Source: Microvirga sp. Mcv34
GTDB lineage: Bacteria > Pseudomonadota > Alphaproteobacteria > Rhizobiales > Beijerinckiaceae
Direction: 5' to 3'
DNA: 64,000 bases
NCBI RefSeq assembly: GCF_024519725.1
Contig: NZ_JALJRK010000015.1
Span: 1 to 64,000 of the forward strand
This document shows positions 1-64,000 of the stretch, piece after piece; positions within the stretch are counted from its first letter, which is position 1; each line of letters starts with the position of its first letter. Both the position numbers and the translations under genes were made by a program. The notes beneath the pieces were generated by a model. It did not search any database. It was not told the origin of the DNA and was given only the letters and a program-made list of their open reading frames with translations.

Positions 1-132
1 GAGCACGAGGGCGATGGCGTATCCGACGGCCGCCGCCTGCAGGGTCACCAGCAGGCCGTGCCCAAGAATCGGCAGGATCGAGAGCGCGAAGGTCAGCGGG
101 GTCGACGTGTCCCAGGCGTATCCGTACATCAT
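1..132 (-). CDS. ehuD: Amino-acid-type ABC permease, probable EhuD (partial)
   Basis: Only the first 44 codons are in the window; the gene continues past the left edge. The translation begins MMYGYAWDTSTPL and leads into a hydrophobic segment (LSILPILGHGLLVTLQAAAV), as in the N-terminus of HisM/GlnP-type polar amino-acid permeases. The start ATG overlaps the stop of the upstream permease in an ATGA, so the two are translationally coupled. By position after the EhuB- and EhuC-like genes in an ectoine degradation cluster this should be the second permease of the Ehu ectoine/hydroxyectoine importer. The assignment rests on context; the family call itself is fairly safe. Confidence 0.7.
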   Translation of the reverse strand, partial: MMYGYAWDTSTPLTFALSILPILGHGLLVTLQAAAVGYAIALVL

Positions 133-794
133 GAATGCGCGCTCCTGGGAAAGGCCGGGCCGCGCCTCAGCTTCATCTCGATGAAGCGCACCGCGAGCAT
201 CAGGCACAGGGCGATGAGGAAATAGCCGATCAGGGTCAGGGTGTAGACCCGCGTGCTGTTCAGGGTGATGTTGCGCAGCGACTGAGCCTGGAAGGTCAGG
301 TCGGCGATCGAGATCAGCGAGACGAGCGCCGTATCCTTGAGGTTCTGGATGGCGAGATTGCCGAAGGGCGGCATCATCTCGATGATGGCCTGGGGCATCG
401 CGATGTGCCAGAGCGTGTAGGATTTGCTGAAATTCAGCGCCCGCGCGGCTTCGAGCTGGGCCGGCGGCACGGCGAGCAGGGCTCCGCGCACGATCTCGGC
501 CCCGAACGCGCCGGTCAGGAGCGACAGGGTCATGATGCCGGTCGTGATCGGGTCGAACGAGATGCCGACCAGCGGCAGGGCGTAATAGAACCAGAACAGC
601 TGCACGAGCAGCGGCGTGCCGCGAAACAGCACGATATAGACGAAGGCGAGGCCCGACACGAAGCGGTTGCTCGACGTACGCGCGATCCCGGCGACGAAAG
701 CCAGGATCACGCCGAAGACGATCGAGGCGAGCGAGATCATCACCGTCACCTGCGCGCCCTTCAGCAGGGGCGCGAGATATTGCATCCATGTCAT
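129..794 (-). CDS. ehuC: Ectoine/hydroxyectoine ABC transporter permease, EhuC-like
   Basis: A 221-residue integral membrane protein of the HisM/GlnP permease family. Hydrophobic segments lie near residues 15-37, 55-75, 85-105 and 185-205. An EAA-type loop (E-A-A-R-A-L-N around residue 136) is where the ATPase would dock. The protein should form the inner-membrane channel with the next permease. It sits 77 bp downstream of the solute-binding protein gene and overlaps the following permease by 4 nt. The ectoine assignment comes from the adjacent eutB-eutC-doeA-doeB genes; sequence alone would support only a polar amino-acid or compatible-solute permease. The cognate ATPase (EhuA) is not in the window. 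Confidence 0.8.
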   Translation of the reverse strand: MTWMQYLAPLLKGAQVTVMISLASIVFGVILAFVAGIARTSSNRFVSGLAFVYIVLFRGTPLLVQLFWFYYALPLVGISFDPITTGIMTLSLLTGAFGAEIVRGALLAVPPAQLEAARALNFSKSYTLWHIAMPQAIIEMMPPFGNLAIQNLKDTALVSLISIADLTFQAQSLRNITLNSTRVYTLTLIGYFLIALCLMLAVRFIEMKLRRGPAFPRSAHS

Positions 795-871
795 CGTCGA
801 CGTCTCCCTTCGGATAGTCCACCCGGCCGAAGCGCAACGCCCCGACCGGGTGGTTCAAGCGATGCGGCGGG

Positions 872-1723
872 TTACTTTCCGGCGCAGAGATCGGCGACAT
901 CCTTGGCCATGGCGGCCTTGATGCTTTCCTCGCTCAGACCATAGGACATGAGGATCTTCTGGTAATCCTCGGTCTTGCGGAACGCGACCAGTTCCTTGTT
1001 GAAGGCGTCGCGAAGCTCCTTGTCCTCGGGCCGGAAGGCGAAGCCGCCGTAATTGCGGACGGGCTTGCCTTCGACGACGGGATCCGTGAAGGGCTTGACC
1101 TGCTCCACGCCCTGGCTGCCTTCCACGAGCTTGGACACGGTGAGCTCGGTCGCCGCATAGGCGTCCACGCGGGACTGCACGGTCGACGGCGCATCGGCAT
1201 TGGCCTGGATGATGACGATCTGATTGTCCTTCACGCCGACGGCGCGCAGGAAGTCGATGTTGTTGGCGCCCGACACGACGGCGACCTTGAGCGACGGATC
1301 CTTGGCGATGTCCGCATAGGTGGTCAGCTTCTTCGGGTTGCCCTTCTTCACCAGCAGTCCCTCGCCGTAGCTGGAATTCGGTTCGGTGAACGACACCTGC
1401 TTGCAGCGCTCGGGCGAAATGTTCTGTTCGGCCGCCGCGAAGGCGAAGCGGCGGGCCTTGAGACCCGGGATGAGCGTGCCGAACGGCGTCACCGTCCAGT
1501 TCACCTCGTTGATTCCCATCCGCTTGAACACGGCGATGGCCACGTCGGGTCCGATGCCGGCAGCCGATCCGTCTTCCTTCATGTAGCCGTAGGGCACTTC
1601 GTTGGCCGTGGCGCCCTGGATGTAGCCGGCGCTCTTCACCTCGTCGAGCGTCAGAGCCTGCGCCCCGCCGATGCCGGCCGCGAGAGCGAGGGCGGCCATG
1701 CCGTAACGGATCGATCTTTTCAT
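872..1723 (-). CDS. ehuB: Ectoine/hydroxyectoine-binding periplasmic protein, EhuB-like
   Basis: A 283-residue family 3 solute-binding protein. Residues 1-23 form a Sec signal peptide (MKRSIRYGMAALALAAG, then AQA before the mature start). The mature part has the family features: DVAIAVFKRMG near residue 60, a PGLKARRFAF stretch, and a C-terminal helix ending DLCAGK. It would capture the ligand in the periplasm and deliver it to the permeases downstream. The gene follows doeB by 78 bp, so it could be read through from the catabolic genes or have its own promoter. The ectoine specificity is inferred from the operon; the SBP family assignment is clear. Confidence 0.82.
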   Translation of the reverse strand: MKRSIRYGMAALALAAGIGGAQALTLDEVKSAGYIQGATANEVPYGYMKEDGSAAGIGPDVAIAVFKRMGINEVNWTVTPFGTLIPGLKARRFAFAAAEQNISPERCKQVSFTEPNSSYGEGLLVKKGNPKKLTTYADIAKDPSLKVAVVSGANNIDFLRAVGVKDNQIVIIQANADAPSTVQSRVDAYAATELTVSKLVEGSQGVEQVKPFTDPVVEGKPVRNYGGFAFRPEDKELRDAFNKELVAFRKTEDYQKILMSYGLSEESIKAAMAKDVADLCAGK

Positions 1724-1801
1724 GTGTCTTCTCCTCTGGTGTTATGGGTACCGCGCTCCGGTTGATCCGGCTTGCAGCGTTCTTGCTGGCGGAATTTTGT
1801 G

Positions 1802-2821
1802 TCAGGTCTCCTCCTCGATGGTCGCGACCACCGCGAGGCAGTCGCCCGTCTTGACGAGCCCGGGGAAATGCCGGGCGGCGAGCACACCGTCGAGGGCGGC
1901 CCGGTACTCGGCCGGCGCCTGTCCGGTCCGGCCGACGGGATGAATGCGCGCGATCACGTCCCCCGCCCGCACCGGATCGCCGAGATCGACGCAGGACTCG
2001 ACGAGGCCGTCATCCTCCGCGAAGCGGAAGCACTCGGCGGAGGGCATGTCGAGCCAGCGGGTCCGCCCCGTCTCCGGCGCGCCGGAGACGATGCCCGCAT
2101 GCTTGAGGATGTTCATCGCGCCACGTTTGGCGATGCCCACGGTCTTGGCCGACGATGTGCCGCCGCCCGACAGTTCCGTGGTCACGAAAACCTTGCCCAT
2201 CTCTTCTGCGGCGGTGTCGTACATGCCGACCGCGTCGATCTCGATCATCCGCATGGAGTAAGGCGCCCCGAAGGCCGCGACGGCGTCGAAGCAGCGCTTC
2301 TCCTGCCCCTTGTCGGGCAGTTCGTGGGCGGCCGCATACGGCAGGAAGTCGAGGGTCCGCCCGCCCGAGTGGAAGTCGAGCACGATATCGGCGAGCGGCA
2401 GCAGCGTGCGCTGGAAGTAATCGGCGATCTTCTCGGTCACCGTGCCGTCCGGCCGGCCGGGAAAGCTGCGGTTGAGATTGCCGCGATCGATCGGCGACGT
2501 GCGGGTTCCCGCGCGAAAGGCCGGGTAGTTCATGGCGGGCACGATGATGACGCGGCCCTGCACGGCCTCCGCCTTGAGGGTCCGAGCGAGGTCGAAGAGC
2601 GCCACCGGGCCTTCGTATTCGTCGCCGTGATTGCCGCCGGTGAGCAGCGCCGTCGGACCCTCGCCGCGCTTGACGGTCGTGATCGGGATCATGACCGATC
2701 CCCAGGCGGAGTCGTCCCGGCTGTAGGGCAGGCGCAGGAAACCGTGCTGCACCCCGTCCGCATCGAAGTCGATGCTGGCCGCGATGGGGGAGGGGCGCTG
2801 GAGGGGCGTCATGACGTTCAT
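1802..2821 (-). CDS. doeB: N-acetyl-diaminobutyrate deacetylase DoeB (EutE)
   Basis: A 339-residue zinc-dependent deacylase of the succinylglutamate desuccinylase/aspartoacylase family. The N-terminal metal-binding motif is visible as GGNHGDEYEG (His65, Glu68), and a second ligand region is LDFHSGG. In ectoine catabolism DoeB removes the acetyl group from N-alpha-acetyl-L-2,4-diaminobutyrate made by DoeA. The start chosen (MNVMTPLQRP) overlaps the doeA stop in an ATGA; an in-frame extension further upstream would run deep into doeA and is unlikely. Order and coupling with doeA, eutC and eutB make the assignment strong. Confidence 0.9.
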   Translation of the reverse strand: MNVMTPLQRPSPIAASIDFDADGVQHGFLRLPYSRDDSAWGSVMIPITTVKRGEGPTALLTGGNHGDEYEGPVALFDLARTLKAEAVQGRVIIVPAMNYPAFRAGTRTSPIDRGNLNRSFPGRPDGTVTEKIADYFQRTLLPLADIVLDFHSGGRTLDFLPYAAAHELPDKGQEKRCFDAVAAFGAPYSMRMIEIDAVGMYDTAAEEMGKVFVTTELSGGGTSSAKTVGIAKRGAMNILKHAGIVSGAPETGRTRWLDMPSAECFRFAEDDGLVESCVDLGDPVRAGDVIARIHPVGRTGQAPAEYRAALDGVLAARHFPGLVKTGDCLAVVATIEEET

Positions 2822-3999
2822 GGCTTCACGAAGAGCTGGCGCGGCACGTTCGAGAGGCATTCGACGCCGGTTTCGGTGATGACGATGCTCTCGGTGATCT
2901 CCAGGCCCATGTTCTCGAGCCACAATCCGGTCATGAAATGGAACGTCATGCCCGGCTGCAGCTCGGTCCTGTCGCCGGGGCGCAGGCTCATGGTGCGCTC
3001 GCCCCAATCCGGCGGATAGCTCAGGCCGATGGGATAGCCGGTGCGGTTGTCCTTAACGATGCCGTAGCGCTTGAGAACGGCGAAGAAGGCGTTGGCGATG
3101 TCCTCGCAGACATTGCCCGGCTTGGCGGCCGCAAGCCCTTCCTCCATGCCTTCGAGCACGGCCTTCTCGGCATCGAGGAAGGCCTGCGTCGGCTTGCCCA
3201 GGAAGACGGTGCGCGAGAGCGGGCAGTGATAGCGCTTGTAGCAGCCGGCGATCTCGAAGAACGTGCCTTCGCCGCTGCGCATGGGCTTGTCGTCCCAGGT
3301 CAGATGCGGGGCGGATGCCTCCTCGCCGGACGGGAGAAGCGGCACGATGGCGGCGTAGTCGCCGCCGAACCCATCGACGCCCCGCAGGCCTGCGTCGTAG
3401 ATCTCCGCCACGAGATCGTTCTTGCGCATGCCGGGCTCGACCTTGTCGAGGATGCGCTTGTGCATGGCCTCGACGATGCGGCCCGCCACCTTCATGTACT
3501 CGATTTCCGTCGGGCTCTTGACGGCGCGCTGCCAGTTCACGAGCGACAGGGCATCCTTGAACGTGGCGTTGGGCAGGTGCTTGACCAGGGAGAGATAGGC
3601 GGCGGCGGAGAAATAGTAATTGTCCATCTCGACCGCGATGGTACCCCGGTCCCAGCCCTTCTCCGCGATGATCCCGGACAGGAAATCCATAGGGTGGCGC
3701 TCGGTCGACTGAACGTAGTGGTCGGGATAGCCGACGATGTTGTCGTGGGCGAGATAGGCGGTGCGCTTGGCGCCGTTGGCATCCTGGCCGCGGCCGAACC
3801 AGATCGGCTCGCCCTCCGGCGGCACGAGCACGCATTGATGCACGTAGAACGACCAGCCGTCATAGCCGGTCAGCCAATGCATGTTGGACGGATCGGTGAC
3901 GACGAGGAGATCGATGCCGGCTCTGTCCATCGCCCTGCGGGTCTTCGCGAGACGCTCGGCGTATTCGGCTCGGCTGAAATTGAGATTGGGCGCGCTCAC
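2818..3999 (-). CDS. doeA: Ectoine hydrolase DoeA (EutD), M24 family
   Basis: A 393-residue pita-bread-fold (creatinase/prolidase, M24) protein. The N-terminal creatinase-like domain covers about residues 1-165 (starting near RAMDRAGIDLLVV) and the catalytic M24 domain about 170-393. DoeA opens the ectoine ring to N-acetyl-diaminobutyrate. The start is a GTG preceded by GGAGG with a 6-nt spacer, overlapping the eutC stop as GTGA; no in-frame ATG fits. Length matches known DoeA proteins. The product is the substrate of DoeB, encoded next in the operon. Confidence 0.9.
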   Translation of the reverse strand: MSAPNLNFSRAEYAERLAKTRRAMDRAGIDLLVVTDPSNMHWLTGYDGWSFYVHQCVLVPPEGEPIWFGRGQDANGAKRTAYLAHDNIVGYPDHYVQSTERHPMDFLSGIIAEKGWDRGTIAVEMDNYYFSAAAYLSLVKHLPNATFKDALSLVNWQRAVKSPTEIEYMKVAGRIVEAMHKRILDKVEPGMRKNDLVAEIYDAGLRGVDGFGGDYAAIVPLLPSGEEASAPHLTWDDKPMRSGEGTFFEIAGCYKRYHCPLSRTVFLGKPTQAFLDAEKAVLEGMEEGLAAAKPGNVCEDIANAFFAVLKRYGIVKDNRTGYPIGLSYPPDWGERTMSLRPGDRTELQPGMTFHFMTGLWLENMGLEITESIVITETGVECLSNVPRQLFVKP

Positions 4000-5009
4000 G
4001 AAAGGCCTCCGGATGCTTCTTTTGTGTTGATGGATCGGCCCGCTCCGGCCTGTCGGGCGCGGGCATGGGCGAGGGTGGCGATGGCGGTGTCCTGCACGCC
4101 GGTTCCGGTGAGATCGCACAGGGTGACGGCCTGTGGATCGTCGCGGCCGGGCGCCTGCCCGGCGATGACCTGTCCCAGCGAGGGAAAGGGCTGGTCCGGC
4201 GGGATCAATCCGGCCCGGATCGCATGGTGCAGTTCGCCGAGGCGGCGCGTCTGCACCACGCTGTCGGCGATGTAGGCGGCGCGCGTCAGGATGGCGGGCT
4301 CGATCTCGTTCTTGTGCTCGGAATCGGACCCCATGGCGGTGACGTGCTGACCCGCCCGCAGCCATGCCGCCTTCAGGATCGGCTGCTCGGCCGGTGTCGT
4401 CGTGACGATGATGTCGGTGCCCTCGCAGGCGGCTTCCGGATCCCGCGCGGCTTCCACCGCGATCCCGAGGGACGCGGTCAGATCCTGCGCGGCCGCTTCG
4501 GCCTTGGCGACATCCCGTGCCCAGATCCGCGCGCGCCTGATCGGACGCACGAGGGTGAGCGCCTCGAGCTGAAGCCGGGCTTGGATGCCGGCGCCGAGGA
4601 TGGCGGCCGCCTGAGAATCCGCGCGCGACAGGTGTTTTGCCGCCACCGCGCCGGCGGCGGCGGTGCGGATGTCCGTGAGATAGCCGTTGTCGAGCAGAAG
4701 GGCCTCGACAAGACCGGTCTTCGTGCTCAGGAGGATCATGAGGCCGTTGAGGCTCGGCAGGCCGAGCTTCGGGTTGTCGAAGAAGCCGGGGCTGACCTTG
4801 ATGGCGAAGCCGTCGAGGCCGGGCACATAGGCGGTCTTCACGTCCACCTCGCCACGGTTCTCGACGATGTCGAGGCGCAGGATGGGCGGCATGACGACCG
4901 GCTTTGTGGCGAGCGCCGCGAAGGCGTCCTCCACGCACGCTACGGCGCTGGCGTCGAGCCGCACGATGCGGCGGAGATCGGGTTCGGTGAGGACGAGCAT
5001 CTCGGTCAT
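3996..5009 (-). CDS. eutC: Ectoine utilization protein EutC, ornithine cyclodeaminase family
   Basis: A 337-residue member of the ornithine cyclodeaminase/mu-crystallin family. A Rossmann nucleotide-binding motif, AILGAGIQARLQ, lies around residues 126-137, and the substrate-site stretch GFAIKVSPGFF around 67-77. In hydroxyectoine degradation EutB and EutC are proposed to convert the hydroxylated intermediate towards the ectoine route; the exact EutC reaction is less well established than those of DoeA and DoeB. ATGA overlap with eutB upstream and GTGA overlap with doeA downstream show tight translational coupling. Confidence 0.87.
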   Translation of the reverse strand: MTEMLVLTEPDLRRIVRLDASAVACVEDAFAALATKPVVMPPILRLDIVENRGEVDVKTAYVPGLDGFAIKVSPGFFDNPKLGLPSLNGLMILLSTKTGLVEALLLDNGYLTDIRTAAAGAVAAKHLSRADSQAAAILGAGIQARLQLEALTLVRPIRRARIWARDVAKAEAAAQDLTASLGIAVEAARDPEAACEGTDIIVTTTPAEQPILKAAWLRAGQHVTAMGSDSEHKNEIEPAILTRAAYIADSVVQTRRLGELHHAIRAGLIPPDQPFPSLGQVIAGQAPGRDDPQAVTLCDLTGTGVQDTAIATLAHARARQAGAGRSINTKEASGGLS

Positions 5010-6004
5010 CGGCCTCGCGCTCCTGCGGATTGCGCCGCATCGCCGGGGTTCACGATCCGTCGGTGCAGGGTCTCGTCGATATTGCGGCCCGAGACCAGCA
5101 CGACTGTGGGACCCCGGACGTCGATTCTGCCGGCCAGGAGAGCCGCGATGCCGACCGCGCCGGCCCCTTCCACGACCTCGCCTTCCTCATGAAAGGCATG
5201 GCGGATTCCTTCGGCGATCTCCTCCTCCGACAGCAGCACGACATCGTCGAGAAGATCGCGGCACATGGCGAAGGTGTAGCGGTTCTCCAGGCCGATTCCG
5301 CCGCCGAGGGAATCGGCCAGGGTTTCCAGCTCCTCCACCGGGACGGGCTTTCCCGCGCGCAGGCTTTCATGCATGGCCGCGCCGCGCGCCATGGAGATCC
5401 CGATCACGCGCGCCCGCGGAAGCCGCGCCTTGATCGCCGCGGCGACCCCCGCCGCCAGCCCGCCGCCGGAGAGCGGCACGAGGACCAGTTCGGTCTCCGG
5501 ACGGGTATCGGCGATTTCAAGCCCGATCGTTCCTTGTCCGGCAATCACGTCGGGGTGGTCAAAGGGCGGGATGGCCGTCAGTCCTTCCTCGCGCACGAGA
5601 CGCTCGGCTTCTTCCTGCGCATCATCCTGCGAGCGGCCAACGATGCGCACCTCGGCGCCGAGAGCCTTGACCGCGTCTATCTTGTTGGCGGGCACGAGGG
5701 CGGACATGCAGATCACGGCCCGGGCGCCTTCCGCCTTCGCCGCATGGGCGAGGGCGCGGCCGTGATTGCCCGTCGAGGCGGTGGCGAGGCCGCGCTTCTT
5801 CGCATCGTCGCCGAGGGACAGAACCGCATTGGTGGCGCCGCGCAGCTTGAAGCTGCCGGTCGGCTGATGGCTTTCGAGCTTGAGATAAACGGGATGACCG
5901 CACCGGGCGGACAAGCTGTCGGAGAGGGCCAGCTGAGTGCGGCGAACGCGGCCGGAGATCCGCTCCTGGGCCGCCGCGATCCTGTCGAGCCCGATCCCGC
6001 TCAT
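5006..6004 (-). CDS. eutB: Hydroxyectoine utilization dehydratase EutB
   Basis: A 332-residue PLP enzyme of the threonine/serine dehydratase fold. The PLP lysine is Lys53 in the motif SFKLRGA, and the phosphate-binding glycine loop is PLSGGGLAAG near residue 176. EutB is thought to dehydrate the 3-hydroxylated diaminobutyrate intermediate derived from hydroxyectoine. It is the first gene of the minus-strand catabolic operon. In many clusters eutA precedes eutB, but here the 269 bp upstream carry no coding sequence, only a strong dyad described separately. A generic threonine dehydratase is the alternative; context argues against it. Confidence 0.87.
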   Translation of the reverse strand: MSGIGLDRIAAAQERISGRVRRTQLALSDSLSARCGHPVYLKLESHQPTGSFKLRGATNAVLSLGDDAKKRGLATASTGNHGRALAHAAKAEGARAVICMSALVPANKIDAVKALGAEVRIVGRSQDDAQEEAERLVREEGLTAIPPFDHPDVIAGQGTIGLEIADTRPETELVLVPLSGGGLAAGVAAAIKARLPRARVIGISMARGAAMHESLRAGKPVPVEELETLADSLGGGIGLENRYTFAMCRDLLDDVVLLSEEEIAEGIRHAFHEEGEVVEGAGAVGIAALLAGRIDVRGPTVVLVSGRNIDETLHRRIVNPGDAAQSAGARGR

Positions 6005-6161
6005 CGGCGAGGCCTCGCCGGGGCGGATCCGGCGCGAAGGCGGCCGCTCACGCGCTCGGTTCGGGTGCTGGATTGAACTGATTTGAGGCTAAGCCTTCGC
6101 GTGGGAACCGCGTGCATGCACCCCCTCCCGTTAGGACAAGGCGATGGTGGGATGCACCAAT

Positions 6162-6195
6162 TTTCATGTCAATCATTATATTGTCATGAAACAAT
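6162..6195. promoter_or_regulatory. Near-perfect dyad upstream of eutB, candidate EnuR operator
   Basis: Two 12-nt arms, TTTCATGTCAAT and ATTGTCATGAAA, flank a 6-nt spacer with a single mismatch. A second inverted repeat, ATTGT-N6-ACAAT, overlaps its right half. The site lies about 160 bp upstream of the eutB start in an AT-rich patch, with TTGACA on the minus strand overlapping it. It is placed for control of the eut/doe/ehu operon. Assigning it to EnuR is inference from proximity. Confidence 0.55.
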
Positions 6196-6273
6196 CATGG
6201 TGGCTTAGCGGATGGAAGACGGCTGCTGCTTTCGCCAACGCGACTGGCAGCTCCTGCCGGATCTCTGCCAATC

Positions 6274-7734
6274 TTACGCAATGGAACTGGTGTCGAAGAC
6301 CGGCGGCAACTGGTCGAAGGTTTCCGCGATCGTCCGCAGCGAGCGGGCCAGGGTCGCGTGCGACAGGCGGCCGCCGATGCAGATGCGGATGCCACCCGTT
6401 CCGTCCGCTCCCGCCATGAACGGGTCGGACGGCGTGACGGCGATGTTCTTCTGGGCCAGCATCCGTACGAGCCCGTCCTCCGTCCAGCGCGGCGGCACTC
6501 GCAGCCAGGCGCACAGGGACAGGGGGTGGGACCCGGCAATGTGGGCTCCGAGGACCTCCGACACGATGGCCTGGCGCGCCCGCACCTCCCGGCGCTGCAG
6601 CTCGACCAGGTTCAGGGCCGTGCCGTCCTCGACCCACAGGGTCGCGATCTCGGCGGGCAGGTTCGTGGCGCTCCAGCTCGTGACGCGCATGATGCTCGCG
6701 ACCCGGATCGAATATTGCGGCGGCACCACGAGATACCCGACCCGCAGCCCTGTCAGGACCGTCTTGGTGAAGCTGGTGACGAAAAAGCCGAGATCCGGCA
6801 GCAGCGCGGCAAAGGATGGGAGCGGCGCGTCCAGGAGCGGCTTGTAGACTTCATCCTCCACCACATGGATGCCATAGCGTCGTGCAATCTCGGCGATGGC
6901 CTGCCGCCGCCCGGGTCCCATTACGTGGCTGGTCGGGTTGCCCAAAGTTGGGATGAGCACGAGGGCGCTCACCCCGCCGGCCGCGCAGGCCTCCTCGAAG
7001 GCGTCCGGGAGAATGCCCTCGCGGTCGGTCGGAAGGCCCCTCAGGGTGAAGCCCAGCACATTGGCGAGGCCGATGATGCCATGGTCCGTCAGGTTCTCGG
7101 TGAGGACGACATCGCCGGGCTGGACGATGGCCGCGACCGCCAGGAAGAGGCCGTGGGCGGCCCCGTTCGTGATCAGAATGCGATCCTTCCCGGCCTCGAC
7201 GCCGAGGCCTTTCAGCCAGGCCTGGGCCGCGGCCCGATGGCGCTCCAGCCCGGCAATCGGGCGGCAGGGACGCATGAAGGCGCTGTTGTCGCTCTGGGCC
7301 AGGTGTCGCATGATCGTGCGAGAGGCGTCTTCGTGCGCTTCAGTGTAGATTGCCCGGACGATGGAGAGATCCACAGTCTCGCCAGGGTCCTGATCGAGCA
7401 TGAACCGGTCGGCCCGTTCCGTGACCCGGCTGCGCACGAAGGTCCCTCGCCCGACCTCACCCCGGAGATAGCCGCGCCGCTCGGCCTCCTGATAGCTGAG
7501 GCTCACGGTCTGCACGGACACCCCAAGCCGCCGGGCAAGATCCCGGTGCGTCGGCATCCGAGCATGGGCCGGCAGGATGTCCGCATCGATATCCGCGATG
7601 ATCCGCTCCGTCAGGAGCTTGTGCTTCGTGACACCCTTCCGTTTGGTCAGCGAGGGATACCAGTCGGCGATCTGTGCCTCCTCCGGGCGGATGGAGGCCT
7701 CTTGGCGGTCGCGGGGGCGAGGCAGCTCGCGCAT
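6274..7734 (-). CDS. enuR: MocR/GntR-type PLP-dependent regulator EnuR
   Basis: A 486-residue regulator with an N-terminal winged helix-turn-helix (about 35-100; RDLARRLGVSVQTVSLSYQE) and a C-terminal aminotransferase-like domain. The PLP lysine is present at Lys324 in SFTKTVLTGLRVGY. EnuR proteins repress ectoine catabolic genes and are relieved by ectoine-derived diaminobutyrate compounds bound through PLP. The start MRELPRPRDR gives the usual length and leaves 63 bp before the divergent AsnC-type gene; no strong ribosome binding site is visible, so the start is provisional. The gene lies 269 bp upstream of eutB on the same strand. Confidence 0.85.
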   Translation of the reverse strand: MRELPRPRDRQEASIRPEEAQIADWYPSLTKRKGVTKHKLLTERIIADIDADILPAHARMPTHRDLARRLGVSVQTVSLSYQEAERRGYLRGEVGRGTFVRSRVTERADRFMLDQDPGETVDLSIVRAIYTEAHEDASRTIMRHLAQSDNSAFMRPCRPIAGLERHRAAAQAWLKGLGVEAGKDRILITNGAAHGLFLAVAAIVQPGDVVLTENLTDHGIIGLANVLGFTLRGLPTDREGILPDAFEEACAAGGVSALVLIPTLGNPTSHVMGPGRRQAIAEIARRYGIHVVEDEVYKPLLDAPLPSFAALLPDLGFFVTSFTKTVLTGLRVGYLVVPPQYSIRVASIMRVTSWSATNLPAEIATLWVEDGTALNLVELQRREVRARQAIVSEVLGAHIAGSHPLSLCAWLRVPPRWTEDGLVRMLAQKNIAVTPSDPFMAGADGTGGIRICIGGRLSHATLARSLRTIAETFDQLPPVFDTSSIA

Positions 7735-7750
7735 GGGATTGTCTCGAACG

Positions 7751-7780
7751 ATTGTAATGGATAAAGCTTTATATTGTGCT
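7751..7780. promoter_or_regulatory. Divergent enuR/asnC regulatory region with ATAAAGCTTTAT palindrome
   Basis: The 63 bp between the two divergent regulator starts are AT-rich and contain the perfect 12-bp palindrome ATAAAGCTTTAT, flanked on both sides by ATTGT. ATTGT also occurs in the dyad upstream of eutB, so the same protein might bind both, but this is a short match. Confidence 0.4.
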
Positions 7781-7797
7781 GGACCTTCGAGATAGCC

Positions 7798-8277
7798 ATG
7801 AAACTCGACAAAATCGACTTGAAGATCCTGGCAGCCCTGCAGGCGGATGGCCGGATGACCAAGCTCCGGCTCGCTGAAATCGTCAATCTGTCTCCCACGG
7901 CGTGCTGGGAACGCCTGAGCCGCCTTGAGAAGAGCGGCGTGATCGCCGGCTATACGGCGCGCATCAACACGGACAGGTTTCTGCGCCGGACCGCCGTCCT
8001 CGTCGAGATCACTCTGAGGAGCCATCAGCAATCGGACTTCAATCGCTTCGAGGAAGCGATCCTCAAGGAGCCCGCCATCGTCTCCTGCGACGCCACCGGC
8101 GGCGGTGTGGACTATATTCTTAAGATCGTGTCTGAGGACATCGATGCCTATCAGAGATTGATCGACAAGCTGCTGCGGCTCGATCTTGGGATCGAACGAT
8201 ACTTTACTTACGTGATAACAAAGAACGTCAAGAGTTCGGACCCTTTATCGAGCATCGTCATCGAGAATGCGCTCTGA
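7798..8277 (+). CDS. AsnC/Lrp-family regulator of the ectoine cluster (DoeX-type)
   Basis: A 159-residue Lrp/AsnC protein. The N-terminal helix-turn-helix covers about residues 4-60 (DLKILAALQADGRMT, LSPTACWERLSRLEKSGVI) and the RAM ligand-binding domain about 70-150. The ATG preceding KLDKIDLKI is chosen because it begins at the conserved family start; a GTG 24 nt upstream is less likely. Such regulators accompany EnuR in ectoine degradation clusters and are thought to activate them. Divergent from enuR, with a shared 63-bp control region. Confidence 0.82.
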   Translation: MKLDKIDLKILAALQADGRMTKLRLAEIVNLSPTACWERLSRLEKSGVIAGYTARINTDRFLRRTAVLVEITLRSHQQSDFNRFEEAILKEPAIVSCDATGGGVDYILKIVSEDIDAYQRLIDKLLRLDLGIERYFTYVITKNVKSSDPLSSIVIENAL

Positions 8278-8627
8278 ACGAGCTCAAGAAGCGTCTTGAT
8301 ACAGCCGCTAGCCGGCCCGGAGGCGCGAGCGGATCATGAACGCTTCAAATCGACCGGACAGGCCCAGCGCTTTCTTTCAGTGGATGATCAGATTACCAAC
8401 CGCTTCCGCCGTCCTGGGAACTCTAACGCCGCTGATCGTCGCCGGTCCCGCGCTCGGGCCTTCACGCGTTGGGCCCCCAGCGCTTAATCCTCATCGGAGA
8501 GATGAGGGTTGCGAGTTGAGGCCATCTCGTCCCAACGGCTATGACCTCAACCAAGATCCATAACAGCCTCTCGTCTTTGCCGAGGCGCATTTTTCGGTGA
8601 AGCGGATCCGCTTCACCGAAACATATT
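8278..8627. other. 350-bp intergenic region with two hairpins
   Basis: Between the AsnC-type gene and the M20 hydrolase gene. A weak hairpin (TCAAGA-AGCG-TCTTGA, 8284-8299) follows the AsnC stop. Further on CCTCATC-GGAGA-GATGAGG (8489-8507) forms a second hairpin. The right end holds the palindromic repeat described separately. An open frame from about 8337 has no homology that I recognise and I do not call it. Confidence 0.5.
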
Positions 8628-8630
8628 CTA
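8593..8630 (-). repeat. Palindromic repeat supplying the M20 gene's stop, terminator-like
   Basis: A perfect 28-bp palindrome with core GCGGATCCGC and arms TTCGGTGA/TCACCGAA, followed by ACATATTCTAG. The CTA of that tail is the TAG stop codon of the M20 hydrolase gene, so the stem begins 7 nt after the stop. Same architecture as the other CGGATCC elements in the window, with compensating changes in the arms. Confidence 0.75.
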
Positions 8631-10046
8631 GCCGCGCGACATGTCCAGCGGCGGCTCAACGCCCTCGCGCAGCGGGCTCACATACGGCGTTTCCCGCGTC
8701 CTCTCCGCGAGATCGGCCTTGGCGGCGGCCATGAGGGACGGGTCGGTGATCGCGGCCATGCCGGTGGCGGCCATCGCCTTGGCCACATGCACCATCGCCT
8801 TGTGCGCCGTCGGCATCTTGCCCTGGGCCACCACCTGCCACGTGTGAAACGGCGTGCCGATCGCCACAGTCGGCGCATGAGCCTGAACAGTGGGCACCAC
8901 CCAGCTCACGTCGCCGATATCGGTAGAACCGATCATGGGCTTGCGCGGCGAATCGAGCGGGGTCAGGAAATCCGCGAGAGGTGCATCGGTCTTCGGCTGA
9001 CCGATGGCGCGATAGACGGACGCAATCTCCTGGTCCGACAGCGTGGCGCGGATCTTGCGGGCGAAGTCGCGGTCGGCCTCGTCGAAGGGCGGCGCGCCGA
9101 GCTCCTCCATGGCGTTGTGCAGGGCCTGTTCGAGCGGCGTGTTCCCGAGCGTGTTCGAGACGGCGCTGACGATCCGCATCTCGACGCTGGTCTCCGTCAT
9201 CAGCGCGGCACCCTGGGCGATCTTGTGCACACGCTCGACGAGGTCGAGCATACCCTGAAGGTCCATGGCGCGGATCGAATAGCGCACGCGGGCATAGGCC
9301 TGCACCACGTTCGGCGCGATGCCGCCTGTGTCGAGGAGAGCGTAATGCACGCGCGCATCGGAGGGCATGTGCTCGCGCATGTAGTTCACGCCGACATTCA
9401 TCAACTCGACGGCATCGAGGGCGCTGCGTCCCAGGTGCGGCGCCGCGGCGGCGTGAGCCGCGCGGCCCGTGAAGGCGAAATCGGCGCGGGTGTTGGCGAG
9501 CGACAGGGCCGGCGCGACTTCCCAGAAGCTGTAGGGATGCCATGAGATCGCGATGTCGACATCGTCGAAGGCGCCGGCGCGCACCATGAAGGCCTTGGCG
9601 GCGCCACCTTCCTCGGCCGGGCAGCCGTAGTACCGGACGCGACCCGGAATGCCCTTCTCCGCCAGCCAGTTCTTCAACGCGACGGCGGCCAGCATGGCGC
9701 CAGAGCCGAGAAGGTTGTGCCCGCACCCGTGTCCATGGCCGCCGGGCTCGACGGGGCGATGCTCCGCGACGCCGGATTCCTGGCTCAGTCCCGGAAGGGC
9801 GTCGTATTCGCCGAGGAACGCGATGACCGGGCCGTCCTCACCGGCTTCGCCGATGACTGCGGTCGGAATGTCGGCCACACCCTCGGTGACGCGAAAACCC
9901 TGCTGCCGCAGTTCCGCGGCATGCTCGGCGGACGAGCGCACTTCCGTGTAGCAAACCTCCGGCATGCCCCAGACGCGGTCGCTCAGGGCAATGAGGCGGT
10001 CCTTGGCGGCATCCACATGCTGCCAGATCTCGTTTCGAACGTTCAT
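8628..10046 (-). CDS. M20-family amidohydrolase, AbgB-like
   Basis: A 472-residue zinc-dependent peptidase/amidohydrolase of the M20 family. Metal-binding features include GGHGHGCGHN (residues 102-111, Cys108 and His110) and the CPAEEGGAAKAF segment. A lid domain with FTGRAAHAAAAPHLGRSALDA follows. Length and motifs resemble AbgB (p-aminobenzoyl-glutamate hydrolase B subunit) and related amide hydrolases. A GGAG precedes the ATG at good spacing. It lies at the end of a peptide-transporter gene block, suggesting it cleaves an imported N-acyl or amide compound; the substrate is unknown. An AbgA-like partner is not seen. Confidence 0.8.
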   Translation of the reverse strand: MNVRNEIWQHVDAAKDRLIALSDRVWGMPEVCYTEVRSSAEHAAELRQQGFRVTEGVADIPTAVIGEAGEDGPVIAFLGEYDALPGLSQESGVAEHRPVEPGGHGHGCGHNLLGSGAMLAAVALKNWLAEKGIPGRVRYYGCPAEEGGAAKAFMVRAGAFDDVDIAISWHPYSFWEVAPALSLANTRADFAFTGRAAHAAAAPHLGRSALDAVELMNVGVNYMREHMPSDARVHYALLDTGGIAPNVVQAYARVRYSIRAMDLQGMLDLVERVHKIAQGAALMTETSVEMRIVSAVSNTLGNTPLEQALHNAMEELGAPPFDEADRDFARKIRATLSDQEIASVYRAIGQPKTDAPLADFLTPLDSPRKPMIGSTDIGDVSWVVPTVQAHAPTVAIGTPFHTWQVVAQGKMPTAHKAMVHVAKAMAATGMAAITDPSLMAAAKADLAERTRETPYVSPLREGVEPPLDMSRG

Positions 10047-10153
10047 GTCTTGCTCCAGAATCGGTCGTGCGCGGTCGTCGATGCGATGCCTGAAAGGAGA
10101 TGCTTCCACTTGCGCGAAATCATCTCTCTTCCTTGGGTTGCCGTCTTCGTCGA

Positions 10154-10190
10154 CGGTGAACCGGATCCAGTTCACCGCAGAATGCGTTAG
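10154..10190 (-). repeat. Palindromic repeat at the end of the alpha/beta hydrolase gene
   Basis: Arms CGGTGAAC and GTTCACCG (10154-10161 and 10170-10177) flank the core CGGATCCA, followed by CAGAATGCGTTAG. The TTA in this tail is the TAA stop of the hydrolase gene on the minus strand. The arm sequence differs from the other copies but pairing is retained. Confidence 0.7.
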
Positions 10191-11059
10191 AGGGCGCCCA
10201 CTTCGGCGGTGATCAGCTCTTCAGCCGGTGGAATGCGCCCCTCGAACCAATAGGCGGCGGCCGCGCGCGACATGGCGGCGCCGTCATGTCCCACGCCTTC
10301 GACGCGGATCAGTTTCCAATGGAAGGGAAGTCCAAGGCGCTCAGCTTCGCGGCGCGCGAAATCGTACATGAATTGTGCACGCCCGTAGCGATGCGGCCCC
10401 TGTCGCAGGGCCTCGGCCTGGGCCGGCAGGTTCGGGTCGTCGGTGCTGATATCCTGATCGCCCGCGAAGATGTGCATGGGATAGGCGAACCAGCGCGCCA
10501 GACTGTTCTCATCGAGGCCGAGGCCACCGAGCCCTTCAGGGAAGCTGCGCTCCAAGGTCGGCAAGGTGTACCAGCCGGGATTGCCGGCGATGACCGCTTC
10601 GAACGATTCATGATCCTGAGTCGCGAGCATCCGATGTGCGAATTGCCCGCCGGCGGAATGGCCGAAGAGCCGCGCCTTGGAGCGGCGCGTTACGCCGCCT
10701 TTCTGCAGGGCCGCGAAGACGCGGGCCGGTACGGCATAGAGCCACTTCTCGACGGGGCTTATGCTTCCCCCGTCCTCGACGACGAGGCCGTTATTGTACG
10801 ATTCCGCGCCTGGAAAATACGTATCGGAAAAAGTCGGCGCTGCAATCAGGATGCGGTGCTTCTCGGCGGCCGGAATCCAGAAATCCCGATATTCGTCGCC
10901 GTTGCGGAGCATGCCGTGCTGGACGATGACGACTGGATCGTCGGGGCCGTGATCGGCTGGGCGGTAGACGTTCACCTCGATCTTCCGGTCGGGGTGGTGC
11001 GGATCGACGAAGGGGAGCGTGCTGCGTCCGATCTCGGGGCTAAGAGTGATTGTCGTCAT
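10187..11059 (-). CDS. Alpha/beta hydrolase
   Basis: A 290-residue single-domain hydrolase with the nucleophile elbow GHSAGG (Ser135), an oxyanion region near VQHGMLRNGDEY, and a C-terminal GVGHDG that should hold the catalytic histidine. No signal peptide is seen, so it is probably cytoplasmic. Its start overlaps the stop of the upstream ABC ATPase gene by 4 nt (ATGA), which puts it in the transporter operon. An esterase or amidase acting on the imported substrate is plausible; specificity cannot be read from sequence. The gene ends inside a palindromic repeat. Confidence 0.78.
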   Translation of the reverse strand: MTTITLSPEIGRSTLPFVDPHHPDRKIEVNVYRPADHGPDDPVVIVQHGMLRNGDEYRDFWIPAAEKHRILIAAPTFSDTYFPGAESYNNGLVVEDGGSISPVEKWLYAVPARVFAALQKGGVTRRSKARLFGHSAGGQFAHRMLATQDHESFEAVIAGNPGWYTLPTLERSFPEGLGGLGLDENSLARWFAYPMHIFAGDQDISTDDPNLPAQAEALRQGPHRYGRAQFMYDFARREAERLGLPFHWKLIRVEGVGHDGAAMSRAAAAYWFEGRIPPAEELITAEVGAL

Positions 11060-12060
11060 GTGTTGTCCGAAGTGTGGAGATGGCAGGCTGCGCTGCGTCC
11101 TGGTGCGATTTCTTTCAGGACCGGGCGAACGTCACGGCATTTCGCCATCGCGTGCTCGCAGCGAGGGTGGAACGGGCAGCCGCCGGGCGGCGCCAGAGGG
11201 GAAGGGAGCTCACCCTTGAGCGGCTGGAACGCGCGCTTGCGCCGTTCCGTCGAAGGGCTCGCCGCGATGAGGGCCGCGCTGTAGGGATGGGCCGGCGCGG
11301 CGAAGACCTCGGAGGCCGGTCCGATCTCCACGATGCGCCCGAGATACATGATCGCGACCCGGTCGCTGATGTGCCGCACGACTCCCAGGTCATGGCTGAC
11401 GAACAGATAGGTCAGCCCGTGCTTCTCGCGGATGTCCATGAACAGGTTGATGACCTGCGCCTGGATCGAGACGTCGAGCGCGGAGACCGGCTCGTCGCAG
11501 ACCAGGAAGCCCGGCTTCACTGCGAGCGCGCGGGCGATACCGATGCGCTGGCGCTGGCCGCCGGAGAACTGATGCGGATAGCGGTTGCGATAGGCGACAT
11601 CGAGGCCGACCTCGGTCAGGGCCTTGTCGACGGCCGCGTCGATCTCATGCTTCGGCAGGAGACCGTGAACCCGCAGGGCTTCCCCGACGATCTTGCGCAC
11701 AGGCATCCGCGGATTGAGCGAGGCATAGGGGTCCTGGAACACCATCTGGACCTTGAGGAGATAATCCAGCCGGTCCTTGCCGCGCAGCTCGGCGACGCGC
11801 CGGCCCTCGTAAACGATGTCGCCGGCGCTGGGCTTGGTGATCCCGGTGGCGGCGCGCGCCAGCGTGGACTTGCCGCAGCCGGATTCGCCGACGAGGCCGA
11901 GCACCTCTCCGCGCTTCACGGTGAGATCGACACCGTCCACCGCCTTCAGCACGGGCGGCGGTGGCGCGCTCCCGATCGTGGCGAGAAGGCGCTGCGCGAA
12001 GGTCGACTTGCCGCGGAAGTATTTCTTGACGCCGCGCAGCTCGAAGAAGGGTTCGGTCAT
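11056..12060 (-). CDS. Oligopeptide-type ABC transporter ATPase, DppF-like
   Basis: A 334-residue ATPase. Walker A is GESGCGKST (58-66), the signature FSGGQRQRIGIARAL, Walker B FLVCDEPVSALD. The C-terminal oligopeptide/dipeptide extension with the cysteine-rich CPFHPRCEHAMAKC motif, typical of OppF/DppF and often binding an Fe-S cluster, is present. Start ATG overlaps the DppD-like stop by 4 nt. It pairs with the upstream ATPase to energise the importer. Substrate class (peptide, opine, nickel or other) cannot be decided here. Confidence 0.88.
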   Translation of the reverse strand: MTEPFFELRGVKKYFRGKSTFAQRLLATIGSAPPPPVLKAVDGVDLTVKRGEVLGLVGESGCGKSTLARAATGITKPSAGDIVYEGRRVAELRGKDRLDYLLKVQMVFQDPYASLNPRMPVRKIVGEALRVHGLLPKHEIDAAVDKALTEVGLDVAYRNRYPHQFSGGQRQRIGIARALAVKPGFLVCDEPVSALDVSIQAQVINLFMDIREKHGLTYLFVSHDLGVVRHISDRVAIMYLGRIVEIGPASEVFAAPAHPYSAALIAASPSTERRKRAFQPLKGELPSPLAPPGGCPFHPRCEHAMAKCRDVRPVLKEIAPGRSAACHLHTSDNT

Positions 12061-13040
12061 AGGGCAGCGCCTTCGGGCACGGGGTTGTGGCAGCGATAGC
12101 TCTGCCCGTTGCTCATGACCTGCGGCGGGGGATCGATCTGCGCGCAGACGGGCAGGGCGCGCTCGCATCGCGGACGGAACGGGCATCCGCTCGGGCGCGC
12201 ATCGATGCTGGGCGCCGCTCCGTTGATCTGCTTCAGACGCTCGCCGGGGACGACCGTCGCGGCCGAGGAGCCGAGCAGGCCGAGCGTGTAGGGATGGCGG
12301 GGGCGGTCGAGCACGTCGTCGACGGTTCCCGTCTCGACGATCCGCCCCGCATACATGACGGCGACCCGGTCGGCGAGCTCGGCCACGACGGCGAGATCGT
12401 GCGTGATCCAGAGGACCGCCGTGCCGGTCTCGCGACTGAGCTTCTGGACCTCGAACAGGATCTGGCTCTGGATCGTGACGTCGAGCGCCGTTGTCGGCTC
12501 GTCGGCGATGATCAGGTCGGGCCTGTTCAGGAGCGCCGTCGCGATGGCGACGCGCTGGCGCATGCCGCCGGAGAACTCGTGAGGATACTGCTTCAGGCGC
12601 GCGTCCGGGGACGAAATGCCGACCCGGGACAGGGCCCGCGACGCCTCCGCCAGGGCGTCCTGCCGGCTGCAGGAGCGGTGCTCCAGGATGGCCTCGCACA
12701 TCTGCTCGCCGATGGTGAGGACCGGGTTGAGGGTCATCAGCGGATCCTGGAAGATCATCGCGATGCGGTCGCCGCGCAGATGCCGCAGGCGCTCGTCGGT
12801 CGCCGTGCGGAGATCCTCTCCCTTGAACAGGACGTCGCCGGCAACGATCTCGCCGGGCGCGTCGATCAGCTGGACCAGGGAGAAGCCGGTGACAGACTTC
12901 CCCGAGCCGGACTCGCCGACGAGGCCCACGATCTCGCCGGGCTGCACGACGAGATCGACGCCGTCGACGGCGGGCCATGCACCGGCGAGATCGTGGAAGA
13001 CTGTTCGCAGGCCGCGAACTTCGAGCAGCGGGGAGGTCAT
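12057..13040 (-). CDS. Oligopeptide-type ABC transporter ATPase, DppD-like
   Basis: A 327-residue ATPase with Walker A GESGSGKSVTG, signature FSGGMRQRVAIATAL, Walker B LIIADEPTTALD and the C-terminal CPFRPRCERALPVC motif of the DppD/OppD group. It forms the nucleotide-binding pair with the DppF-like protein. The start overlaps the upstream permease stop by 4 nt; the order SBP, permease, permease, ATPase, ATPase is canonical for the family. Confidence 0.88.
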   Translation of the reverse strand: MTSPLLEVRGLRTVFHDLAGAWPAVDGVDLVVQPGEIVGLVGESGSGKSVTGFSLVQLIDAPGEIVAGDVLFKGEDLRTATDERLRHLRGDRIAMIFQDPLMTLNPVLTIGEQMCEAILEHRSCSRQDALAEASRALSRVGISSPDARLKQYPHEFSGGMRQRVAIATALLNRPDLIIADEPTTALDVTIQSQILFEVQKLSRETGTAVLWITHDLAVVAELADRVAVMYAGRIVETGTVDDVLDRPRHPYTLGLLGSSAATVVPGERLKQINGAAPSIDARPSGCPFRPRCERALPVCAQIDPPPQVMSNGQSYRCHNPVPEGAAL

Positions 13041-13945
13041 TGGCCCCTCACGTTGAAGCTTCGGCGCAGGCGCTCGCCCACGAGGTTGAGCGACATGATC
13101 AGGAGCACGAGGGCAATGCCCGGGAAAGCCGCGATCCAGTATTCGCCCGAGAGCAGGAATTCGAAACCGTTGGCGATCAGGAGCCCGAGGGAGGGCTGTG
13201 TGACCGGAACGCCGACGCCGAGGAACGACAGGGTGGCTTCGAGCGTGATGGCACTCGCGATGCTGATCGTCGAGACGACGAGGACCGAGCTGATGGAGTT
13301 CGGCAGGAGATGGGCCAGCATGATGTGGCGCGTCGGCAGGCCGAAATTGACAGCCGCCTCGATATATTCCTTACGCCGCTCGACGAGCGCCGCGGCGCGC
13401 ATCAGGCGGGCATATTGCGCCCATTGCACCAGGATGATGGCGATGATCACCTTGTCGACGCCGCGCCCGATGGAGGCAAGAAGTACGAGGGCGATCAGGA
13501 TCGACGGGAAGCCGAGCATGAAATCGACGACGCGCATGATCGCCGCGTCGGCGGCGCCGCCGAACTGGGCCGCGACGAGTCCGGCGAGAACCCCGATGGC
13601 GAGCGCGCCCGCGGTGGAGGTCAGGCCGACGAGCAGGCTGGTGCGCAGGCCGTAGAGGATGGCGCTGAGCATATCGCGGCCCTGCGCGTCGGTGCCGAGC
13701 CAGTAGGTGATGCCGGTCATGCCCTGCGCGCCGGGCTCCAGGCGGTTGTCCATCACGCTCAGCGACGCGAGGTCGTGCGGGTTCTGCGGCGCGATGAAGG
13801 GCGCGAGCAGCGCGAGCAGGAGGAGGAGCCCGAGAAGGATGATCGCGCCGCGCGTCGTCGGGCGGCTCTTGATCCGGCGCAGGACTTTCTGGCGCAGCGC
13901 CGTATCGGCGTCGGCCGCCACGGGCGCCGTCTTCGAAGCGATCAT
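13037..13945 (-). CDS. Oligopeptide-type ABC transporter permease, DppC-like
   Basis: A 302-residue inner-membrane permease. An N-terminal segment (GAIILLGLLLLLALLAPFIAP, about 34-54) is followed by a periplasmic loop (GTDAQGRDMLSAILYG) and five further hydrophobic segments, with an EAA-like loop near VERRKEYIEAAVNFG. These are the features of DppC/OppC. Overlaps both neighbours by 4 nt. Confidence 0.87.
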   Translation of the reverse strand: MIASKTAPVAADADTALRQKVLRRIKSRPTTRGAIILLGLLLLLALLAPFIAPQNPHDLASLSVMDNRLEPGAQGMTGITYWLGTDAQGRDMLSAILYGLRTSLLVGLTSTAGALAIGVLAGLVAAQFGGAADAAIMRVVDFMLGFPSILIALVLLASIGRGVDKVIIAIILVQWAQYARLMRAAALVERRKEYIEAAVNFGLPTRHIMLAHLLPNSISSVLVVSTISIASAITLEATLSFLGVGVPVTQPSLGLLIANGFEFLLSGEYWIAAFPGIALVLLIMSLNLVGERLRRSFNVRGQ

Positions 13946-14919
13946 GCCATTTCTCCCGTCAGCTTCACGCGGGGATCGAGCGCCGCGTAGAGGATGTCGA
14001 CGAGGAAGTTCACGGCGACGAAGAGGAGTGTTGCGAGCATCACATAGGCGACCACGACGGGGCGGTCGAGCTGGTAGATGCTGTCGATGAGGAGCTTGCC
14101 CATGCCCGGCCAGGCGAACACGGTCTCGGTGATGGTCGAGAAGGCCACGAGGCTGCCGAATTCCATGCCGGCGACCGTCACGACGGGAATGAGGATGTTG
14201 CGCAGCACGTGCCGCCCGACGATGCGCTTGCGGCGCACGCCCTTGGCGCGGGCATACTTAACGTAATCCTGAGTCATCGCCTCCGTGGTGCCCGCCGCCA
14301 CGAGGCGGATCATCAGGGCCATGTTCGGGATGGCGAGGTTCAGGGCCGGCAGGGCGAGATGCTTCAGGCCGTCGAGCGTCAGCAGGCTCGTCGGAATGCC
14401 GAAGACGGACACCGTCTCGCCGCGTCCCGCCGTCGGCAGCCAGCCGAGGAAGACGCTGAAGAGCAGGATGAGCATCATGCCCTTCCAGAAGCTCGGAAGG
14501 GAGAAGCCGAGGATCGTCCCAGCCATGATGGCGCGGCTCGGACGGCTCTCGGGGTTGAGGCCGGCCAGGAGGCCGAGCGGAATGCCGATGAGGGCGGCGA
14601 AGCCCATGGCCAGGAGGACGAGTTCGAAGGTGGCCGGCAACCGTGCCACGATCAGATCGACCGCCGGAACGCCGTGAACGAAGGAGACTCCGAGATCGCC
14701 TTTCAGGGCCTTGCCCAGGAAGCCGAGATATTGCTGCCAGATGGGCAGATCGAGTCCGAGGCGCTGGATCATGGCCGTGCGTTCGGCGGCACTGACCTGC
14801 GGCGGGACCAGGAGTTCGATCGGGTCTCCGATGCCGTAGACGGCGAGGAAGACCACGACGGAAACCGCGAGCAGAACCAGGACGCTCTGGATCAGACGTT
14901 GCAGGATGTAGGCCGTCAT
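13942..14919 (-). CDS. Oligopeptide-type ABC transporter permease, DppB-like
   Basis: A 325-residue permease starting MTAYILQRLIQSVLVLLAVS, the typical DppB N-terminal helix. The periplasmic part contains LGLDLPIWQQYLGFLGKALKG, the EAA loop is near YVKYARAKGVRRKRIVGRH, and further helices follow. It pairs with the DppC-like protein to form the translocation pore. The solute-binding protein gene lies 42 bp upstream. Confidence 0.88.
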   Translation of the reverse strand: MTAYILQRLIQSVLVLLAVSVVVFLAVYGIGDPIELLVPPQVSAAERTAMIQRLGLDLPIWQQYLGFLGKALKGDLGVSFVHGVPAVDLIVARLPATFELVLLAMGFAALIGIPLGLLAGLNPESRPSRAIMAGTILGFSLPSFWKGMMLILLFSVFLGWLPTAGRGETVSVFGIPTSLLTLDGLKHLALPALNLAIPNMALMIRLVAAGTTEAMTQDYVKYARAKGVRRKRIVGRHVLRNILIPVVTVAGMEFGSLVAFSTITETVFAWPGMGKLLIDSIYQLDRPVVVAYVMLATLLFVAVNFLVDILYAALDPRVKLTGEMA

Positions 14920-14961
14920 GTCAGGCGTTCCGATCTGCTCGCGGCTTCGTTCATGGCTTGC

Positions 14962-16572
14962 TTACTTCGCGGGCTTGACCTGCATGGCCATGGTGAACTG
15001 GTCCGCGCGGCCGACGTAGTTCAGGTTCGCCTTGTAGGCCCAGATGGTGCTCTCGAAATGCAGCGGGATGAACGCGCCGCCTTCGATAACCTTCGTCCCG
15101 GCCTGCTGGAGGATCTCCGCCCGCTTCGCGTCGTCGAGGGTGACGATGGCGGTGCGGATCAGCTTGTCGAATTCAGCATCGTGGTAGCCGCCATAGTTCG
15201 AGCCGCCGATGGTCTTCGCCTCGTCAGGCGTCGCGGGCCACTGGCGCAGGAAGGACGAGGCCTCGCCGCTCGTGGAGCCCCAGCCGCCGAGAGCCACGCT
15301 GAACTCCTTCTTGGAGCGGCGCGGGAAGTAGATGGCGCGGGCCATCGCGTCCACTTCGGAGCGGATCCCGACCTGCGTCAGGTATTGGGCGACGGCCTGG
15401 GTGATCTGGCTGTCGTTGATGTAGCGGTCGTTGGTGGTCGAGAGCGTGAGCTGGAAGCCGTTGGGATAGCCGGCCTCCGCCAGGAGCTTCTTGGCCGCGG
15501 CCGGATCGTAGGCGATCTTCGGCGGGTTCGCCAGCGCTCCGAACATGCCGTTGGGCAGGAACTGGTAGGCCGGCTCGGCGGCGCCGTCCATGATGCGCTT
15601 GATGATGGCGTCGCGGTCGATGGCGAGTGACATCGCCTTGCGCACGCGCGGATCCTTCAGCGGGTTCTTGCCGTTCTCGGCCTTCACGAACGGGCTCGGC
15701 TCACGCTCCACGTCGAGCTGGAAGTAGATGACGCGGGTCGAGGGCGTGATCACGTGGCCGAAACGCTTGTCGTCCTTGATGCGGGCGACGTCGCGCGCGG
15801 CCGGGTTCTCGATCACGTCGTAGTCGCCGGCGAGCAGGCCTGCGAGGCGCGGACCGGCATTGGGGACCGGCACGAAGGTCACGTTGGCCCAGGGCTCCGC
15901 CGGGCCCCAGTACTTGTCGTTGCGCTCGAGCTCGACGCTCGTTCCCTTCGTGTAGCTCTTGAACTTGTAGGGGCCGGTGCCGATGGCGAGCTTGCCGTCG
16001 TTGAAGTCTCCGACGACGGGCCATGCTCCGGTGACGCCGCAGTTCTTCGCGACATCAAAGGTCAGCTTGTCATGCGGAAGAACGGACGAACTCAGGATGG
16101 CGAGGCCGGACAGGAAGTTCGGCAGCAGCGGATCCGGCGCTTTCGTGGTGATGACGATGGTTTGCGGATCCGGCGCCTCGACGGCCGTGAAGTTGCCCGT
16201 GATGTCGGCAAACGAGCCCGCGATTGCCGTCTCGTTCTTCAGGGTGCGGCAGAAGCTGAAGATCACGTCGTCAGCCGTGAAGGGCTGGCCGTTGGAGAAG
16301 GTCACGCCCTGGCGGAGCTTGAACGTCCAACGGTTCTGGCCGTCGTTCTCCCAGGACGTTGCGAGATTGGGTAGGACTTTCTGATTCTCGTCCTGCTTGG
16401 TCAATCCGTCGAAGATATGAGCCGCGAGGGCGTTGTTCGGCGTCAGATCGTGATAATGTGGGTCGATCGCGGTCGGCTCCGAGCTGAGCGCGATCTTGAG
16501 CGACTGGGCCCATGCGGGAGCGCTGAGCAGGCAGGTGCTGGCGACGAAAGCGAATATGAGTGGACGGCACAT
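14962..16572 (-). CDS. Family 5 solute-binding protein, DppA-like
   Basis: A 536-residue periplasmic binding protein of the SBP_bac_5 family. A Sec signal peptide covers residues 1-22 (CLLSAPAWAQ cleavage region). The mature protein has the family hallmark NNALAAHIFDGLTKQDENQ near residue 47 and RQGVTFSNGQPFTADDV near 86. It is the first gene of the minus-strand transporter operon and divergent from the RpiR regulator. A repressor or activator acting in the 102-bp gap could control both. Confidence 0.87.
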   Translation of the reverse strand: MCRPLIFAFVASTCLLSAPAWAQSLKIALSSEPTAIDPHYHDLTPNNALAAHIFDGLTKQDENQKVLPNLATSWENDGQNRWTFKLRQGVTFSNGQPFTADDVIFSFCRTLKNETAIAGSFADITGNFTAVEAPDPQTIVITTKAPDPLLPNFLSGLAILSSSVLPHDKLTFDVAKNCGVTGAWPVVGDFNDGKLAIGTGPYKFKSYTKGTSVELERNDKYWGPAEPWANVTFVPVPNAGPRLAGLLAGDYDVIENPAARDVARIKDDKRFGHVITPSTRVIYFQLDVEREPSPFVKAENGKNPLKDPRVRKAMSLAIDRDAIIKRIMDGAAEPAYQFLPNGMFGALANPPKIAYDPAAAKKLLAEAGYPNGFQLTLSTTNDRYINDSQITQAVAQYLTQVGIRSEVDAMARAIYFPRRSKKEFSVALGGWGSTSGEASSFLRQWPATPDEAKTIGGSNYGGYHDAEFDKLIRTAIVTLDDAKRAEILQQAGTKVIEGGAFIPLHFESTIWAYKANLNYVGRADQFTMAMQVKPAK

Positions 16573-16606
16573 TGAGTGTCTCTCCGGTTCCCTTGGTGGC
16601 TGCCTT

Positions 16607-16649
16607 TTGACAGATTTATTTTCTCAGATTAAAAATCATGAAAATTTTC
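16607..16649 (+). promoter_or_regulatory. AT-rich divergent control region with promoter-like boxes and GAAAATTTTC
   Basis: The gap between the dppA-like and rpiR-like genes is strikingly AT-rich. TTGACA (16607-16612) is followed 17 nt later by TAAAAA, a fair -35/-10 pair for the regulator gene. The perfect palindrome GAAAATTTTC (16640-16649) lies just downstream and could be the RpiR-family operator. Boxes were read by eye. Confidence 0.45.
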
Positions 16650-16674
16650 TGACGTCAACCAGTCGGGAGCGCGC

Positions 16675-17547
16675 GTGTCTCAAGTTCTGAAGCCGACGAC
16701 GGATCTGGCTCACCGGATCGCGCTCGTTTACGCGTCGCTCAGCGAAGCGCACCGGCGCGCGGCGGACTTCGTGCTGCAGAACCCTCTCGAGACGGCCACG
16801 ATGACGATCGAGGGCTTCGCGGAACGCAGCGGCGCCTCGACGGCGACGGTGACGCGTTTCGTCCGCGCGCTCAATTACGCCGGCTACAGCGAGTTCCGGG
16901 CGGCGCTCTCCGAAGCTCTGCGACTGGCCATGGCTCCCGTGGATAGTTTCGCCGATGCCCACAGCACGAAAAGCTCCGCCTTCTCGACTTTCGTGACGGC
17001 CCTCAAGGACCAGGCGGCCAATCTCGACGAGACCCTCGCGGCCGTCGACGAGCAAACCTGCACCCGCGCCATGGACGTCCTGCTGCGCGCCCGCCGGATC
17101 TTCATCGTCGGGTCCGGCGCGAGCCACCATGTGGCGGCTCATCTCGACGAAGGATTGACGCTCTATCTCGATGCGAACGTGATCTTCGCCTCGTCCCGTG
17201 GCGGGGCCGAGAAAGCCGTCCGGCACCTGATGAATGTGGGGCCGGAGGATCTCGTGCTCGCCATCTCCCTTCCGCGTTATTCGCGTGGCACCGTTGATCT
17301 GGCGAAGCTCGCCAAGAATCGCGGGGCGATAGTCATGGTCTTGACGGACGGGCCGAGTTCGCCGCTCGTTCCCATCGCGGACATCACCCTCTTCGCGCCG
17401 GCGCGGAATAGGCTGCTGCCGAACTCGCCGACCGCCGCCTTCGCGCTTGCGGACGCCATCGTGGCCGCTGTGGCCCGCGAACGGCCCGATGCCGTCGAGG
17501 CTCTGAAGGAGCTCAGCGAGAATCTCCTCTGGACTTTCTATCAGTGA
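16675..17547 (+). CDS. RpiR/MurR-family transcriptional regulator
   Basis: A 290-residue regulator with an N-terminal RpiR helix-turn-helix (about 1-80; MTIEGFAERSGASTATVTRF) and a C-terminal SIS domain (about 115-255; IFIVGSGASHHVAAHL, then LVLAISLPRYSRGTVDL). SIS domains bind phosphosugars or amino-sugar derivatives. The start is GTG with CGGGAGC just upstream. Divergent from the DppABCDF-like operon, which is its likely target. This hints that the imported molecule may be a sugar-containing peptide or amide, but that is speculation. Confidence 0.82.
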   Translation: MSQVLKPTTDLAHRIALVYASLSEAHRRAADFVLQNPLETATMTIEGFAERSGASTATVTRFVRALNYAGYSEFRAALSEALRLAMAPVDSFADAHSTKSSAFSTFVTALKDQAANLDETLAAVDEQTCTRAMDVLLRARRIFIVGSGASHHVAAHLDEGLTLYLDANVIFASSRGGAEKAVRHLMNVGPEDLVLAISLPRYSRGTVDLAKLAKNRGAIVMVLTDGPSSPLVPIADITLFAPARNRLLPNSPTAAFALADAIVAAVARERPDAVEALKELSENLLWTFYQ

Positions 17548-17560
17548 AGAGCCGTCCTAC

Positions 17561-17680
17561 AGCATCGGATTGAATCCCAAAAGTGGACTTGCACTTTTGG
17601 GATTCAATCCGATGCTTCGTCCATCAATGAGAGCATCGTTCGGGCGGAAAACCGGATCCACTTTTCCGCACGATGCTCTA
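17561..17680. repeat. Composite palindromic repeat, two stem-loops
   Basis: First unit: perfect 24-nt arms (17561-17584 and 17593-17616, beginning AGCATCGG and ending CCGATGCT) around an 8-nt loop GGACTTGC. Second unit (17631-17680): outer arms GAGCATCGT/ACGATGCTC, inner arms GCGGAAAA/TTTTCCGC, core CCGGATCCA. The last CTA is the TAG stop of the DUF2783 gene. It lies between convergent genes and may end transcription in both directions. Confidence 0.8.
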
Positions 17681-17896
17681 GCCCGGTGCCGATCGTGTCT
17701 GTTCGAGACTCTGTTTTGCGAGCGCAAGCGCTTCCTGAAACACGGCCGGGTCGCCGATGTGGTTGGCAAGAATCAGCACGAGGGACGAATTGAGCGCGGC
17801 GCTCTGTTCGTCCGACAATCCGCGATGCGCTTCGATCAGCGCCCGGTAGGCGCGATCCGGATCGGGGAAGCGGCTTTCGGTCACGAGGGCGCTCAT
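17678..17896 (-). CDS. DUF2783 small protein
   Basis: A 72-residue cytoplasmic protein with RAYRALIEAHRGLSDEQS and LVLILANHIGD, which match the DUF2783 family as I know it. Genes of this family typically lie directly after a FAD-dependent aromatic monooxygenase, as here (103 bp downstream of one). Its function is unknown; a role as accessory subunit or stability factor for the oxygenase is possible. The stop codon lies inside the palindromic repeat. Confidence 0.72.
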   Translation of the reverse strand: MSALVTESRFPDPDRAYRALIEAHRGLSDEQSAALNSSLVLILANHIGDPAVFQEALALAKQSLEQTRSAPG

Positions 17897-17914
17897 GCGG
17901 GTTTCTCATCCAAA

Positions 17915-18014
17915 GCATCGAACGCAAAAGTGGGAACCGGTTTTGCGTGAACAGATGCGGTAAAAACAAAAAATGAGAGCATCGGATGTGCACTCGAGTT
18001 CACGTCCGATGCTC
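17915..18014. repeat. Composite palindromic repeat between DUF2783 and monooxygenase genes
   Basis: First unit: ACGCAAAA (17922-17929) pairs with TTTTGCGT (17941-17948), enclosed by GCATCG and GATGCG. Second unit: GAGCATCGGA (17977-17986) pairs with TCCGATGCTC (18005-18014). The stop codon and last codons of the monooxygenase gene lie in the second unit. It is a variant of the repeat family seen elsewhere in the window. Confidence 0.7.
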
Positions 18015-19601
18015 AAGATTCTTCATGCGGTTCGAGGCGCGCGCGATTGCTTCCGCCGTCGTGTGGCGCCAGCGCGCCGCGAGGTGCTGATCCGGACGGA
18101 CGAGATAGGTGCTGCCAGGCGTCGCGTCGAAACGTCGGGTGAAGAATCCTTCCGGATCGATCAGATCATGACCGATGACGATAACGTGCTTGCCGGACGG
18201 CGGAGGGCTGCCGTTGGGCACGTGGATCAGCGTCTCCTCGCTGCCCAGGGCTTCGAGCAGCCAGATCGGCTCGCCGCTGACTGTGCGCATAGGGGCATCG
18301 GGCACGGGCGCACCGAGACGGGCGGAGCCAGACCAGTCATCCTCATCGGGCGTGGACAGCGATGTCTCGTAGGTCGACGGCATCGACAGCCTGCCGGAAT
18401 TCACCATGCGCTTGGCGAAGGGCGCATGGCGCGCGAGGGCGAGCACCGCATCGCGGAAGCGCAGTTCCTGCGCCGAGCGCGGCGCGATGAAATCCGTCGA
18501 GCGGGTGGAATGGCCGATATTCTCGTCGGCGGCGGCCGAGCGTTCGGCATCATAGGTGTCGATCAGGCTCTCGGGCGCTTCGCCTCCGATCACGAACGCG
18601 AGCTTCCAGGCGAGGTTCTCCGCATCCTGGATCCCGGAATTGGCGCCGCGCGCGCCGAAGGGCGAGACCTGATGGGCGGCGTCGCCGGCGAAGACCACGC
18701 GGCCATGCACGAAGCGCTCCAGGCGCCGGCACTGGAACGTGTAGACTGACACCCATTCGAGCGTGAACGCGTCGTGTCCGAGCATCTGGCGGATGCGCGG
18801 GATCACGCGCTCGGGCGCCTGCTCGGCCGTCGCGTCGGCATCGGGGCCGAGCTGCAGGTCGATGCGCCACACGTCGTCCGGTTGCTTGTGGAGAAGTGCC
18901 GAGCGGCCGTCGTGGAAGGGCGGATCGAACCAGAACCAGCGCTCGGGCGGAAAGTCGCCCTTCATCTTCACGTCGGCGATCAGGAAGCGGTCCTCGAAGA
19001 CCTCGCCCCTGAAATCGAGCCCGAGCATGCCGCGCAGGGCCGAGCGTGCGCCGTCGGCCGCCACCACCCAATCGGCATCGAGATCGTAGGAGCCCTCGGG
19101 CGTCTCGATGGTGAGCGTCACACCGTCGTTGCGGCGCTTGAGGGCGCTGACCTTGTTGCGCCAGCGGATCTCGAGATGCGGCAGTTCGGCGGCGCGCTCC
19201 ACGAGTGCGTGTTCGAGATAATATTGCTGCAGGTTGATGAAGGCCGGCATCTTATGCCCGTCCTCGGGCAGCAGGTCGAAGGCGTAGAGCTGTTCGTCGC
19301 GCTGGAACACCTTGCCGAGCTTCCAGGTGACGCCTCTTTCCAGGCAGGGATCGGCGACGCCGAGCCGGTCGAGGATCTCGAGGGTGCGCTTGGCGTAGCA
19401 GATGCCGCGCGAGCCTTCGCCGATCCGGTCCGCGTCATCGAGCAGCACCACCGGGATGCCGCGCTGCGCCAGGTCGATGGCGGTGCACAGCCCGACCGGG
19501 CCCGCGCCGACGACGATCACGGGATGACGGGCGGGGGAGGGGTGATCCTGGTCGGCGCAGCGGCGATAACCGAACTGGTAGAGAATCCTGCGAGTGTTCA
19601 T
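18000..19601 (-). CDS. FAD-dependent aromatic monooxygenase, MhpA/PheA-like
   Basis: A 533-residue class A flavoprotein monooxygenase. Motifs are the FAD-binding VIVVGAGPVGLC (29-40), the DG motif VVAADGARSALR, and the GD motif VVFAGDAAHQVSPFGARGAN. A C-terminal thioredoxin-like region follows, as in 3-(3-hydroxyphenyl)propionate and phenol hydroxylases. It should hydroxylate an aromatic ring using NAD(P)H and oxygen; the substrate is not evident. The ATG before NTRRILYQFG gives the usual N-terminus. The first 25 residues precede the FAD motif, as in DUF2783-associated members. The last residues (EHRT) are encoded inside a palindromic repeat. Confidence 0.82.
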   Translation of the reverse strand: MNTRRILYQFGYRRCADQDHPSPARHPVIVVGAGPVGLCTAIDLAQRGIPVVLLDDADRIGEGSRGICYAKRTLEILDRLGVADPCLERGVTWKLGKVFQRDEQLYAFDLLPEDGHKMPAFINLQQYYLEHALVERAAELPHLEIRWRNKVSALKRRNDGVTLTIETPEGSYDLDADWVVAADGARSALRGMLGLDFRGEVFEDRFLIADVKMKGDFPPERWFWFDPPFHDGRSALLHKQPDDVWRIDLQLGPDADATAEQAPERVIPRIRQMLGHDAFTLEWVSVYTFQCRRLERFVHGRVVFAGDAAHQVSPFGARGANSGIQDAENLAWKLAFVIGGEAPESLIDTYDAERSAAADENIGHSTRSTDFIAPRSAQELRFRDAVLALARHAPFAKRMVNSGRLSMPSTYETSLSTPDEDDWSGSARLGAPVPDAPMRTVSGEPIWLLEALGSEETLIHVPNGSPPPSGKHVIVIGHDLIDPEGFFTRRFDATPGSTYLVRPDQHLAARWRHTTAEAIARASNRMKNLEHRT

Positions 19602-19849
19602 GGCGTGGCCTGTGCGTCGACGATCAGGCGGGTGCGGTCGTCGATCATGCCGGAGTGGGTTTGGCCCGTGGCCGTAGCACAGAGGGGACGGATCAAGGCA
19701 TACGCCTTTCGGCCATGACGATTCTCCCTGTCGTTCCGCGCCGTTCTTGCCATCGGCCTTCTGCTGCCGACGGATGTTTGCGCTGCTGACGCACAGGGTC
19801 AGCCTTGAGATTGTAACCGTCAAGTTCGGCGCAGAAGCCGAGCTTGGGC

Positions 19850-20722
19850 TCAACGCAGGTTGAAGCGCAGCGGCACGGTGAAGGTCGATTGCGGAATGAA
19901 GTCCGGGATCGGCGGCAGGGAGGAGCCGGGGCTCGCGGCGGCCAGCGCCGCCTGGTCGAGCGCCGCGTGTCCTGCGCTGCGCACGAGGGATGCGCCGACG
20001 ATGCGGCCCGACCGGTCCATGGTGAACCGCACGGTGGCGATGCCGGTGATGCCCTGGCTGCGCGCGACATCCGGATAGCGCAGGCGATGGCGCAGGAACG
20101 CCACGAGGCTCGCGAGGTAGCGGTTGCGCGCGGTCGGATCAGCCGCAGCCGCCTGGCCGCCCATGTTCTCGCGCGACGCGGAGGCCTGCCCCTGGCGAGC
20201 ATCGGAGGGCAGCGGCTTCGGCTCGGCCAAAGTCCGGCGCGGAGGCAGCTTGCGCTCGGCCGGCTTCGGCGGTGGCTTCTTCTCGGGCTTGGGAACAGGC
20301 TTTTCGTCGAGGGGCTTGGCGACCACCGTCTCCGGCGGCGGAAGGATGACCGTGTCCGTCGTGGCTGTTTCCTGTTCGACCGGAACGGCCTCGACCAGGA
20401 GCGCTTCGGTCGCGTCCTGAGGCTGGGCTTCGGCGATCTCCTCAGGCGGCTGCTCCTCGACGGTTTCCGCTTCCATCGGCTGCGTCTGCGTCTCGACGGG
20501 CGACACCTCCGGCGCTGGTTCGAGCGACGGCGCCACCGAGACGAGCTCTTCCAGGGCGGGAGCCAGGTCGATGGTGATCTCCTGCTCGCCGGGCGCATCG
20601 GCCTTGTCGCGCGGCCAGAAGGTCACAGCCGTGAAGGCGGCGCCATGCAGGATGAGCGCCGTCGCGAAGGCAAGGCCGAGCCGGCTCGGCTCCTGGGGCG
20701 ATCTTAGGCTTTGAATGGACAT
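19850..20722 (-). CDS. TonB-family energy transducer
   Basis: A 290-residue protein with a short cytoplasmic N-terminus, one membrane anchor (about 16-37, LAFATALILHGAAFTAVTFW), a Pro/Glu/Lys-rich periplasmic spacer (about 65-175) and a C-terminal TonB domain (about 195-290; RLRYPDVARSQGITGIATVRF). It transmits proton-motive force from ExbB/ExbD to outer-membrane receptors. The gene is 15 bp downstream of exbD. No TonB-dependent receptor is nearby, so it may serve receptors encoded elsewhere. Confidence 0.87.
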   Translation of the reverse strand: MSIQSLRSPQEPSRLGLAFATALILHGAAFTAVTFWPRDKADAPGEQEITIDLAPALEELVSVAPSLEPAPEVSPVETQTQPMEAETVEEQPPEEIAEAQPQDATEALLVEAVPVEQETATTDTVILPPPETVVAKPLDEKPVPKPEKKPPPKPAERKLPPRRTLAEPKPLPSDARQGQASASRENMGGQAAAADPTARNRYLASLVAFLRHRLRYPDVARSQGITGIATVRFTMDRSGRIVGASLVRSAGHAALDQAALAAASPGSSLPPIPDFIPQSTFTVPLRFNLR

Positions 20723-20737
20723 CGGATGGCGTGTGAC

Positions 20738-21183
20738 CTAGGGCGAACCCGACCCGCCCGGGGCCTGGGCGATCAGCGAGACCCGGCCGAATCCCGCCGC
20801 ATTGATCTGACCCATGATCTCGATGACGCGGCCATAGGGAACAGCCTTGTCGCCGCGCACGAGCACGACCTGACCAGGATCCGCGCTCGCGAGCGCCCGC
20901 AGACGCGGCATCATGGTGTCGGGCGTCAGCGGCTCCTTGTCGAGGAAGGGCTGCCCCTGCGCGTCAATGGTGACCACCACCGGCTGCTTCGGCTGCGAGA
21001 CTTTCGGTGCCGCCGTCTTCGGCAGTTGCACGGGCACGCCCACGGTCATGAGGGGCGCGGCCACCATGAAGATGATGAGCAGGACGAGCATCACGTCCAC
21101 GAGGGGCGTGACGTTGATCTCCGACAGGGGGGCGGCGCCGAACGCGTCGTCCGTGTCCTGCGGCTGGATGGGGCCCATTCCCA

Positions 21184-21184
<1 letters not shown>
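20738..21184 (-). CDS. exbD: Biopolymer transport protein ExbD
   Basis: A 148-residue protein with one transmembrane helix (about 28-48, VDVMLVLLIIFMVAAPLMTVGVP minus ends) carrying the proton-path aspartate in PLVDVMLVL, preceded by SEINVTPL, the conserved ExbD/TolR signature. The periplasmic domain contains VLVRGDKAVPYGRVIEIM. Start and the exbB stop share one base (TAATG). It forms the energising complex with ExbB and TonB. Confidence 0.9.
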
Positions 21185-21870
<686 letters not shown>

Positions 21871-21880
21871 GATGGCGATC

Positions 21881-22342
21881 TCACTTCACGAAGGATACGG
21901 AATCGACCTTCGAGGCCGTCTCGATGGCGGACAGGCATTCCTCCCGCGCGGCGCTCGCGCCCTCGCAGGTCAGGACGTCGTTGAGAAGAACGCGCCCGAC
22001 GCGTGTGCAGGCGAGGCCAGGAAAATCGAACAGCTTGATCAGGGTCTTGCGGCGCGGCACCGGGCCGACTTCCACGGCGAGCCGCTTGGCCGCCACGCCC
22101 TCGGTGTCGAGGGCGAACAGGTCGAGCTTCAGGGAGGTCCAGCCTTCGCCCTTCTGGTTGTCGATGAGGAAATAGGTCCGGCAATTGTCGCCCGAGGCTT
22201 CGATCCGGTTCAGCTCGATGCGCAGGGGATCCGACGCCTTGTCCTCGGCGAGAGCCGTTCCGCCGAAAGGCAGGAGCAGGGCCAGGCAGGCGAGGATGCT
22301 GCCGGACGCATGGCCGGGATCATTCCAGGTGCTCGTGCCCAT
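21881..22342 (-). CDS. Conserved secreted protein heading the exbBD-tonB operon
   Basis: A 153-residue protein with an N-terminal hydrophobic signal-like stretch (SILACLALLLPFGGTALAE, about 15-33) and a mature part with four cysteines (CRTYF, LACTRVG, TCEGAS, EECLSA) suited to disulphides. I do not recognise a named domain. It is the first gene of the operon with exbB, exbD and tonB and lies only 10 bp from exbB, so a periplasmic role in TonB-dependent uptake is likely. The start MGTSTWN could instead be a later codon nearer the signal peptide. Confidence 0.7.
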   Translation of the reverse strand: MGTSTWNDPGHASGSILACLALLLPFGGTALAEDKASDPLRIELNRIEASGDNCRTYFLIDNQKGEGWTSLKLDLFALDTEGVAAKRLAVEVGPVPRRKTLIKLFDFPGLACTRVGRVLLNDVLTCEGASAAREECLSAIETASKVDSVSFVK

Positions 22343-22646
22343 GAACGCGTTCTCCTTCGTGTCGGCCGGATGTCCCGAACCCGGAATTCTTCCGGGAGGC
22401 CGATGAAGTATCTGAAAGAACGTAGATAAATCAAGGGGTTATAGGAAAATCAGAGGCGTTCTAAAAGACCCGCTACGGCCTTGAGATCGGGACGGAATCC
22501 GCTTCCTTAAAAGAGCTTCAAAGTAATTTTTCTCGAGCGGCGTCGCGACATTGCCGGTTGAAAGGCCACGAGCGCCGAGCGGATTTCACGAAAATACCAT
22601 GATGCCTGAGGAAGACGGGACGTGCTTCTTACCCGGGAGATTCCGC

Positions 22647-22748
22647 TTGAGCTACGACGGTCACGACAAGCCCTATCCGACTTGGTACCCCTACGCCTTC
22701 GTCGGTGCGCTGGCGGTGCTTGGCGCGGCCTATTTCGTGTTCGGGTGA
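22647..22748 (+). CDS. Small membrane protein, about 33 residues
   Basis: A short frame encoding a cytoplasmic SYDGHDKPYPTWYPYA head and a single hydrophobic helix (FVGALAVLGAAYFVFG) ending the protein. A TTG start preceded by CGGGAGA with a 6-nt spacer gives this form; an upstream in-frame ATG at 22599 gives 49 residues. The head-helix design looks like a real small membrane protein. I recognise no family and no neighbour that explains it. Confidence 0.45.
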   Translation: MSYDGHDKPYPTWYPYAFVGALAVLGAAYFVFG

Positions 22749-22841
22749 GAGCAGGGGCAATGCTTGCTGCGGCCTGCATCCCAAAGCGAGCGAGGCGGTA
22801 CATCCGCGCCCCGGTCGCTTTTGGGAGAGAGCCTTTCCGCT

Positions 22842-22954
22842 AGAGCATCGGACCCAAAAGTGGACTTGCACTTTTGGGATCCATCCGACGCTCCAACTCT
22901 TGGCTGGCGCATCGTTCGAGCGGAAAACCGGATCCACTTTTCCGCATGATGCGC
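22842..22954. repeat. Composite palindromic repeat, two stem-loops
   Basis: First unit: CCCAAAAGT/ACTTTTGGG around the same GGACTTGC loop as the 17.6-kb copy. Second unit: GCGCATCG...GATGCGC outer arms, GCGGAAAA/TTTTCCGC inner arms and CCGGATCCA core. The outer arm of the second unit changed from AGCATC to GCGCATC with a matching change on the other side. Confidence 0.78.
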
Positions 22955-23030
22955 CAAGCGGACCGGCATGAAGACTATGACGGCGACATGGTTAACAGGC
23001 CGTTAACGGCGCGGCTCGATGTCTGCGCGA

Positions 23031-24548
23031 TCACATGGTCGCGCCGACCTGCCAGGGCACGAATTCGAGGTCGCCGTAGCCGAGTTCCTCCGACTTCGTG
23101 TGCTCGCCGGATGCGACGCGCAGGAGGATGTCGAAGATCTCCCGGCCCTTGTCCTCGAGCGAGACGCCGTCGAGGATGTCGCCGCAATTGATGTCCATGT
23201 CGTCGAGCATGCGGCGGTAGATGTCGGAATTCGTCGCGAGCTTCAACGACGGCACCGGCTTGCAGCCGAAGGCCGAGCCGCGGCCCGTGGTAAAGGCGAT
23301 CAGGTTCGCCCCGCCCGCCACCTGGCCGGTCGCCGCGACGGGATCGTAGCCCGGCGTGTCCATGTAGACGAAGCCGTGGTCCTTCACCGGCTCGGCATAT
23401 TCGTAGACGGCGCGCAGCGTGGAGCGCCCGCCTTTCGCAGCCGCGCCCAACGACTTCTCGAGGATCGTCGTCAATCCACCGGCCTTGTTGCCGGGCGAGG
23501 GATTGTTGTTCATCTCGCCGCCGTTGCGAGCCGTGTAATCCTCCCACCACCTGATCCGCGCGATGAGCTTCTCGCCGATCTCCCGCGTGGCGGCGCGCCG
23601 GGTGAGCAGATGCTCCGCGCCGTAGATCTCGGGCGTCTCGGACAGGATCGACGTCCCGCCATGGCGCACCAGCAGGTCGGACGCGACGCCGAGGGCCGGG
23701 TTCGCCGTCAAGGCGGAATAGCCGTCGGAGCCGCCGCACTGGAGCGCGAGCACCAGCTCGGATGCGGGACGCGTCTCGCGCTGTGCCCTGGCGGCGATGG
23801 GCAGCATGTCCTTCACCGCATCGACGATGGCCTGCACGGTCCGGCGGGTGCCGCCCGTTTCCTGAATGGTGAGGGTGCGGAACGTCTCGCTTTCGGTCAG
23901 GCCGTATTCCTGCTTCATGCGGCCGATCTGGAACACCTCGCAGCCGAGCCCGACCATGATCACGCCGGCGAAGTTCGGATGGCTCGCGTAGCCCCATTGC
24001 GTGCGGCGCAGGATGTCGAAACCTTCGCCGTAGGCCGCGTGCCCGCAACCGGTGCCGTGCACGATGGCCACGACGCCGTCGATGCCGGGATAATCCCGCA
24101 GGAGACCGGAACGCTCCACCTCGGCCGCCGCGAAGCGCGCCACGGAGGCCGAGCAGTTCACCGAGGTGAGGATCCCGATATAGTTGCGCGTACCGGTTCT
24201 GCCCGAGGCGCGGCGATAGCCCTGGAAGGTGGCGCGCAGGTCTGGCGCCAGCAGGTCGTCCTCCCTGGCCTCGACGCCGAACGCATAATCGCGCTCGAAA
24301 TCGTGCAGGCCGACATTGTGCTCGTGCACCCATTCGCCCGGTGCGATGTGGGTCTTGGCGAAGCCGATGATCTGGCCGAACTTGCGGATCGGCTCGCCTT
24401 CGCGGATCGGCTCCGCGGCCATCTTGTGGCCCCGCAGGATGCGCTCGCGGGCCGTCAGGCCCGCCGCCTCGGCGCCCTGGTTCACGAGGTCGATGGCGAT
24501 GACCACGTTGTCATCGGGCGAGAGGCGGATGGTGCGGGGCGTGCTCAT
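23031..24548 (-). CDS. UxaA/GarD-family dehydratase (altronate/galactarate dehydratase-like)
   Basis: A 505-residue protein joining an N-terminal SAF domain (about 1-90; DDNVVIAIDLVNQG, FAKTHIAPGEWVHEHNVGL) with the UxaA/GarD catalytic part (GYRRASGRTGTRNYIGIL, CSASVARF, HGTGCGHAAYG, LALQCGGSDGYS, DMDINCGDILDG). Enzymes of this family dehydrate hexonates or aldarates such as altronate and galactarate in a metal-dependent reaction. It lies 43 bp downstream of a TRAP transporter, a typical pairing for sugar-acid uptake and breakdown. Exact substrate unknown. Confidence 0.84.
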   Translation of the reverse strand: MSTPRTIRLSPDDNVVIAIDLVNQGAEAAGLTARERILRGHKMAAEPIREGEPIRKFGQIIGFAKTHIAPGEWVHEHNVGLHDFERDYAFGVEAREDDLLAPDLRATFQGYRRASGRTGTRNYIGILTSVNCSASVARFAAAEVERSGLLRDYPGIDGVVAIVHGTGCGHAAYGEGFDILRRTQWGYASHPNFAGVIMVGLGCEVFQIGRMKQEYGLTESETFRTLTIQETGGTRRTVQAIVDAVKDMLPIAARAQRETRPASELVLALQCGGSDGYSALTANPALGVASDLLVRHGGTSILSETPEIYGAEHLLTRRAATREIGEKLIARIRWWEDYTARNGGEMNNNPSPGNKAGGLTTILEKSLGAAAKGGRSTLRAVYEYAEPVKDHGFVYMDTPGYDPVAATGQVAGGANLIAFTTGRGSAFGCKPVPSLKLATNSDIYRRMLDDMDINCGDILDGVSLEDKGREIFDILLRVASGEHTKSEELGYGDLEFVPWQVGATM

Positions 24549-24591
24549 GAATATCTCGTAAGTCGGTCATTTCCGGTTGTCGGGCGGTCCA

Positions 24592-25998
24592 TTACCGCCC
24601 CAATCCCATCTTCTGCGGGAGCCAGAGAGTCAGTTCCGGAATATAGGTGATCGCGATCAGCGCCAGCATCAAGGGGATGAGCCAGGGCAGGATCGCCACA
24701 GTGGTGCGCTCCACCGACAGCTTGGACACCCTCGCCAGGACGAAGAGGACCATGCCGAGGGGCGGATGAAGCAGCCCGATCATCAGGTTCAGCGTCATGA
24801 TGAGCCCGAAATGGATCGGGTCTATGCCGAGCTTGAGCACGATGGGCAGCAGGATCGGCACCAGGATGGTGATGGCCGCGATGGTATCGATGAAGCAGCC
24901 CACGAACAGGATCAGGATGTTGGCGAGAAGCAGGAACACCCACTTGTTCTGCGTGAATCCGAGGATCGCGTCGGAGAGGATCTGGGCCGCCTGGCTGACC
25001 GTCAGGAGCCAGGCGAAGATCGACGCCGCCGTGACGATGAAGAGCACCGACGCGGTCGTCTCGATGGTGTCGAAGGTCGCCTTGGCGAGGCTTTTGAACG
25101 TCATCGAGCGATAGCGCACGAGGCCGAGGAACAGCGACCACAGGACCGCCGCGACCGCCGCCTCGGTGGGCGTGAAGAGGCCGAGCGTCATGCCGCCGAT
25201 CAGGATGACCGGCGCCATCAGGGCCATCACGGCCGAGAAGTCGAAGAACCAGTCGAGGACGAGAAGCACGGCCAGCGCGATGCCGATGGCGACATTGGTG
25301 GAGAGGCCCGCCTGCATCATCAGCCACACGGCCACGGGGAACATCAGGACGATGACCACTTCGATGCTGGCATTGCCGAGCTGGCGCCACGAGAACGGCG
25401 TGTCCGATCCCCAACCGTTCTTGTAGGCGAAATAGGCCACCGTCGCCATCATCAGCAGAGTCATGACGATGCCGGGGATGAGGCCGCCGAGGAAAAGCGC
25501 CCCGATGGAGACGTTCGCCATCATGCCGTAGATCACGAAAGGCAGGGAGGGCGGGATGATCGGCCCCAGGGTCGCGGAAGCCGCCGTGACGCCGACGGCG
25601 AACTCCGTCGAGTAGCCATGGTCCTTCATGGCCTTGATCTCGATGGTCCCGAGACCGGCGGCATCCGCGATAGCCGTGCCGGACATGCCCGAGAACACCA
25701 CCGAGCCGACGATGTTCACTTGGCCGAGGCCGCCCTTCATCCAGCCCACGAGAGCGACGGCGAAGGAGTAGATGCGGCCGGTCACGCCGGCAATGTTCAT
25801 CAGGTTGCCGGCGAGGATGAAGAACGGAACGGCGAGGAGCGGGAAGCTCTCGACGCCGGCGATCATGCGCTGGGCCACGATGACGTCCGGGACGGTTCCG
25901 GTGGCGAGGATGTAGCACAGGGACGCGGCGGCCATCGCGATGGCGACGGGCAGGCCGAGGATCATCAGAATGAGGAAGGAGCCGATCAGGATGAGCAT
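24592..25998 (-). CDS. TRAP transporter large permease, DctM-like
   Basis: A 468-residue protein of about twelve hydrophobic segments beginning MLILIGSFLILMILGLPVA. It contains the DctM motifs VPFFILAGNLMN, FSGMSGTAIADAAGLG and GLFTPTEAAVAAVLW. It is the sodium-coupled transport subunit of a TRAP importer. Start and the DctQ-like stop share one base (TGATG). Although the frame stays open further upstream, that region encodes the small permease. Confidence 0.88.
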   Translation of the reverse strand: MLILIGSFLILMILGLPVAIAMAAASLCYILATGTVPDVIVAQRMIAGVESFPLLAVPFFILAGNLMNIAGVTGRIYSFAVALVGWMKGGLGQVNIVGSVVFSGMSGTAIADAAGLGTIEIKAMKDHGYSTEFAVGVTAASATLGPIIPPSLPFVIYGMMANVSIGALFLGGLIPGIVMTLLMMATVAYFAYKNGWGSDTPFSWRQLGNASIEVVIVLMFPVAVWLMMQAGLSTNVAIGIALAVLLVLDWFFDFSAVMALMAPVILIGGMTLGLFTPTEAAVAAVLWSLFLGLVRYRSMTFKSLAKATFDTIETTASVLFIVTAASIFAWLLTVSQAAQILSDAILGFTQNKWVFLLLANILILFVGCFIDTIAAITILVPILLPIVLKLGIDPIHFGLIMTLNLMIGLLHPPLGMVLFVLARVSKLSVERTTVAILPWLIPLMLALIAITYIPELTLWLPQKMGLGR

Positions 25999-26582
25999 CA
26001 GGTTTCCGCCACTACAGGTGCATCGAAGGCTTCGGGCCGCTCGAGAACGGAATAGCCGCGGCGCCAATTGGCGACGGCAACCTGAACCGAGCGGAAGCTC
26101 ATGAGGACGAAGCCGATGAAGACGAAGGCATAGGAGAGGTTCTTCGGCAGAGCGACGGTCGTCATCTGCTCGTCGCCGACGATGCTCATGTAGCGCCAGA
26201 TGAGGAAGGCCCCATAGACGAAGAAGGACACGCGGATGATGTCGATCAACGTCGCCAGCACGCGGCCGAGGCCGGGTGAAAGATAGCGATAGAGAAAGTC
26301 GACCTGGATGTGGCGGTTCATGCGCACGCACATGGCCGACCCGACGAAGACCAGGGCCACGTTGAGATTAGTGGCGATCTCCTCCGTCCAGGCGAAGGAA
26401 TCGTTCAGCACGTAGCGGGTGAAGAATTGAACGAAGACGGCGAGCGCCATGGCCCAGAACAGGCCTAAGGCCAGCCAATCCTCGAAGGCATAGCCCGAGA
26501 GATCGACCGGTGCGTGCTCGCTCTCGTCGAAGGTCTGCGCCAGTTCCTCGGCGCTGACCTGGGTGTGGACTTCGGTCTTCAT
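25998..26582 (-). CDS. TRAP transporter small permease, DctQ-like
   Basis: A 194-residue protein with four hydrophobic segments (about 35-57, 75-95, 115-140, 155-175) and the family stretch FTRYVLNDSFAWTEEIATN. The start MKTEVHTQ has GAGAGG upstream; longer frames are not needed. It lies 88 bp downstream of the dctP-like gene and overlaps dctM by one base. Confidence 0.85.
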   Translation of the reverse strand: MKTEVHTQVSAEELAQTFDESEHAPVDLSGYAFEDWLALGLFWAMALAVFVQFFTRYVLNDSFAWTEEIATNLNVALVFVGSAMCVRMNRHIQVDFLYRYLSPGLGRVLATLIDIIRVSFFVYGAFLIWRYMSIVGDEQMTTVALPKNLSYAFVFIGFVLMSFRSVQVAVANWRRGYSVLERPEAFDAPVVAET

Positions 26583-26670
26583 CGGTCTTTTCAGCCTCTC
26601 AAGCGCGGAGCGTTTCCCTCGCGGTGGACAACAGGGAAAGGAGGGCCGCCCGGAGGCGGCCCCCCGCACC

Positions 26671-27666
26671 TCAGAGACCTTCCGACTTCAGGGCCTGGAT
26701 CTTGTCGTAATCGGCCTTGCGGTAGCCGAGCGATTCCAGCGTGACGTTCTTCATCACGGCGTCCTTGAACTCGTCCTTGTTGACCTCCGTGATCGTCAGG
26801 CCCTTCTGCTTGAAGGTTTCGATCAGCTCCTTCTCCTTCGCCTGAATCTCCCCCGAGGCGCGGACGGCCGCTTCCTGGGCGACCTGGGCGAAGATCTTCT
26901 TGTCCTCATCCGAGAGCTTGGCCCAAAGCTGCTTGGAGATGATCGTCGCCAGGTGGTCGACGATATGGCCGGTGAGCACGATGTGCTTCTGCACTTCGAA
27001 GAACTTCTTGGCCTCGATGGTAGTCAGCGGGTTCTCCTGCGCGTCGACGGTGCCGTTCTGGAGCGCCAGATAGACTTCGGCGAAGGCGATCGGCGACGTG
27101 TTGGCCCCGCAGGAACGAGGCATGGCCAGATAGGCAGGCGCGTCCGGCACGCGGATCTTGAGACCCTTCATCTCGGCGCAGGTCTTGAAGGGCTTGTTCG
27201 TGGAGGTGTGGCGCACCCCGTAATAGGTGAGGGCGACCATCTGGTGCCCGGTTTTCTCGGCGTAGCCGGCGCTGAGCTCCTTGAAGACGTCGCTCTTCGC
27301 GAAGGCGAGCAGATGGCCGGAATCGCGGAAAATGTAAGGATAGTAGCCGATGCCGATGGGCGGGTAGCTGCGCGCCGCGAAGCTCGGGCCGGAGATGATC
27401 ATGTCGACCGTGCCGAGCGACAGGCCCTGGTTGATGTCGCTCTCCTTGCCGAGCTGCGATGCCGGATAGACGTCGATCTGGTAGCGGTTGTTGGTGCGCT
27501 TGGCGATTTCCTGGGCGGCCCAGACGGATTGGGTATGGAAGGGCTCCGAGGTCTCGTAGACATGGGCCCATTTCAGCTTCGTCTGGGCGCTGGCCGGCAA
27601 GGCGGGCAGGATGGCGGTTGCGGCCGCGATGAGGCCAAAAGCTAGGCGGCGGGTCGGAAATGGCAT
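26671..27666 (-). CDS. TRAP transporter solute-binding protein, DctP-like
   Basis: A 331-residue periplasmic binding protein with a signal peptide (1-28, ending PASAQ). Mature features are KLKWAHVYETSEPFHTQS, LGTVDMIISG, the carboxylate-binding arginine region GLKIRVPDAPAYLAM, and QNGTVDAQENPL. The ATG is preceded by CCGGAGG. First gene of the TRAP/UxaA operon, divergent from a GntR regulator. Together with the UxaA-like gene it suggests uptake of a sugar acid or other hydroxy acid. Confidence 0.88.
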   Translation of the reverse strand: MPFPTRRLAFGLIAAATAILPALPASAQTKLKWAHVYETSEPFHTQSVWAAQEIAKRTNNRYQIDVYPASQLGKESDINQGLSLGTVDMIISGPSFAARSYPPIGIGYYPYIFRDSGHLLAFAKSDVFKELSAGYAEKTGHQMVALTYYGVRHTSTNKPFKTCAEMKGLKIRVPDAPAYLAMPRSCGANTSPIAFAEVYLALQNGTVDAQENPLTTIEAKKFFEVQKHIVLTGHIVDHLATIISKQLWAKLSDEDKKIFAQVAQEAAVRASGEIQAKEKELIETFKQKGLTITEVNKDEFKDAVMKNVTLESLGYRKADYDKIQALKSEGL

Positions 27667-27773
27667 AGGCGTTCCTCCGGGAAGCCGGCTCTGCGGCCGG
27701 TTGAAGAATGATCGCGGGCGGTTCGCCCGATCGAGGGATCCGACAAGCTGATGGCGTGGGCTCATCGGTTCGG

Positions 27774-27785
27774 CTAACATGTTAG
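27774..27785. promoter_or_regulatory. Palindrome CTAACATGTTAG, candidate GntR operator
   Basis: A perfect 12-bp palindrome in the gap between the divergent dctP-like and GntR genes, ending 4 nt before the GntR start codon. Position and symmetry fit autoregulation by the FCD-type regulator. No second copy was noticed in the gap. Confidence 0.5.
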
Positions 27786-27789
27786 GCAA

Positions 27790-28506
27790 ATGGACGCGCT
27801 CGACAAGAGAAAAAGATACGATTTCCTCGTTCCCCTGGAGCGGGGCGCTCGGGGGCAGACGACCGAGAAGGTCGAAGCGTCCCTGCGGGCCGCCATCGTG
27901 GCGCTCGACTTCGCCCCTGGGGAATTCATCGACAAGGGCTCCGTCTGCGCGGCGCTCGGGGTCTCCCGGTTCCCGGTCTCCGAGGCCCTCACGCGCCTCG
28001 CCGCCGAGGGGCTGGTCGAGATCCTGCCCCAGCGCGGCTCCCGCGCGGCCCGCATCCGCCTGCCGGAGATCCGGGAATCGATGCTGATTCGGCGGGCCCT
28101 GGAGGGCATGGTGGCGGAAGCGGCCGCCACGCGCCTGTCGCCGGCCGCCATCGAGGCCCTGCGCGGCAACCTGGAGGCGCAGCAGGAGTCCGTCGCGCGC
28201 GGTGATCGGCCCGGCTTCTATGCCCTGGACCTGGAATTCCACACGATCTTGGTCGAGGGGCTGGGGATGCCCCGGGTCGCAGCCGTGATCGACGCCTCGC
28301 GGGCCAATATCGACCGGGTGCGCCGCCTGCTCTCCTCGCCCCGGCGCCATGCCGTCACCCTGGCCGAGCATCGGGAGCTCTTCCGCGCCCTTGAGGTGCA
28401 CGACGCCCCGGCGGCCCGCCGGGCCATGGAGGCTCACCTGGAGGCGGTCGTGGAAGAACTGGAGCGCTTCTCCGTCGAGCACGCCGAGGTGTTCGTGCAG
28501 GCTTGA
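27790..28506 (+). CDS. GntR/FadR-family regulator (FCD) of the TRAP/UxaA operon
   Basis: A 238-residue regulator with a winged helix-turn-helix (about 20-90; VCAALGVSRFPVSEALTRLAAEGLVEILPQ) and a C-terminal FCD domain (about 98-230; metal-site residues in LDLEFHTILVEG and AEHRELFRAL). FCD domains bind small organic acids. It is divergent from the TRAP/UxaA operon and probably represses it until the sugar acid is present. Confidence 0.84.
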   Translation: MDALDKRKRYDFLVPLERGARGQTTEKVEASLRAAIVALDFAPGEFIDKGSVCAALGVSRFPVSEALTRLAAEGLVEILPQRGSRAARIRLPEIRESMLIRRALEGMVAEAAATRLSPAAIEALRGNLEAQQESVARGDRPGFYALDLEFHTILVEGLGMPRVAAVIDASRANIDRVRRLLSSPRRHAVTLAEHRELFRALEVHDAPAARRAMEAHLEAVVEELERFSVEHAEVFVQA

Positions 28507-28620
28507 GCGGTGCCAGCGTCTCACGAAGTACCGCCGACGCGTGTCCTCGCGCTCGCCGCGCGCCCCTTCACCGGTGCCGCCGTGCAGTATATACCTGTCG
28601 GCAGGCGGCGGGGCGCACGT

Positions 28621-28728
28621 GAGCATCTGACCGAAAAGTGACTTGCACTTCCAGGGTCGTTTCCGATGCTTCACTCTTTGGTGGGCGCATCGTTCGGCAC
28701 GGATACGCCGATCCGCACGATGCGTCGA
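28621..28728. repeat. Degenerate copy of the composite palindromic repeat
   Basis: The order is that of the full copies (GAGCATC, AAAAGTGACTTGCACTT, CCGATGCTTC, GCGCATCGTTCGG, CGCCGATCCGCACGATGCG), but pairing is imperfect and the GGATCC core has become CGATCC. It lies between the GntR gene and the peroxiredoxin gene, about 115 bp after the former's stop. Confidence 0.6.
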
Positions 28729-28743
28729 TGACAGGAGGCTTTC

Positions 28744-29406
28744 ATGACACTCCAGATTGGCGATGTCGCGCCTGATTTCGAAGCAGAGACGACGGAAGGC
28801 CGTATCCGCTTTCACGACTGGATCGGCGATTCCTGGTGCGTGCTCTTCTCCCATCCCAAGGACTTCACGCCGGTCTGCACGACCGAGCTGGGATACATGG
28901 CCAGGATCAAGCCAGAGTTCGACCGGCGCGACGTGAAGATCATCGGGCTCAGCGTCGATCCCATCGACAATCACGCGCGCTGGGCGGAGGACATCCGCGA
29001 GACGCAAGGCACCGCGCCCAACTTTCCGATGATCGGCGACACCGATCTCTCGATCTCGAAACTCTACGGGATGCTTCCGGCGAGTGCGGGCGGCACGTCG
29101 GAAGGCAGGACGCCCGCGGACAACCAGACCGTCCGCAACGTGTTCGTCGTCGGGCCCGACAAGAAGATCAAGCTCGTGCTCGTGTATCCCATGACCACGG
29201 GGCGCAATTTCGACGAGGTGCTCCGCGTCATCGACTCGCTGCAGCTCACGGCGAAGCACCGCGTCGCGACGCCCGCGAATTGGAAGCAGGGCGAGGACGT
29301 CATCATCGCGGGGTCGGTGCCGGACGAGGAGGCCAAGAAGATTTATCCGCAAGGCTGGAAGGCGCCGAAGCCCTATATCAGGATCGTGCCGCAGCCCGAT
29401 GCGTGA
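28744..29406 (+). CDS. 1-Cys peroxiredoxin (Prx6 type)
   Basis: A 220-residue thioredoxin-fold peroxidase. The peroxidatic cysteine is Cys45 in HPKDFTPVCTTE. The long C-terminal part (after residue 165, with NWKQGEDVIIAGSV) is characteristic of the 1-Cys/Prx6 group. It reduces hydrogen peroxide and organic peroxides in the cytoplasm. GGAGG lies 5 nt upstream of the ATG. The following gene, 59 bp downstream, encodes a persulfide-dioxygenase-like protein, so the pair may serve sulfur or peroxide stress. Confidence 0.9.
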   Translation: MTLQIGDVAPDFEAETTEGRIRFHDWIGDSWCVLFSHPKDFTPVCTTELGYMARIKPEFDRRDVKIIGLSVDPIDNHARWAEDIRETQGTAPNFPMIGDTDLSISKLYGMLPASAGGTSEGRTPADNQTVRNVFVVGPDKKIKLVLVYPMTTGRNFDEVLRVIDSLQLTAKHRVATPANWKQGEDVIIAGSVPDEEAKKIYPQGWKAPKPYIRIVPQPDA

Positions 29407-29465
29407 CCCGTCGGGTCGAGAAGCATGAACGGTGGGGCGCATCCGCGTTCGAAGGAGCAGAAGCC

Positions 29466-30386
29466 ATGAGCACAACAGCCGTCCCTCGATCGACGCCCGA
29501 CCGTTCCGCCGCAAGGCCGCAGGTGGATGCGTTCTTCGACAAGCGCACCTGCAGCGTCCAGTACGTGGTGTCCGATCCCGCCACGCGGCGCTGCGCGCTC
29601 GTCGACCCGGTTCTCGATTACGACGAGAAGTCCGGTTCCATCGCGACCGCATCGGCCGATGCGCTACTCGCCTGCGTGAAGGAGAAGGGCCTGACCGTCG
29701 AGTGGATTCTCGACACGCATCCGCATGCGGACCATCTGTCGGCCGCCGCGTATCTCAAGGATCGCACGGGCGCGAAGACGGCCATCGGCGAGCGCGTCGT
29801 CGACGTGCAGCGGCTCTGGAAGACGATCTACAATCTCACCGATTTCGAAGCGGACGGCTCGCAATGGGATCGCCTGTTCGCCGACGGGGACGAATTCCGG
29901 ATCGGCGACATAGGCGTGCGGGTCGTCTTCTCGCCGGGCCACACGCTCGCCTCCATCACCTACGTGGTCGGCGATGCCGCCTTCATCCACGATACGCTCT
30001 TCATGCCCGATTTCGGCACGGCCCGCTGCGACTTTCCCGGCGGCGACGCCAGGGCCCTGTGGCGCACCATCCAGCGCATTCTGTCCCTGCCCGAGGACAC
30101 GCGCCTGTTCTCCGGCCACGACTACATGCCGGGCGGACGGCCTCCGGCCTGGGAGAGCACCGTCGCCGGGCAGAAGGCCCACAACGTGCATCTGGCTCAG
30201 GCCCGCACCGAGGACGAGTTCGTCGCCATGCGCCAGGCCCGCGACGCCAAGCTGCCGATGCCCAAGCTGATCCTGCACGCCCTCCAGGTGAACATGGCGG
30301 GAGGGCGTTTGCCGGAACCGGAGAGCAATGGGACCTGCTACCTCAAGATCCCGCTCGATGCGCTCCCCCGTTCGGTCTGGGACTGA
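29466..30386 (+). CDS. Metallo-beta-lactamase-fold hydrolase, persulfide-dioxygenase-like
   Basis: A 306-residue MBL-fold protein with the metal motif THPHADH (84-90), a second histidine in FSPGHTLASITYV and the GHDYMPGG loop. The pattern of one iron site with a shortened second-metal motif and the overall layout resemble ETHE1/Blh-type persulfide dioxygenases; glyoxalase II is the main alternative. The first 20 residues are low-complexity. GGAG precedes the ATG. It follows the 1-Cys peroxiredoxin and is probably co-transcribed. Confidence 0.78.
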   Translation: MSTTAVPRSTPDRSAARPQVDAFFDKRTCSVQYVVSDPATRRCALVDPVLDYDEKSGSIATASADALLACVKEKGLTVEWILDTHPHADHLSAAAYLKDRTGAKTAIGERVVDVQRLWKTIYNLTDFEADGSQWDRLFADGDEFRIGDIGVRVVFSPGHTLASITYVVGDAAFIHDTLFMPDFGTARCDFPGGDARALWRTIQRILSLPEDTRLFSGHDYMPGGRPPAWESTVAGQKAHNVHLAQARTEDEFVAMRQARDAKLPMPKLILHALQVNMAGGRLPEPESNGTCYLKIPLDALPRSVWD

Positions 30387-30723
30387 CGGCGCGTCACTTC
30401 CGTAAGGGTACTTTCGGGCGGGACAATGCTCTTGGCCGATGGGAAGCGGTTGATAGATGCGTCTCTCATTCCGTGTGGCAGGCGCTGCCAACCGGCTGTC
30501 ATCGCGCTGAACCGTTTGCCCTCAAGGATTGCCCCGCTCCGGTCGGGCAGACCGAATACCACGTGAAAGGCGCCTGTCTGGAAGCTCCTTCCACCTGTCT
30601 TCCTCATCCGTCCGGAACCTCACGGGCGCTGATGATTTTGTCCCGCGAGACCCTAAAAACAAGGAAGCCTCCAGAGCCGACCGGGCCTGTCGAGACGCCG
30701 CCGGGGCTTGAGGGAGCAGGATC
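30387..30723. other. 337-bp intergenic region, no feature recognised
   Basis: Between the MBL-fold gene and the DUF2270 gene on the same strand. I see no convincing terminator, RNA or conserved small gene. It probably carries the promoter of the DUF2270/universal stress protein genes. GAGGGAGCAGG just before the next ATG is the ribosome binding site. Confidence 0.4.
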
Positions 30724-31449
30724 ATGCTGCCGAAGAACGAGCAAGGCCTTGTCCAGACCCTGCGCCCCACCGTGAAGGCGCCGGTCTTTCCCAGCAATTC
30801 GACCGAATTCATCAACGTCATGGCCCATTATCACCGCGCCGAAATCGCCCGCATGGCGGGTTGGCGCGACCGGATCGACCGGACGACCAACTGGGCCATC
30901 ACGGTGGTGGCCGCCATGCTGTCGGTCTCCCTCTCCACCTCGACCGCCCATCACGGCGTGCTGATCTTCGCCATGGTGCTGGTTCTCCTGCTGCTGGTGA
31001 TCGAGGCGCGGCGCTACCGCTTCTTCGACGTGTACCGCAACCGCGTCCGTCGGATGGAGCGCAACTACTTCGCCCAGATCTTCGCCCCGGAGGAGGGTAC
31101 GACCGACGAATGGGTCCAGAAGCTGGGCGAGGACCTCCGGCGCCCCCTGTTCCTGACCAGCACCAGCGAGGCGATCACCCGGCGTCTGCGGCGCAATTAC
31201 TGCTGGATGTTCCTGATCCTGCTCTTCGCTTGGCTGGTGAAGACCACCTTCATCCGGATGCAGGAGAACGCCGTCGATGCCCACCTCGTCGGGTCGGTCG
31301 GGGAATGGGTCCGCAACGTCGCCATCGGGCCGATCCCCGGATGGGCCGTGATCGCCGGTCTGGCCGTCTTCTACGGCTGGATCCTCTACGCCACCCTGCG
31401 CAGGCCCAAGGGCGAAGGGGAGTTGGCCTTCGGCAATGTGCATGTCTGA
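30724..31449 (+). CDS. DUF2270 integral membrane protein
   Basis: A 241-residue membrane protein. Features are HYHRAEIARMAGWRDRIDRTTNWAI minus ends leading into two hydrophobic helices (about 55-95), the basic stretch EARRYRFFDVYRNRVRRMERN, and two more helices (about 157-175 and 200-222). This fits the DUF2270 family as I know it. Function unknown. Neighbouring genes (peroxiredoxin, persulfide dioxygenase-like, universal stress protein) suggest a stress context. The next gene starts 92 bp downstream on the same strand. Confidence 0.75.
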   Translation: MLPKNEQGLVQTLRPTVKAPVFPSNSTEFINVMAHYHRAEIARMAGWRDRIDRTTNWAITVVAAMLSVSLSTSTAHHGVLIFAMVLVLLLLVIEARRYRFFDVYRNRVRRMERNYFAQIFAPEEGTTDEWVQKLGEDLRRPLFLTSTSEAITRRLRRNYCWMFLILLFAWLVKTTFIRMQENAVDAHLVGSVGEWVRNVAIGPIPGWAVIAGLAVFYGWILYATLRRPKGEGELAFGNVHV

Positions 31450-31541
31450 AGGAACGTTGAAGATAAACTGTGCCGGACGCGGGCTTTGGGAGTATGATCA
31501 ATCGCCGAGCATCGGCGTACAGGTTGGCCGAGGTCACTGTC

Positions 31542-32375
31542 ATGAAAGCCATTCTGGTTCCGGTCGAACCCCACAGTTTCATCCGTTCGGTCCTGGACGC
31601 CGCCCTGCTGGTCGCGGGCCGGTTCGGGAGCCATGTGGAGGGGCTGGCGCTCGGTCCCGATATCCCGGAGGTCATCGCCTTCGACGTCCCGGTCGGCTGG
31701 ACCATCCTGAGCGAAAAAGAGCAGCGCGAGCACCTGGCGCGATCCCAGCACCTCTTCGAGGAGTTCATGCTCTCTTGCGCGGTGCCACGGAAGTCGGAGG
31801 CGCCGGACGAGGTCACCTGCGACTTCATCGGGCAGCAGCTGTTCGGCGACAGCTACATCGGCAGCTTCGGCCGGGTGTTCGACCTGATCGTGCTCGGGCG
31901 CCCCGGATCGCAGGACGAGCCGCCGCGGATCGCAACCCTGGAAGCAGCCCTGTTCGAAGGCGGACGCCCCGTCCTCATGGTCCCGCCCGCGTCTCCGGCC
32001 TCGATCGGCGAGACGGTCGTGATCGCCTGGAACGGCAGCACGGAAACGGCCCGAACCGTGGCGCTCGCCATGCCCATCCTGAGGAAGGCCGGCCGGGTCA
32101 TCGTCCTGTCGCTGGACGGCTGGGGAGGGGACGGTCCGAGCGGCGCGGAACTGGCGTTCCGCCTCGAGCGGAACGGCGTCCGGGCCGAGACGGCCTCCCG
32201 CCGACTGAACACGCGCTCCCCGGGCGAGGCTATTCTGGAGGACGCCGCCTCGTTCCATGCGGATCTTCTCGTCAAGGGCGCCTATACCCAGAGCCGCCTG
32301 AGGCAGATGATCTTCGGCGGCGCCACGAGCCACATCATCGCCCACGCGGGCATGCCGGTTCTGATGGCTCACTAG
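31542..32375 (+). CDS. Universal stress protein (UspA family)
   Basis: A 277-residue protein with a C-terminal Usp domain (about 150-277; ETVVIAWNGSTETARTV and the nucleotide-binding loop KGAYTQSRLRQMIFGGATSH). The N-terminal half looks like a diverged Usp domain without the glycine loop, so it is a tandem form with perhaps one working ATP site. The ATG at 31542 has CCGAGG upstream; earlier in-frame starts (GTG 31470, ATG 31494) have no better signal. Likely a cytoplasmic stress protein. Confidence 0.8.
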   Translation: MKAILVPVEPHSFIRSVLDAALLVAGRFGSHVEGLALGPDIPEVIAFDVPVGWTILSEKEQREHLARSQHLFEEFMLSCAVPRKSEAPDEVTCDFIGQQLFGDSYIGSFGRVFDLIVLGRPGSQDEPPRIATLEAALFEGGRPVLMVPPASPASIGETVVIAWNGSTETARTVALAMPILRKAGRVIVLSLDGWGGDGPSGAELAFRLERNGVRAETASRRLNTRSPGEAILEDAASFHADLLVKGAYTQSRLRQMIFGGATSHIIAHAGMPVLMAH

Positions 32376-32415
32376 TGCTCGCGGTTGCGTTCTTCTTCAG
32401 CAGGTGGAGGCCGCC

Positions 32416-32706
32416 ATGTATGTCGTCATTCGCAAGTTCAGCAAGATGCGCTCGGTGCCTGAGGCGGCGCGGCGGGCGGAGAGCGGGATCGGCCAGATCC
32501 TGCGGCAGTCCCCCGGGTTCCAGGCATATCATGTATTCGATTGCGGCGGCGGAGCGGGCGGCTCCATCACCCTGTTCGACAGCCGCGAAACGGCTCTTGC
32601 GGCCAATGAAAAGGCCCTGTCGTGGATTCGCGCCAGCCTGGCAGATCTGATTCAAGGCGAACCGGAGATCACGGCCGGGGAGATTTTGGCAACAGTGAAG
32701 CCTTGA
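32416..32706 (+). CDS. Small ABM-like protein
   Basis: A 96-residue cytoplasmic protein: YVVIRKFSKMRSVPEA, GIGQILRQSPGFQAYHVFDCGGG, SITLFDSRETALAANEKALSWI. The alternating strand/helix pattern and the 'bias, F-x-A-Y, sum of score' layout resemble antibiotic-biosynthesis-monooxygenase (ABM) dimeric alpha-beta barrel domains. GGAGG stands 5 nt before the ATG. It lies 40 bp after the universal stress gene. Function unknown. Confidence 0.6.
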   Translation: MYVVIRKFSKMRSVPEAARRAESGIGQILRQSPGFQAYHVFDCGGGAGGSITLFDSRETALAANEKALSWIRASLADLIQGEPEITAGEILATVKP

Positions 32707-32768
32707 TGGCGCGAGCTGTTTTGTGTGAGCTGTCGGAGCCTGTCGATAACCGGCATTTGCGCCTTTAG

Positions 32769-34067
<1,299 letters not shown>

Positions 34068-34071
34068 AGCC

Positions 34072-35085
34072 ATGGCGCGCATGACGATGATTGAAGCCAT
34101 CCGCGACGCCATGGACGTGATGATGGCGCGCGACGAGCGCGTCGTGGTCTTCGGCGAGGATGTGGGCTATTTCGGCGGCGTCTTCCGCTGCACGGCCGGC
34201 CTCCAGCAGAAATACGGCAAGACGCGCTGCTTCGATGCGCCGATCAGCGAAGCCGGCATCGTGGGAACGGCCATCGGCATGGCGAGCTATGGACTGCTGC
34301 CCTGTATCGAGATCCAGTTCGCCGATTACATGTACCCGGCCTATGACCAGATCGTGTCCGAGGCGGCCCGGCTGCGCTACCGCTCGAACGGCGAATTCAC
34401 CTGTCCCATGGTCATTCGGATGCCGACCGGCGGCGGCATCTTCGGCGGGCAGACCCATAGCCAGAGCCCCGAGGCCCTGTTCACGCACGTGTCGGGCCTG
34501 AAGACGGTTGTGCCGTCCAATCCCCGGGACGCCAAGGGGCTCCTGATCGCGGCCATCGAGGATCCCGATCCCGTGATCTTCCTGGAGCCGAAACGTCTCT
34601 ACAACGGTCCCTTCGACGGGCATCACGACCGCCCGGTGACGCCGTGGTCGAAGCACGATCTGAGCGAAGTGCCGACGGGTCATTTCAACCTGCCGCTCGG
34701 CAAGGCTTCCATCGTGCGCGAAGGCGCCGCCGTGACGGTTCTGGCCTATGGCACGATGGTCTACGTGGCGCAGGCGGCCGCAGCGGAAACTGGGATCGAC
34801 GCGGAGATCATCGACCTGCGAACCCTGATTCCGCTCGACTTGGAAACGATTGCCGCCTCCGTCAGCAAGACGGGTCGGTGCGTGGTCGTGCACGAAGCCA
34901 CCCTCACGTCCGGTTTCGGGGCGGAGTTGGCGGCTCTCGTCCAGGAGAACTGCTTCTTCCACCTGGAAGCGCCCGTCGCCCGCGTCACGGGATGGGACAC
35001 ACCCTACCCGCATGCTCAGGAATGGGATTACTTCCCGGGGCCGGCCCGCGTCGGCCGCGCTCTCGTCGAGACGATGGAGGCCTGA
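34072..35085 (+). CDS. bkdA2: Branched-chain 2-oxoacid dehydrogenase E1 beta
   Basis: A 337-residue E1 beta subunit with transketolase-like pyrimidine (about 5-180; FGEDVGYFGGVFRCT, PISEAGIVGTAIG) and C-terminal domains (AVTVLAYGTMVYVA, IDLRTLIPLD, GFGAELAALV). The ATG follows the E1 alpha stop by 4 nt; an earlier in-frame start would overlap E1 alpha by about 100 nt and is rejected. Confidence 0.93.
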   Translation: MARMTMIEAIRDAMDVMMARDERVVVFGEDVGYFGGVFRCTAGLQQKYGKTRCFDAPISEAGIVGTAIGMASYGLLPCIEIQFADYMYPAYDQIVSEAARLRYRSNGEFTCPMVIRMPTGGGIFGGQTHSQSPEALFTHVSGLKTVVPSNPRDAKGLLIAAIEDPDPVIFLEPKRLYNGPFDGHHDRPVTPWSKHDLSEVPTGHFNLPLGKASIVREGAAVTVLAYGTMVYVAQAAAAETGIDAEIIDLRTLIPLDLETIAASVSKTGRCVVVHEATLTSGFGAELAALVQENCFFHLEAPVARVTGWDTPYPHAQEWDYFPGPARVGRALVETMEA

Positions 35086-35086
35086 C

Positions 35087-36415
35087 ATGGGCGAGCACCT
35101 GATCAAAATGCCCGATGTCGGGGAAGGAATCGCCGAGGCCGAACTGGTCGAGTGGCATGTGAAGGTCGGCGACCTCGTCCGCGAGGATGCGGTGCTGGCC
35201 GCCGTCATGACCGACAAGGCCACGGTGGAAATTCCCTCGCCCGTCGATGGCGAGGTCCTGTGGCTCGGGGCCGATATCGGCGACGTGGTGGCCATCGGCT
35301 CGCCCCTGATCCGGCTGAAGGTCGAAGGGGAGGGCAGCGGATCCTCCGGGAGCGGCCCGTCGGAAAAGGCGGCCGAGCCGCCTGCCAGAACCGGCGAGAT
35401 CGAGGCGCAGGCGGATGGCGCAGTCAAAGTTCCGGACGCCATCGTCGAACGGCAGGCAAAAAGCACGCCGCCGCAGCCGGTTGCCGAGAAGCCGCACGCT
35501 CCCGCCGCGAGAATGCATCGCGCACCGGTGACGCGCGCCGAGGGCGAGAGGCCGGTTGCCTCTCCGGCCGTCCGGTTGAGGGCGCGGGAGGCCGGAATCG
35601 ATCTGCGGCAGGTTCCGGGCTCCGGTCCCGCGGGCCGGATCACCCACGAGGATCTGGACGCCTTCTTCACCCATGGGCGCCAAGTCGCGAAGACGCCGGG
35701 GCTCGCCCAGAACACGTCCGTGGAGCACATCAAGGTCGTCGGCCTTCGCCGCAAGATCGCGGAGAAGATGGCGATAGCGAAATCGCACATCCCACACATC
35801 ACCTATGTGGAAGAGGTCGATGTCACGGCGCTCGAGGATCTGCGTGCGGCGCTCAATGCGAACAAGCGCGCCGACCGACCGAAACTGACGCTGCTCCCGT
35901 TCCTCATGCGCGCGATGGTGAGGGCCATCGCCGAGCAGCCTCACCTGAACTCCGTCTACGACGATGAAGCGGGCGTGGTGCACCAGCATGGCGGCGTCCA
36001 CGTCGGCATTGCGACGCAGACGGGCTCCGGCCTCATGGTGCCGGTGGTGAAGCATGCGGAAGCGCGTGACCTGTGGGAATGTGCGGCGGAGCTGAACCGG
36101 CTCGCGGAGGCGGCCAAGTCCGGTCTCGCCACCCGTGAGGAACTGGGCGGATCAACGATCACCATCACGTCGCTCGGCGCCATGGGCGGCATCGTCACCA
36201 CGCCGGTGATCAATTATCCGGAGGTCGCCATCATCGGCGTCAACAAGATGATGGTGCGGCCGGTCTGGGACGGCTCGACCTTCATCCCCCGCAAAATAAT
36301 GAACCTGTCGTCCAGCTTCGATCACCGCATCATCGACGGCTGGGACGCGGCGGTCTTCGTGCAGCGCATCAAGACGCTGCTGGAGACACCCGCCATGATC
36401 TTCGTGGAGGCTTAA
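35087..36415 (+). CDS. bkdB: Branched-chain 2-oxoacid dehydrogenase E2, lipoyl acyltransferase
   Basis: A 442-residue E2 with one lipoyl domain (1-80; lipoyl lysine Lys44 in [12 protein letters not shown]), a Pro/Ala-rich linker, a peripheral subunit-binding domain (about 160-200; [20 protein letters not shown]) and a catalytic domain ending in the active-site [13 protein letters not shown]. It forms the multimeric core of the complex. Starts 1 bp after the E1 beta stop, consistent with coupled translation. Confidence 0.93.
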
Positions 36416-36420
36416 ATCCG

Positions 36421-37818
36421 ATGAAGGATATTTCCTGCAAGCTCCTCGTCATCGGAGCCGGGCCGGGCGGCTATGTCTGCGCCATCCGGGCCGGTCAGCT
36501 CGGGCTCGATACGGTGATCGTCGACCCTGGCAAGCCCGGCGGCACCTGCCTCAACGTCGGCTGCATCCCCTCCAAGGCGCTCATTCATGCGGCCGAGGAA
36601 TACGACCGGATCGCTCATCTGGCGCACGGCCGGAACCCTCTCGGGATCACGGCCGCGAAGCCTGAGATCGACCTATCCCAGACGATCGCCTGGAAGGACG
36701 GCATCGTCGGGCGCCTCAACAGCGGCGTGTCCGGGCTGCTCAAGAAGGCGAAGGTGAAGATCGTCCAGGGCCATGCGCGTTTTCGCGACGGCAAGACGGT
36801 CGAGGTCGAGACGGAAACGGGCCTTCAGATCATCCGGGCCGAGAACGTGGTGATCGCGACGGGATCGGCTCCCGTCGAACTGCCGAACCTGCCGTTCGGC
36901 GGGCCCGTGATCTCCTCGACCGACGCGCTTTCCTTGACCTCCGTCCCGGAACGCCTCGTCGTGGTCGGCGGCGGTTATATCGGCCTCGAACTCGGCACGG
37001 CTTTCGCAAAGATGGGCGCGACGGTGACGGTCGTCGAGGCTCAGAGCCGCATCCTGCCGCAATACGACGCGGAGCTGACGCGTCCTGTCGCCAAGAGGCT
37101 GCAGGCCCTCGGGATCGCGGTGATGACCGGCACCAAGGCGAAAGGCTTGGCGAAGGCGGGCGGCTCCTTGCTGGTCGAGGCGGAGGACGGCTCGGAAAAG
37201 GCCCTGGAGGGCGACAGGATCCTCGTCACCGTCGGCCGGAGGCCGGTCACGCGAGGATGGGGGCTGGACGAACTCGTCCTCGACATGGACGGCCCCTTCA
37301 TCCGCATCGACGAGCGGTGCCAGACGTCGATGCGCGGAATCTACGCGATCGGCGACGTGACGGGAGAGCCGATGCTGGCCCATCGTGCCATGGCGCAGGG
37401 CGAGATGACGGCCGAAATCGTCGCGGGTCACAGGCGCGTCTGGGACAAGCGCAGTATTCCGGCGGTTTGCTTCACCGATCCCGAGATCGTCACCGTCGGA
37501 CTGGCGCCGGATGAGGCGCGCCGAACGGGCGTCGAGATCAAGCTGGGGCAGTTCCCGTTCTCGGCCAATGGCCGCGCGATGACCAGGATGGGCGAGGACG
37601 GATTCGTGCGGGTCGTTGCCCGCGCGGACAACCACCTGGTGCTCGGGATCCAGGCCGTTGGGCAGGGCATCTCCGAACTGGCAGCCGCCTTCAGTCTGGC
37701 GCTCGAGATGGGCGCGCGCCTCGAGGATATCGCCGGTACGATCCATGCGCATCCGACGCAAGGAGAGGCCTTCCAGGAGGCGGCGCTCAAGGCGCTGGGA
37801 ATGGAGCTTCATATTTAG
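36421..37818 (+). CDS. lpdV: Dihydrolipoamide dehydrogenase (E3) of the branched-chain complex
   Basis: A 465-residue flavoprotein disulfide reductase. FAD motif [16 protein letters not shown], redox cysteines Cys43 and Cys48 in [16 protein letters not shown]-binding [13 protein letters not shown], and the C-terminal active-site [13 protein letters not shown]. It reoxidises the dihydrolipoyl group on E2 with NAD+. Last gene of the operon, 5 bp after bkdB, convergent with the subtilase gene 100 bp away. Confidence 0.93.
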
Positions 37819-37917
37819 CGTGGGGTGACGATACGACAGCTTGCGATCCGGCACTAAGCTTCCATCGCCCACGCTCCACGACGAGGGGTACCGGTGAGTT
37901 CGAGCGCGGAATCGCCG

Positions 37918-39909
37918 TCAGGGAATGTCCGTGCCCGATCCCGTGGTCGAATGTGCGACGGGCGTCTCTTTGCCGCTCGGCGCGCAGAGGTTCGCGGCTT
38001 GCAGCAATCCGTACCCATAGGTCTTGTCGCGGCCTGGTGTGCCGAGATCGAGCGTGCTGCTCTCCAGGGTTGCCCGAAGATCCGTCGCGTTCGGCGAAAT
38101 GCTGGAGGCGCTGAGGATCGCTGCCGCGGCCGTTACGAACGGAACCGCATAGGAGGTGCCGCTCTTGACGGTGCTCCCGTCCGACGAGGCGACCCATAGA
38201 TCCACCCCTGGGGCGGCGATATCGATGTATTCGCCCTGCGTCGCCCGCGAATAGATCGTGAGCTTCTTGTCGATCGCCGTGACGGCGATCACGCCCGGAT
38301 AGGCGGCAGGATAGGACGGCTCCGCTCCCGCGCCGTTATTGCCAGCCGCCGCAAGAATGATCATGCCTTTCGCCTGGGCGGAAGCAATCGCCCGCTTCAG
38401 AACTTCATTGGAAGGCCCGGACAGGCTCATGTTGACAATGCGGATGTCGCGCTCCGCCAAGGCTTCCAGAGCTCGCACGAGGGTCACCACGTCGGTCCGG
38501 TCCGCCGTTCCGCTGTCCCGGTAAAAGGCGTCCACTGCCACGAGACGCTCATTGGGGAGGAGGCCTGGCGTAGGGCTGTCGTTCCTGCCGACGAGGAGGG
38601 CGGCGATCGCCGTGCCATGATCCCGCTGGGACGGGCTGCCACGCAGATCGAGGCTCGGCAGGATTTCGATGGACTGCCCTTTCAGCGCGTCGTGGTCAGG
38701 ATTGATGCCCGTGTCGATCACGCCAATCGTTGGGGTTGGGCTGCATTGTTCGGAAGCGGACGCGCTCCAGCCGACGAGCGAGATCGCCTCGCAGCTTGGG
38801 CCGGTGCAGTTCGCCGGCCCTTCATCCGTATAATAGTAATGATCGAGATCGACCGTCGCGTTTCCATCGACCATGCGGATCTTGCGCTCGGCCTGGCTGA
38901 GAGACATCCCCCGCGGTGGGATGAGCTGAACGACACTCGCGAGACTGCCGCTCGTCTGCTTCTCCGTCCGGAAACCCTGCGCGCTCAGGCGTGCCAAGCT
39001 GCTCGATGTCAGGCCCACCGCGACAAGCGAGTTCTTCGCTCGCGCGGGTTTGGCAAGAGACTGGCTGGCTGAGGCTACGGGCACTCTGCGAGCGGCAGAC
39101 TGCACCGGGCTCGCTGGGCGGGCATTCATGCTCTTGGCCGCGGCTCGCGCCTTAGCCGCCTCGCCCGGATGCACCGAGGATTGTTTCGCACGAACGTTTG
39201 AGGATGCGGATTTGGCTTTCGAAGCGTTCGGTTGCGGTTTCGCTTTTCCGGCCGGGGCTGCCGATGGAGCCGTCAGCGCGCGAAGGCTCTCGGAGATCGC
39301 TCCGAACAGGGCCGACAATCCCCCGGTCAATGTGGGCTCCGCTTGGTTCTTGCCCGAAGAGCTTCCCGCTGTCCGGCCTAGAGCCTTTCCGTTGTCTGCA
39401 CCCTTTCCTTGCCCGGCCGAACCGCTCTGGCCGGCGGGACTTCCCTGTCCCGACGGGTTCCCCGCGCTCGAAGCGGCGCCTTGCCCGGATGTATTGCCAC
39501 GGGAGCCGGAATTGCCCTGCCCGGCATTGGCGCTTCCGCCACCGGGGCTGTTTCCATTGCTCGCACGCCCACCATTGCCGTTGCCCTTGTTGCTGGCGTT
39601 CCCTGCTGCGTCGCTCCGTCCTGAAGCGCCGTCGCCGCCCGCATTGCCGCTGTTCCCGGCATTGCCGTTTCCGCTATTTCCGGCGTTACCGTTCCCGTTG
39701 TTTCCGGCATTGCCTTTGCCGCCCGAATTGCCGTTCTCGTTGCCTCCGCTGTTTCCCCGACCGCCGCCGTTGTTGCCGTCCCTGGCGATCGCGGAGGCGT
39801 TTAGCACAATGAGATTGCCGTTCTTGGCTGTTTCGACCTGAAACTCCAGCGGGTACACGACAGTGAGGCACGATACGGCAATCAGTAGATGGCGTTGTCC
39901 TGACTTCAT
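37918..39909 (-). CDS. Subtilisin-family (S8) serine protease with Gly/Asn-rich N-terminus
   Basis: A 663-residue protein. The S8 domain has the full triad: Asp399 in IGVIDTGIN, His431 in RDHGTAI, Ser586 in SGTSYAVP. Residues 1-20 are a hydrophobic signal-like stretch; about 45-190 is a low-complexity Gly/Asn/Ser region; 195-330 is Ala/Ser/Lys-rich. A conserved block SQAERKIRMVDGNATVDLDH precedes the catalytic domain. It is probably exported. The ATG at MKSGQRH is chosen; an upstream in-frame start at 39996 would precede a promoter-like sequence. Pairs oddly with the ECF-sigma cluster next door, with which it may share a promoter type. Confidence 0.82.
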   Translation of the reverse strand: MKSGQRHLLIAVSCLTVVYPLEFQVETAKNGNLIVLNASAIARDGNNGGGRGNSGGNENGNSGGKGNAGNNGNGNAGNSGNGNAGNSGNAGGDGASGRSDAAGNASNKGNGNGGRASNGNSPGGGSANAGQGNSGSRGNTSGQGAASSAGNPSGQGSPAGQSGSAGQGKGADNGKALGRTAGSSSGKNQAEPTLTGGLSALFGAISESLRALTAPSAAPAGKAKPQPNASKAKSASSNVRAKQSSVHPGEAAKARAAAKSMNARPASPVQSAARRVPVASASQSLAKPARAKNSLVAVGLTSSSLARLSAQGFRTEKQTSGSLASVVQLIPPRGMSLSQAERKIRMVDGNATVDLDHYYYTDEGPANCTGPSCEAISLVGWSASASEQCSPTPTIGVIDTGINPDHDALKGQSIEILPSLDLRGSPSQRDHGTAIAALLVGRNDSPTPGLLPNERLVAVDAFYRDSGTADRTDVVTLVRALEALAERDIRIVNMSLSGPSNEVLKRAIASAQAKGMIILAAAGNNGAGAEPSYPAAYPGVIAVTAIDKKLTIYSRATQGEYIDIAAPGVDLWVASSDGSTVKSGTSYAVPFVTAAAAILSASSISPNATDLRATLESSTLDLGTPGRDKTYGYGLLQAANLCAPSGKETPVAHSTTGSGTDIP
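39646..39760. repeat. Short imperfect tandem repeats encoding the Gly-Asn region
   Basis: Read on the + strand, near-repeats of TTTCCGGCATTGCCGTTTCC and close variants recur four or five times. On the coding strand they encode runs of Gly-Asn with Ala and Ser in the subtilase N-terminus. Such repeats can change length by slippage. Confidence 0.65.
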
Positions 39910-39987
39910 CGAAACGCTCACCCTTGCAGCGGAATTCCCGGTGAGATCCTCGGGAGCAGATTGGGTCCACCGGATCCAACTGGCAAT

Positions 39988-40014
39988 AACGGCCAAGGCA
40001 TAGGGTTTGTTTCA
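39988..40014 (-). promoter_or_regulatory. ECF-type promoter candidate before the subtilase gene
   Basis: On the minus strand TGAAAC, 17 nt, then CGTT; the CGTT ends 78 nt upstream of the MKSGQRH start. The nine bases TGAAACAAA line up with TGGAATAAA of the two plus-strand sites, with the same 14-nt distance to CGTT. Confidence 0.45.
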
Positions 40015-40220
40015 TCCCGCGGAGAGGCGCAGGGAAAATCGGAAAGCCGCCAGTCCTAAGGATAGACTTGCCGGAACTATTCTTGAAACGATGTCTAATT
40101 TCGTCCTTTGATGAACATAAGATGAATAACCGCAAGGTATGATTGCGCTATGCAGTCTCCGGTGTCCATATTCGGCCGAACCCAGCGTTCCGGTTAAGTG
40201 AACTAAACTCGAATTTGCTC

Positions 40221-40246
40221 TGAAACTACTTGGTGAATGACGCGTT
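40221..40246 (+). promoter_or_regulatory. ECF-type promoter candidate before the DUF1236-like gene
   Basis: TGAAAC, 16 nt, then CGTT, ending 47 nt upstream of the ATG. Weakest of the four matches, with spacing one shorter. Confidence 0.35.
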
Positions 40247-40293
40247 GTCGGTTGCCGGGTGCGAAACCCGAACATTCATTCAGGAGTAAGATC

Positions 40294-40701
40294 ATGTCGA
40301 AGAAGTTCCTTGCCGCAGCTACTGTTCTCGCCGCTCTTGCCCCTGCGGCCGCCTTCGCTCAGTCGGGTGGCGCAGCGGCCGGTGCCGCCACGGGCGCGGT
40401 CGGCGGTGCTATCGTCGGCGGTCCGGTCGGTGCGGCCGTGGGTGGCGTGACGGGTGCCATCGTCGGCGGTATCGCGGACCAGCAGCAGCCGCAGTTCCGC
40501 CAGTATGTGACGACCCAGTCCGTCCCGTCTTACACCTACAAGGAAGAGGTGCGTGTGGGCGCGGTTCTGCCCGAGTCCGGCGTGACCTATCACGAGGTGC
40601 CGGCCCAGTACAAAGTGAAGGGCTACAAGTACACCGTCGTGAACGACACCCCCGTGCTGGTCGAGCCGAGCACCCGCAAGATCGTGCAGGTCATCCACTA
40701 A
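40294..40701 (+). CDS. DUF1236-like small exported protein
   Basis: A 135-residue protein with a signal peptide (1-22, LAPAAAFAQ), a Gly/Ala/Val-rich segment (about 24-64, GGAIVGGPVGAAVGGVTGA type, glycine-zipper-like) and a C-terminal DUF1236-type part (PEYSGVTYHEVP-like: PESGVTYHEVPAQY, then VVNDTPVLVEPSTRKIVQVIH). The C-terminus resembles that of the small protein at 42238. AGGAG precedes the ATG. Followed by a strong terminator. The glycine zipper suggests membrane or envelope association. Function unknown. Confidence 0.75.
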   Translation: MSKKFLAAATVLAALAPAAAFAQSGGAAAGAATGAVGGAIVGGPVGAAVGGVTGAIVGGIADQQQPQFRQYVTTQSVPSYTYKEEVRVGAVLPESGVTYHEVPAQYKVKGYKYTVVNDTPVLVEPSTRKIVQVIH

Positions 40702-40728
40702 GTTTCACGGTTTCTCTGACCTCGACGA

Positions 40729-40754
40729 CGGGCGGCCTCTCGGCCGCCCGTTTT
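40729..40754 (+). terminator. Rho-independent terminator
   Basis: Stem CGGGCGGCC/GGCCGCCCG with loop TCTC followed by TTTT, 28 nt after the DUF1236-like stop. The pairing is perfect over 9 bp. Confidence 0.88.
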
Positions 40755-40789
40755 CGTATCGGGAGCGATTGCTCTTTTCCACTTGAGAT

Positions 40790-40816
40790 TGGAATAAAGC
40801 GACTAGGTTCATCGTT
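40790..40816 (+). promoter_or_regulatory. ECF-type promoter candidate before the sigma factor gene
   Basis: TGGAAT, 17 nt, then CGTT, ending 28 nt before the sigma ATG. The layout resembles GGAA...CGTT promoters of alphaproteobacterial ECF sigma factors, so the gene may be autoregulated. Confidence 0.5.
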
Positions 40817-40844
40817 ATGGAGCAATAGGCCATGCGGAGCAGGA

Positions 40845-41336
40845 ATGCCGGCAGCCATAGGACAGGAACTGGTGGCGCTTCTGCCACGGCTGAGGCGCTT
40901 CGCGCTCGTATTGTGTCGCTCGCAACCCCTTGCGGACGATCTCGTCCAAGGCGCTTGTGAACGTGCGCTCGCCAATGCGGACAGCTGGTCCCCCGGGACC
41001 AAGTTCGACGCATGGATGTTCCGAATTCTCCGCAATTACTGGATCGATCACCTGAGACGGATGAGAACCGAAGGTATGGCGGAAGATCTATCGCAGCAAA
41101 CGCAACTTGTCGGCGATCCAGGCGAAGGGCCGATCCTGAGCAGGCTGGTCCTGTCCGAGGTCCAGCGTGCCATCGATCATTTGCCTCAAGAGCAAAGGGA
41201 GGTTCTCCTGCTCGTCTGTGCCGAGGATCTCAGCTACCGGGAGACCGCCGAGATCCTCGGTGTTCCCATTGGGACCGTCATGAGCCGCCTGGCGCGGGCG
41301 CGCAAGCGGCTGATGGAACTGACGGCGGCCGCCTAG
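40845..41336 (+). CDS. ECF-type RNA polymerase sigma factor
   Basis: A 163-residue sigma-70 family protein with region 2 (about 10-75; LADDLVQGACERALAN, FDAWMFRILRNYWIDHLRR) and region 4 (about 100-155; LPQEQREVLLLVCAEDLSYRETAEILGVP, then GTVMSRLARARKRL). No signal sensing domain is fused. The next gene encodes a membrane anti-sigma factor, giving a classical sensor pair. A GGAAT-N17-CGTT sequence upstream could be its own promoter. Confidence 0.88.
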   Translation: MPAAIGQELVALLPRLRRFALVLCRSQPLADDLVQGACERALANADSWSPGTKFDAWMFRILRNYWIDHLRRMRTEGMAEDLSQQTQLVGDPGEGPILSRLVLSEVQRAIDHLPQEQREVLLLVCAEDLSYRETAEILGVPIGTVMSRLARARKRLMELTAAA

Positions 41337-41368
41337 ACGCGGACGGTATGAAAAGGGGAGCCGATAGA

Positions 41369-42124
41369 ATGTCCCAGCTACATCTCAGCGATGAGATCCT
41401 GATGGCCTTTGCCGATGGTGAACTTGACGGGCCCACGGCGACGGCCATGGCCAAGGCGATGGCCGAAGATCCTCTGGTGGCTAAGCGCGTCGTGGAATTC
41501 CAGCAAAGTCGCCGCCTGGCGCGATCCGCCTTCTCGGCCGTTTCTCTGCCCGATGTCCCGCCGCACCTGAGAGCGGCCGTGTCCGCTCAGATCGAGGCCT
41601 ATGAGGGTGGGCGAAAGCCCAGCCCGGCTGCGGATGTCAAGCCGCTGAAGAGCGGCTGGTTCGGGCGACGGTCCTCATTCGTGCCCATGGCTCTGGCGGC
41701 ATCGATCGCAGCTGTTGCAATCGGCTTGGGGTATTTCGCCGGATCCTGGGAGAGAGTAGGGGCCGGGGGGCTCATGGCCAGGCTGGAGAGCCCCATGGTC
41801 CACAACGCCTTGAGCAGGAGCGCCGCGGGCCAGGACGTGGAGCTGCCGTTCGGCCGGCTGCGGGTCATCTCGACTTACCACCTAGCGAATGGATCCCTCT
41901 GTCGTGAATTCCGGCTGCAAGCTTCCCGTGAGGCGGCCGAGGCTGTTGCCTGCCGCAGAGACGAATGGAAGACGACCTTCGCTGTGGCGAAGGTGGTGAA
42001 CGACGGCGATTATGCGCCAAGCGGGGGCGACGACCTGATGGCGACCTATTTGCAGAGCATCGGTGCAGGCGAAGTCTTGGTCGGTGAAGCAGAAGCTCGG
42101 GCTCTTGCGGAGGCGAACCGCTAA
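41369..42124 (+). CDS. Membrane-anchored anti-sigma factor
   Basis: A 251-residue protein. The N-terminal cytoplasmic part (1-90; LSDEILMAFADGELDG, AMAEDPLVAKRVVEFQQSRRLA) resembles zinc-less anti-sigma domains; one transmembrane helix lies at about 103-125 (FVPMALAASIAAVAIGLGYF); the remainder is periplasmic. The ATG at MSQLHLSD is chosen with GGGGAG upstream; MKRGADRMSQ 21 nt earlier is possible. It should hold the ECF sigma factor at the membrane until an envelope signal releases it. Confidence 0.8.
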   Translation: MSQLHLSDEILMAFADGELDGPTATAMAKAMAEDPLVAKRVVEFQQSRRLARSAFSAVSLPDVPPHLRAAVSAQIEAYEGGRKPSPAADVKPLKSGWFGRRSSFVPMALAASIAAVAIGLGYFAGSWERVGAGGLMARLESPMVHNALSRSAAGQDVELPFGRLRVISTYHLANGSLCREFRLQASREAAEAVACRRDEWKTTFAVAKVVNDGDYAPSGGDDLMATYLQSIGAGEVLVGEAEARALAEANR

Positions 42125-42175
42125 GCTTCAGCGTCAAGGTCCCTAGCCTGTATGTCCGGGAAATTTGGAGGAAGC

Positions 42176-42202
42176 TGGAATAAACCCACGCGCCGATCCG
42201 TT
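42176..42202 (+). promoter_or_regulatory. ECF-type promoter candidate before the second DUF1236-like gene
   Basis: TGGAAT, 17 nt, then CGTT, ending 35 nt before the ATG. It repeats the TGGAATAAA block found before the sigma gene exactly, including spacing, while the bases between differ. Confidence 0.55.
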
Positions 42203-42237
42203 CTCTGCTAACGCCCGGACCGTGAGAGAGTGTGAGG

Positions 42238-42588
42238 ATGAAAGCCGCGTATCATCTGGCGTTAGCTGTTCTCTCGATGGGAGCTGTTGTGGCGCCTACG
42301 ACGGCACCGAACGCGACAGATCCGGTAACGGCATCGATATTCCAAGCTCATGTCATCCCGGATATCGTCAGTCATGTTGCCGCGGAAGTGTCCTCGAGAC
42401 TGACCACAAATCGGCAGGGAGCGGCGGCAGATGACGTCGAACTGAGAATCTCTATCGGAGAAAGTCTCTCCCACTCCATCGAGCTGCATCCGATACCGAG
42501 GCATGAAACCTATCGCTATGCCATGGTCGACGGACATCGGCTCATCGTCGACGCGGCATCCCGCAATATCATCTACGTCATACAATGA
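42238..42588 (+). CDS. Small exported protein with DUF1236-like C-terminus
   Basis: A 116-residue protein with a signal peptide (1-22, MKAAYHLALAVLSMGAVVAP) and a C-terminal part (SHSIELHPIPRHETYRYAMVDGHRLIVDAASRNIIYVIQ minus ends) that parallels the ending of the protein at 40294 (VNDTPVLVEPSTRKIVQVI). It has no Gly-rich insert. It directly follows the sigma/anti-sigma genes. A periplasmic target of the ECF sigma factor is a sensible guess. Confidence 0.65.
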   Translation: MKAAYHLALAVLSMGAVVAPTTAPNATDPVTASIFQAHVIPDIVSHVAAEVSSRLTTNRQGAAADDVELRISIGESLSHSIELHPIPRHETYRYAMVDGHRLIVDAASRNIIYVIQ

Positions 42589-42649
42589 AAGCCCCGAGGT
42601 CATAGGGCGGGGACAATGTTGACCTGCCCGAAGAAAGGGTGGCCGGATC

Positions 42650-43378
42650 ATGGCACTGCATAGTGTGAACGGAGCATGCTTCGAACTCGACGGCAGAGGC
42701 CGCTTCTCCGCCATCGTTTTTCCTGTTTGTAGGAACCATGTGCTGCGTCTCGGTTTGGAAAGCCTCCTGTCCGAGACTGATTTTACCGTTTGGCATGAGA
42801 ACATCGATGGCTTCGCGTGCCTGCCCGCCGTTCAGGCTGGAGTCGCTGCGCTTTTCATCATCGATGCGAGCAGCTTCGCGAACGGAGCCATCGACCTCGT
42901 CAAGAGATTGAAATCTCATGCTCCTGCGGCAAGGATCGTCATCGTGGCGGACACCTTCGATCCACACACCGTGAGCATGGCTTGGGATGCAGGCGTTCAC
43001 GGATTCTGTCTGTCGCATCATAGGCGGGAGGTTTTCATCAGGTCACTGGAATTGGTGATGCTGGGCGAAGCTGTCCTCCCTGCAACCATTGTTCTGCCGA
43101 TGGCAGGACTGGATACTCACCATCATCGCCATGCATATACGGGTGGCGCTCAGCACGGGCATGTCGCGGCGCCACCTCTATCGCATCGAGAGGTCGAGAT
43201 ATTGGCCTGCCTGCGGGACGGCGCTCCCAACAAGGTCATTGCACGCAAGCTGAGCCTCTCCGAAGCGACAGTGAAGGTTCACGTCAAAACGCTTTTGAGG
43301 AAGATCGGCGTCTGCAATCGAACCCAGGCTGCCTTATGGGCGACAAGACATGCCGCGGCCGATTTGAAGTCACTATAG
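42650..43378 (+). CDS. LuxR/NarL-family regulator with atypical receiver
   Basis: A 242-residue protein with a receiver-like N-terminal domain (about 18-140) and a C-terminal LuxR helix-turn-helix (about 178-235; LSHREVEILACLRDGAPNKVIARKLSLSEATVKVHVKTLLRKIG minus ends). The phosphoacceptor position seems retained (LFIIDASS), but the acidic pair after the first strand is missing (IVFPVCRNH). A His-rich stretch (THHHRHAY) lies in the linker. No kinase gene is adjacent. It may act without phosphorylation. Confidence 0.75.
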   Translation: MALHSVNGACFELDGRGRFSAIVFPVCRNHVLRLGLESLLSETDFTVWHENIDGFACLPAVQAGVAALFIIDASSFANGAIDLVKRLKSHAPAARIVIVADTFDPHTVSMAWDAGVHGFCLSHHRREVFIRSLELVMLGEAVLPATIVLPMAGLDTHHHRHAYTGGAQHGHVAAPPLSHREVEILACLRDGAPNKVIARKLSLSEATVKVHVKTLLRKIGVCNRTQAALWATRHAAADLKSL

Positions 43379-43384
43379 TCGGAG

Positions 43385-43406
43385 AGGGTCCTTCCCGTTG
43401 GACCCT
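43385..43406. terminator. Hairpin between convergent genes
   Basis: AGGGTCC/GGACCCT stem with an 8-nt loop, 6 nt after the LuxR-type stop, followed by GCTCTTC. It can serve the LuxR-type gene; it lacks a long T-run. Confidence 0.6.
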
Positions 43407-43430
43407 GCTCTTCATTGCGCCCTGTCTTTT

Positions 43431-43497
43431 TAGCACTGGACCGAAAGCGGGTCCGCAATTCCCTCACGTGCGCATCGGGCATGCAGGATGCTCTAAC
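43431..43497 (-). repeat. Degenerate palindromic repeat at the end of the GntR gene
   Basis: AGCACTGGACCGAAAGCGGG followed by CGCATCGGGCATGCAGGATGCTCTAA. The CTA in its tail is the TAG stop of the GntR gene, as in the better conserved copies. The pairing is partly lost. Confidence 0.5.
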
Positions 43498-44215
43498 CTC
43501 GCACGTAACTGGGGTACTTCGCCCTGATTTCGTCAACATGCGCCAGAGTGCCGGATAGGTGATGCCGCAGGTGCTCTTGAGCGTCTTGCGCATTTCCCTC
43601 GGCAATCGCCTGGACGATCAGCCTGTGGTGCTGCACGATGTCCTGTGCCTTGCCCGGACTAGGAAGATGGAGGCGGCGCAGGCGGTCGATATGCCCGCTG
43701 CGGTTGCGCACGAGCAGCCACAGATCGTTCATGCGGGCAGCTTCATAAAGATGCTGATGGAACGCTTGGTCGGCAGCGGAAAAAGCTTCGAAATCTTCCA
43801 TCTCCATGAGCGTCTGCTGTTGCGCGAGAAATCCCTGAAGTTTGGCGATGAGGCGGGGATCCGGATTGAGCGCCAGGCTTCGGACGATCTCGAGTTCCAG
43901 AGAGCGTCGTAGGAAATGTGCCTGTTGCGCCAGCGTGAGATCAATGGGGCTCACGACGGTCGCATGCTGCGGGAAGATATCGACGAGCCCATCTTCCTGC
44001 AGCCTGAGGAGGGCATCGCGAATCGGCGTCGAACTGAGGCCGAACTCCTGCTGGAGCGTGAGCCTGTTCAGGACGGTTCCCGGGGCCAGGGCAAGGGAGA
44101 TGATCATCTCTCTCAACCGCTCGAAAACCTGAGGCGCCGCTTGGCGTCCACGCTCGAGGCGATCGGAGGCTATGATTGGAACGTGTGGGCTAAGGGCTCT
44201 GGAAGAAGGCGCCAT
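43493..44215 (-). CDS. GntR/FadR-family regulator (FCD) of the sugar-acid operon
   Basis: A 240-residue regulator: winged helix-turn-helix (about 28-95; LTLQQEFGLSSTPIRDALLRLQEDGLVDIFPQ minus ends) and FCD domain (about 100-230; metal-site region AADQAFHQHLYEAA and VQHHRLIVQAI). It is divergent from the ABC transporter/IlvD/RraA operon, with a perfect 16-bp palindrome between them, and likely regulates it in response to an organic acid. The chosen start (MAPSSRALS) gives the normal length. Confidence 0.82.
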   Translation of the reverse strand: MAPSSRALSPHVPIIASDRLERGRQAAPQVFERLREMIISLALAPGTVLNRLTLQQEFGLSSTPIRDALLRLQEDGLVDIFPQHATVVSPIDLTLAQQAHFLRRSLELEIVRSLALNPDPRLIAKLQGFLAQQQTLMEMEDFEAFSAADQAFHQHLYEAARMNDLWLLVRNRSGHIDRLRRLHLPSPGKAQDIVQHHRLIVQAIAEGNAQDAQEHLRHHLSGTLAHVDEIRAKYPSYVRG

Positions 44216-44269
44216 CCGAACAAACCTGAACTTTCGTCGCTCCCTTCTATACCACACTTGTAGCGAATG

Positions 44270-44285
44270 CACTAATGCATTAGTG
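44270..44285. promoter_or_regulatory. 16-bp palindrome CACTAATGCATTAGTG, candidate GntR operator
   Basis: A perfect palindrome in the 145-bp gap between the divergent GntR gene and the solute-binding protein gene, 54 bp from the former and 75 bp from the latter. Position and symmetry suit an FCD-type GntR operator. Confidence 0.6.
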
Positions 44286-44360
44286 TATGACCTATCGGCA
44301 GTAGCCGGAACGTGCCCAACAAGGCTCCCGACAAGAGGAGCATATTCTTGAGGAAACACC

Positions 44361-45380
44361 ATGAAGAAGCAGATGTGGCGCCTGTGCGCCGGTGTAGCAG
44401 CCGCCGTCGGTCTGGTTGCGATGGCCAGCTCCGCTTCGGCGCAGCAGAAGAGTGAAGTTTCCATCACCCGCCAGCCCGGCATCATCTATTTGCCGACGCA
44501 TATCATCGAGAAGCAGCAACTGATCGAGAAGCATGCCGCTCAGCTCGGCCTGCCAGAGCTGAAAACCAAGTGGATCACCTTCAGTGGCGGCGGCGCACAG
44601 ACCGATGCCCTGCTGTCCGGCGGCGTCGACATGGTGAATACCGGCGTCGGCAATCTGCTCCTCCTTTGGGACCGGACCAAAGGCGGGGTCAAGGGCATCG
44701 TCGCATCGTCGGCCCTGCCGTTGGCCTTCGTCACACATGATCCCAAGATCAAATCCCTGAAAGATTTCGGCCCCAGCGACAAGATCGCCGTGCCGACCGT
44801 GAAGGTCTCGACCCAGGCGATCCTTCTCCAGATGGCGAGCGCCAAGGAGTTCGGCGCGGACCAATGGTCGAAGCTCGATGCAAACACCGTTCAGCTCGGT
44901 CATCCGGACGCGGTCGTCGCCATGAGCAATCCTCAGCACGAGGTGAAGAACCACTTCGCAGCGCCGCCCTTCCAGTACATCGAGATGAAGACCGTCCCGA
45001 ACGCGCGCATCATCCTGCAGTCGCCGGACATCATCGGAGGGCCGCTCACGCAGGGCCAGTTCTTCACGACGACGAAGTTTGCCGAGGCCAATCCCAAGAT
45101 CATCGAAGCCGTTCGTGCGGCGTCGAAGGAGGCGCAGGATTTCATTCGTAAAGACACCAAGGCGGCGGTGGAGATCTATAAGGAAATCACCGGCGACAAG
45201 ACCAGTTCAGACGATCTGCTCGCATGGCTCAAGGAGCCAGGCATGATGGAATGGAACCTCGAGCCGCAGGGCACGATGAAATTTGCCGAGCACCTCTACA
45301 AGATCGGTACGCTCAAGACCCAGCCCAAATCCTGGAAGGATTTCTACCTGCCGATCGCGCACGATCTCAACGGCAGCTGA
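44361..45380 (+). CDS. NitT/TauT-type ABC transporter solute-binding protein
   Basis: A 339-residue periplasmic binding protein with a signal peptide (1-27, ending SSASAQQ). The mature part is of the SsuA/TauA/NitT type: LPTHIIEKQQLIEKHA, FSGGGAQTDALLSGGVDMVNTG, VVSTQAILLQMA-like VKVSTQAILLQMAS. These usually bind sulfonates, nitrate, thiamine precursors or aromatic acids. Here the operon continues with sugar-acid enzymes, so the ligand may be a sugar acid, which would be unusual. A hairpin follows the stop. Confidence 0.83.
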   Translation: MKKQMWRLCAGVAAAVGLVAMASSASAQQKSEVSITRQPGIIYLPTHIIEKQQLIEKHAAQLGLPELKTKWITFSGGGAQTDALLSGGVDMVNTGVGNLLLLWDRTKGGVKGIVASSALPLAFVTHDPKIKSLKDFGPSDKIAVPTVKVSTQAILLQMASAKEFGADQWSKLDANTVQLGHPDAVVAMSNPQHEVKNHFAAPPFQYIEMKTVPNARIILQSPDIIGGPLTQGQFFTTTKFAEANPKIIEAVRAASKEAQDFIRKDTKAAVEIYKEITGDKTSSDDLLAWLKEPGMMEWNLEPQGTMKFAEHLYKIGTLKTQPKSWKDFYLPIAHDLNGS

Positions 45381-45391
45381 CGAAACGAGCC

Positions 45392-45420
45392 TGTGCGCCC
45401 CGCAAGGGGAGGGGCGCACA
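45392..45420 (+). promoter_or_regulatory. Intra-operon hairpin after the binding protein gene
   Basis: A perfect 10-bp stem TGTGCGCCCC/GGGGCGCACA with a 9-nt loop, 12 nt after the stop and 28 nt before the ATPase gene. Hairpins at this place in SBP-first operons commonly stabilise the upstream message or cause partial termination. Confidence 0.65.
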
Positions 45421-45447
45421 TCCATTCTTCTTTTCAGGTATCGATGC

Positions 45448-46209
45448 ATGTCCGCTCTTCTCGATGTCAGTGGCGTGACGCTGCGCTACAAGACGCCCAG
45501 CGTCCTCGTGACGGCGACCGACAGGGTCAGCTTCCAGGTCAATCAATCCGATCGTTTCGTTCTGCTCGGGCCGTCCGGATGCGGCAAGTCCACGCTTCTC
45601 AAGGCGGTCGGCGGCTATATGAGCCCGAGTGAAGGCAAGATCCGGATCAAGGGCCGTGAGGTTACGGAGCCTGGAGCCGATCGCATGATGGTCTTTCAGG
45701 AGTTCGATCAGCTGCTCCCGTGGAAGACGGTTCTGGAGAATGTCATGTTCCCCTTGCTCGTGGCGCGCAAGCTTCCGCGCAAGGAGGCCGAGGACCGGGC
45801 GCGCGCCTATATCGAGAAGGTCAATCTGACCCGTGCGATCGAATCGTATCCGCACACCCTGTCCGGCGGCATGAAGCAACGCGTCGCCATTGCCCGTGGC
45901 ATGGCGATGGAACCCGACATCCTGCTCATGGACGAGCCCTTCGCCGCCCTTGATGCGCTCACGCGGAGAACCTGCCAGGATGAGCTTCTTCAGCTTTGGG
46001 AGGACACGAAGTTCACCGTGATGTTCGTCACCCATTCCATTGCGGAGGCCATCAAGATCGGCAACCGAATCCTGCTGCTGTCTCCTCACCCGGGGCGCGT
46101 GAAGGCTGAAGTGAACGACGTGGACCGCGTCTCTCCGACCGATGGCAGTGCCGGACAACTTGAAAAGCATATCCACGATCTTCTCTTCGCGGACGAAGCC
46201 GTACATTAG
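45448..46209 (+). CDS. NitT/TauT-type ABC transporter ATPase
   Basis: A 253-residue ATPase with Walker A GPSGCGKST (about residues 42-50), signature LSGGMKQRVAIARG, Walker B ILLMDEPFAALD and the Q-loop VFQEFDQLLPWKTV, all typical of the SsuB/TauB/NrtD family. It energises the importer with the permease directly downstream, from which it is separated by 2 bp. The start at ATG 45448 gives the common MSALLDVSGV N-terminus. Confidence 0.88.
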   Translation: MSALLDVSGVTLRYKTPSVLVTATDRVSFQVNQSDRFVLLGPSGCGKSTLLKAVGGYMSPSEGKIRIKGREVTEPGADRMMVFQEFDQLLPWKTVLENVMFPLLVARKLPRKEAEDRARAYIEKVNLTRAIESYPHTLSGGMKQRVAIARGMAMEPDILLMDEPFAALDALTRRTCQDELLQLWEDTKFTVMFVTHSIAEAIKIGNRILLLSPHPGRVKAEVNDVDRVSPTDGSAGQLEKHIHDLLFADEAVH

Positions 46210-46211
46210 GG

Positions 46212-47084
46212 ATGGCGCTCATGAGCAATGCACAGATCGTAATGCGCGCCGATACGGGAGCGGCGCGGCCTCATACGGGCGAGGTCGAGCGCAAGCTCGG
46301 CGCCCTCGAGCTGGCTTGGGGGAATGGATTCGTCCGCAAGACGGTCATCATCATCTTCCTCGGCATCGTCTGGGAGGCATATGGCCGGTATCTCGATAAC
46401 CCGCTTCTCTTTCCGACGCTCAGCGATACCCTCGTCACCCTGGCGGACCGGGTCGCCGATGGAACGCTTCCGCTTCGGGCGTGGACATCGCTCAAAGTGC
46501 TCCTCATGGGCTATGTATCGGGCGTCGTGATCGCGGCCGTCCTGACCATTCTTGCCATCAATACCCGCATCGGAACGGATTTCCTGGAAACGATGACGGC
46601 GATGTTCAACCCGCTGCCCGCCATCGCCTTGCTGCCGCTGGCGCTAATCTGGTTCGGGCTCGGGAATGGCAGCCTCGTCTTCATCCTCATCCACTCGGTC
46701 CTGTGGGCCGTGGCCCTCAACACCCATTCGGGTTTCCTCGGTGTGTCGCAGACATTGCGCATGGTCGGGCGGAACTATGGCCTGAAGGGGTTGTCCTATG
46801 TCTTCAAGATTCTCGTTCCCGCCGCTTTCCCATCGATCCTGACCGGCTTGAAGATCGGCTGGGCCTTCGCCTGGCGCACGCTGATCGCGGCGGAACTCGT
46901 CTTCGGCGTCTCCTCGGGGCAGGGAGGATTGGGCTGGTTCATCTTCGAGAACCGCAACCTGCTCGACATTCCATCCGTCTTCGCAGGACTTCTGACCGTC
47001 ATCATCATCGGTCTTACGGTCGAGAACCTGATCTTCAGAACGATCGAGCGCAGGACCATTCGGAAGTGGGGCCTCCAGAACTGA
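46212..47084 (+). CDS. NitT/TauT-type ABC transporter permease
   Basis: A 290-residue permease with about six membrane segments. The signature region is FNPLPAIALLPLALIWFGLGN and the later WRTLIAAELVFGVSSGQGGLGW, as in SsuC/TauC. A start at the internal ATG (MSNAQIVM) is equally possible. It is the only permease gene in the operon, so the pore is probably a homodimer. The dehydratase gene follows after 37 bp. Confidence 0.87.
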   Translation: MALMSNAQIVMRADTGAARPHTGEVERKLGALELAWGNGFVRKTVIIIFLGIVWEAYGRYLDNPLLFPTLSDTLVTLADRVADGTLPLRAWTSLKVLLMGYVSGVVIAAVLTILAINTRIGTDFLETMTAMFNPLPAIALLPLALIWFGLGNGSLVFILIHSVLWAVALNTHSGFLGVSQTLRMVGRNYGLKGLSYVFKILVPAAFPSILTGLKIGWAFAWRTLIAAELVFGVSSGQGGLGWFIFENRNLLDIPSVFAGLLTVIIIGLTVENLIFRTIERRTIRKWGLQN

Positions 47085-47121
47085 GCCGTCGCTCGAAGCC
47101 CTCCATGTTCCATCTCATTCA

Positions 47122-48873
47122 ATGAGTATCGACACCATGACCGATAGAAAGACGCCTGAGGCTCTCAGGAGTGCGCGCTGGTTCGCGCCCGATGACCTGC
47201 GGGGTTTCGGGCATCGCTCCCGCATGATGCAGATGGGCTATGCTCCCGAGGATTGGGTCGGACGCCCTGTCATCGCCATCCTCAACACCTGGTCCGACAT
47301 CAATCCGTGCCACGCTCACTTCAAGCTGCGCGTCGATGACGTGAAGAGGGGAGTGCTTCAGGCCGGCGGCTTTCCGGTCGAGCTTCCGGGAATTTCTCTG
47401 GCCGAACAATATGTCAAGCCGACGACCATGCTCTATCGGAACATGCTGGCGATGGATGTGGAGGAGCTGCTGCGCTCACATCCGGTCGATGGCGTCGTCC
47501 TGATGGGCGGCTGTGACAAGACAACGCCGGCGCTGCTCCTGGGGGCCACGAGTGCGGGGCTGCCGGCCATCTACCTGCCTGCCGGGCCGATGCTGCGCGG
47601 CAACTGGAAGGGCAAGATCCTGGGATCCGGATCGGATGCCTGGAAGTATTGGGACGAGCGCCGCGCCGGGACCATTACGGATGCGGACTGGCTCAATATG
47701 GAAGCGGGGATCGCCCGAAGTCATGGCACCTGCATGACGATGGGCACGGCTTCCACGATGACGGCGATCGCCGAGGCGATCGGCATGACCTTGCCGGGAG
47801 CCTCGTCGATCCCGGCGCCCGATGCCAACCATGTCCGCATGAGCGCCGAGTGCGGACGGCGCATCGTGGAGATGGTATGGGAGGACCTGACGCCGAGTCG
47901 GATCCAGACGCGCGAAGCCTTCCTGAATGGCATTGCCGTTGCCATGGCGATGGGTTGCTCGACCAACGCCATCATTCACCTGATCGCGCAGGCGCGCCGG
48001 GCCGGACAGGAGATCGGCCTCGACGATTTCGAGGCGGCAAGCCGCAATGTGCCCGTCATTGCCAATGTGCGGCCGAGCGGCGACAAGTACCTCATGGAGG
48101 ATTTTTACTATGCCGGCGGCTTGCCGGCCTTGATGACGCGGATCAAGGATCATCTTCACCTTGACGCTCCGACCGTGACCGGTCGGACCCTGGGCGAGAA
48201 CATCGCCGGGGCGGAGGTGTTCAACGATGATGTGATCCGCGGCATCGAGAACCCGATCTATGCCGAAGGTGCGCTGGCGGTCCTGAAAGGGAACCTTGCC
48301 CCGGATGGCTGCGTGATCAAGCCGAGCGCGTGCGACCCGCGTTATCTGAAGCACACGGGTCCGGCCCTCGTCTTCGACGATTACCCGTCCATGAAGGCTG
48401 CCATCGACGATGAGAACCTGGATGTCACCGCCGATCACATCCTGATCCTGCGCAATGCCGGCCCGCAGGGCGGGCCGGGCATGCCCGAATGGGGCATGTT
48501 GCCGATCCCGAGAAAGCTGGTGAAGCAGGGCGTGCGCGATATGCTGCGCCTGTCGGATGCCCGCATGAGTGGGACGAGCTATGGCGCCTGCATTCTTCAT
48601 GTCTCGCCGGAGGCCTATATCGGAGGCCCGCTGGCTCTGGTGACGACCGGTGACATGATCTCGGTGGATGTGGCGGCGCGAACCATCAGCCTCGATGTCT
48701 CAGATGAAGAGCTGGAGCGCCGCCGTACCGACTGGATCAGTCCGGAACCGCGGTTCGGGCGCGGCTATGGCTGGATGTTTACGCGGCACATCAAGCAGGC
48801 CCACGAAGGCTGCGACTTCGACTTCCTGGAAACGAGTTTCGGTGCGCCCACCGGCGAACCCGCCATCTACTGA
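47122..48873 (+). CDS. IlvD/Edd-family sugar-acid dehydratase, arabinonate dehydratase-like
   Basis: A 583-residue Fe-S dehydratase. The three cysteines that bind the cluster in this family are Cys63 (DINPCHAHF), Cys131 (GGCDKTTPA) and Cys204 (HGTCMTMG); Lys133 is at the position carbamylated in characterised pentonate dehydratases. The size and the motifs fit the L-arabinonate/D-xylonate dehydratase branch better than dihydroxy-acid dehydratase. It removes water from a pentonate or related acid to give a 2-keto-3-deoxy acid. Part of a transport operon for its likely substrate. Confidence 0.85.
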   Translation: MSIDTMTDRKTPEALRSARWFAPDDLRGFGHRSRMMQMGYAPEDWVGRPVIAILNTWSDINPCHAHFKLRVDDVKRGVLQAGGFPVELPGISLAEQYVKPTTMLYRNMLAMDVEELLRSHPVDGVVLMGGCDKTTPALLLGATSAGLPAIYLPAGPMLRGNWKGKILGSGSDAWKYWDERRAGTITDADWLNMEAGIARSHGTCMTMGTASTMTAIAEAIGMTLPGASSIPAPDANHVRMSAECGRRIVEMVWEDLTPSRIQTREAFLNGIAVAMAMGCSTNAIIHLIAQARRAGQEIGLDDFEAASRNVPVIANVRPSGDKYLMEDFYYAGGLPALMTRIKDHLHLDAPTVTGRTLGENIAGAEVFNDDVIRGIENPIYAEGALAVLKGNLAPDGCVIKPSACDPRYLKHTGPALVFDDYPSMKAAIDDENLDVTADHILILRNAGPQGGPGMPEWGMLPIPRKLVKQGVRDMLRLSDARMSGTSYGACILHVSPEAYIGGPLALVTTGDMISVDVAARTISLDVSDEELERRRTDWISPEPRFGRGYGWMFTRHIKQAHEGCDFDFLETSFGAPTGEPAIY

Positions 48874-48888
48874 CATATGGAGAGGATC

Positions 48889-49608
48889 ATGACCACGCTG
48901 AAACCGGAGACCCGCGAGAAGCTCAGGGCCGTCAGCACCGCAACGCTATGTACCGCACTTTACAAGCGTGGCCTGCGCAACCAGTTCATCCAGGATGTCC
49001 GCCCGCTCAACCCTGACCTGGGAAACATGGTGGGTGAGGCCTTCACCCTTCGCTACATTCCCGCCCGCGAAGACCTGAACCCGATCAGCGTGTTCCAGGA
49101 TCGCTCCCACCCCCAGCGCAAGGCTGTGGAGGAGTGCCCGCCGGGTGCAGTCATGGTGATCGACAGCCGCAAGGATGCACGTGCGGCTTCGGCAGGCGGG
49201 ATCCTGGTATCGCGCCTGATGAAGAGGGGCGTCGCCGGCGTCGTGACCGATGGCGGCTTCCGGGATTCGCCCGAAATCGCACGGCTCGACATCCCGGCCT
49301 ATCACAACCGTCCCTCCGCTCCGACCAATCTCACGCACCATCAGGCGCTCGACATCAACGTTCCGATCGGCTGCGGTGATGTGCCGGTGTGGCCCGGTGA
49401 CGTGGTCGTCGGTGATGGCGAAGGTGTTGTCGTCATTCCGGCTCATCTGGCGGATGAGATCGCCGGCGAGGCGGTGGAGATGACCGCGTTCGAGGATTTC
49501 GTGCAGGAAGAAGTCATGAAGGGCCGCTCCATCCTGGGCCTCTATCCGCCAACGGACGAACGGACCCACGCCGACTTTGCGGCTTGGCGCAGGGAAAGGG
49601 GACGATAG
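48889..49608 (+). CDS. RraA/HMG-aldolase-family protein
   Basis: A 239-residue protein of the RraA-like fold. The aldolase signature G-x(n)-R-D-x2-E is seen as DGGFRDSPE (121-129), a metal-dependent site typical of class II pyruvate aldolases such as HMG/CHA aldolase; true RNase E regulators often lack it. GGAGAGG precedes the ATG. Directly after the IlvD-like gene, it could split the 2-keto-3-deoxy acid to pyruvate and an aldehyde. That pathway role is inference. Confidence 0.8.
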   Translation: MTTLKPETREKLRAVSTATLCTALYKRGLRNQFIQDVRPLNPDLGNMVGEAFTLRYIPAREDLNPISVFQDRSHPQRKAVEECPPGAVMVIDSRKDARAASAGGILVSRLMKRGVAGVVTDGGFRDSPEIARLDIPAYHNRPSAPTNLTHHQALDINVPIGCGDVPVWPGDVVVGDGEGVVVIPAHLADEIAGEAVEMTAFEDFVQEEVMKGRSILGLYPPTDERTHADFAAWRRERGR

Positions 49609-49620
49609 ACAATCGCCCCT

Positions 49621-49650
49621 CGATGCGGAGGCCTTTTCAAGGCCGCATCG
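49621..49650. terminator. Bidirectional terminator hairpin
   Basis: CGATGCGG pairs with CCGCATCG around an inner GCCTT/AAGG stem; lies between the convergent RraA-like and response regulator genes, ending directly at the latter's stop. Confidence 0.65.
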
Positions 49651-50316
49651 TCAAGACGCGAGTACCCTTTGCGGAAGGTGGTTGGAGGCCAGAAGAGCCG
49701 CCTCCACCCGATTGCGAACGCGCAGTTTCTGCAGAATGTTGGTCAGGTGGTGCTTGATCGTCTTCTCGCTCAGTTCAAGCGTGTTGCCGATCTCCTTGTT
49801 GCTGCGTCCCTGAACCAGGATCGACAGGATCTGCTGCTCGCGCGGAGTCAGAGGGGGAAGCGTGCCCGAGCCCTTCGTCTCGCCGACGCCGCACGGGCCC
49901 GATGCCATGAGAAGTTTTGCGGCAAGGCTGGGGGAGATGAAATTCTGCCCCTGACGCAGCACCCGTACCGTCTGGACCAGCTCTTTCCCGCATGTGCCCT
50001 TCAGCAGGTAGCCGAGGACCCCACGCTTCAAGGCGCTGTAGACCTGCTCTTCGTCCGCCGCATCGGCGAGGACGACGATGCGAATGGCGGGATGGTGCTG
50101 GAGGATCGATTCCACCGCCCCCATGCTGCGATCCAGGACGCCGGCATCGAGGACGATCACGTCGGGGGCGTCTCTCTGGGCGATATCGATCGCATCCCAG
50201 ACCGATGCTCCCTGGGCTACAACCTTGATGTCCGGTTGCGCGTTCAGGGCGAGGGTCACTCCGTCCCGGAAGAGCGGATGTCTGTCGATAACGCCGACGC
50301 GAACCTGTTCCGTCAT
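49651..50316 (-). CDS. NarL-family response regulator with altered acidic pocket
   Basis: A 221-residue protein: receiver domain (1-125) with phosphoacceptor Asp57 (VIVLDAGV), Lys106 (YLLKGT), and a LuxR-type helix-turn-helix (about 155-215; LTPREQQILSILVQGRSNKEIGNTL). The acidic pair that binds magnesium is Asp11-Arg12 here instead of Asp-Asp (IDRHPLF), so phosphorylation may be poor. Its sequence parallels the next regulator throughout, suggesting duplication. It lies in the two-component/peroxidase region. Confidence 0.82.
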   Translation of the reverse strand: MTEQVRVGVIDRHPLFRDGVTLALNAQPDIKVVAQGASVWDAIDIAQRDAPDVIVLDAGVLDRSMGAVESILQHHPAIRIVVLADAADEEQVYSALKRGVLGYLLKGTCGKELVQTVRVLRQGQNFISPSLAAKLLMASGPCGVGETKGSGTLPPLTPREQQILSILVQGRSNKEIGNTLELSEKTIKHHLTNILQKLRVRNRVEAALLASNHLPQRVLAS

Positions 50317-50536
50317 TGGAGCCCCCCAGTTCCAATATGGTGTGCTGCCAAAAACTCAGCAGCCAACTCTCATGTGATCAATGGTGCCCTCATCGAGCCC
50401 CGTCATGCTCTCAGAATATGGACCCACGGTTGCATCCAGCAATATCTATGAAGTGACAAGATATGGCCCTGTAATCCCCTTACGTGTTATCTCCGAAGGG
50501 GTACAAGCCAGATGACGGGACGCGGCGCCCTGGTGC

Positions 50537-51193
50537 TTATCGTTTTTCGGAGATGCGTTCCGAGGCCAACATGGCCGCTTCCACGCGATTGCGGACCTGC
50601 AGCTTATCCATTACGGACGTGACGTACCCCTTGACGGTCTTCTCTGTCAGCCCGAGCTGATCACCGATCAATCGGTTGCTGAGGCCTTGAAGAATGAGCA
50701 TCAGGATCTGCTCTTCACGGTCGGAAAGTTCGGGAAACCGCCGTATCGTATCTGGAGAAGGGCTTTCTCCGGCGCCCCTCGACATGATGAGTTGGGCTGC
50801 GAAGCTCGGCGAGACGTAGTTCTGGCCCCGATAAATCAACCTGACCGCATTCACCAGCTCCGAGCTTCCCGTGCCTTTCAGGAGGTATCCTTTGGCTCCT
50901 TTCCTCAAGGCACTCCGCACTTCATCCTCATCATCGACGACGGTCAGCATCAGGGTCCGGGTCGTCGGACAGCGCTGCGCGATCTTCGACACCGCATTGA
51001 TGCCCCCACCCGGCATGTTCATATCCAGAAGAAGAACGTCCGGAGAATGGTCCTGGGCAATCTGAAGTGCATCCTGGGCACTCTCCCCCTGTCCCACGAC
51101 CTCGATGTCAGGCTCCGATTCCAAGGCGAACACGACCCCATCCCTGTAAAGAGGATGGTCGTCGACAACTCCAACGCGAATTCTAGGCTGCAT
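50537..51193 (-). CDS. NarL-family response regulator
   Basis: A 218-residue protein with a complete receiver domain (Asp11-Asp12, Asp57 in LLLDMNMP, Lys106 in YLLKGT) and a LuxR-type helix-turn-helix (LSDREEQILMLILQGLSNRLIGDQL). The ATG following CGGAG at 6-nt spacing is taken as start; it overlaps the kinase stop by 11 nt. This is the obvious partner of the upstream kinase. Confidence 0.88.
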   Translation of the reverse strand: MQPRIRVGVVDDHPLYRDGVVFALESEPDIEVVGQGESAQDALQIAQDHSPDVLLLDMNMPGGGINAVSKIAQRCPTTRTLMLTVVDDEDEVRSALRKGAKGYLLKGTGSSELVNAVRLIYRGQNYVSPSFAAQLIMSRGAGESPSPDTIRRFPELSDREEQILMLILQGLSNRLIGDQLGLTEKTVKGYVTSVMDKLQVRNRVEAAMLASERISEKR

Positions 51194-52610
51194 CCGCATC
51201 TCCGGTGTTGACCAAAGGCAGCGACGCTTGGATGCGCGTTCCACTGCCAGGAATGCTCTTGATGCTCAATGCTCCTCCAATGCTTTCAATTCTGTCCTTG
51301 AGACTGGCCAGTCCCAGGCGAGGCTCGCTCGTAGCAAGGCTCTCATCGCATATGCCCGGTCCCTTGTCCGCAACTTCGACGGTCACAGTCGCCCCGTCCC
51401 AGCTGACTTCGACCTGCTGCTCCTGACCGGCGGCATGCTTGAAGGCGTTGTTGAGACCCTCCTGGACGTAGCGACACAGCGCGATCTTGACGAATTGCGG
51501 CGCGTTGTCCGGGAGATCGACGATCCGGCAGGAGATCGTCGTCCCCGTTCGGCGCTCGTGCTGGCGGATCATGAACATTAACGCATCCCTGAGCGTCAGC
51601 GTCTGGATCTCGGGAAGAAGAAGGCCTTTGCAGATGTTGCGTGTATCGGTGAGCGCATCGACAAGGGCCTTCTGGATCTTATGAAGATTGTCACGGTCGC
51701 CTTCTCCTCCCTGGACCCGGTCGAGCCGCAGCAACGCGAGGCTGATCAGCTGTGCGACACCATCATGCAGATCATAGCCCATGCGCCGCATCAGACGCTC
51801 ATTGTCTTCCGTCGCCTTCTGGGCTGCGCGCTCGATGCGGTTCTGCAGGGTCCGGTTCTGCCGAAGCAGTTCCGAGAGCTGAGAGACGCGCTCCTTCAGC
51901 GCAGCACGCTGTCTGTCGATGGTCTTGCTGCCGTTGGCGACGATCACGAACAGGCAACCCATCATGTTCAGGGTGATCAAGGCGGTCGCGAGCCAGGTCT
52001 TCCATTCCGAAGCGACGAGTTCGGAGTTCAACCTCTCGGCGCGTTCATGGAACTCGACGACGGCGATGATCTCGCCGGTCTCGAAATTCCGAATGGGAGC
52101 GAAGACCTTGAGGAGGGGAAGCCCACTGAAGCGCTCGGCGATTTCCTCGTCACCGGGAATGTCGTCGAATTCCGCAGCGATCGCTCCGGACCAGGCCCTT
52201 CGAGAGGCTGCCGGAGGAGTGAAGCTTTTGCCGACGAGATCGGGCTCGCCGCTGTGAACGATCACGCCGTCGCGGTTCCAGACCCTGACGGCGGTGATGC
52301 TCGCCTGCAAATCGGGTCTTTCCATCGCTTGGTTGAGGCTCTGGATGCTGCCGGGCGAGAGAACACCCCCTGCAAGATCCTGAAGATGTGGAGCGATGAA
52401 GGTGTTGATATAGAGTGCCGTGGATGCGGCCTTGACCTCGGCGACGCTCTTCTCGATCTGCCATGAGACGAGAGTGCCCATGGCGAACATGCCAGTCAGC
52501 ATGACGGCGAAGGCCACCAGGAGGAACTGTCTGGCGAGACTTCTCCTCTTCCGACGTCCTGCCCCTGATCTTCCTCCGAACCCAAGGTTTCCGAAAACAC
52601 GCACAGCCAC
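51183..52610 (-). CDS. NarX/UhpB-like sensor histidine kinase
   Basis: A 475-residue membrane kinase. Two helices (about 26-50 and 205-227) enclose a periplasmic sensing domain of about 155 residues. Then a coiled-coil stretch (about 235-272), the HisKA_3 box with His282 (YDLHDGVAQ), and an ATPase domain (VQEGLNNAFKHA, VADKGPGI, GLASLKDRIESIGG). The start is GTG with GGGGGG upstream. Its genes run opposite to the adjacent giant peroxidase gene across a 387-bp gap, so the peroxidase may be a target. Confidence 0.86.
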   Translation of the reverse strand: MAVRVFGNLGFGGRSGAGRRKRRSLARQFLLVAFAVMLTGMFAMGTLVSWQIEKSVAEVKAASTALYINTFIAPHLQDLAGGVLSPGSIQSLNQAMERPDLQASITAVRVWNRDGVIVHSGEPDLVGKSFTPPAASRRAWSGAIAAEFDDIPGDEEIAERFSGLPLLKVFAPIRNFETGEIIAVVEFHERAERLNSELVASEWKTWLATALITLNMMGCLFVIVANGSKTIDRQRAALKERVSQLSELLRQNRTLQNRIERAAQKATEDNERLMRRMGYDLHDGVAQLISLALLRLDRVQGGEGDRDNLHKIQKALVDALTDTRNICKGLLLPEIQTLTLRDALMFMIRQHERRTGTTISCRIVDLPDNAPQFVKIALCRYVQEGLNNAFKHAAGQEQQVEVSWDGATVTVEVADKGPGICDESLATSEPRLGLASLKDRIESIGGALSIKSIPGSGTRIQASLPLVNTGDADAA

Positions 52611-52997
52611 GATCCCCCCGGCCCTGGACCGTTGCCTGCTCCTATAGCGTCAGGATCTAGAGATCGTTCTAAGGTAGGGCTCAGGCTCCTCGTGGGTAAA
52701 GACTATCCCGAAGAGGTAGATTCTGACCGGCGGACATACCCTGCGAGCGTGGGACCCGTTGTCGGGCATGGACTCGGAAGGCGGAGAATTTCGCCCATTC
52801 CCCTATGCGATGCGGGGTCGAGATCAGACCTTGGTCGGCTGACCGACCATAGTCCGAGTGGGCGTCGAGACCCTGATCGGACCAAGGGATGAAGGGCCGG
52901 ATTCGGACCTCAGACCGTATAGTTAAGAGCCCCTTAATTTGCCCAGAATGTGTCCAGGTGCCGTCAACATTGCGGCGACGACTTGGAGGGGACGACA
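52611..52997. promoter_or_regulatory. 387-bp divergent control region of kinase and peroxidase genes
   Basis: Contains several inverted repeats: TGGTCGG-CTGA-CCGACCA (52832-52849); CCTTGGTC (52829-52836) paired with GACCAAGG (52880-52887); and TTAAG-AGCCC-CTTAA (52923-52937). These could be sites for the adjacent response regulators or part of a structured leader. GGAGG stands 10 nt before the peroxidase ATG. Confidence 0.45.
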
Positions 52998-55900
52998 ATG
53001 GTGAATCTGGTCAAGCACGATCTCGAGTTCATCCTGAAGCAGATCAAGATTGCGGAGAGGCACGCCGACGGTGAGAACCTGACGGACCTCGTGGCGGAAG
53101 CGGGAGGTTTCGATCCCAATGCCGCCACCACGCCGACCCAGGCATTCCTGCTGCCCTACGGATTGCGGACGGTCGACGGCACCTACAACAACCTTGTCGA
53201 GGGACGTGAGACCTGGGGCGCAGCGGATCAGCCGTTTCCCGACATGGCGAGCCCCGACTACCTGAACGAGGGCGACGACTCCATGATGTTCGGCACGCCC
53301 GCCAATCCGGTATGGCTCACGAACAACAATTATACGCCCGGATCGGCGACGGGGTCGCCGATGCTGGAGCCGGGCACCGTCGTCGACGCGGATCCTCGCC
53401 TGATCTCCAATCTCGTCGCCGATCAGACCCTCGACAATCCCGCCGCCATCGGGGCAGCGCTGACCTATGCCGGCATCACGGGCGCGGCCCAGATGGCTGC
53501 CATCCAGCAGATCCAGAATGCCCGCACGGCTATTTCCGACGCCATTGCAGAATCCGGGTCGGCATCCGGCGCCATTGCGGGGCTCCAGGATACCGTTGCC
53601 GCAGCGACGACGGCTGTGGCAGAAGCCGAAGCCGCTCTGGCAACAGCCCAGGAGCTGAACCAGACGAACCAGGGCCTTCTTGCGGCCGCCCAGCTCGAAC
53701 TCGCCACGGCACAGACGGCTTTCGACGAAGCCAAGGCCATTTTCGATGAACTCATCAAGGGCGGCGTCACGCCGGAAGAGCTGTCCGCCTTCAACGAGGC
53801 GAATGACAACCTGCTCGTCGTGCAGCAGGTCCTGAGCGACAAGCAGCAGCTCAAGAATGATGCGCAGGCGACGGCCGATGCCTCCGCCGGTGCGGTTGCG
53901 AGCGCCCAGACTACCTTGGCGACCAAGAACGCGGAGCTCTCGACGGCTCAGGACAGCCTGGCTACCGGCCAGACGAATGCTCAGTCAGCCACGGCCGCCG
54001 TCGATGCGGCGAAGACCGCGCTGGCCGATCTCCTGGCCGAGAAGGGAATTGTGATGGACGGCAATACCGTCCTCATCCCGAACGTGTCGCCCGACATCGG
54101 CGATTCCGCGCCCTACAATTCGCTGTTCACCCTCTTCGGTCAGTTCTTCGACCATGGCCTCGATCTGATCTCGAAGGGCGGCAGCGGCACGGTCTACATC
54201 CCGCTCTCGCCGGATGATCCGCTCTACAACCCGGCGACGCCGCACACCAACTTCATGGTCATGACCCGTGCAAGTCGCGATGCGGACGGCGGTACCGTCA
54301 ACGTGACTACGCCCTGGGTCGATCAGAACCAGACCTATACCTCGCATGCCTCGCACCAGGTGTTCCTGCGCGAATATACGACCGATGCGAGCGGCAGGAC
54401 GGTTGCCACCGGCCGATTGCTCGACGGCGACAGGGGCCTTGCCACCTGGGCCGACGTCAAGGAGCAGGCGCGGACCATGCTCGGCATCGATCTGACCGAC
54501 GCCAATGTCGGCAAGGTTCCGCTGCTGCGTACGGACCCCTACGGCAATTTCATTCCCGATCCTCAGACGGGCTTTGCGCAGGTCATCGTCGGCCTTGGCC
54601 CTGACGGTATTCCGAACACGTCGGACGACATCGTCATCTCGGGTACGCCGAACGCTCCGGTGAACCTCGCGAACGCGGTCCTCACCGGGCATGCCTTCCT
54701 CGACGACATCGCTCACGCGGCGGTGCCCGTCATCGTCGGGGGCGTTCTGCAGAAGGACGGCGACAGCGCCTTAGGCTATGCGAATGCAGACGGAAGCACG
54801 ACCGGGCTCGTCAATTCGCGCGGCTCGAATACGGCCTACGACAATGAATTGCTCGACGCGCACTACATCACGGGCGACGGCCGCGGCAACGAGAATGTCG
54901 GCCTGACGGCGATCCACCACGTCTTCCACTCCGAGCACAACCACCTCGTCGACCAAGTCAAGTCGGTGGTCCTCTCCAGCGGCGATCTAGCCTTCCTGAA
55001 CGAGTGGCTGCGTGTGCCGGTTTCGGCCATCCCCACGGATCCCGCGATCATCGACGCCCTGCAATGGGACGGCGAGCGCCTGTTCCAGGCGGCCCGCTTC
55101 ACGAACGAGATGGAGTACCAGCACCTCGTCTTCGAGGAATTCGCCCGCAAGATGCAGCCCGACGTGGACGCTTTCGTGTTCGAGCCGTCGGTCGACATCA
55201 ACCCGGCGATCTTCGCCGAGTTCGCCCAGGCCGTATACCGCTTCGGCCACTCGATGCTCAACGAGAACATCGACACCATCGATGCCAACGGCAACCCGTT
55301 CTCGATGAAGCTGTTCGACGGGTTCCTCAACCCGCTGGCCTTCGGGGCGACCGATGCCGACGGCAATGTGACCCTCGACCACGAGCAGGCGGCCGGCGCG
55401 ATCATGCGGGGCATGTCCCGTCAGCACGGCAACGAGATCGACGAATTCGTCACCCACGTGCTGCGCAACCAGCTCGTCGGCATCCCGCTCGACCTCGCCG
55501 CCCTGAACATCGCTCGCGGCCGCGATCTCGGTCTGCCGTCTCTGAACGAGGCGCGGGCGCAGTTCTACCAGATGTCCGGGCAGGATTCGCAGCTCAAGCC
55601 CTATGTGAGCTGGACCGACTTCGCCCTCAACCTGCAGAATTCGCTGTCGATCATCAACTTCATCGCGGCCTACGGCAAGCACCCGCTGATCGAGGCGGCG
55701 GCCACTCTCGAGGCCAAACGGGCCGCGGCGACGCTTCTCGTTCTCGGTGGCAACGGCGCTCCGGCGGATCGTCTCGATTTCCTCAACGCGACGGGCGCAT
55801 GGACCGCCCAGAATTCTGGCCTTAACGATATCGACCTTTGGATCGGCGGCCTTGCCGAGAAGAAGATGGATTTCGGCGGCATGCTCGGCTCGACCTTCTC

Positions 55901-58900
55901 CTTCGTCTTCGAGGCGCAACTGGAAAGCCTCCAGGACGCCGACCGGTTCTACTATCTCTCCCGCGTCCAGGGACTGAACCTCCTCAACGAGCTTGAAAAC
56001 AACTCGATGACGGACATCATCATGCGCAACACCGACCTCGGCGACGAGGGACGGACGGCGCTTCCGGGAGACATCTTCGCGACGCCCGCCTACACGCTCG
56101 AGATCATCCGGTCGAAGCAGATCGGTGCCGATCCGCTTTGGGACAACCCCATCCTCCAGGCGCTCACGCCTCTGGTGGTGCGCAAGGACCTCGACGGCGA
56201 CGGCGACGACGATGTTCTCATCTACAACGGCACCGACCATGTGGTCATGGGCGGCTCGGCGGAGGACGACTACATCGTGGCCGGCGAAGGCGACGACACC
56301 GTCTGGGGCTATGAGGGCAACGACACCATCGAGGCCGGCTACGGCGTCGACATCATCCATGGCGGCAAGGGCGACGACATCATCACGAATGCCGGCACCG
56401 ATATCGGCATGACGGACAAGCTCCATGGCGAGGAGGGCAATGACGTCATCCAGGGCGGCAGCGGCCTCGCTCTTCTCTTCGGCAACCAGGGCCAGGACTT
56501 CCTGATCGCGGGACCGGACGGAAAGCAGGTCTTCGGCGGAGCGGACAACGACTTCCTCCTCGGTGGCGACGGCGGTGATTTCCTGCTCGGCAACGAGGGC
56601 GACGACTGGATCGAGGGTGGCGCCCGTTTCGACGTCATCGCCGGTGAGAACTCGGAACTGTTCTTCAATTCCACCATCATCGGCCACGATGTTCTCAACG
56701 GCGGCGCCAGCGATACGGACTACGATGCCGAATCCGGCGACGACATCATGTTCCAGGGGGAGGGCATCCAGCGCAACAACGGCATGGCCGGCTTCGACTG
56801 GGCGATCCACAAGGGCGATGCCGTCGCGGCGAATTCCGACCTCGGCATCCCGATCTTCGACAACCAGGAGGCGTTCATCCTCCGCGACCGCTTCGATCTC
56901 GTCGAGGGCCTGTCGGGGTGGAAGCACAACGACATCCTCACCGGGCGTGTCGCTGCCGTGAACACCAGGGCGGAAGCGACGGGAACGGCCGCGATCCCGG
57001 GACCGAACTCGCCGCTCGAATCCTTCTCCAATGACCTGCTGCAGAAGAACGTCCACCTGATCGACGGCCTCGACCAGCTGGTGGCGCACCGCACCCGGAT
57101 CCCGGTGGTGGATGCGCAAGGCAACCCGGTGCTCGACAAGAACGGCAATCCCGAGCTGATCGTGCTCGATACCTCGCAGGCTGCGGACATCATTCTCGGC
57201 GGCGGCGGCAGCGACACCATCAAGGGCTTTGCCGGCGACGACATCATCGACGGCGACAAGTGGCTCAACGTGCGGATCCGGATCGTCAAGGACGGCGTCG
57301 TCTACACGGCCGACGGGATGACCGAAAAGGTCTACCTGGAATCCGACTATGCCTACGGGGCTCCGAAAGTCGGAGCGGTCGCCCAGTTCGGCGGCAAGAC
57401 CCTCGACGCCCTGATGCTCACCGCGACCCTCAACCCGGGCCAGCTCAGCATCGTCCGTGAGATCGTCGACGGCGACCTGGACAACAGCGCCATCGACGTG
57501 GCGGTCTACGGCGACCTTCGGGCGAACTACACCATTACGAGCAATGCCGACGGCAGCGTCACCGTCCAGCACGTGACGGTGACGGTCGAGACTGATCCGA
57601 CCACGGGCAACAACCGCGTCTCGGACGGAACCGACCGACTATTCAACATCGAGAAGCTGCGCTTCGCCGACGGCGAGGTGAACCTGACCCCGCCGAAGCT
57701 GTCGCTCCATGCCTTCGACGCCGGCGGCAACCATGCGGACAACTTCACCACGGCATCCTACAGCCGGTCCGACGGTTCCCGTCCCTGGGCGAGCAACTGG
57801 GTCGAGACCGACGATGACGGCAGCGCCACCTCGACCAGCGGGCAGATCCAGATCACGGGTGGCGTCCTGCGGTTCGATCAGGGTGACGGCGCCAGCATCC
57901 AGCGTGGCCTCAACCTTTCGGGTGTCGCCACGGCACGGCTGACCTATTCGGTTGCCGAGCAGGGGCTGGACAACGGTGAGCAGGTCCAGGTCTGGTTCTC
58001 CCGGGATGGCTCGGCGTGGACGCTGATCGAAACCATCGGTGGGACCACCAACGGTGGAAACCGGGGCTTCGATATCTCAGGGCCATTCACGGCAGGTGCC
58101 GCGATCCGCTTCGTGGCGTCGGGCATCAACGCGGCCAACGAGTTCGTGAACATCGACAACCTGTCGGTCAGCGTCCTGGTCCCAGCCGCCGCTCCGAGCG
58201 TGAATTATGCGACCTCCTTCACCGAGGGCGGCGCGGCGGTCGCGATCGCGAGCAATCCCGGGATCGTCGACGATGCGGCCCAGATGGTGTCGGCCCGGAT
58301 CGTGCTGACGAACGCCCAGGCGGCGGACGAGCTCAATATCGGCACGCTGCCTCCGGGAATCTCCGCCACCATCGACACTTCGGTGGCGGGCAGGATCACC
58401 GTGAACCTGACGGGCGCGGCCTCGCTCGCCGCCTACCAGAGAGCGATCCAGGCGGTAACGTTCGACAACGACTCGAACAGTCCGGTCGCGGGGAGCCGCG
58501 TCATCCAGGTGACGGTGAATGACGGGGTCCTGGACAGCAACGTCGCGACGACCACGGTCAACGTGATCGCCGTCAACGATCCGGTCAACGCGAACAACGA
58601 CTCGATCATCACCAACATCGTGAACGGCCCGATCGTGGTTCCGGAATGGGTGCTGCTGTCGAACGACACGGATCCGGATGGTCCGGCGCTGGACATCACG
58701 GCCGTCAGCAATCCGAACGGCCTCGGCAACTTGTCGCTGACGGCGAATCCCGGCTCCGTGACCTTCACGGATACCGGTACCGCCGGTGGATCCTTCACCT
58801 ACACGGTCAGCGATGGCGGGAGCCCGGTCCGTACCGACACGGCCAGCGTCACGGTGACACGGGACACGAACCCGGTCGACGGGACGGCAGGAAACAACAT

Positions 58901-60563
58901 CCTGATCGGTGACGGGTCCGGCAGCACCTTCGACGGCCATACCGGAAACGACACGATCCTGGCCGGTGGCGGAAACGACACCATCGTCTGGAATGCGACC
59001 TCCACGACCATCTTCGGCATCACGTTCGAGACCTCTCAGGATGGGCGCGACTTCGTCGATGGCGGGGATGGCGTCGATACCTTCGACGTGAACGGAAGCG
59101 GCCTGTCCGAAACCTTCCGGGTGTATTCCCGCGATGCCGCGATCGCGGCGGGTATCACCAATCTCGTCGCCGCCACGGAGATCGTCATCACCCGCACGGT
59201 GAACGGCAACACCTCCGTCATCGCCGAGCTCGACAACATCGAGGAGATCGTCATCGGGACCCGCGAGGTCACGGTGCCGGGCGGGCCGGTCGGCGGCAAT
59301 GCCGGCGGGAACGACACCGTCCAGGTCATCGGCGACTTCACGGGGACGAGCCTGGCGCTGAACACCATCACGGTGAACGGAACCAGCGACGCCGATACGG
59401 TCGACATCTCCCAGCTCACCTCGGCGCACCGGATCCTGTTCCGCTCCAACGGCGGCAACGATACCATCATCGGGACGCTGCGGGAGCAGGACGTGATCGA
59501 ACTCGAACCCGGCCGCAAGGCGGACGAGTACGAGTGGGAGGACAACGAGGACGGTTCGACGACGATCACCGCCGGCGTCCATCGGGTGACCTTCCGGTGC
59601 GAGGGTGGACGCAGGCCGAGCCTCTGCGAAGTCCCGCTGACGGCACAGCCTGAGACGCCGACGCAGCCCGAGGTACCGACCAACCCGGACACTGCGACGC
59701 AACCGAACCCGCCAGCGGATCCCGTCACGCCAACGGTGCCGGAGAGCCCGAGCAATCCGATCCCGATCTCTCCGACCCAGCCGGAGGCGCCTGCCAACGT
59801 CGTCCTTAAAGGCACCTCGCGGAGCGAGAGCCTCAAGGGTGGCGAAGGCAACGACAAGCTGGACGGCGGGCGCGGTCACGACAAGCTCTATGGCGATGCC
59901 GGAAACGACCGTCTGATCGGTGGTGACGGCAACGATCGTCTCGACGGCGGCGCCGGCAACGACCGGATGGAAGGCGGCAGGGGCAACGATGTCTACGTCG
60001 TCGACAGCGCCGGAGACCGGGTCATCGAGCGCAGCGGCCAGGGCATCGATACCGTCAGGAGCAGCGTGTCCTACTCCCTTGCCGGCACTCACGTGGAGAA
60101 GCTCGTCCTGACCGGATCGGGCAACATCAACGGCACCGGCAACTCCCTGAACAATAGTCTCACGGGCAATGCCGGGGATAACGTCCTCAAGGGCGGATCG
60201 GGCAACGACGTGCTCAAAGGCATGGCCGGCGACGATCGCCTCCACGGTGGGGCCGGGCATGACAAACTCTCCGGTGGATCGGGCAATGATCTGCTGAAGG
60301 GAGGAGCCGGCAACGACAGGCTGACCGGCGGCTCGGGACAGGACACCTTCGTCTTCGAGAAGAACGGCGGCTGGGATACGGTCACCGACTTCCGGAACGG
60401 TCAGGACAGGATCGACGCAAGGGGTCTTGTCGGGGTGGACAAAGTGTCCGACCTGAATGTGGCGCAGATGGGCCACGATGCGATGGTCTCGCACGGTTCC
60501 GACGTCCTCATCCTGAAGGGCGTCAACGCATCCGATCTCGACAACAGCGACTTCATCTTCTGA
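52998..60563 (+). CDS. Giant RTX heme peroxidase, type I secreted
   Basis: A 2521-residue protein. An animal-type heme peroxidase domain covers about residues 35-150 and 355-1050, interrupted by an Ala-rich coiled coil (about 155-350). Distal histidine His386 lies in GQFFDHGLD and the proximal His751 in YRFGHSML; the motif that in animal enzymes is R-E-H-N reads HSEHN (644-648). RTX-type repeats follow (about 1082-1420), then a carbohydrate-binding-like region, a cadherin-like part (about 1736-1957), more RTX, a Pro/Thr linker (2215-2268) and final GGxGNDxL repeats (2275-2452). The C-terminus DNSDFIF fits a type I secretion signal. No N-terminal signal peptide. Exported by the genes directly downstream. 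Confidence 0.88.
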
Positions 60564-60588
60564 TGCGGTTTGTCTGAGATCGCGATGG

Positions 60589-60630
60589 TCCCGCCGGGAG
60601 CGTTAGCCCCCCAAAATACTCCCGGCGGGA
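60589..60630 (+). terminator. Long hairpin between the RTX gene and its secretion genes
   Basis: TCCCGCCGGGAG and CTCCCGGCGGGA pair perfectly (12 bp) around an 18-nt loop, 25 nt after the stop. There is no T-run after the stem, so read-through into the secretion genes is likely; such partial terminators are usual in type I secretion operons. Confidence 0.7.
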
Positions 60631-60711
60631 TCCCATACCCATTCACTGCTGCACATTTCCCGATGTCGAAGCAGAGCACCGCAGCCGGTGCGCTCTTCCG
60701 AGGCAACGCCG

Positions 60712-62472
60712 ATGACCAATCCGCTTAAAGCCCGTCTCAGTATCGTCGCTTCCTGTCGTGGCGCCTTCCTTGGCGTCGCGGTGCTCAGCGGCTTGATCAA
60801 CCTGCTCTATCTGTCGGGTTCGATCTTCATGATGGAGGTTTACGACCGGGTCCTGCCCAGCCGGAGCATCCCGACGCTGGTCGGGCTCTCCATCATCATC
60901 GTCGTGCTCTACCTCTTCCAGGGCCTGTTCGACATGGTGCGGGGCCGGATCCTCGCCCGGGTCGGCGCCGCGCTCGACGAAGACCTGAGCCAGAAGGTGT
61001 TTCAGGGCCAGCTCGCGGCTCCGATCAATGGCAAGGCGGAAGGCGACGGGCAGCAGCCCCTGCGGGATCTCGATCAGCTGCGGGCCTTCCTCGCCGGAGG
61101 CGGGCCGTCGGCGCTCTTCGACCTGCCGTGGATGCCGCTCTACCTGTTCATCTGCTTCGCGTTTCACCCGTGGCTCGGGGCCGTCGCTCTGGGCGGTGCG
61201 ATCGTCCTCGTCGCCATCACTCTGCTGACCGAGTTCTTCACGCGGGAGGCCTCGAAGGCCGCGGTCGGCGCCGCCCTGGTCCGGAACGGGATCTCCGACG
61301 GCGCGCGCCGAAACGCCGAGGTCGTCCATGCCATGGGCATGGCGCAGCGGATCGGGACCCGCTGGGGCCAGGCCAATGCCACATATCTGGCCTATCAGCA
61401 GAAGACATCCGACGTGGCTGGCGGTTTCGGCGCCATGTCGAAGGTGCTGAGAATGCTGCTGCAATCGGCGGTTCTGGCTCTCGGCGCCTATCTCGTCATC
61501 GACGGCCAGGCGACGGGTGGCATCATGATCGCCAGCTCGATCCTGACCTCGCGGGCCTTGGCGCCTGTCGAACTCGCCATCGCCAACTGGAAAGGCTTCG
61601 TGAGCGCCCGCCAGGGGTGGCACCGGCTCAAGACGCTTCTCGAATCCAATGCGCGCACCGAAGCGCCCCTGCAGCTGCCGGCGCCGCGATCCGTTCTCTC
61701 CGTGGAGAATGCCGGAACCGGCGCACCGGGCGGCCAACGGTTCGCCATCCAGGATGTGGCGTTCCAGCTGAATGCCGGCAGCGGGCTTGGCATCATCGGG
61801 CCGAGCGCATCCGGGAAGTCATCCCTTGCCCGCATGATCGTCGGAGTCTGGCCGACATGGCGGGGCAAGGTGCGTCTGGATGGAGCCGCGCTCGAGCAAT
61901 GGCTGCCGGAGGATCTGGGACGCCACATCGGCTACCTGCCGCAGGATGTCGAGCTCTTCGCCGGGAGCGTGGCGCAGAACATCGCGCGGTTCGATCCGGA
62001 TCCGAAGCCCGAGGCCATCATCGAGGCCGCCAAGTTCGCCAATGTGCACGAGATGATCCTGCAGCTTCCGGACGGCTACGAGACGCAGGTCGGTGAGGCC
62101 GGGGCTTCTCTGTCGGGCGGACAAAGGCAGCGCATCGCCCTGGCGCGCGCTCTCTACGGCAATCCGTTCCTTGTGGTGCTCGACGAGCCGAACTCCAATC
62201 TCGACAACGAGGGAGAGCAGGCGCTGACGGCGGCCATCATGAGCATCAGGGCCCGTGGAGGTGTGGTGATCGTGATCGCGCACCGGCCCAGCGCCCTTGC
62301 CGGTGTCGACATGGTCCTCGTGATGGGCGAAGGGCATGTGCAGACCTTCGGTCCCAAGGAGGAGGTGCTGAGCAGGGTTCTACGCCCCGTGCCGGCATCA
62401 CAGCAATCGGAACCGCGGGCCACTCCCGTCACACCCTTGAAAGTCGTCGAAGATCTGGGAGTTGCCTCATGA
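60712..62472 (+). CDS. Type I secretion ABC transporter, PrtD-like
   Basis: A 586-residue protein joining a membrane domain (first helices at about 18-75) and an ATPase domain with Walker A GPSASGKSS, signature LSGGQRQRIALARAL and Walker B FLVVLDEPNSNLD. There is no N-terminal C39 peptidase-like domain, placing it with PrtD/AprD rather than HlyB. The start MTNPLKAR is chosen; an earlier in-frame ATG lacks a good site. The adaptor gene overlaps its stop by 4 nt. Confidence 0.9.
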   Translation: MTNPLKARLSIVASCRGAFLGVAVLSGLINLLYLSGSIFMMEVYDRVLPSRSIPTLVGLSIIIVVLYLFQGLFDMVRGRILARVGAALDEDLSQKVFQGQLAAPINGKAEGDGQQPLRDLDQLRAFLAGGGPSALFDLPWMPLYLFICFAFHPWLGAVALGGAIVLVAITLLTEFFTREASKAAVGAALVRNGISDGARRNAEVVHAMGMAQRIGTRWGQANATYLAYQQKTSDVAGGFGAMSKVLRMLLQSAVLALGAYLVIDGQATGGIMIASSILTSRALAPVELAIANWKGFVSARQGWHRLKTLLESNARTEAPLQLPAPRSVLSVENAGTGAPGGQRFAIQDVAFQLNAGSGLGIIGPSASGKSSLARMIVGVWPTWRGKVRLDGAALEQWLPEDLGRHIGYLPQDVELFAGSVAQNIARFDPDPKPEAIIEAAKFANVHEMILQLPDGYETQVGEAGASLSGGQRQRIALARALYGNPFLVVLDEPNSNLDNEGEQALTAAIMSIRARGGVVIVIAHRPSALAGVDMVLVMGEGHVQTFGPKEEVLSRVLRPVPASQQSEPRATPVTPLKVVEDLGVAS

Positions 62473-63779
62473 GCCCCGCACCGAAAGCAAGCGCCCGCAT
62501 ATCCATTCGCCGTCATACGCTGCTCGGCTTGTCGGCCGCTCTCGTCCTCGTCGGAGGACTCGGCGGCTGGGCCGTGGTGACGGAACTGTCCGGAGCCGTC
62601 GTGGCGCCCGGCGCCGTGGTGGTGGACAGCCACGTCAAGAAAGTCCAGCATCCGACCGGCGGCGTCGTGGGCGAGATCCATGCCCGGGACGGCGACCGCG
62701 TTCGAGCGGGAGACATCGTGATCCGGCTCGACGAGACGGTCGCGCGCGCCAACCTCGCCATGGTGTCCAAGAGCCTCGACGAACTCGCGGCCCGTCAGGG
62801 CCGCCTCGAAACCGAGCGGGATGGAGGGAAGGACATCACTTTTCCTGCGGCCCTCAGAAGCCGTCTCGACGAGACCGAGATCGCCGAACTGACGCGAAGC
62901 GAGAGCCGCGTCTTCGAGTCCCGCCGCGAAGCCCGCGAAGGGCAGAAGGCGCAGCTCAAGGAGCGGATCGCGCAATTGCAGGAGCAGATCGACGGCCTCG
63001 ATCTCCAGGCGGCCGCGAAGGCCGACGAGATCCAGCTCATTCAAAGCGAGCTGAGCGGCGTCGAGCAGCTCTGGCGCAAGAACCTGGTTCCGATCACCCG
63101 CGTGACGGCGCTCAAACGGGAGGAGACGCGCCTGCGCGGGGAGCGTGGTCAGCTCATCTCGAACATCGCACAGTCGAAGGGCCGGATCAGCGAGACGGCG
63201 CTCCAGATCCTGCAGATCGAGCAGGATCTCAGAAGCGAGGTCTCGAAGGAACTGCGTGAAGTGCAGGCCAAGATCGCCGAACTCGTCGAGCGCCGCGTTG
63301 CCGCCGAGGATCAACTGAAGCGGATCGACATCCGGGCGCCGCAGGATGGGTTCGTGCATCAGTCGATGGTCCACACGGTGGGCGGCGTCATCAACGCGGG
63401 CGAACCTCTGATGATGATCGTTCCCGAGTCCGACGAGCTCTCGATCGAAGTGAAGGTTTCTCCGCAGGACATCGATCAGCTGCGTCCCGGGCTCGACACG
63501 GTCCTGCGCCTCTCGGCCTTCAACCAGCGCACCACGCCGGAGGTCAAGGGCAGGGTGAGCCTGATCGCGGCCGATCTGGTGACGGACCAGCGCTCGGGCA
63601 TCCAGTACTACCCGGTGCGGGTGGCCTTCGCCGACGGGGAGCGGGATCGCCTCGGCGCTCTCAAGCTGATGCCCGGCATGCCCGTGGAAGGATTCATCCA
63701 GACAGGCTACCGCACGGTCTTCTCGTATCTGACGAAGCCCATCGCCGACAACATGGCGAAGGCATTCCGCGAGGAATAA
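62469..63779 (+). CDS. Type I secretion membrane fusion protein, HlyD/PrtE-like
   Basis: A 436-residue periplasmic adaptor. One N-terminal membrane helix (about 17-40), lipoyl/beta-barrel half motifs (HPTGGVVGEIHARDGDRVRAGD), a long coiled-coil hairpin (about 95-285) and the C-terminal HlyD part (IDIRAPQDGFVHQ, VEGFIQTGYRTV). It should link the ABC protein to an outer-membrane TolC-like channel, whose gene is not in this window. Confidence 0.9.
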   Translation: MSPAPKASARISIRRHTLLGLSAALVLVGGLGGWAVVTELSGAVVAPGAVVVDSHVKKVQHPTGGVVGEIHARDGDRVRAGDIVIRLDETVARANLAMVSKSLDELAARQGRLETERDGGKDITFPAALRSRLDETEIAELTRSESRVFESRREAREGQKAQLKERIAQLQEQIDGLDLQAAAKADEIQLIQSELSGVEQLWRKNLVPITRVTALKREETRLRGERGQLISNIAQSKGRISETALQILQIEQDLRSEVSKELREVQAKIAELVERRVAAEDQLKRIDIRAPQDGFVHQSMVHTVGGVINAGEPLMMIVPESDELSIEVKVSPQDIDQLRPGLDTVLRLSAFNQRTTPEVKGRVSLIAADLVTDQRSGIQYYPVRVAFADGERDRLGALKLMPGMPVEGFIQTGYRTVFSYLTKPIADNMAKAFREE

Positions 63780-63792
63780 TAGGTTGCCCGAA

Positions 63793-63812
63793 CCGGAGTC
63801 GCAGGACTCCGG
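63793..63812. terminator. Hairpin between convergent genes
   Basis: CCGGAGTC-GCAG-GACTCCGG, a perfect 8-bp stem ending directly at the stop of the minus-strand GntR gene, 13 nt after the HlyD-like stop. No T-run. Confidence 0.6.
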
Positions 63813-64000
63813 TCAACGGCCCGCATCGACCCTCTGGTGAGTTTCGATGTAGGTCCGCAGGGATTTCCCCACATCCTCGATATGCGTTCTGAGAAGAGCA
63901 CAGGCGTCTGCGACTTGTCCGACCTCGCAGAGACGCACGAGCGCTGCATGCTCGGTCTCAGCGCGTTTCATCCCGTCCGTGAGGGAGAGCTGCAGCCGGG
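63813..64000 (-). CDS. GntR/FCD-family regulator, C-terminal part
   Basis: Only the last 62 codons are present; the gene continues past the right edge. The translation reads TEHAALVRLCEVGQVADACA then LLRTHIEDVGKSLRTYI, the typical end of an FCD domain (E-H-x-x-L and L-x-x-H-I-E). Its DNA-binding domain and target are outside the window. Confidence 0.72.
   Translation of the reverse strand, partial: RLQLSLTDGMKRAETEHAALVRLCEVGQVADACALLRTHIEDVGKSLRTYIETHQRVDAGR

Follow-up and report, generated by a model that had tools for sequence, protein, structure and literature searches.

The palindromic repeats in the first 64,000 nucleotides of contig NZ_JALJRK010000015.1 from Microvirga sp. Mcv34 (hereafter "the window") are best explained as members of at least three subfamilies of IS630-type MITEs, which insert at TA, best of all within CTAG, and usually rebuild the stop codons that they hit, so that stops act as safe sites. 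We put the probability of this reading at roughly 0.87. According to it, a transposase of the IS630 family would insert the elements at TA, preferably inside CTAG, and thereby duplicate the TA. If that TA belongs to a stop codon, TAG or TAA, the inserted element would restore TAG or TAA at that very codon, no matter from which side the gene arrives, because both element ends usually start with G or A. Since the stop is rebuilt at the same codon, stop codons would be safe landing sites, and with insertions in coding sequences presumably purged by selection, they would represent a large share of the CTAG sites at which insertion is tolerated. The link between repeats and stop codons is the outcome of target choice and first element base, plus, probably, survival of harmless insertions.

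An earlier note on this DNA had proposed seven intact or degenerate copies of a palindromic repeat family. Six of them were recovered by covariance models built from genome copies (Table 1). Model R1, representing subfamily A, was built from 23 sequences including the copies at 17.6 and 22.8 kb, whose R1 scores are therefore partly given by construction, and model R2, representing subfamily B, has the 17.9 kb copy among its building sequences. The seventh site, at 43.4 kb, was matched neither by R1 (E<=1) nor by R2 (E<=0.01), and folded like its shuffles (z -0.04). The GntR stop located there resembles TA plus a first element base, but its copy is unconfirmed; the site is possibly a relic of the family.

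Table 1. Repeat copies, target dinucleotides and stop codons in the window.
Feature	Positions	Strand	Evidence
Degenerate copy, subfamily-C-like core	8584..8628, ends approximate	-	R1 E 6e-4; C arm pattern matched exactly
M20 peptidase TAG stop, TA + first element base	8628..8630	-	sequence; orthologues in G035, G031 and G027 end alike
Degenerate two-hairpin copy, C-type arms	10085..10187, ends approximate	-	R1 E 5e-6; missing in three relatives
Alpha/beta hydrolase (esterase-like) TAA stop, TA + first element base A	10187..10189	-	sequence, orthologues
TA, one side of target duplication	17558..17559	.	single-TA empty site in G035 and G031
Intact two-hairpin copy of subfamily A (119 bp)	17560..17678	-	R1 E 2e-33 (R1 building sequence); fold z -10.6
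TA, other side of duplication; with 17678 forms DUF2783 TAG stop	17679..17680	.	empty sites, orthologues
Subfamily-B copy, 102 bp, within 3' end of FAD monooxygenase gene	17913..18014	+	R2 123 bits; R1 E 1e-11
FAD monooxygenase TGA stop, 12 bases inside element arm	18000..18002	-	sequence; last residues EHRT element-coded
Intact subfamily-A copy	22843..22954	-	R1 E 3e-35 (R1 building sequence); present in G035, empty in G031 and G027
Degenerate subfamily-A copy	28621..28725	-	R1 E 1e-17; G027 has copy too
Putative relic at GntR stop, unconfirmed family member	43433..43493	-	TA-GAGCATC in sequence

For genome-wide statistics, the own genome was scanned with R1, yielding 146 rows at E<=1. Thirty of these were dropped (29 that duplicate a listed place on the opposite strand, plus the weak contig-end match C282:1-64), and the remaining 116 correspond to 109 non-overlapping places, which include weak matches (E up to 1) with uncertain ends. 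Eleven places overlap B, leaving 98 A copies. R2 gave 108 rows at E<=0.001, in partial overlap with A, the best 30 of which form the B sample; the own set thus comprises 128 copies (98 A, 30 B). The C-arm pattern CGGTGAA...TTCACCG, allowing up to two mismatches, produced 47 rows on both strands and none with the reversed control. The C sample drawn from these rows consists of 14 of 17 loci with recognisable right ends, and in it the 10.15 kb copy with its mis-set ends scores as a miss and one counted match (L414) is short and doubtful. Genes were called by a codon-usage script that may miss small genes. Within the genus, R1 matches (E<=1e-6) are present in 47 of 48 genomes.

The elements, mostly 90-135 bp long, contain two hairpins. 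In A copies these are separated by a short linker and the outer ends read, for example, GAGCATCG or GCGCATCG. B copies have a length of ~101 bp and the ends AAGCATCGAACGC and GAGCATCGGACGTGA, and C copies, represented in the window by the cores at 8.6 and 10.15 kb, measure ~91 bp and end with GAGCATTTTTCGG and GAGCTGTTTCC. The inverted ends are mostly GAGC or a near variant. Fold z-scores amounted to -7.0 at 8.6 kb, -3.8 at 10.15 kb, -4.2 at 17.9 kb, -5.8 at 22.8 kb and -1.9 at 28.6 kb. Of the cells in 23 A copies, 97.4% pair, with both-side changes in 7 of 37 pairs, which is higher than in any of 500 shuffles or six slid controls. The proposal that arms differ between copies while pairing is kept is supported by these changes, albeit the arm differences partly reflect distinct subfamilies; for A, the result is support, not proof, for kept structure, as related sequences can beat such shuffles.

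Empty sites are provided by three relatives, G035, G031 and G027, which are 92, 91 and 90% identical to the window in a 1,501-base comparison of the FAD monooxygenase gene (18.0-19.6 kb), whose closest named orthologues are from Microvirga species. At 13 aligned loci both flanks were found in the relative's DNA with at most 10 bases between them (filled or changed loci were not counted), and the flanks overlapped by exactly 2 bp at eight; three others overlapped by 3 bp, one by 4 bp, and at one the flanks lay 3 apart. These values include extrapolation across up to 19 unaligned flank bases. The 17.6 kb site has the sequence GGGC-TA-(119 bp)-TA-GGACGGCTC in the window and GGAA-TA-GAACGGCTC in G031, and G035 likewise carries only one TA; in G027, 11 additional bases are present at this site. 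The B copy at 17.9 kb is missing at the orthologous loci L031-L035 and in all three relatives, where its flanks overlap by 2 bp. Together with the TA flanks of the copies, these sites show the 2-bp TA target duplication of an IS630-type MITE, with the reservation that the relatives' dinucleotide has often diverged, being different from TA at most empty sites. The GATGCTCTAG tail, which the note took to form the stop codon in copies of that type, is real, but the TA in it belongs to the target, as the empty sites indicate. The M20 gene of G027 carries a B element at its stop where the window has the C-type relic, and this B element is a separate insertion at a stop that is also occupied in the window.

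The flanks of the 128 own copies tell the same target. TA borders 63 left and 66 right ends, compared to 1.8% in noncoding DNA. It is found on both sides of 36 copies, little above the 32.5 predicted by independence, and therefore decay or mis-set ends must be assumed; copies with TA on one side are read as decayed. When the target of the 36 copies is rebuilt, CTAG results in 22 cases, CTAA in five, TTAG in four and other sequences in five. IS630 itself reportedly prefers TA within CTAG (Tenzen and Ohtsubo, 1991). Of 256 element ends, 170 begin with G, 60 with A, 17 with C and nine with T, so that G or A comes first at 230 ends altogether, and it does so at 122 of the 129 ends flanked by TA.

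The elements are short, present in many copies and devoid of a transposase gene, and they share terminal inverted repeats with candidate partners in the same genome. There, 15 DDE_3 matches were detected, two of them within 1,052-bp TA-flanked units. Of the 48 genomes examined within the genus, 30 contain this IS630-type unit (E<=1e-50). Seventeen unit loci were inspected (those of 16 of the 30 genomes, and L113), and 15 have TA at both ends and a GAGC-type end, the exceptions being L352 with AA at one end and the truncated L356. Comparison of consensus strings typed from alignments revealed identical runs of 12 and 11 bases between the right end of the unit and the second-hairpin ends of B and A, respectively. 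A second IS630-type unit (L112), bordered by CTAG on both sides, shares a 9-base identical run with C. Agreement with the insertion sequences is poorer at the first-hairpin ends, where identical runs span 0-8 bases. The transposase at L114 is split over two frames and contains the domains HTH_Tnp_IS630 and DDE_3. From these data we infer mobilization of the elements in trans by an IS630 transposase. TA targeting and duplication by a transposase of this family have been described in vitro (PMC2170065). An element with a candidate IS630 partner offers a system in which movement could be measured.

According to the earlier note, five stop codons lie within copies. All five are found at the positions given, and those of the M20, alpha/beta hydrolase and DUF2783 genes consist of TA and the first element base. 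Genome-wide, the T of a stop is located at offset -2 from the element at 45 own ends (TAG 29, TAA 11, TGA 5) in 38 of the 128 copies, and no other offset between -15 and 60 exceeds three ends. In 1.37 Mb of G035, some of whose copies are shared with the own genome and hence non-independent, 17 ends in 16 of 52 copies show offset -2, and every other offset in this range has two ends at most. The copies are far from randomly positioned with respect to stop codons. In seven own copies both convergent genes end at the element border, and the stop lies inside the element in 10 of 128. Of five places inspected on Microvirga plasmids, two came without a gene table, and at the three annotated ones no gene stop was observed at the element border. 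A CTAG-preferring transposase together with a stop-restoring first base would provide a simple rule for small bacterial repeats that carry gene stops, predicting landing sites and explaining convergent pairs that end at the two sides of a repeat.

The suggestion that the element inserts at or shapes gene ends is supported with regard to a mobile family; shaping as a rule is not supported. Clean comparisons were possible for four genes (DUF2783, M20 and alpha/beta hydrolase with three relatives each, and the gene at C278:69655 with one), and in 10 of 10 the orthologue ends at the same residue in absence of the own copy, so that we reject the element as the usual maker of gene ends. GntR is outside this count, its alignment to G035 covering 102 bases only and being unusable. 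The single element-coded gene end found is that of the FAD monooxygenase, in which ...RMKNLEHRT* replaces an end of the ancestral type (e.g. ...RMKGFEGDYV* at L031). The stop of the FAD gene and the start of DUF2783 overlap in the sequence ATGA at L031-L035; in the window the two are ~100 bases apart, mostly by element DNA. Annotators should be aware that stops borne on repeats can be ancestral.

To what extent target preference explains the placement at stops was assessed with TA-containing sites outside elements. In the neutral background of G035, 435 TA sites are at stops vs. 4,222 in noncoding DNA (9.3%), with corresponding counts of 176 vs. 953 for YTAR (15.6%) and 40 vs. 179 for CTAG (18.3%). 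In own DNA around copies the counts are 200 vs. 1,833 for TA, 91 vs. 380 for YTAR and 33 vs. 68 for CTAG (33%). As the latter regions were chosen near copies, with C and weak B copies unmasked, the G035 figure is preferred, but both are reported. CTAG preference alone accordingly predicts 18% (G035) to 33% (own regions) of copies at stops. Subfamily A shows no excess over 18% (own 19/98, p 0.43; G035 8/36, p 0.33) and its own value is below the 33% null (p 0.0025). B exceeds the CTAG expectation both in the own genome (19/30; p 6e-8 with 18%, 6e-4 with 33%) and in G035 (8/16; p 0.004), indicating that target preference by itself is an incomplete explanation. For C (8/14) there is an excess against the G035 figure only (p 0.001, as compared to 0.05 with the 33% null). 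Stop-sited B copies reside between convergent genes in 14 of 19 own and five of eight G035 cases, whereas this context applies to 8 of 40 CTAG and 56 of 176 YTAR neutral stops in G035. We infer that selection accounts for the surplus of B, and perhaps C, at stops, and likewise for that of stop-sited B at convergent genes.

This excess is also what one would expect if the repeats were functional modules of gene ends, i.e. bidirectional terminators or stabilisers of mRNA 3' ends, which selection keeps at stops and whose mobility is secondary. The strong folds at five of the seven window sites, the both-side changes in A pairs and the B linker, which is T-rich on one strand a few bases after the second hairpin, agree with such a function, and the convergent excess of B points either to some role or to strong purifying selection. 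However, survival at safe sites would yield the convergent excess equally well, orthologues keep their gene ends without the own copy, and A stays within the CTAG expectation. Moreover, the terminator role that had been suggested received no positive support: a simple terminator scan of 17.5-18.1 kb, containing the 17.6 and 17.9 kb copies, called none, and stop-sited own B copies exhibit no orientation bias (12 vs. 12 ends). The latter led us to reject an oriented co-option of B as terminator, and both observations speak against a simple terminator. We regard such a module as an unlikely explanation, although the most viable of the alternatives. Practically the same doubt, if not a trace more, attaches to the related view that B, and perhaps C, is aimed at or kept at stops, B especially between convergent genes, and constitutes a mobile gene-end module; if true, such a module would seal every gene by means of the gene's own TAG or TAA, together with a hairpin at either side.

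The B excess and the p values for C, as well as the separate strike at the M20 stop in G027, might alternatively reflect a transposase with an active preference for stop codons or the 3' ends of genes beyond CTAG. This is improbable: A lacks an excess and even falls below the own-region null, purifying selection against insertions in promoters and operons would give an equal excess, and to our knowledge no protein reads stop codons in DNA. It is scarcely conceivable that the repeats are of the REP/REPIN type and moved by a RAYT (Y1) transposase, for despite short high-copy palindromes and three partial Y1_Tnp matches near contig ends, the 2-bp duplication and ends common to a DDE IS630-type unit are not the Y1 mode.

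TA-inserting MITEs with an IS630 partner, the reading we prefer, have a counterpart in RUP of Streptococcus pneumoniae, which is ~107 bp long, targets TA and shares its ends with IS630-Spn1 (PMC2229807, PMC3049150). The Microvirga elements are alike in size, target and ends common to a resident IS630 element, but differ by their two hairpins, sequence, CTAG preference and reconstitution of stop codons. Close precedents for repeats at gene ends are BOX and SPRITE of S. pneumoniae: BOX overlaps 58 genes and encodes the stop of 36 of them, with no strong sign that these were truncated, and SPRITE is enriched near the 3' ends of convergent genes (PMC3049150). These are different elements, and in Microvirga the stop consists of TA plus the first element base and empty sites were compared. 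Coxiella QMITE1 and QMITE2 overlap gene 3' ends by a few bases and one copy supplies a new C-terminus; the passages available give no rule of stop reconstitution, and describe direct repeats of QMITE2 that are unique per copy (PMC5896051). In the open-licence literature, as far as its texts were accessible, we found the precedents BOX and QMITE and no statement of the stop-rebuilding rule.

Among alphaproteobacteria, Brucella harbors the palindromic repeats Bru-RS1 and Bru-RS2 of 103-106 bp, which resemble the Microvirga elements in size and palindromic character (PMC10800456, PMC2267715). The Rfam family RF02600 (Brucella sRNA CI27) aligns to B over its full length with 38.5 bits for L234, but all three scores (23.1, 38.5 and 30.9 bits) are below the cut-off of 59.8. 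Matches to miRNA families in Rfam were rejected as chance matches of a long hairpin. The rhizobial RIME is reportedly an intergenic mosaic element of two palindromes (Osteras, 1995), and in this respect it may resemble the two-hairpin elements. A similar hairpin occurs in two Bradyrhizobium loci and in related loci. Finally, copies may be nested: at locus L241 a B copy resides inside the linker of an A copy, and a relative carries the A copy without B.

Flank erosion was read from the 128 copies of the element (98 of subfamily A, 30 of B) in the window's own genome. Where the TA was missing, it had been replaced most often by TG (15) or CA (12) on the left and by CA (14) on the right, which amounts to a change of CTAG to CTGG or CCAG. 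Very-short-patch repair is a candidate eroder of CTAG, and the pattern is as expected if it had acted at these flanks. At two sites in the genus, an element copy immediately adjoins an IS630-type unit, as if the CTAG at the element's end had served as the unit's target.

In loci L031-L035, which lack the 17.9 kb subfamily-B copy, the FAD monooxygenase stop overlaps the DUF2783 start as ATGA, an overlap disrupted in the window by insertion. The two genes may have been translationally coupled beforehand.

Rfam family RF02600 (Brucella sRNA CI27) aligns across the length of subfamily B with a score under the cut-off, an alignment suggesting that what is annotated as an sRNA family could in fact be another such repeat. 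Hairpins like GCATGATC...GAAAAGTG...CGGTTTTC...GATCATGC occur in Bradyrhizobium and related loci, making a superfamily spanning the whole order possible. A stretch of 38-49 bases from the first hairpin of subfamily A recurs at 86-90% identity in four Sphingobium plasmids, hinting at wide or horizontal spread.

Locations of the features discussed
Feature	Sequence	Positions
IS630-type unit beside an element copy	G005:C86	92027-93187
IS630-type unit beside an element copy	G036:C1	2631533-2632712
Disrupted ATGA overlap	window	17678-18014
RF02600 alignment	L234	1493-1676
RF02600 alignment	window	17903-18058
GCATGATC...GATCATGC-like hairpins	L084	10357-10471
GCATGATC...GATCATGC-like hairpins	L047	4073-4213
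GCATGATC...GATCATGC-like hairpins	L090	18559-18654
Subfamily A first-hairpin stretch	AP027315.1	
Subfamily A first-hairpin stretch	AP027328.1	
Subfamily A first-hairpin stretch	AP027340.1	
Subfamily A first-hairpin stretch	AP027325.1
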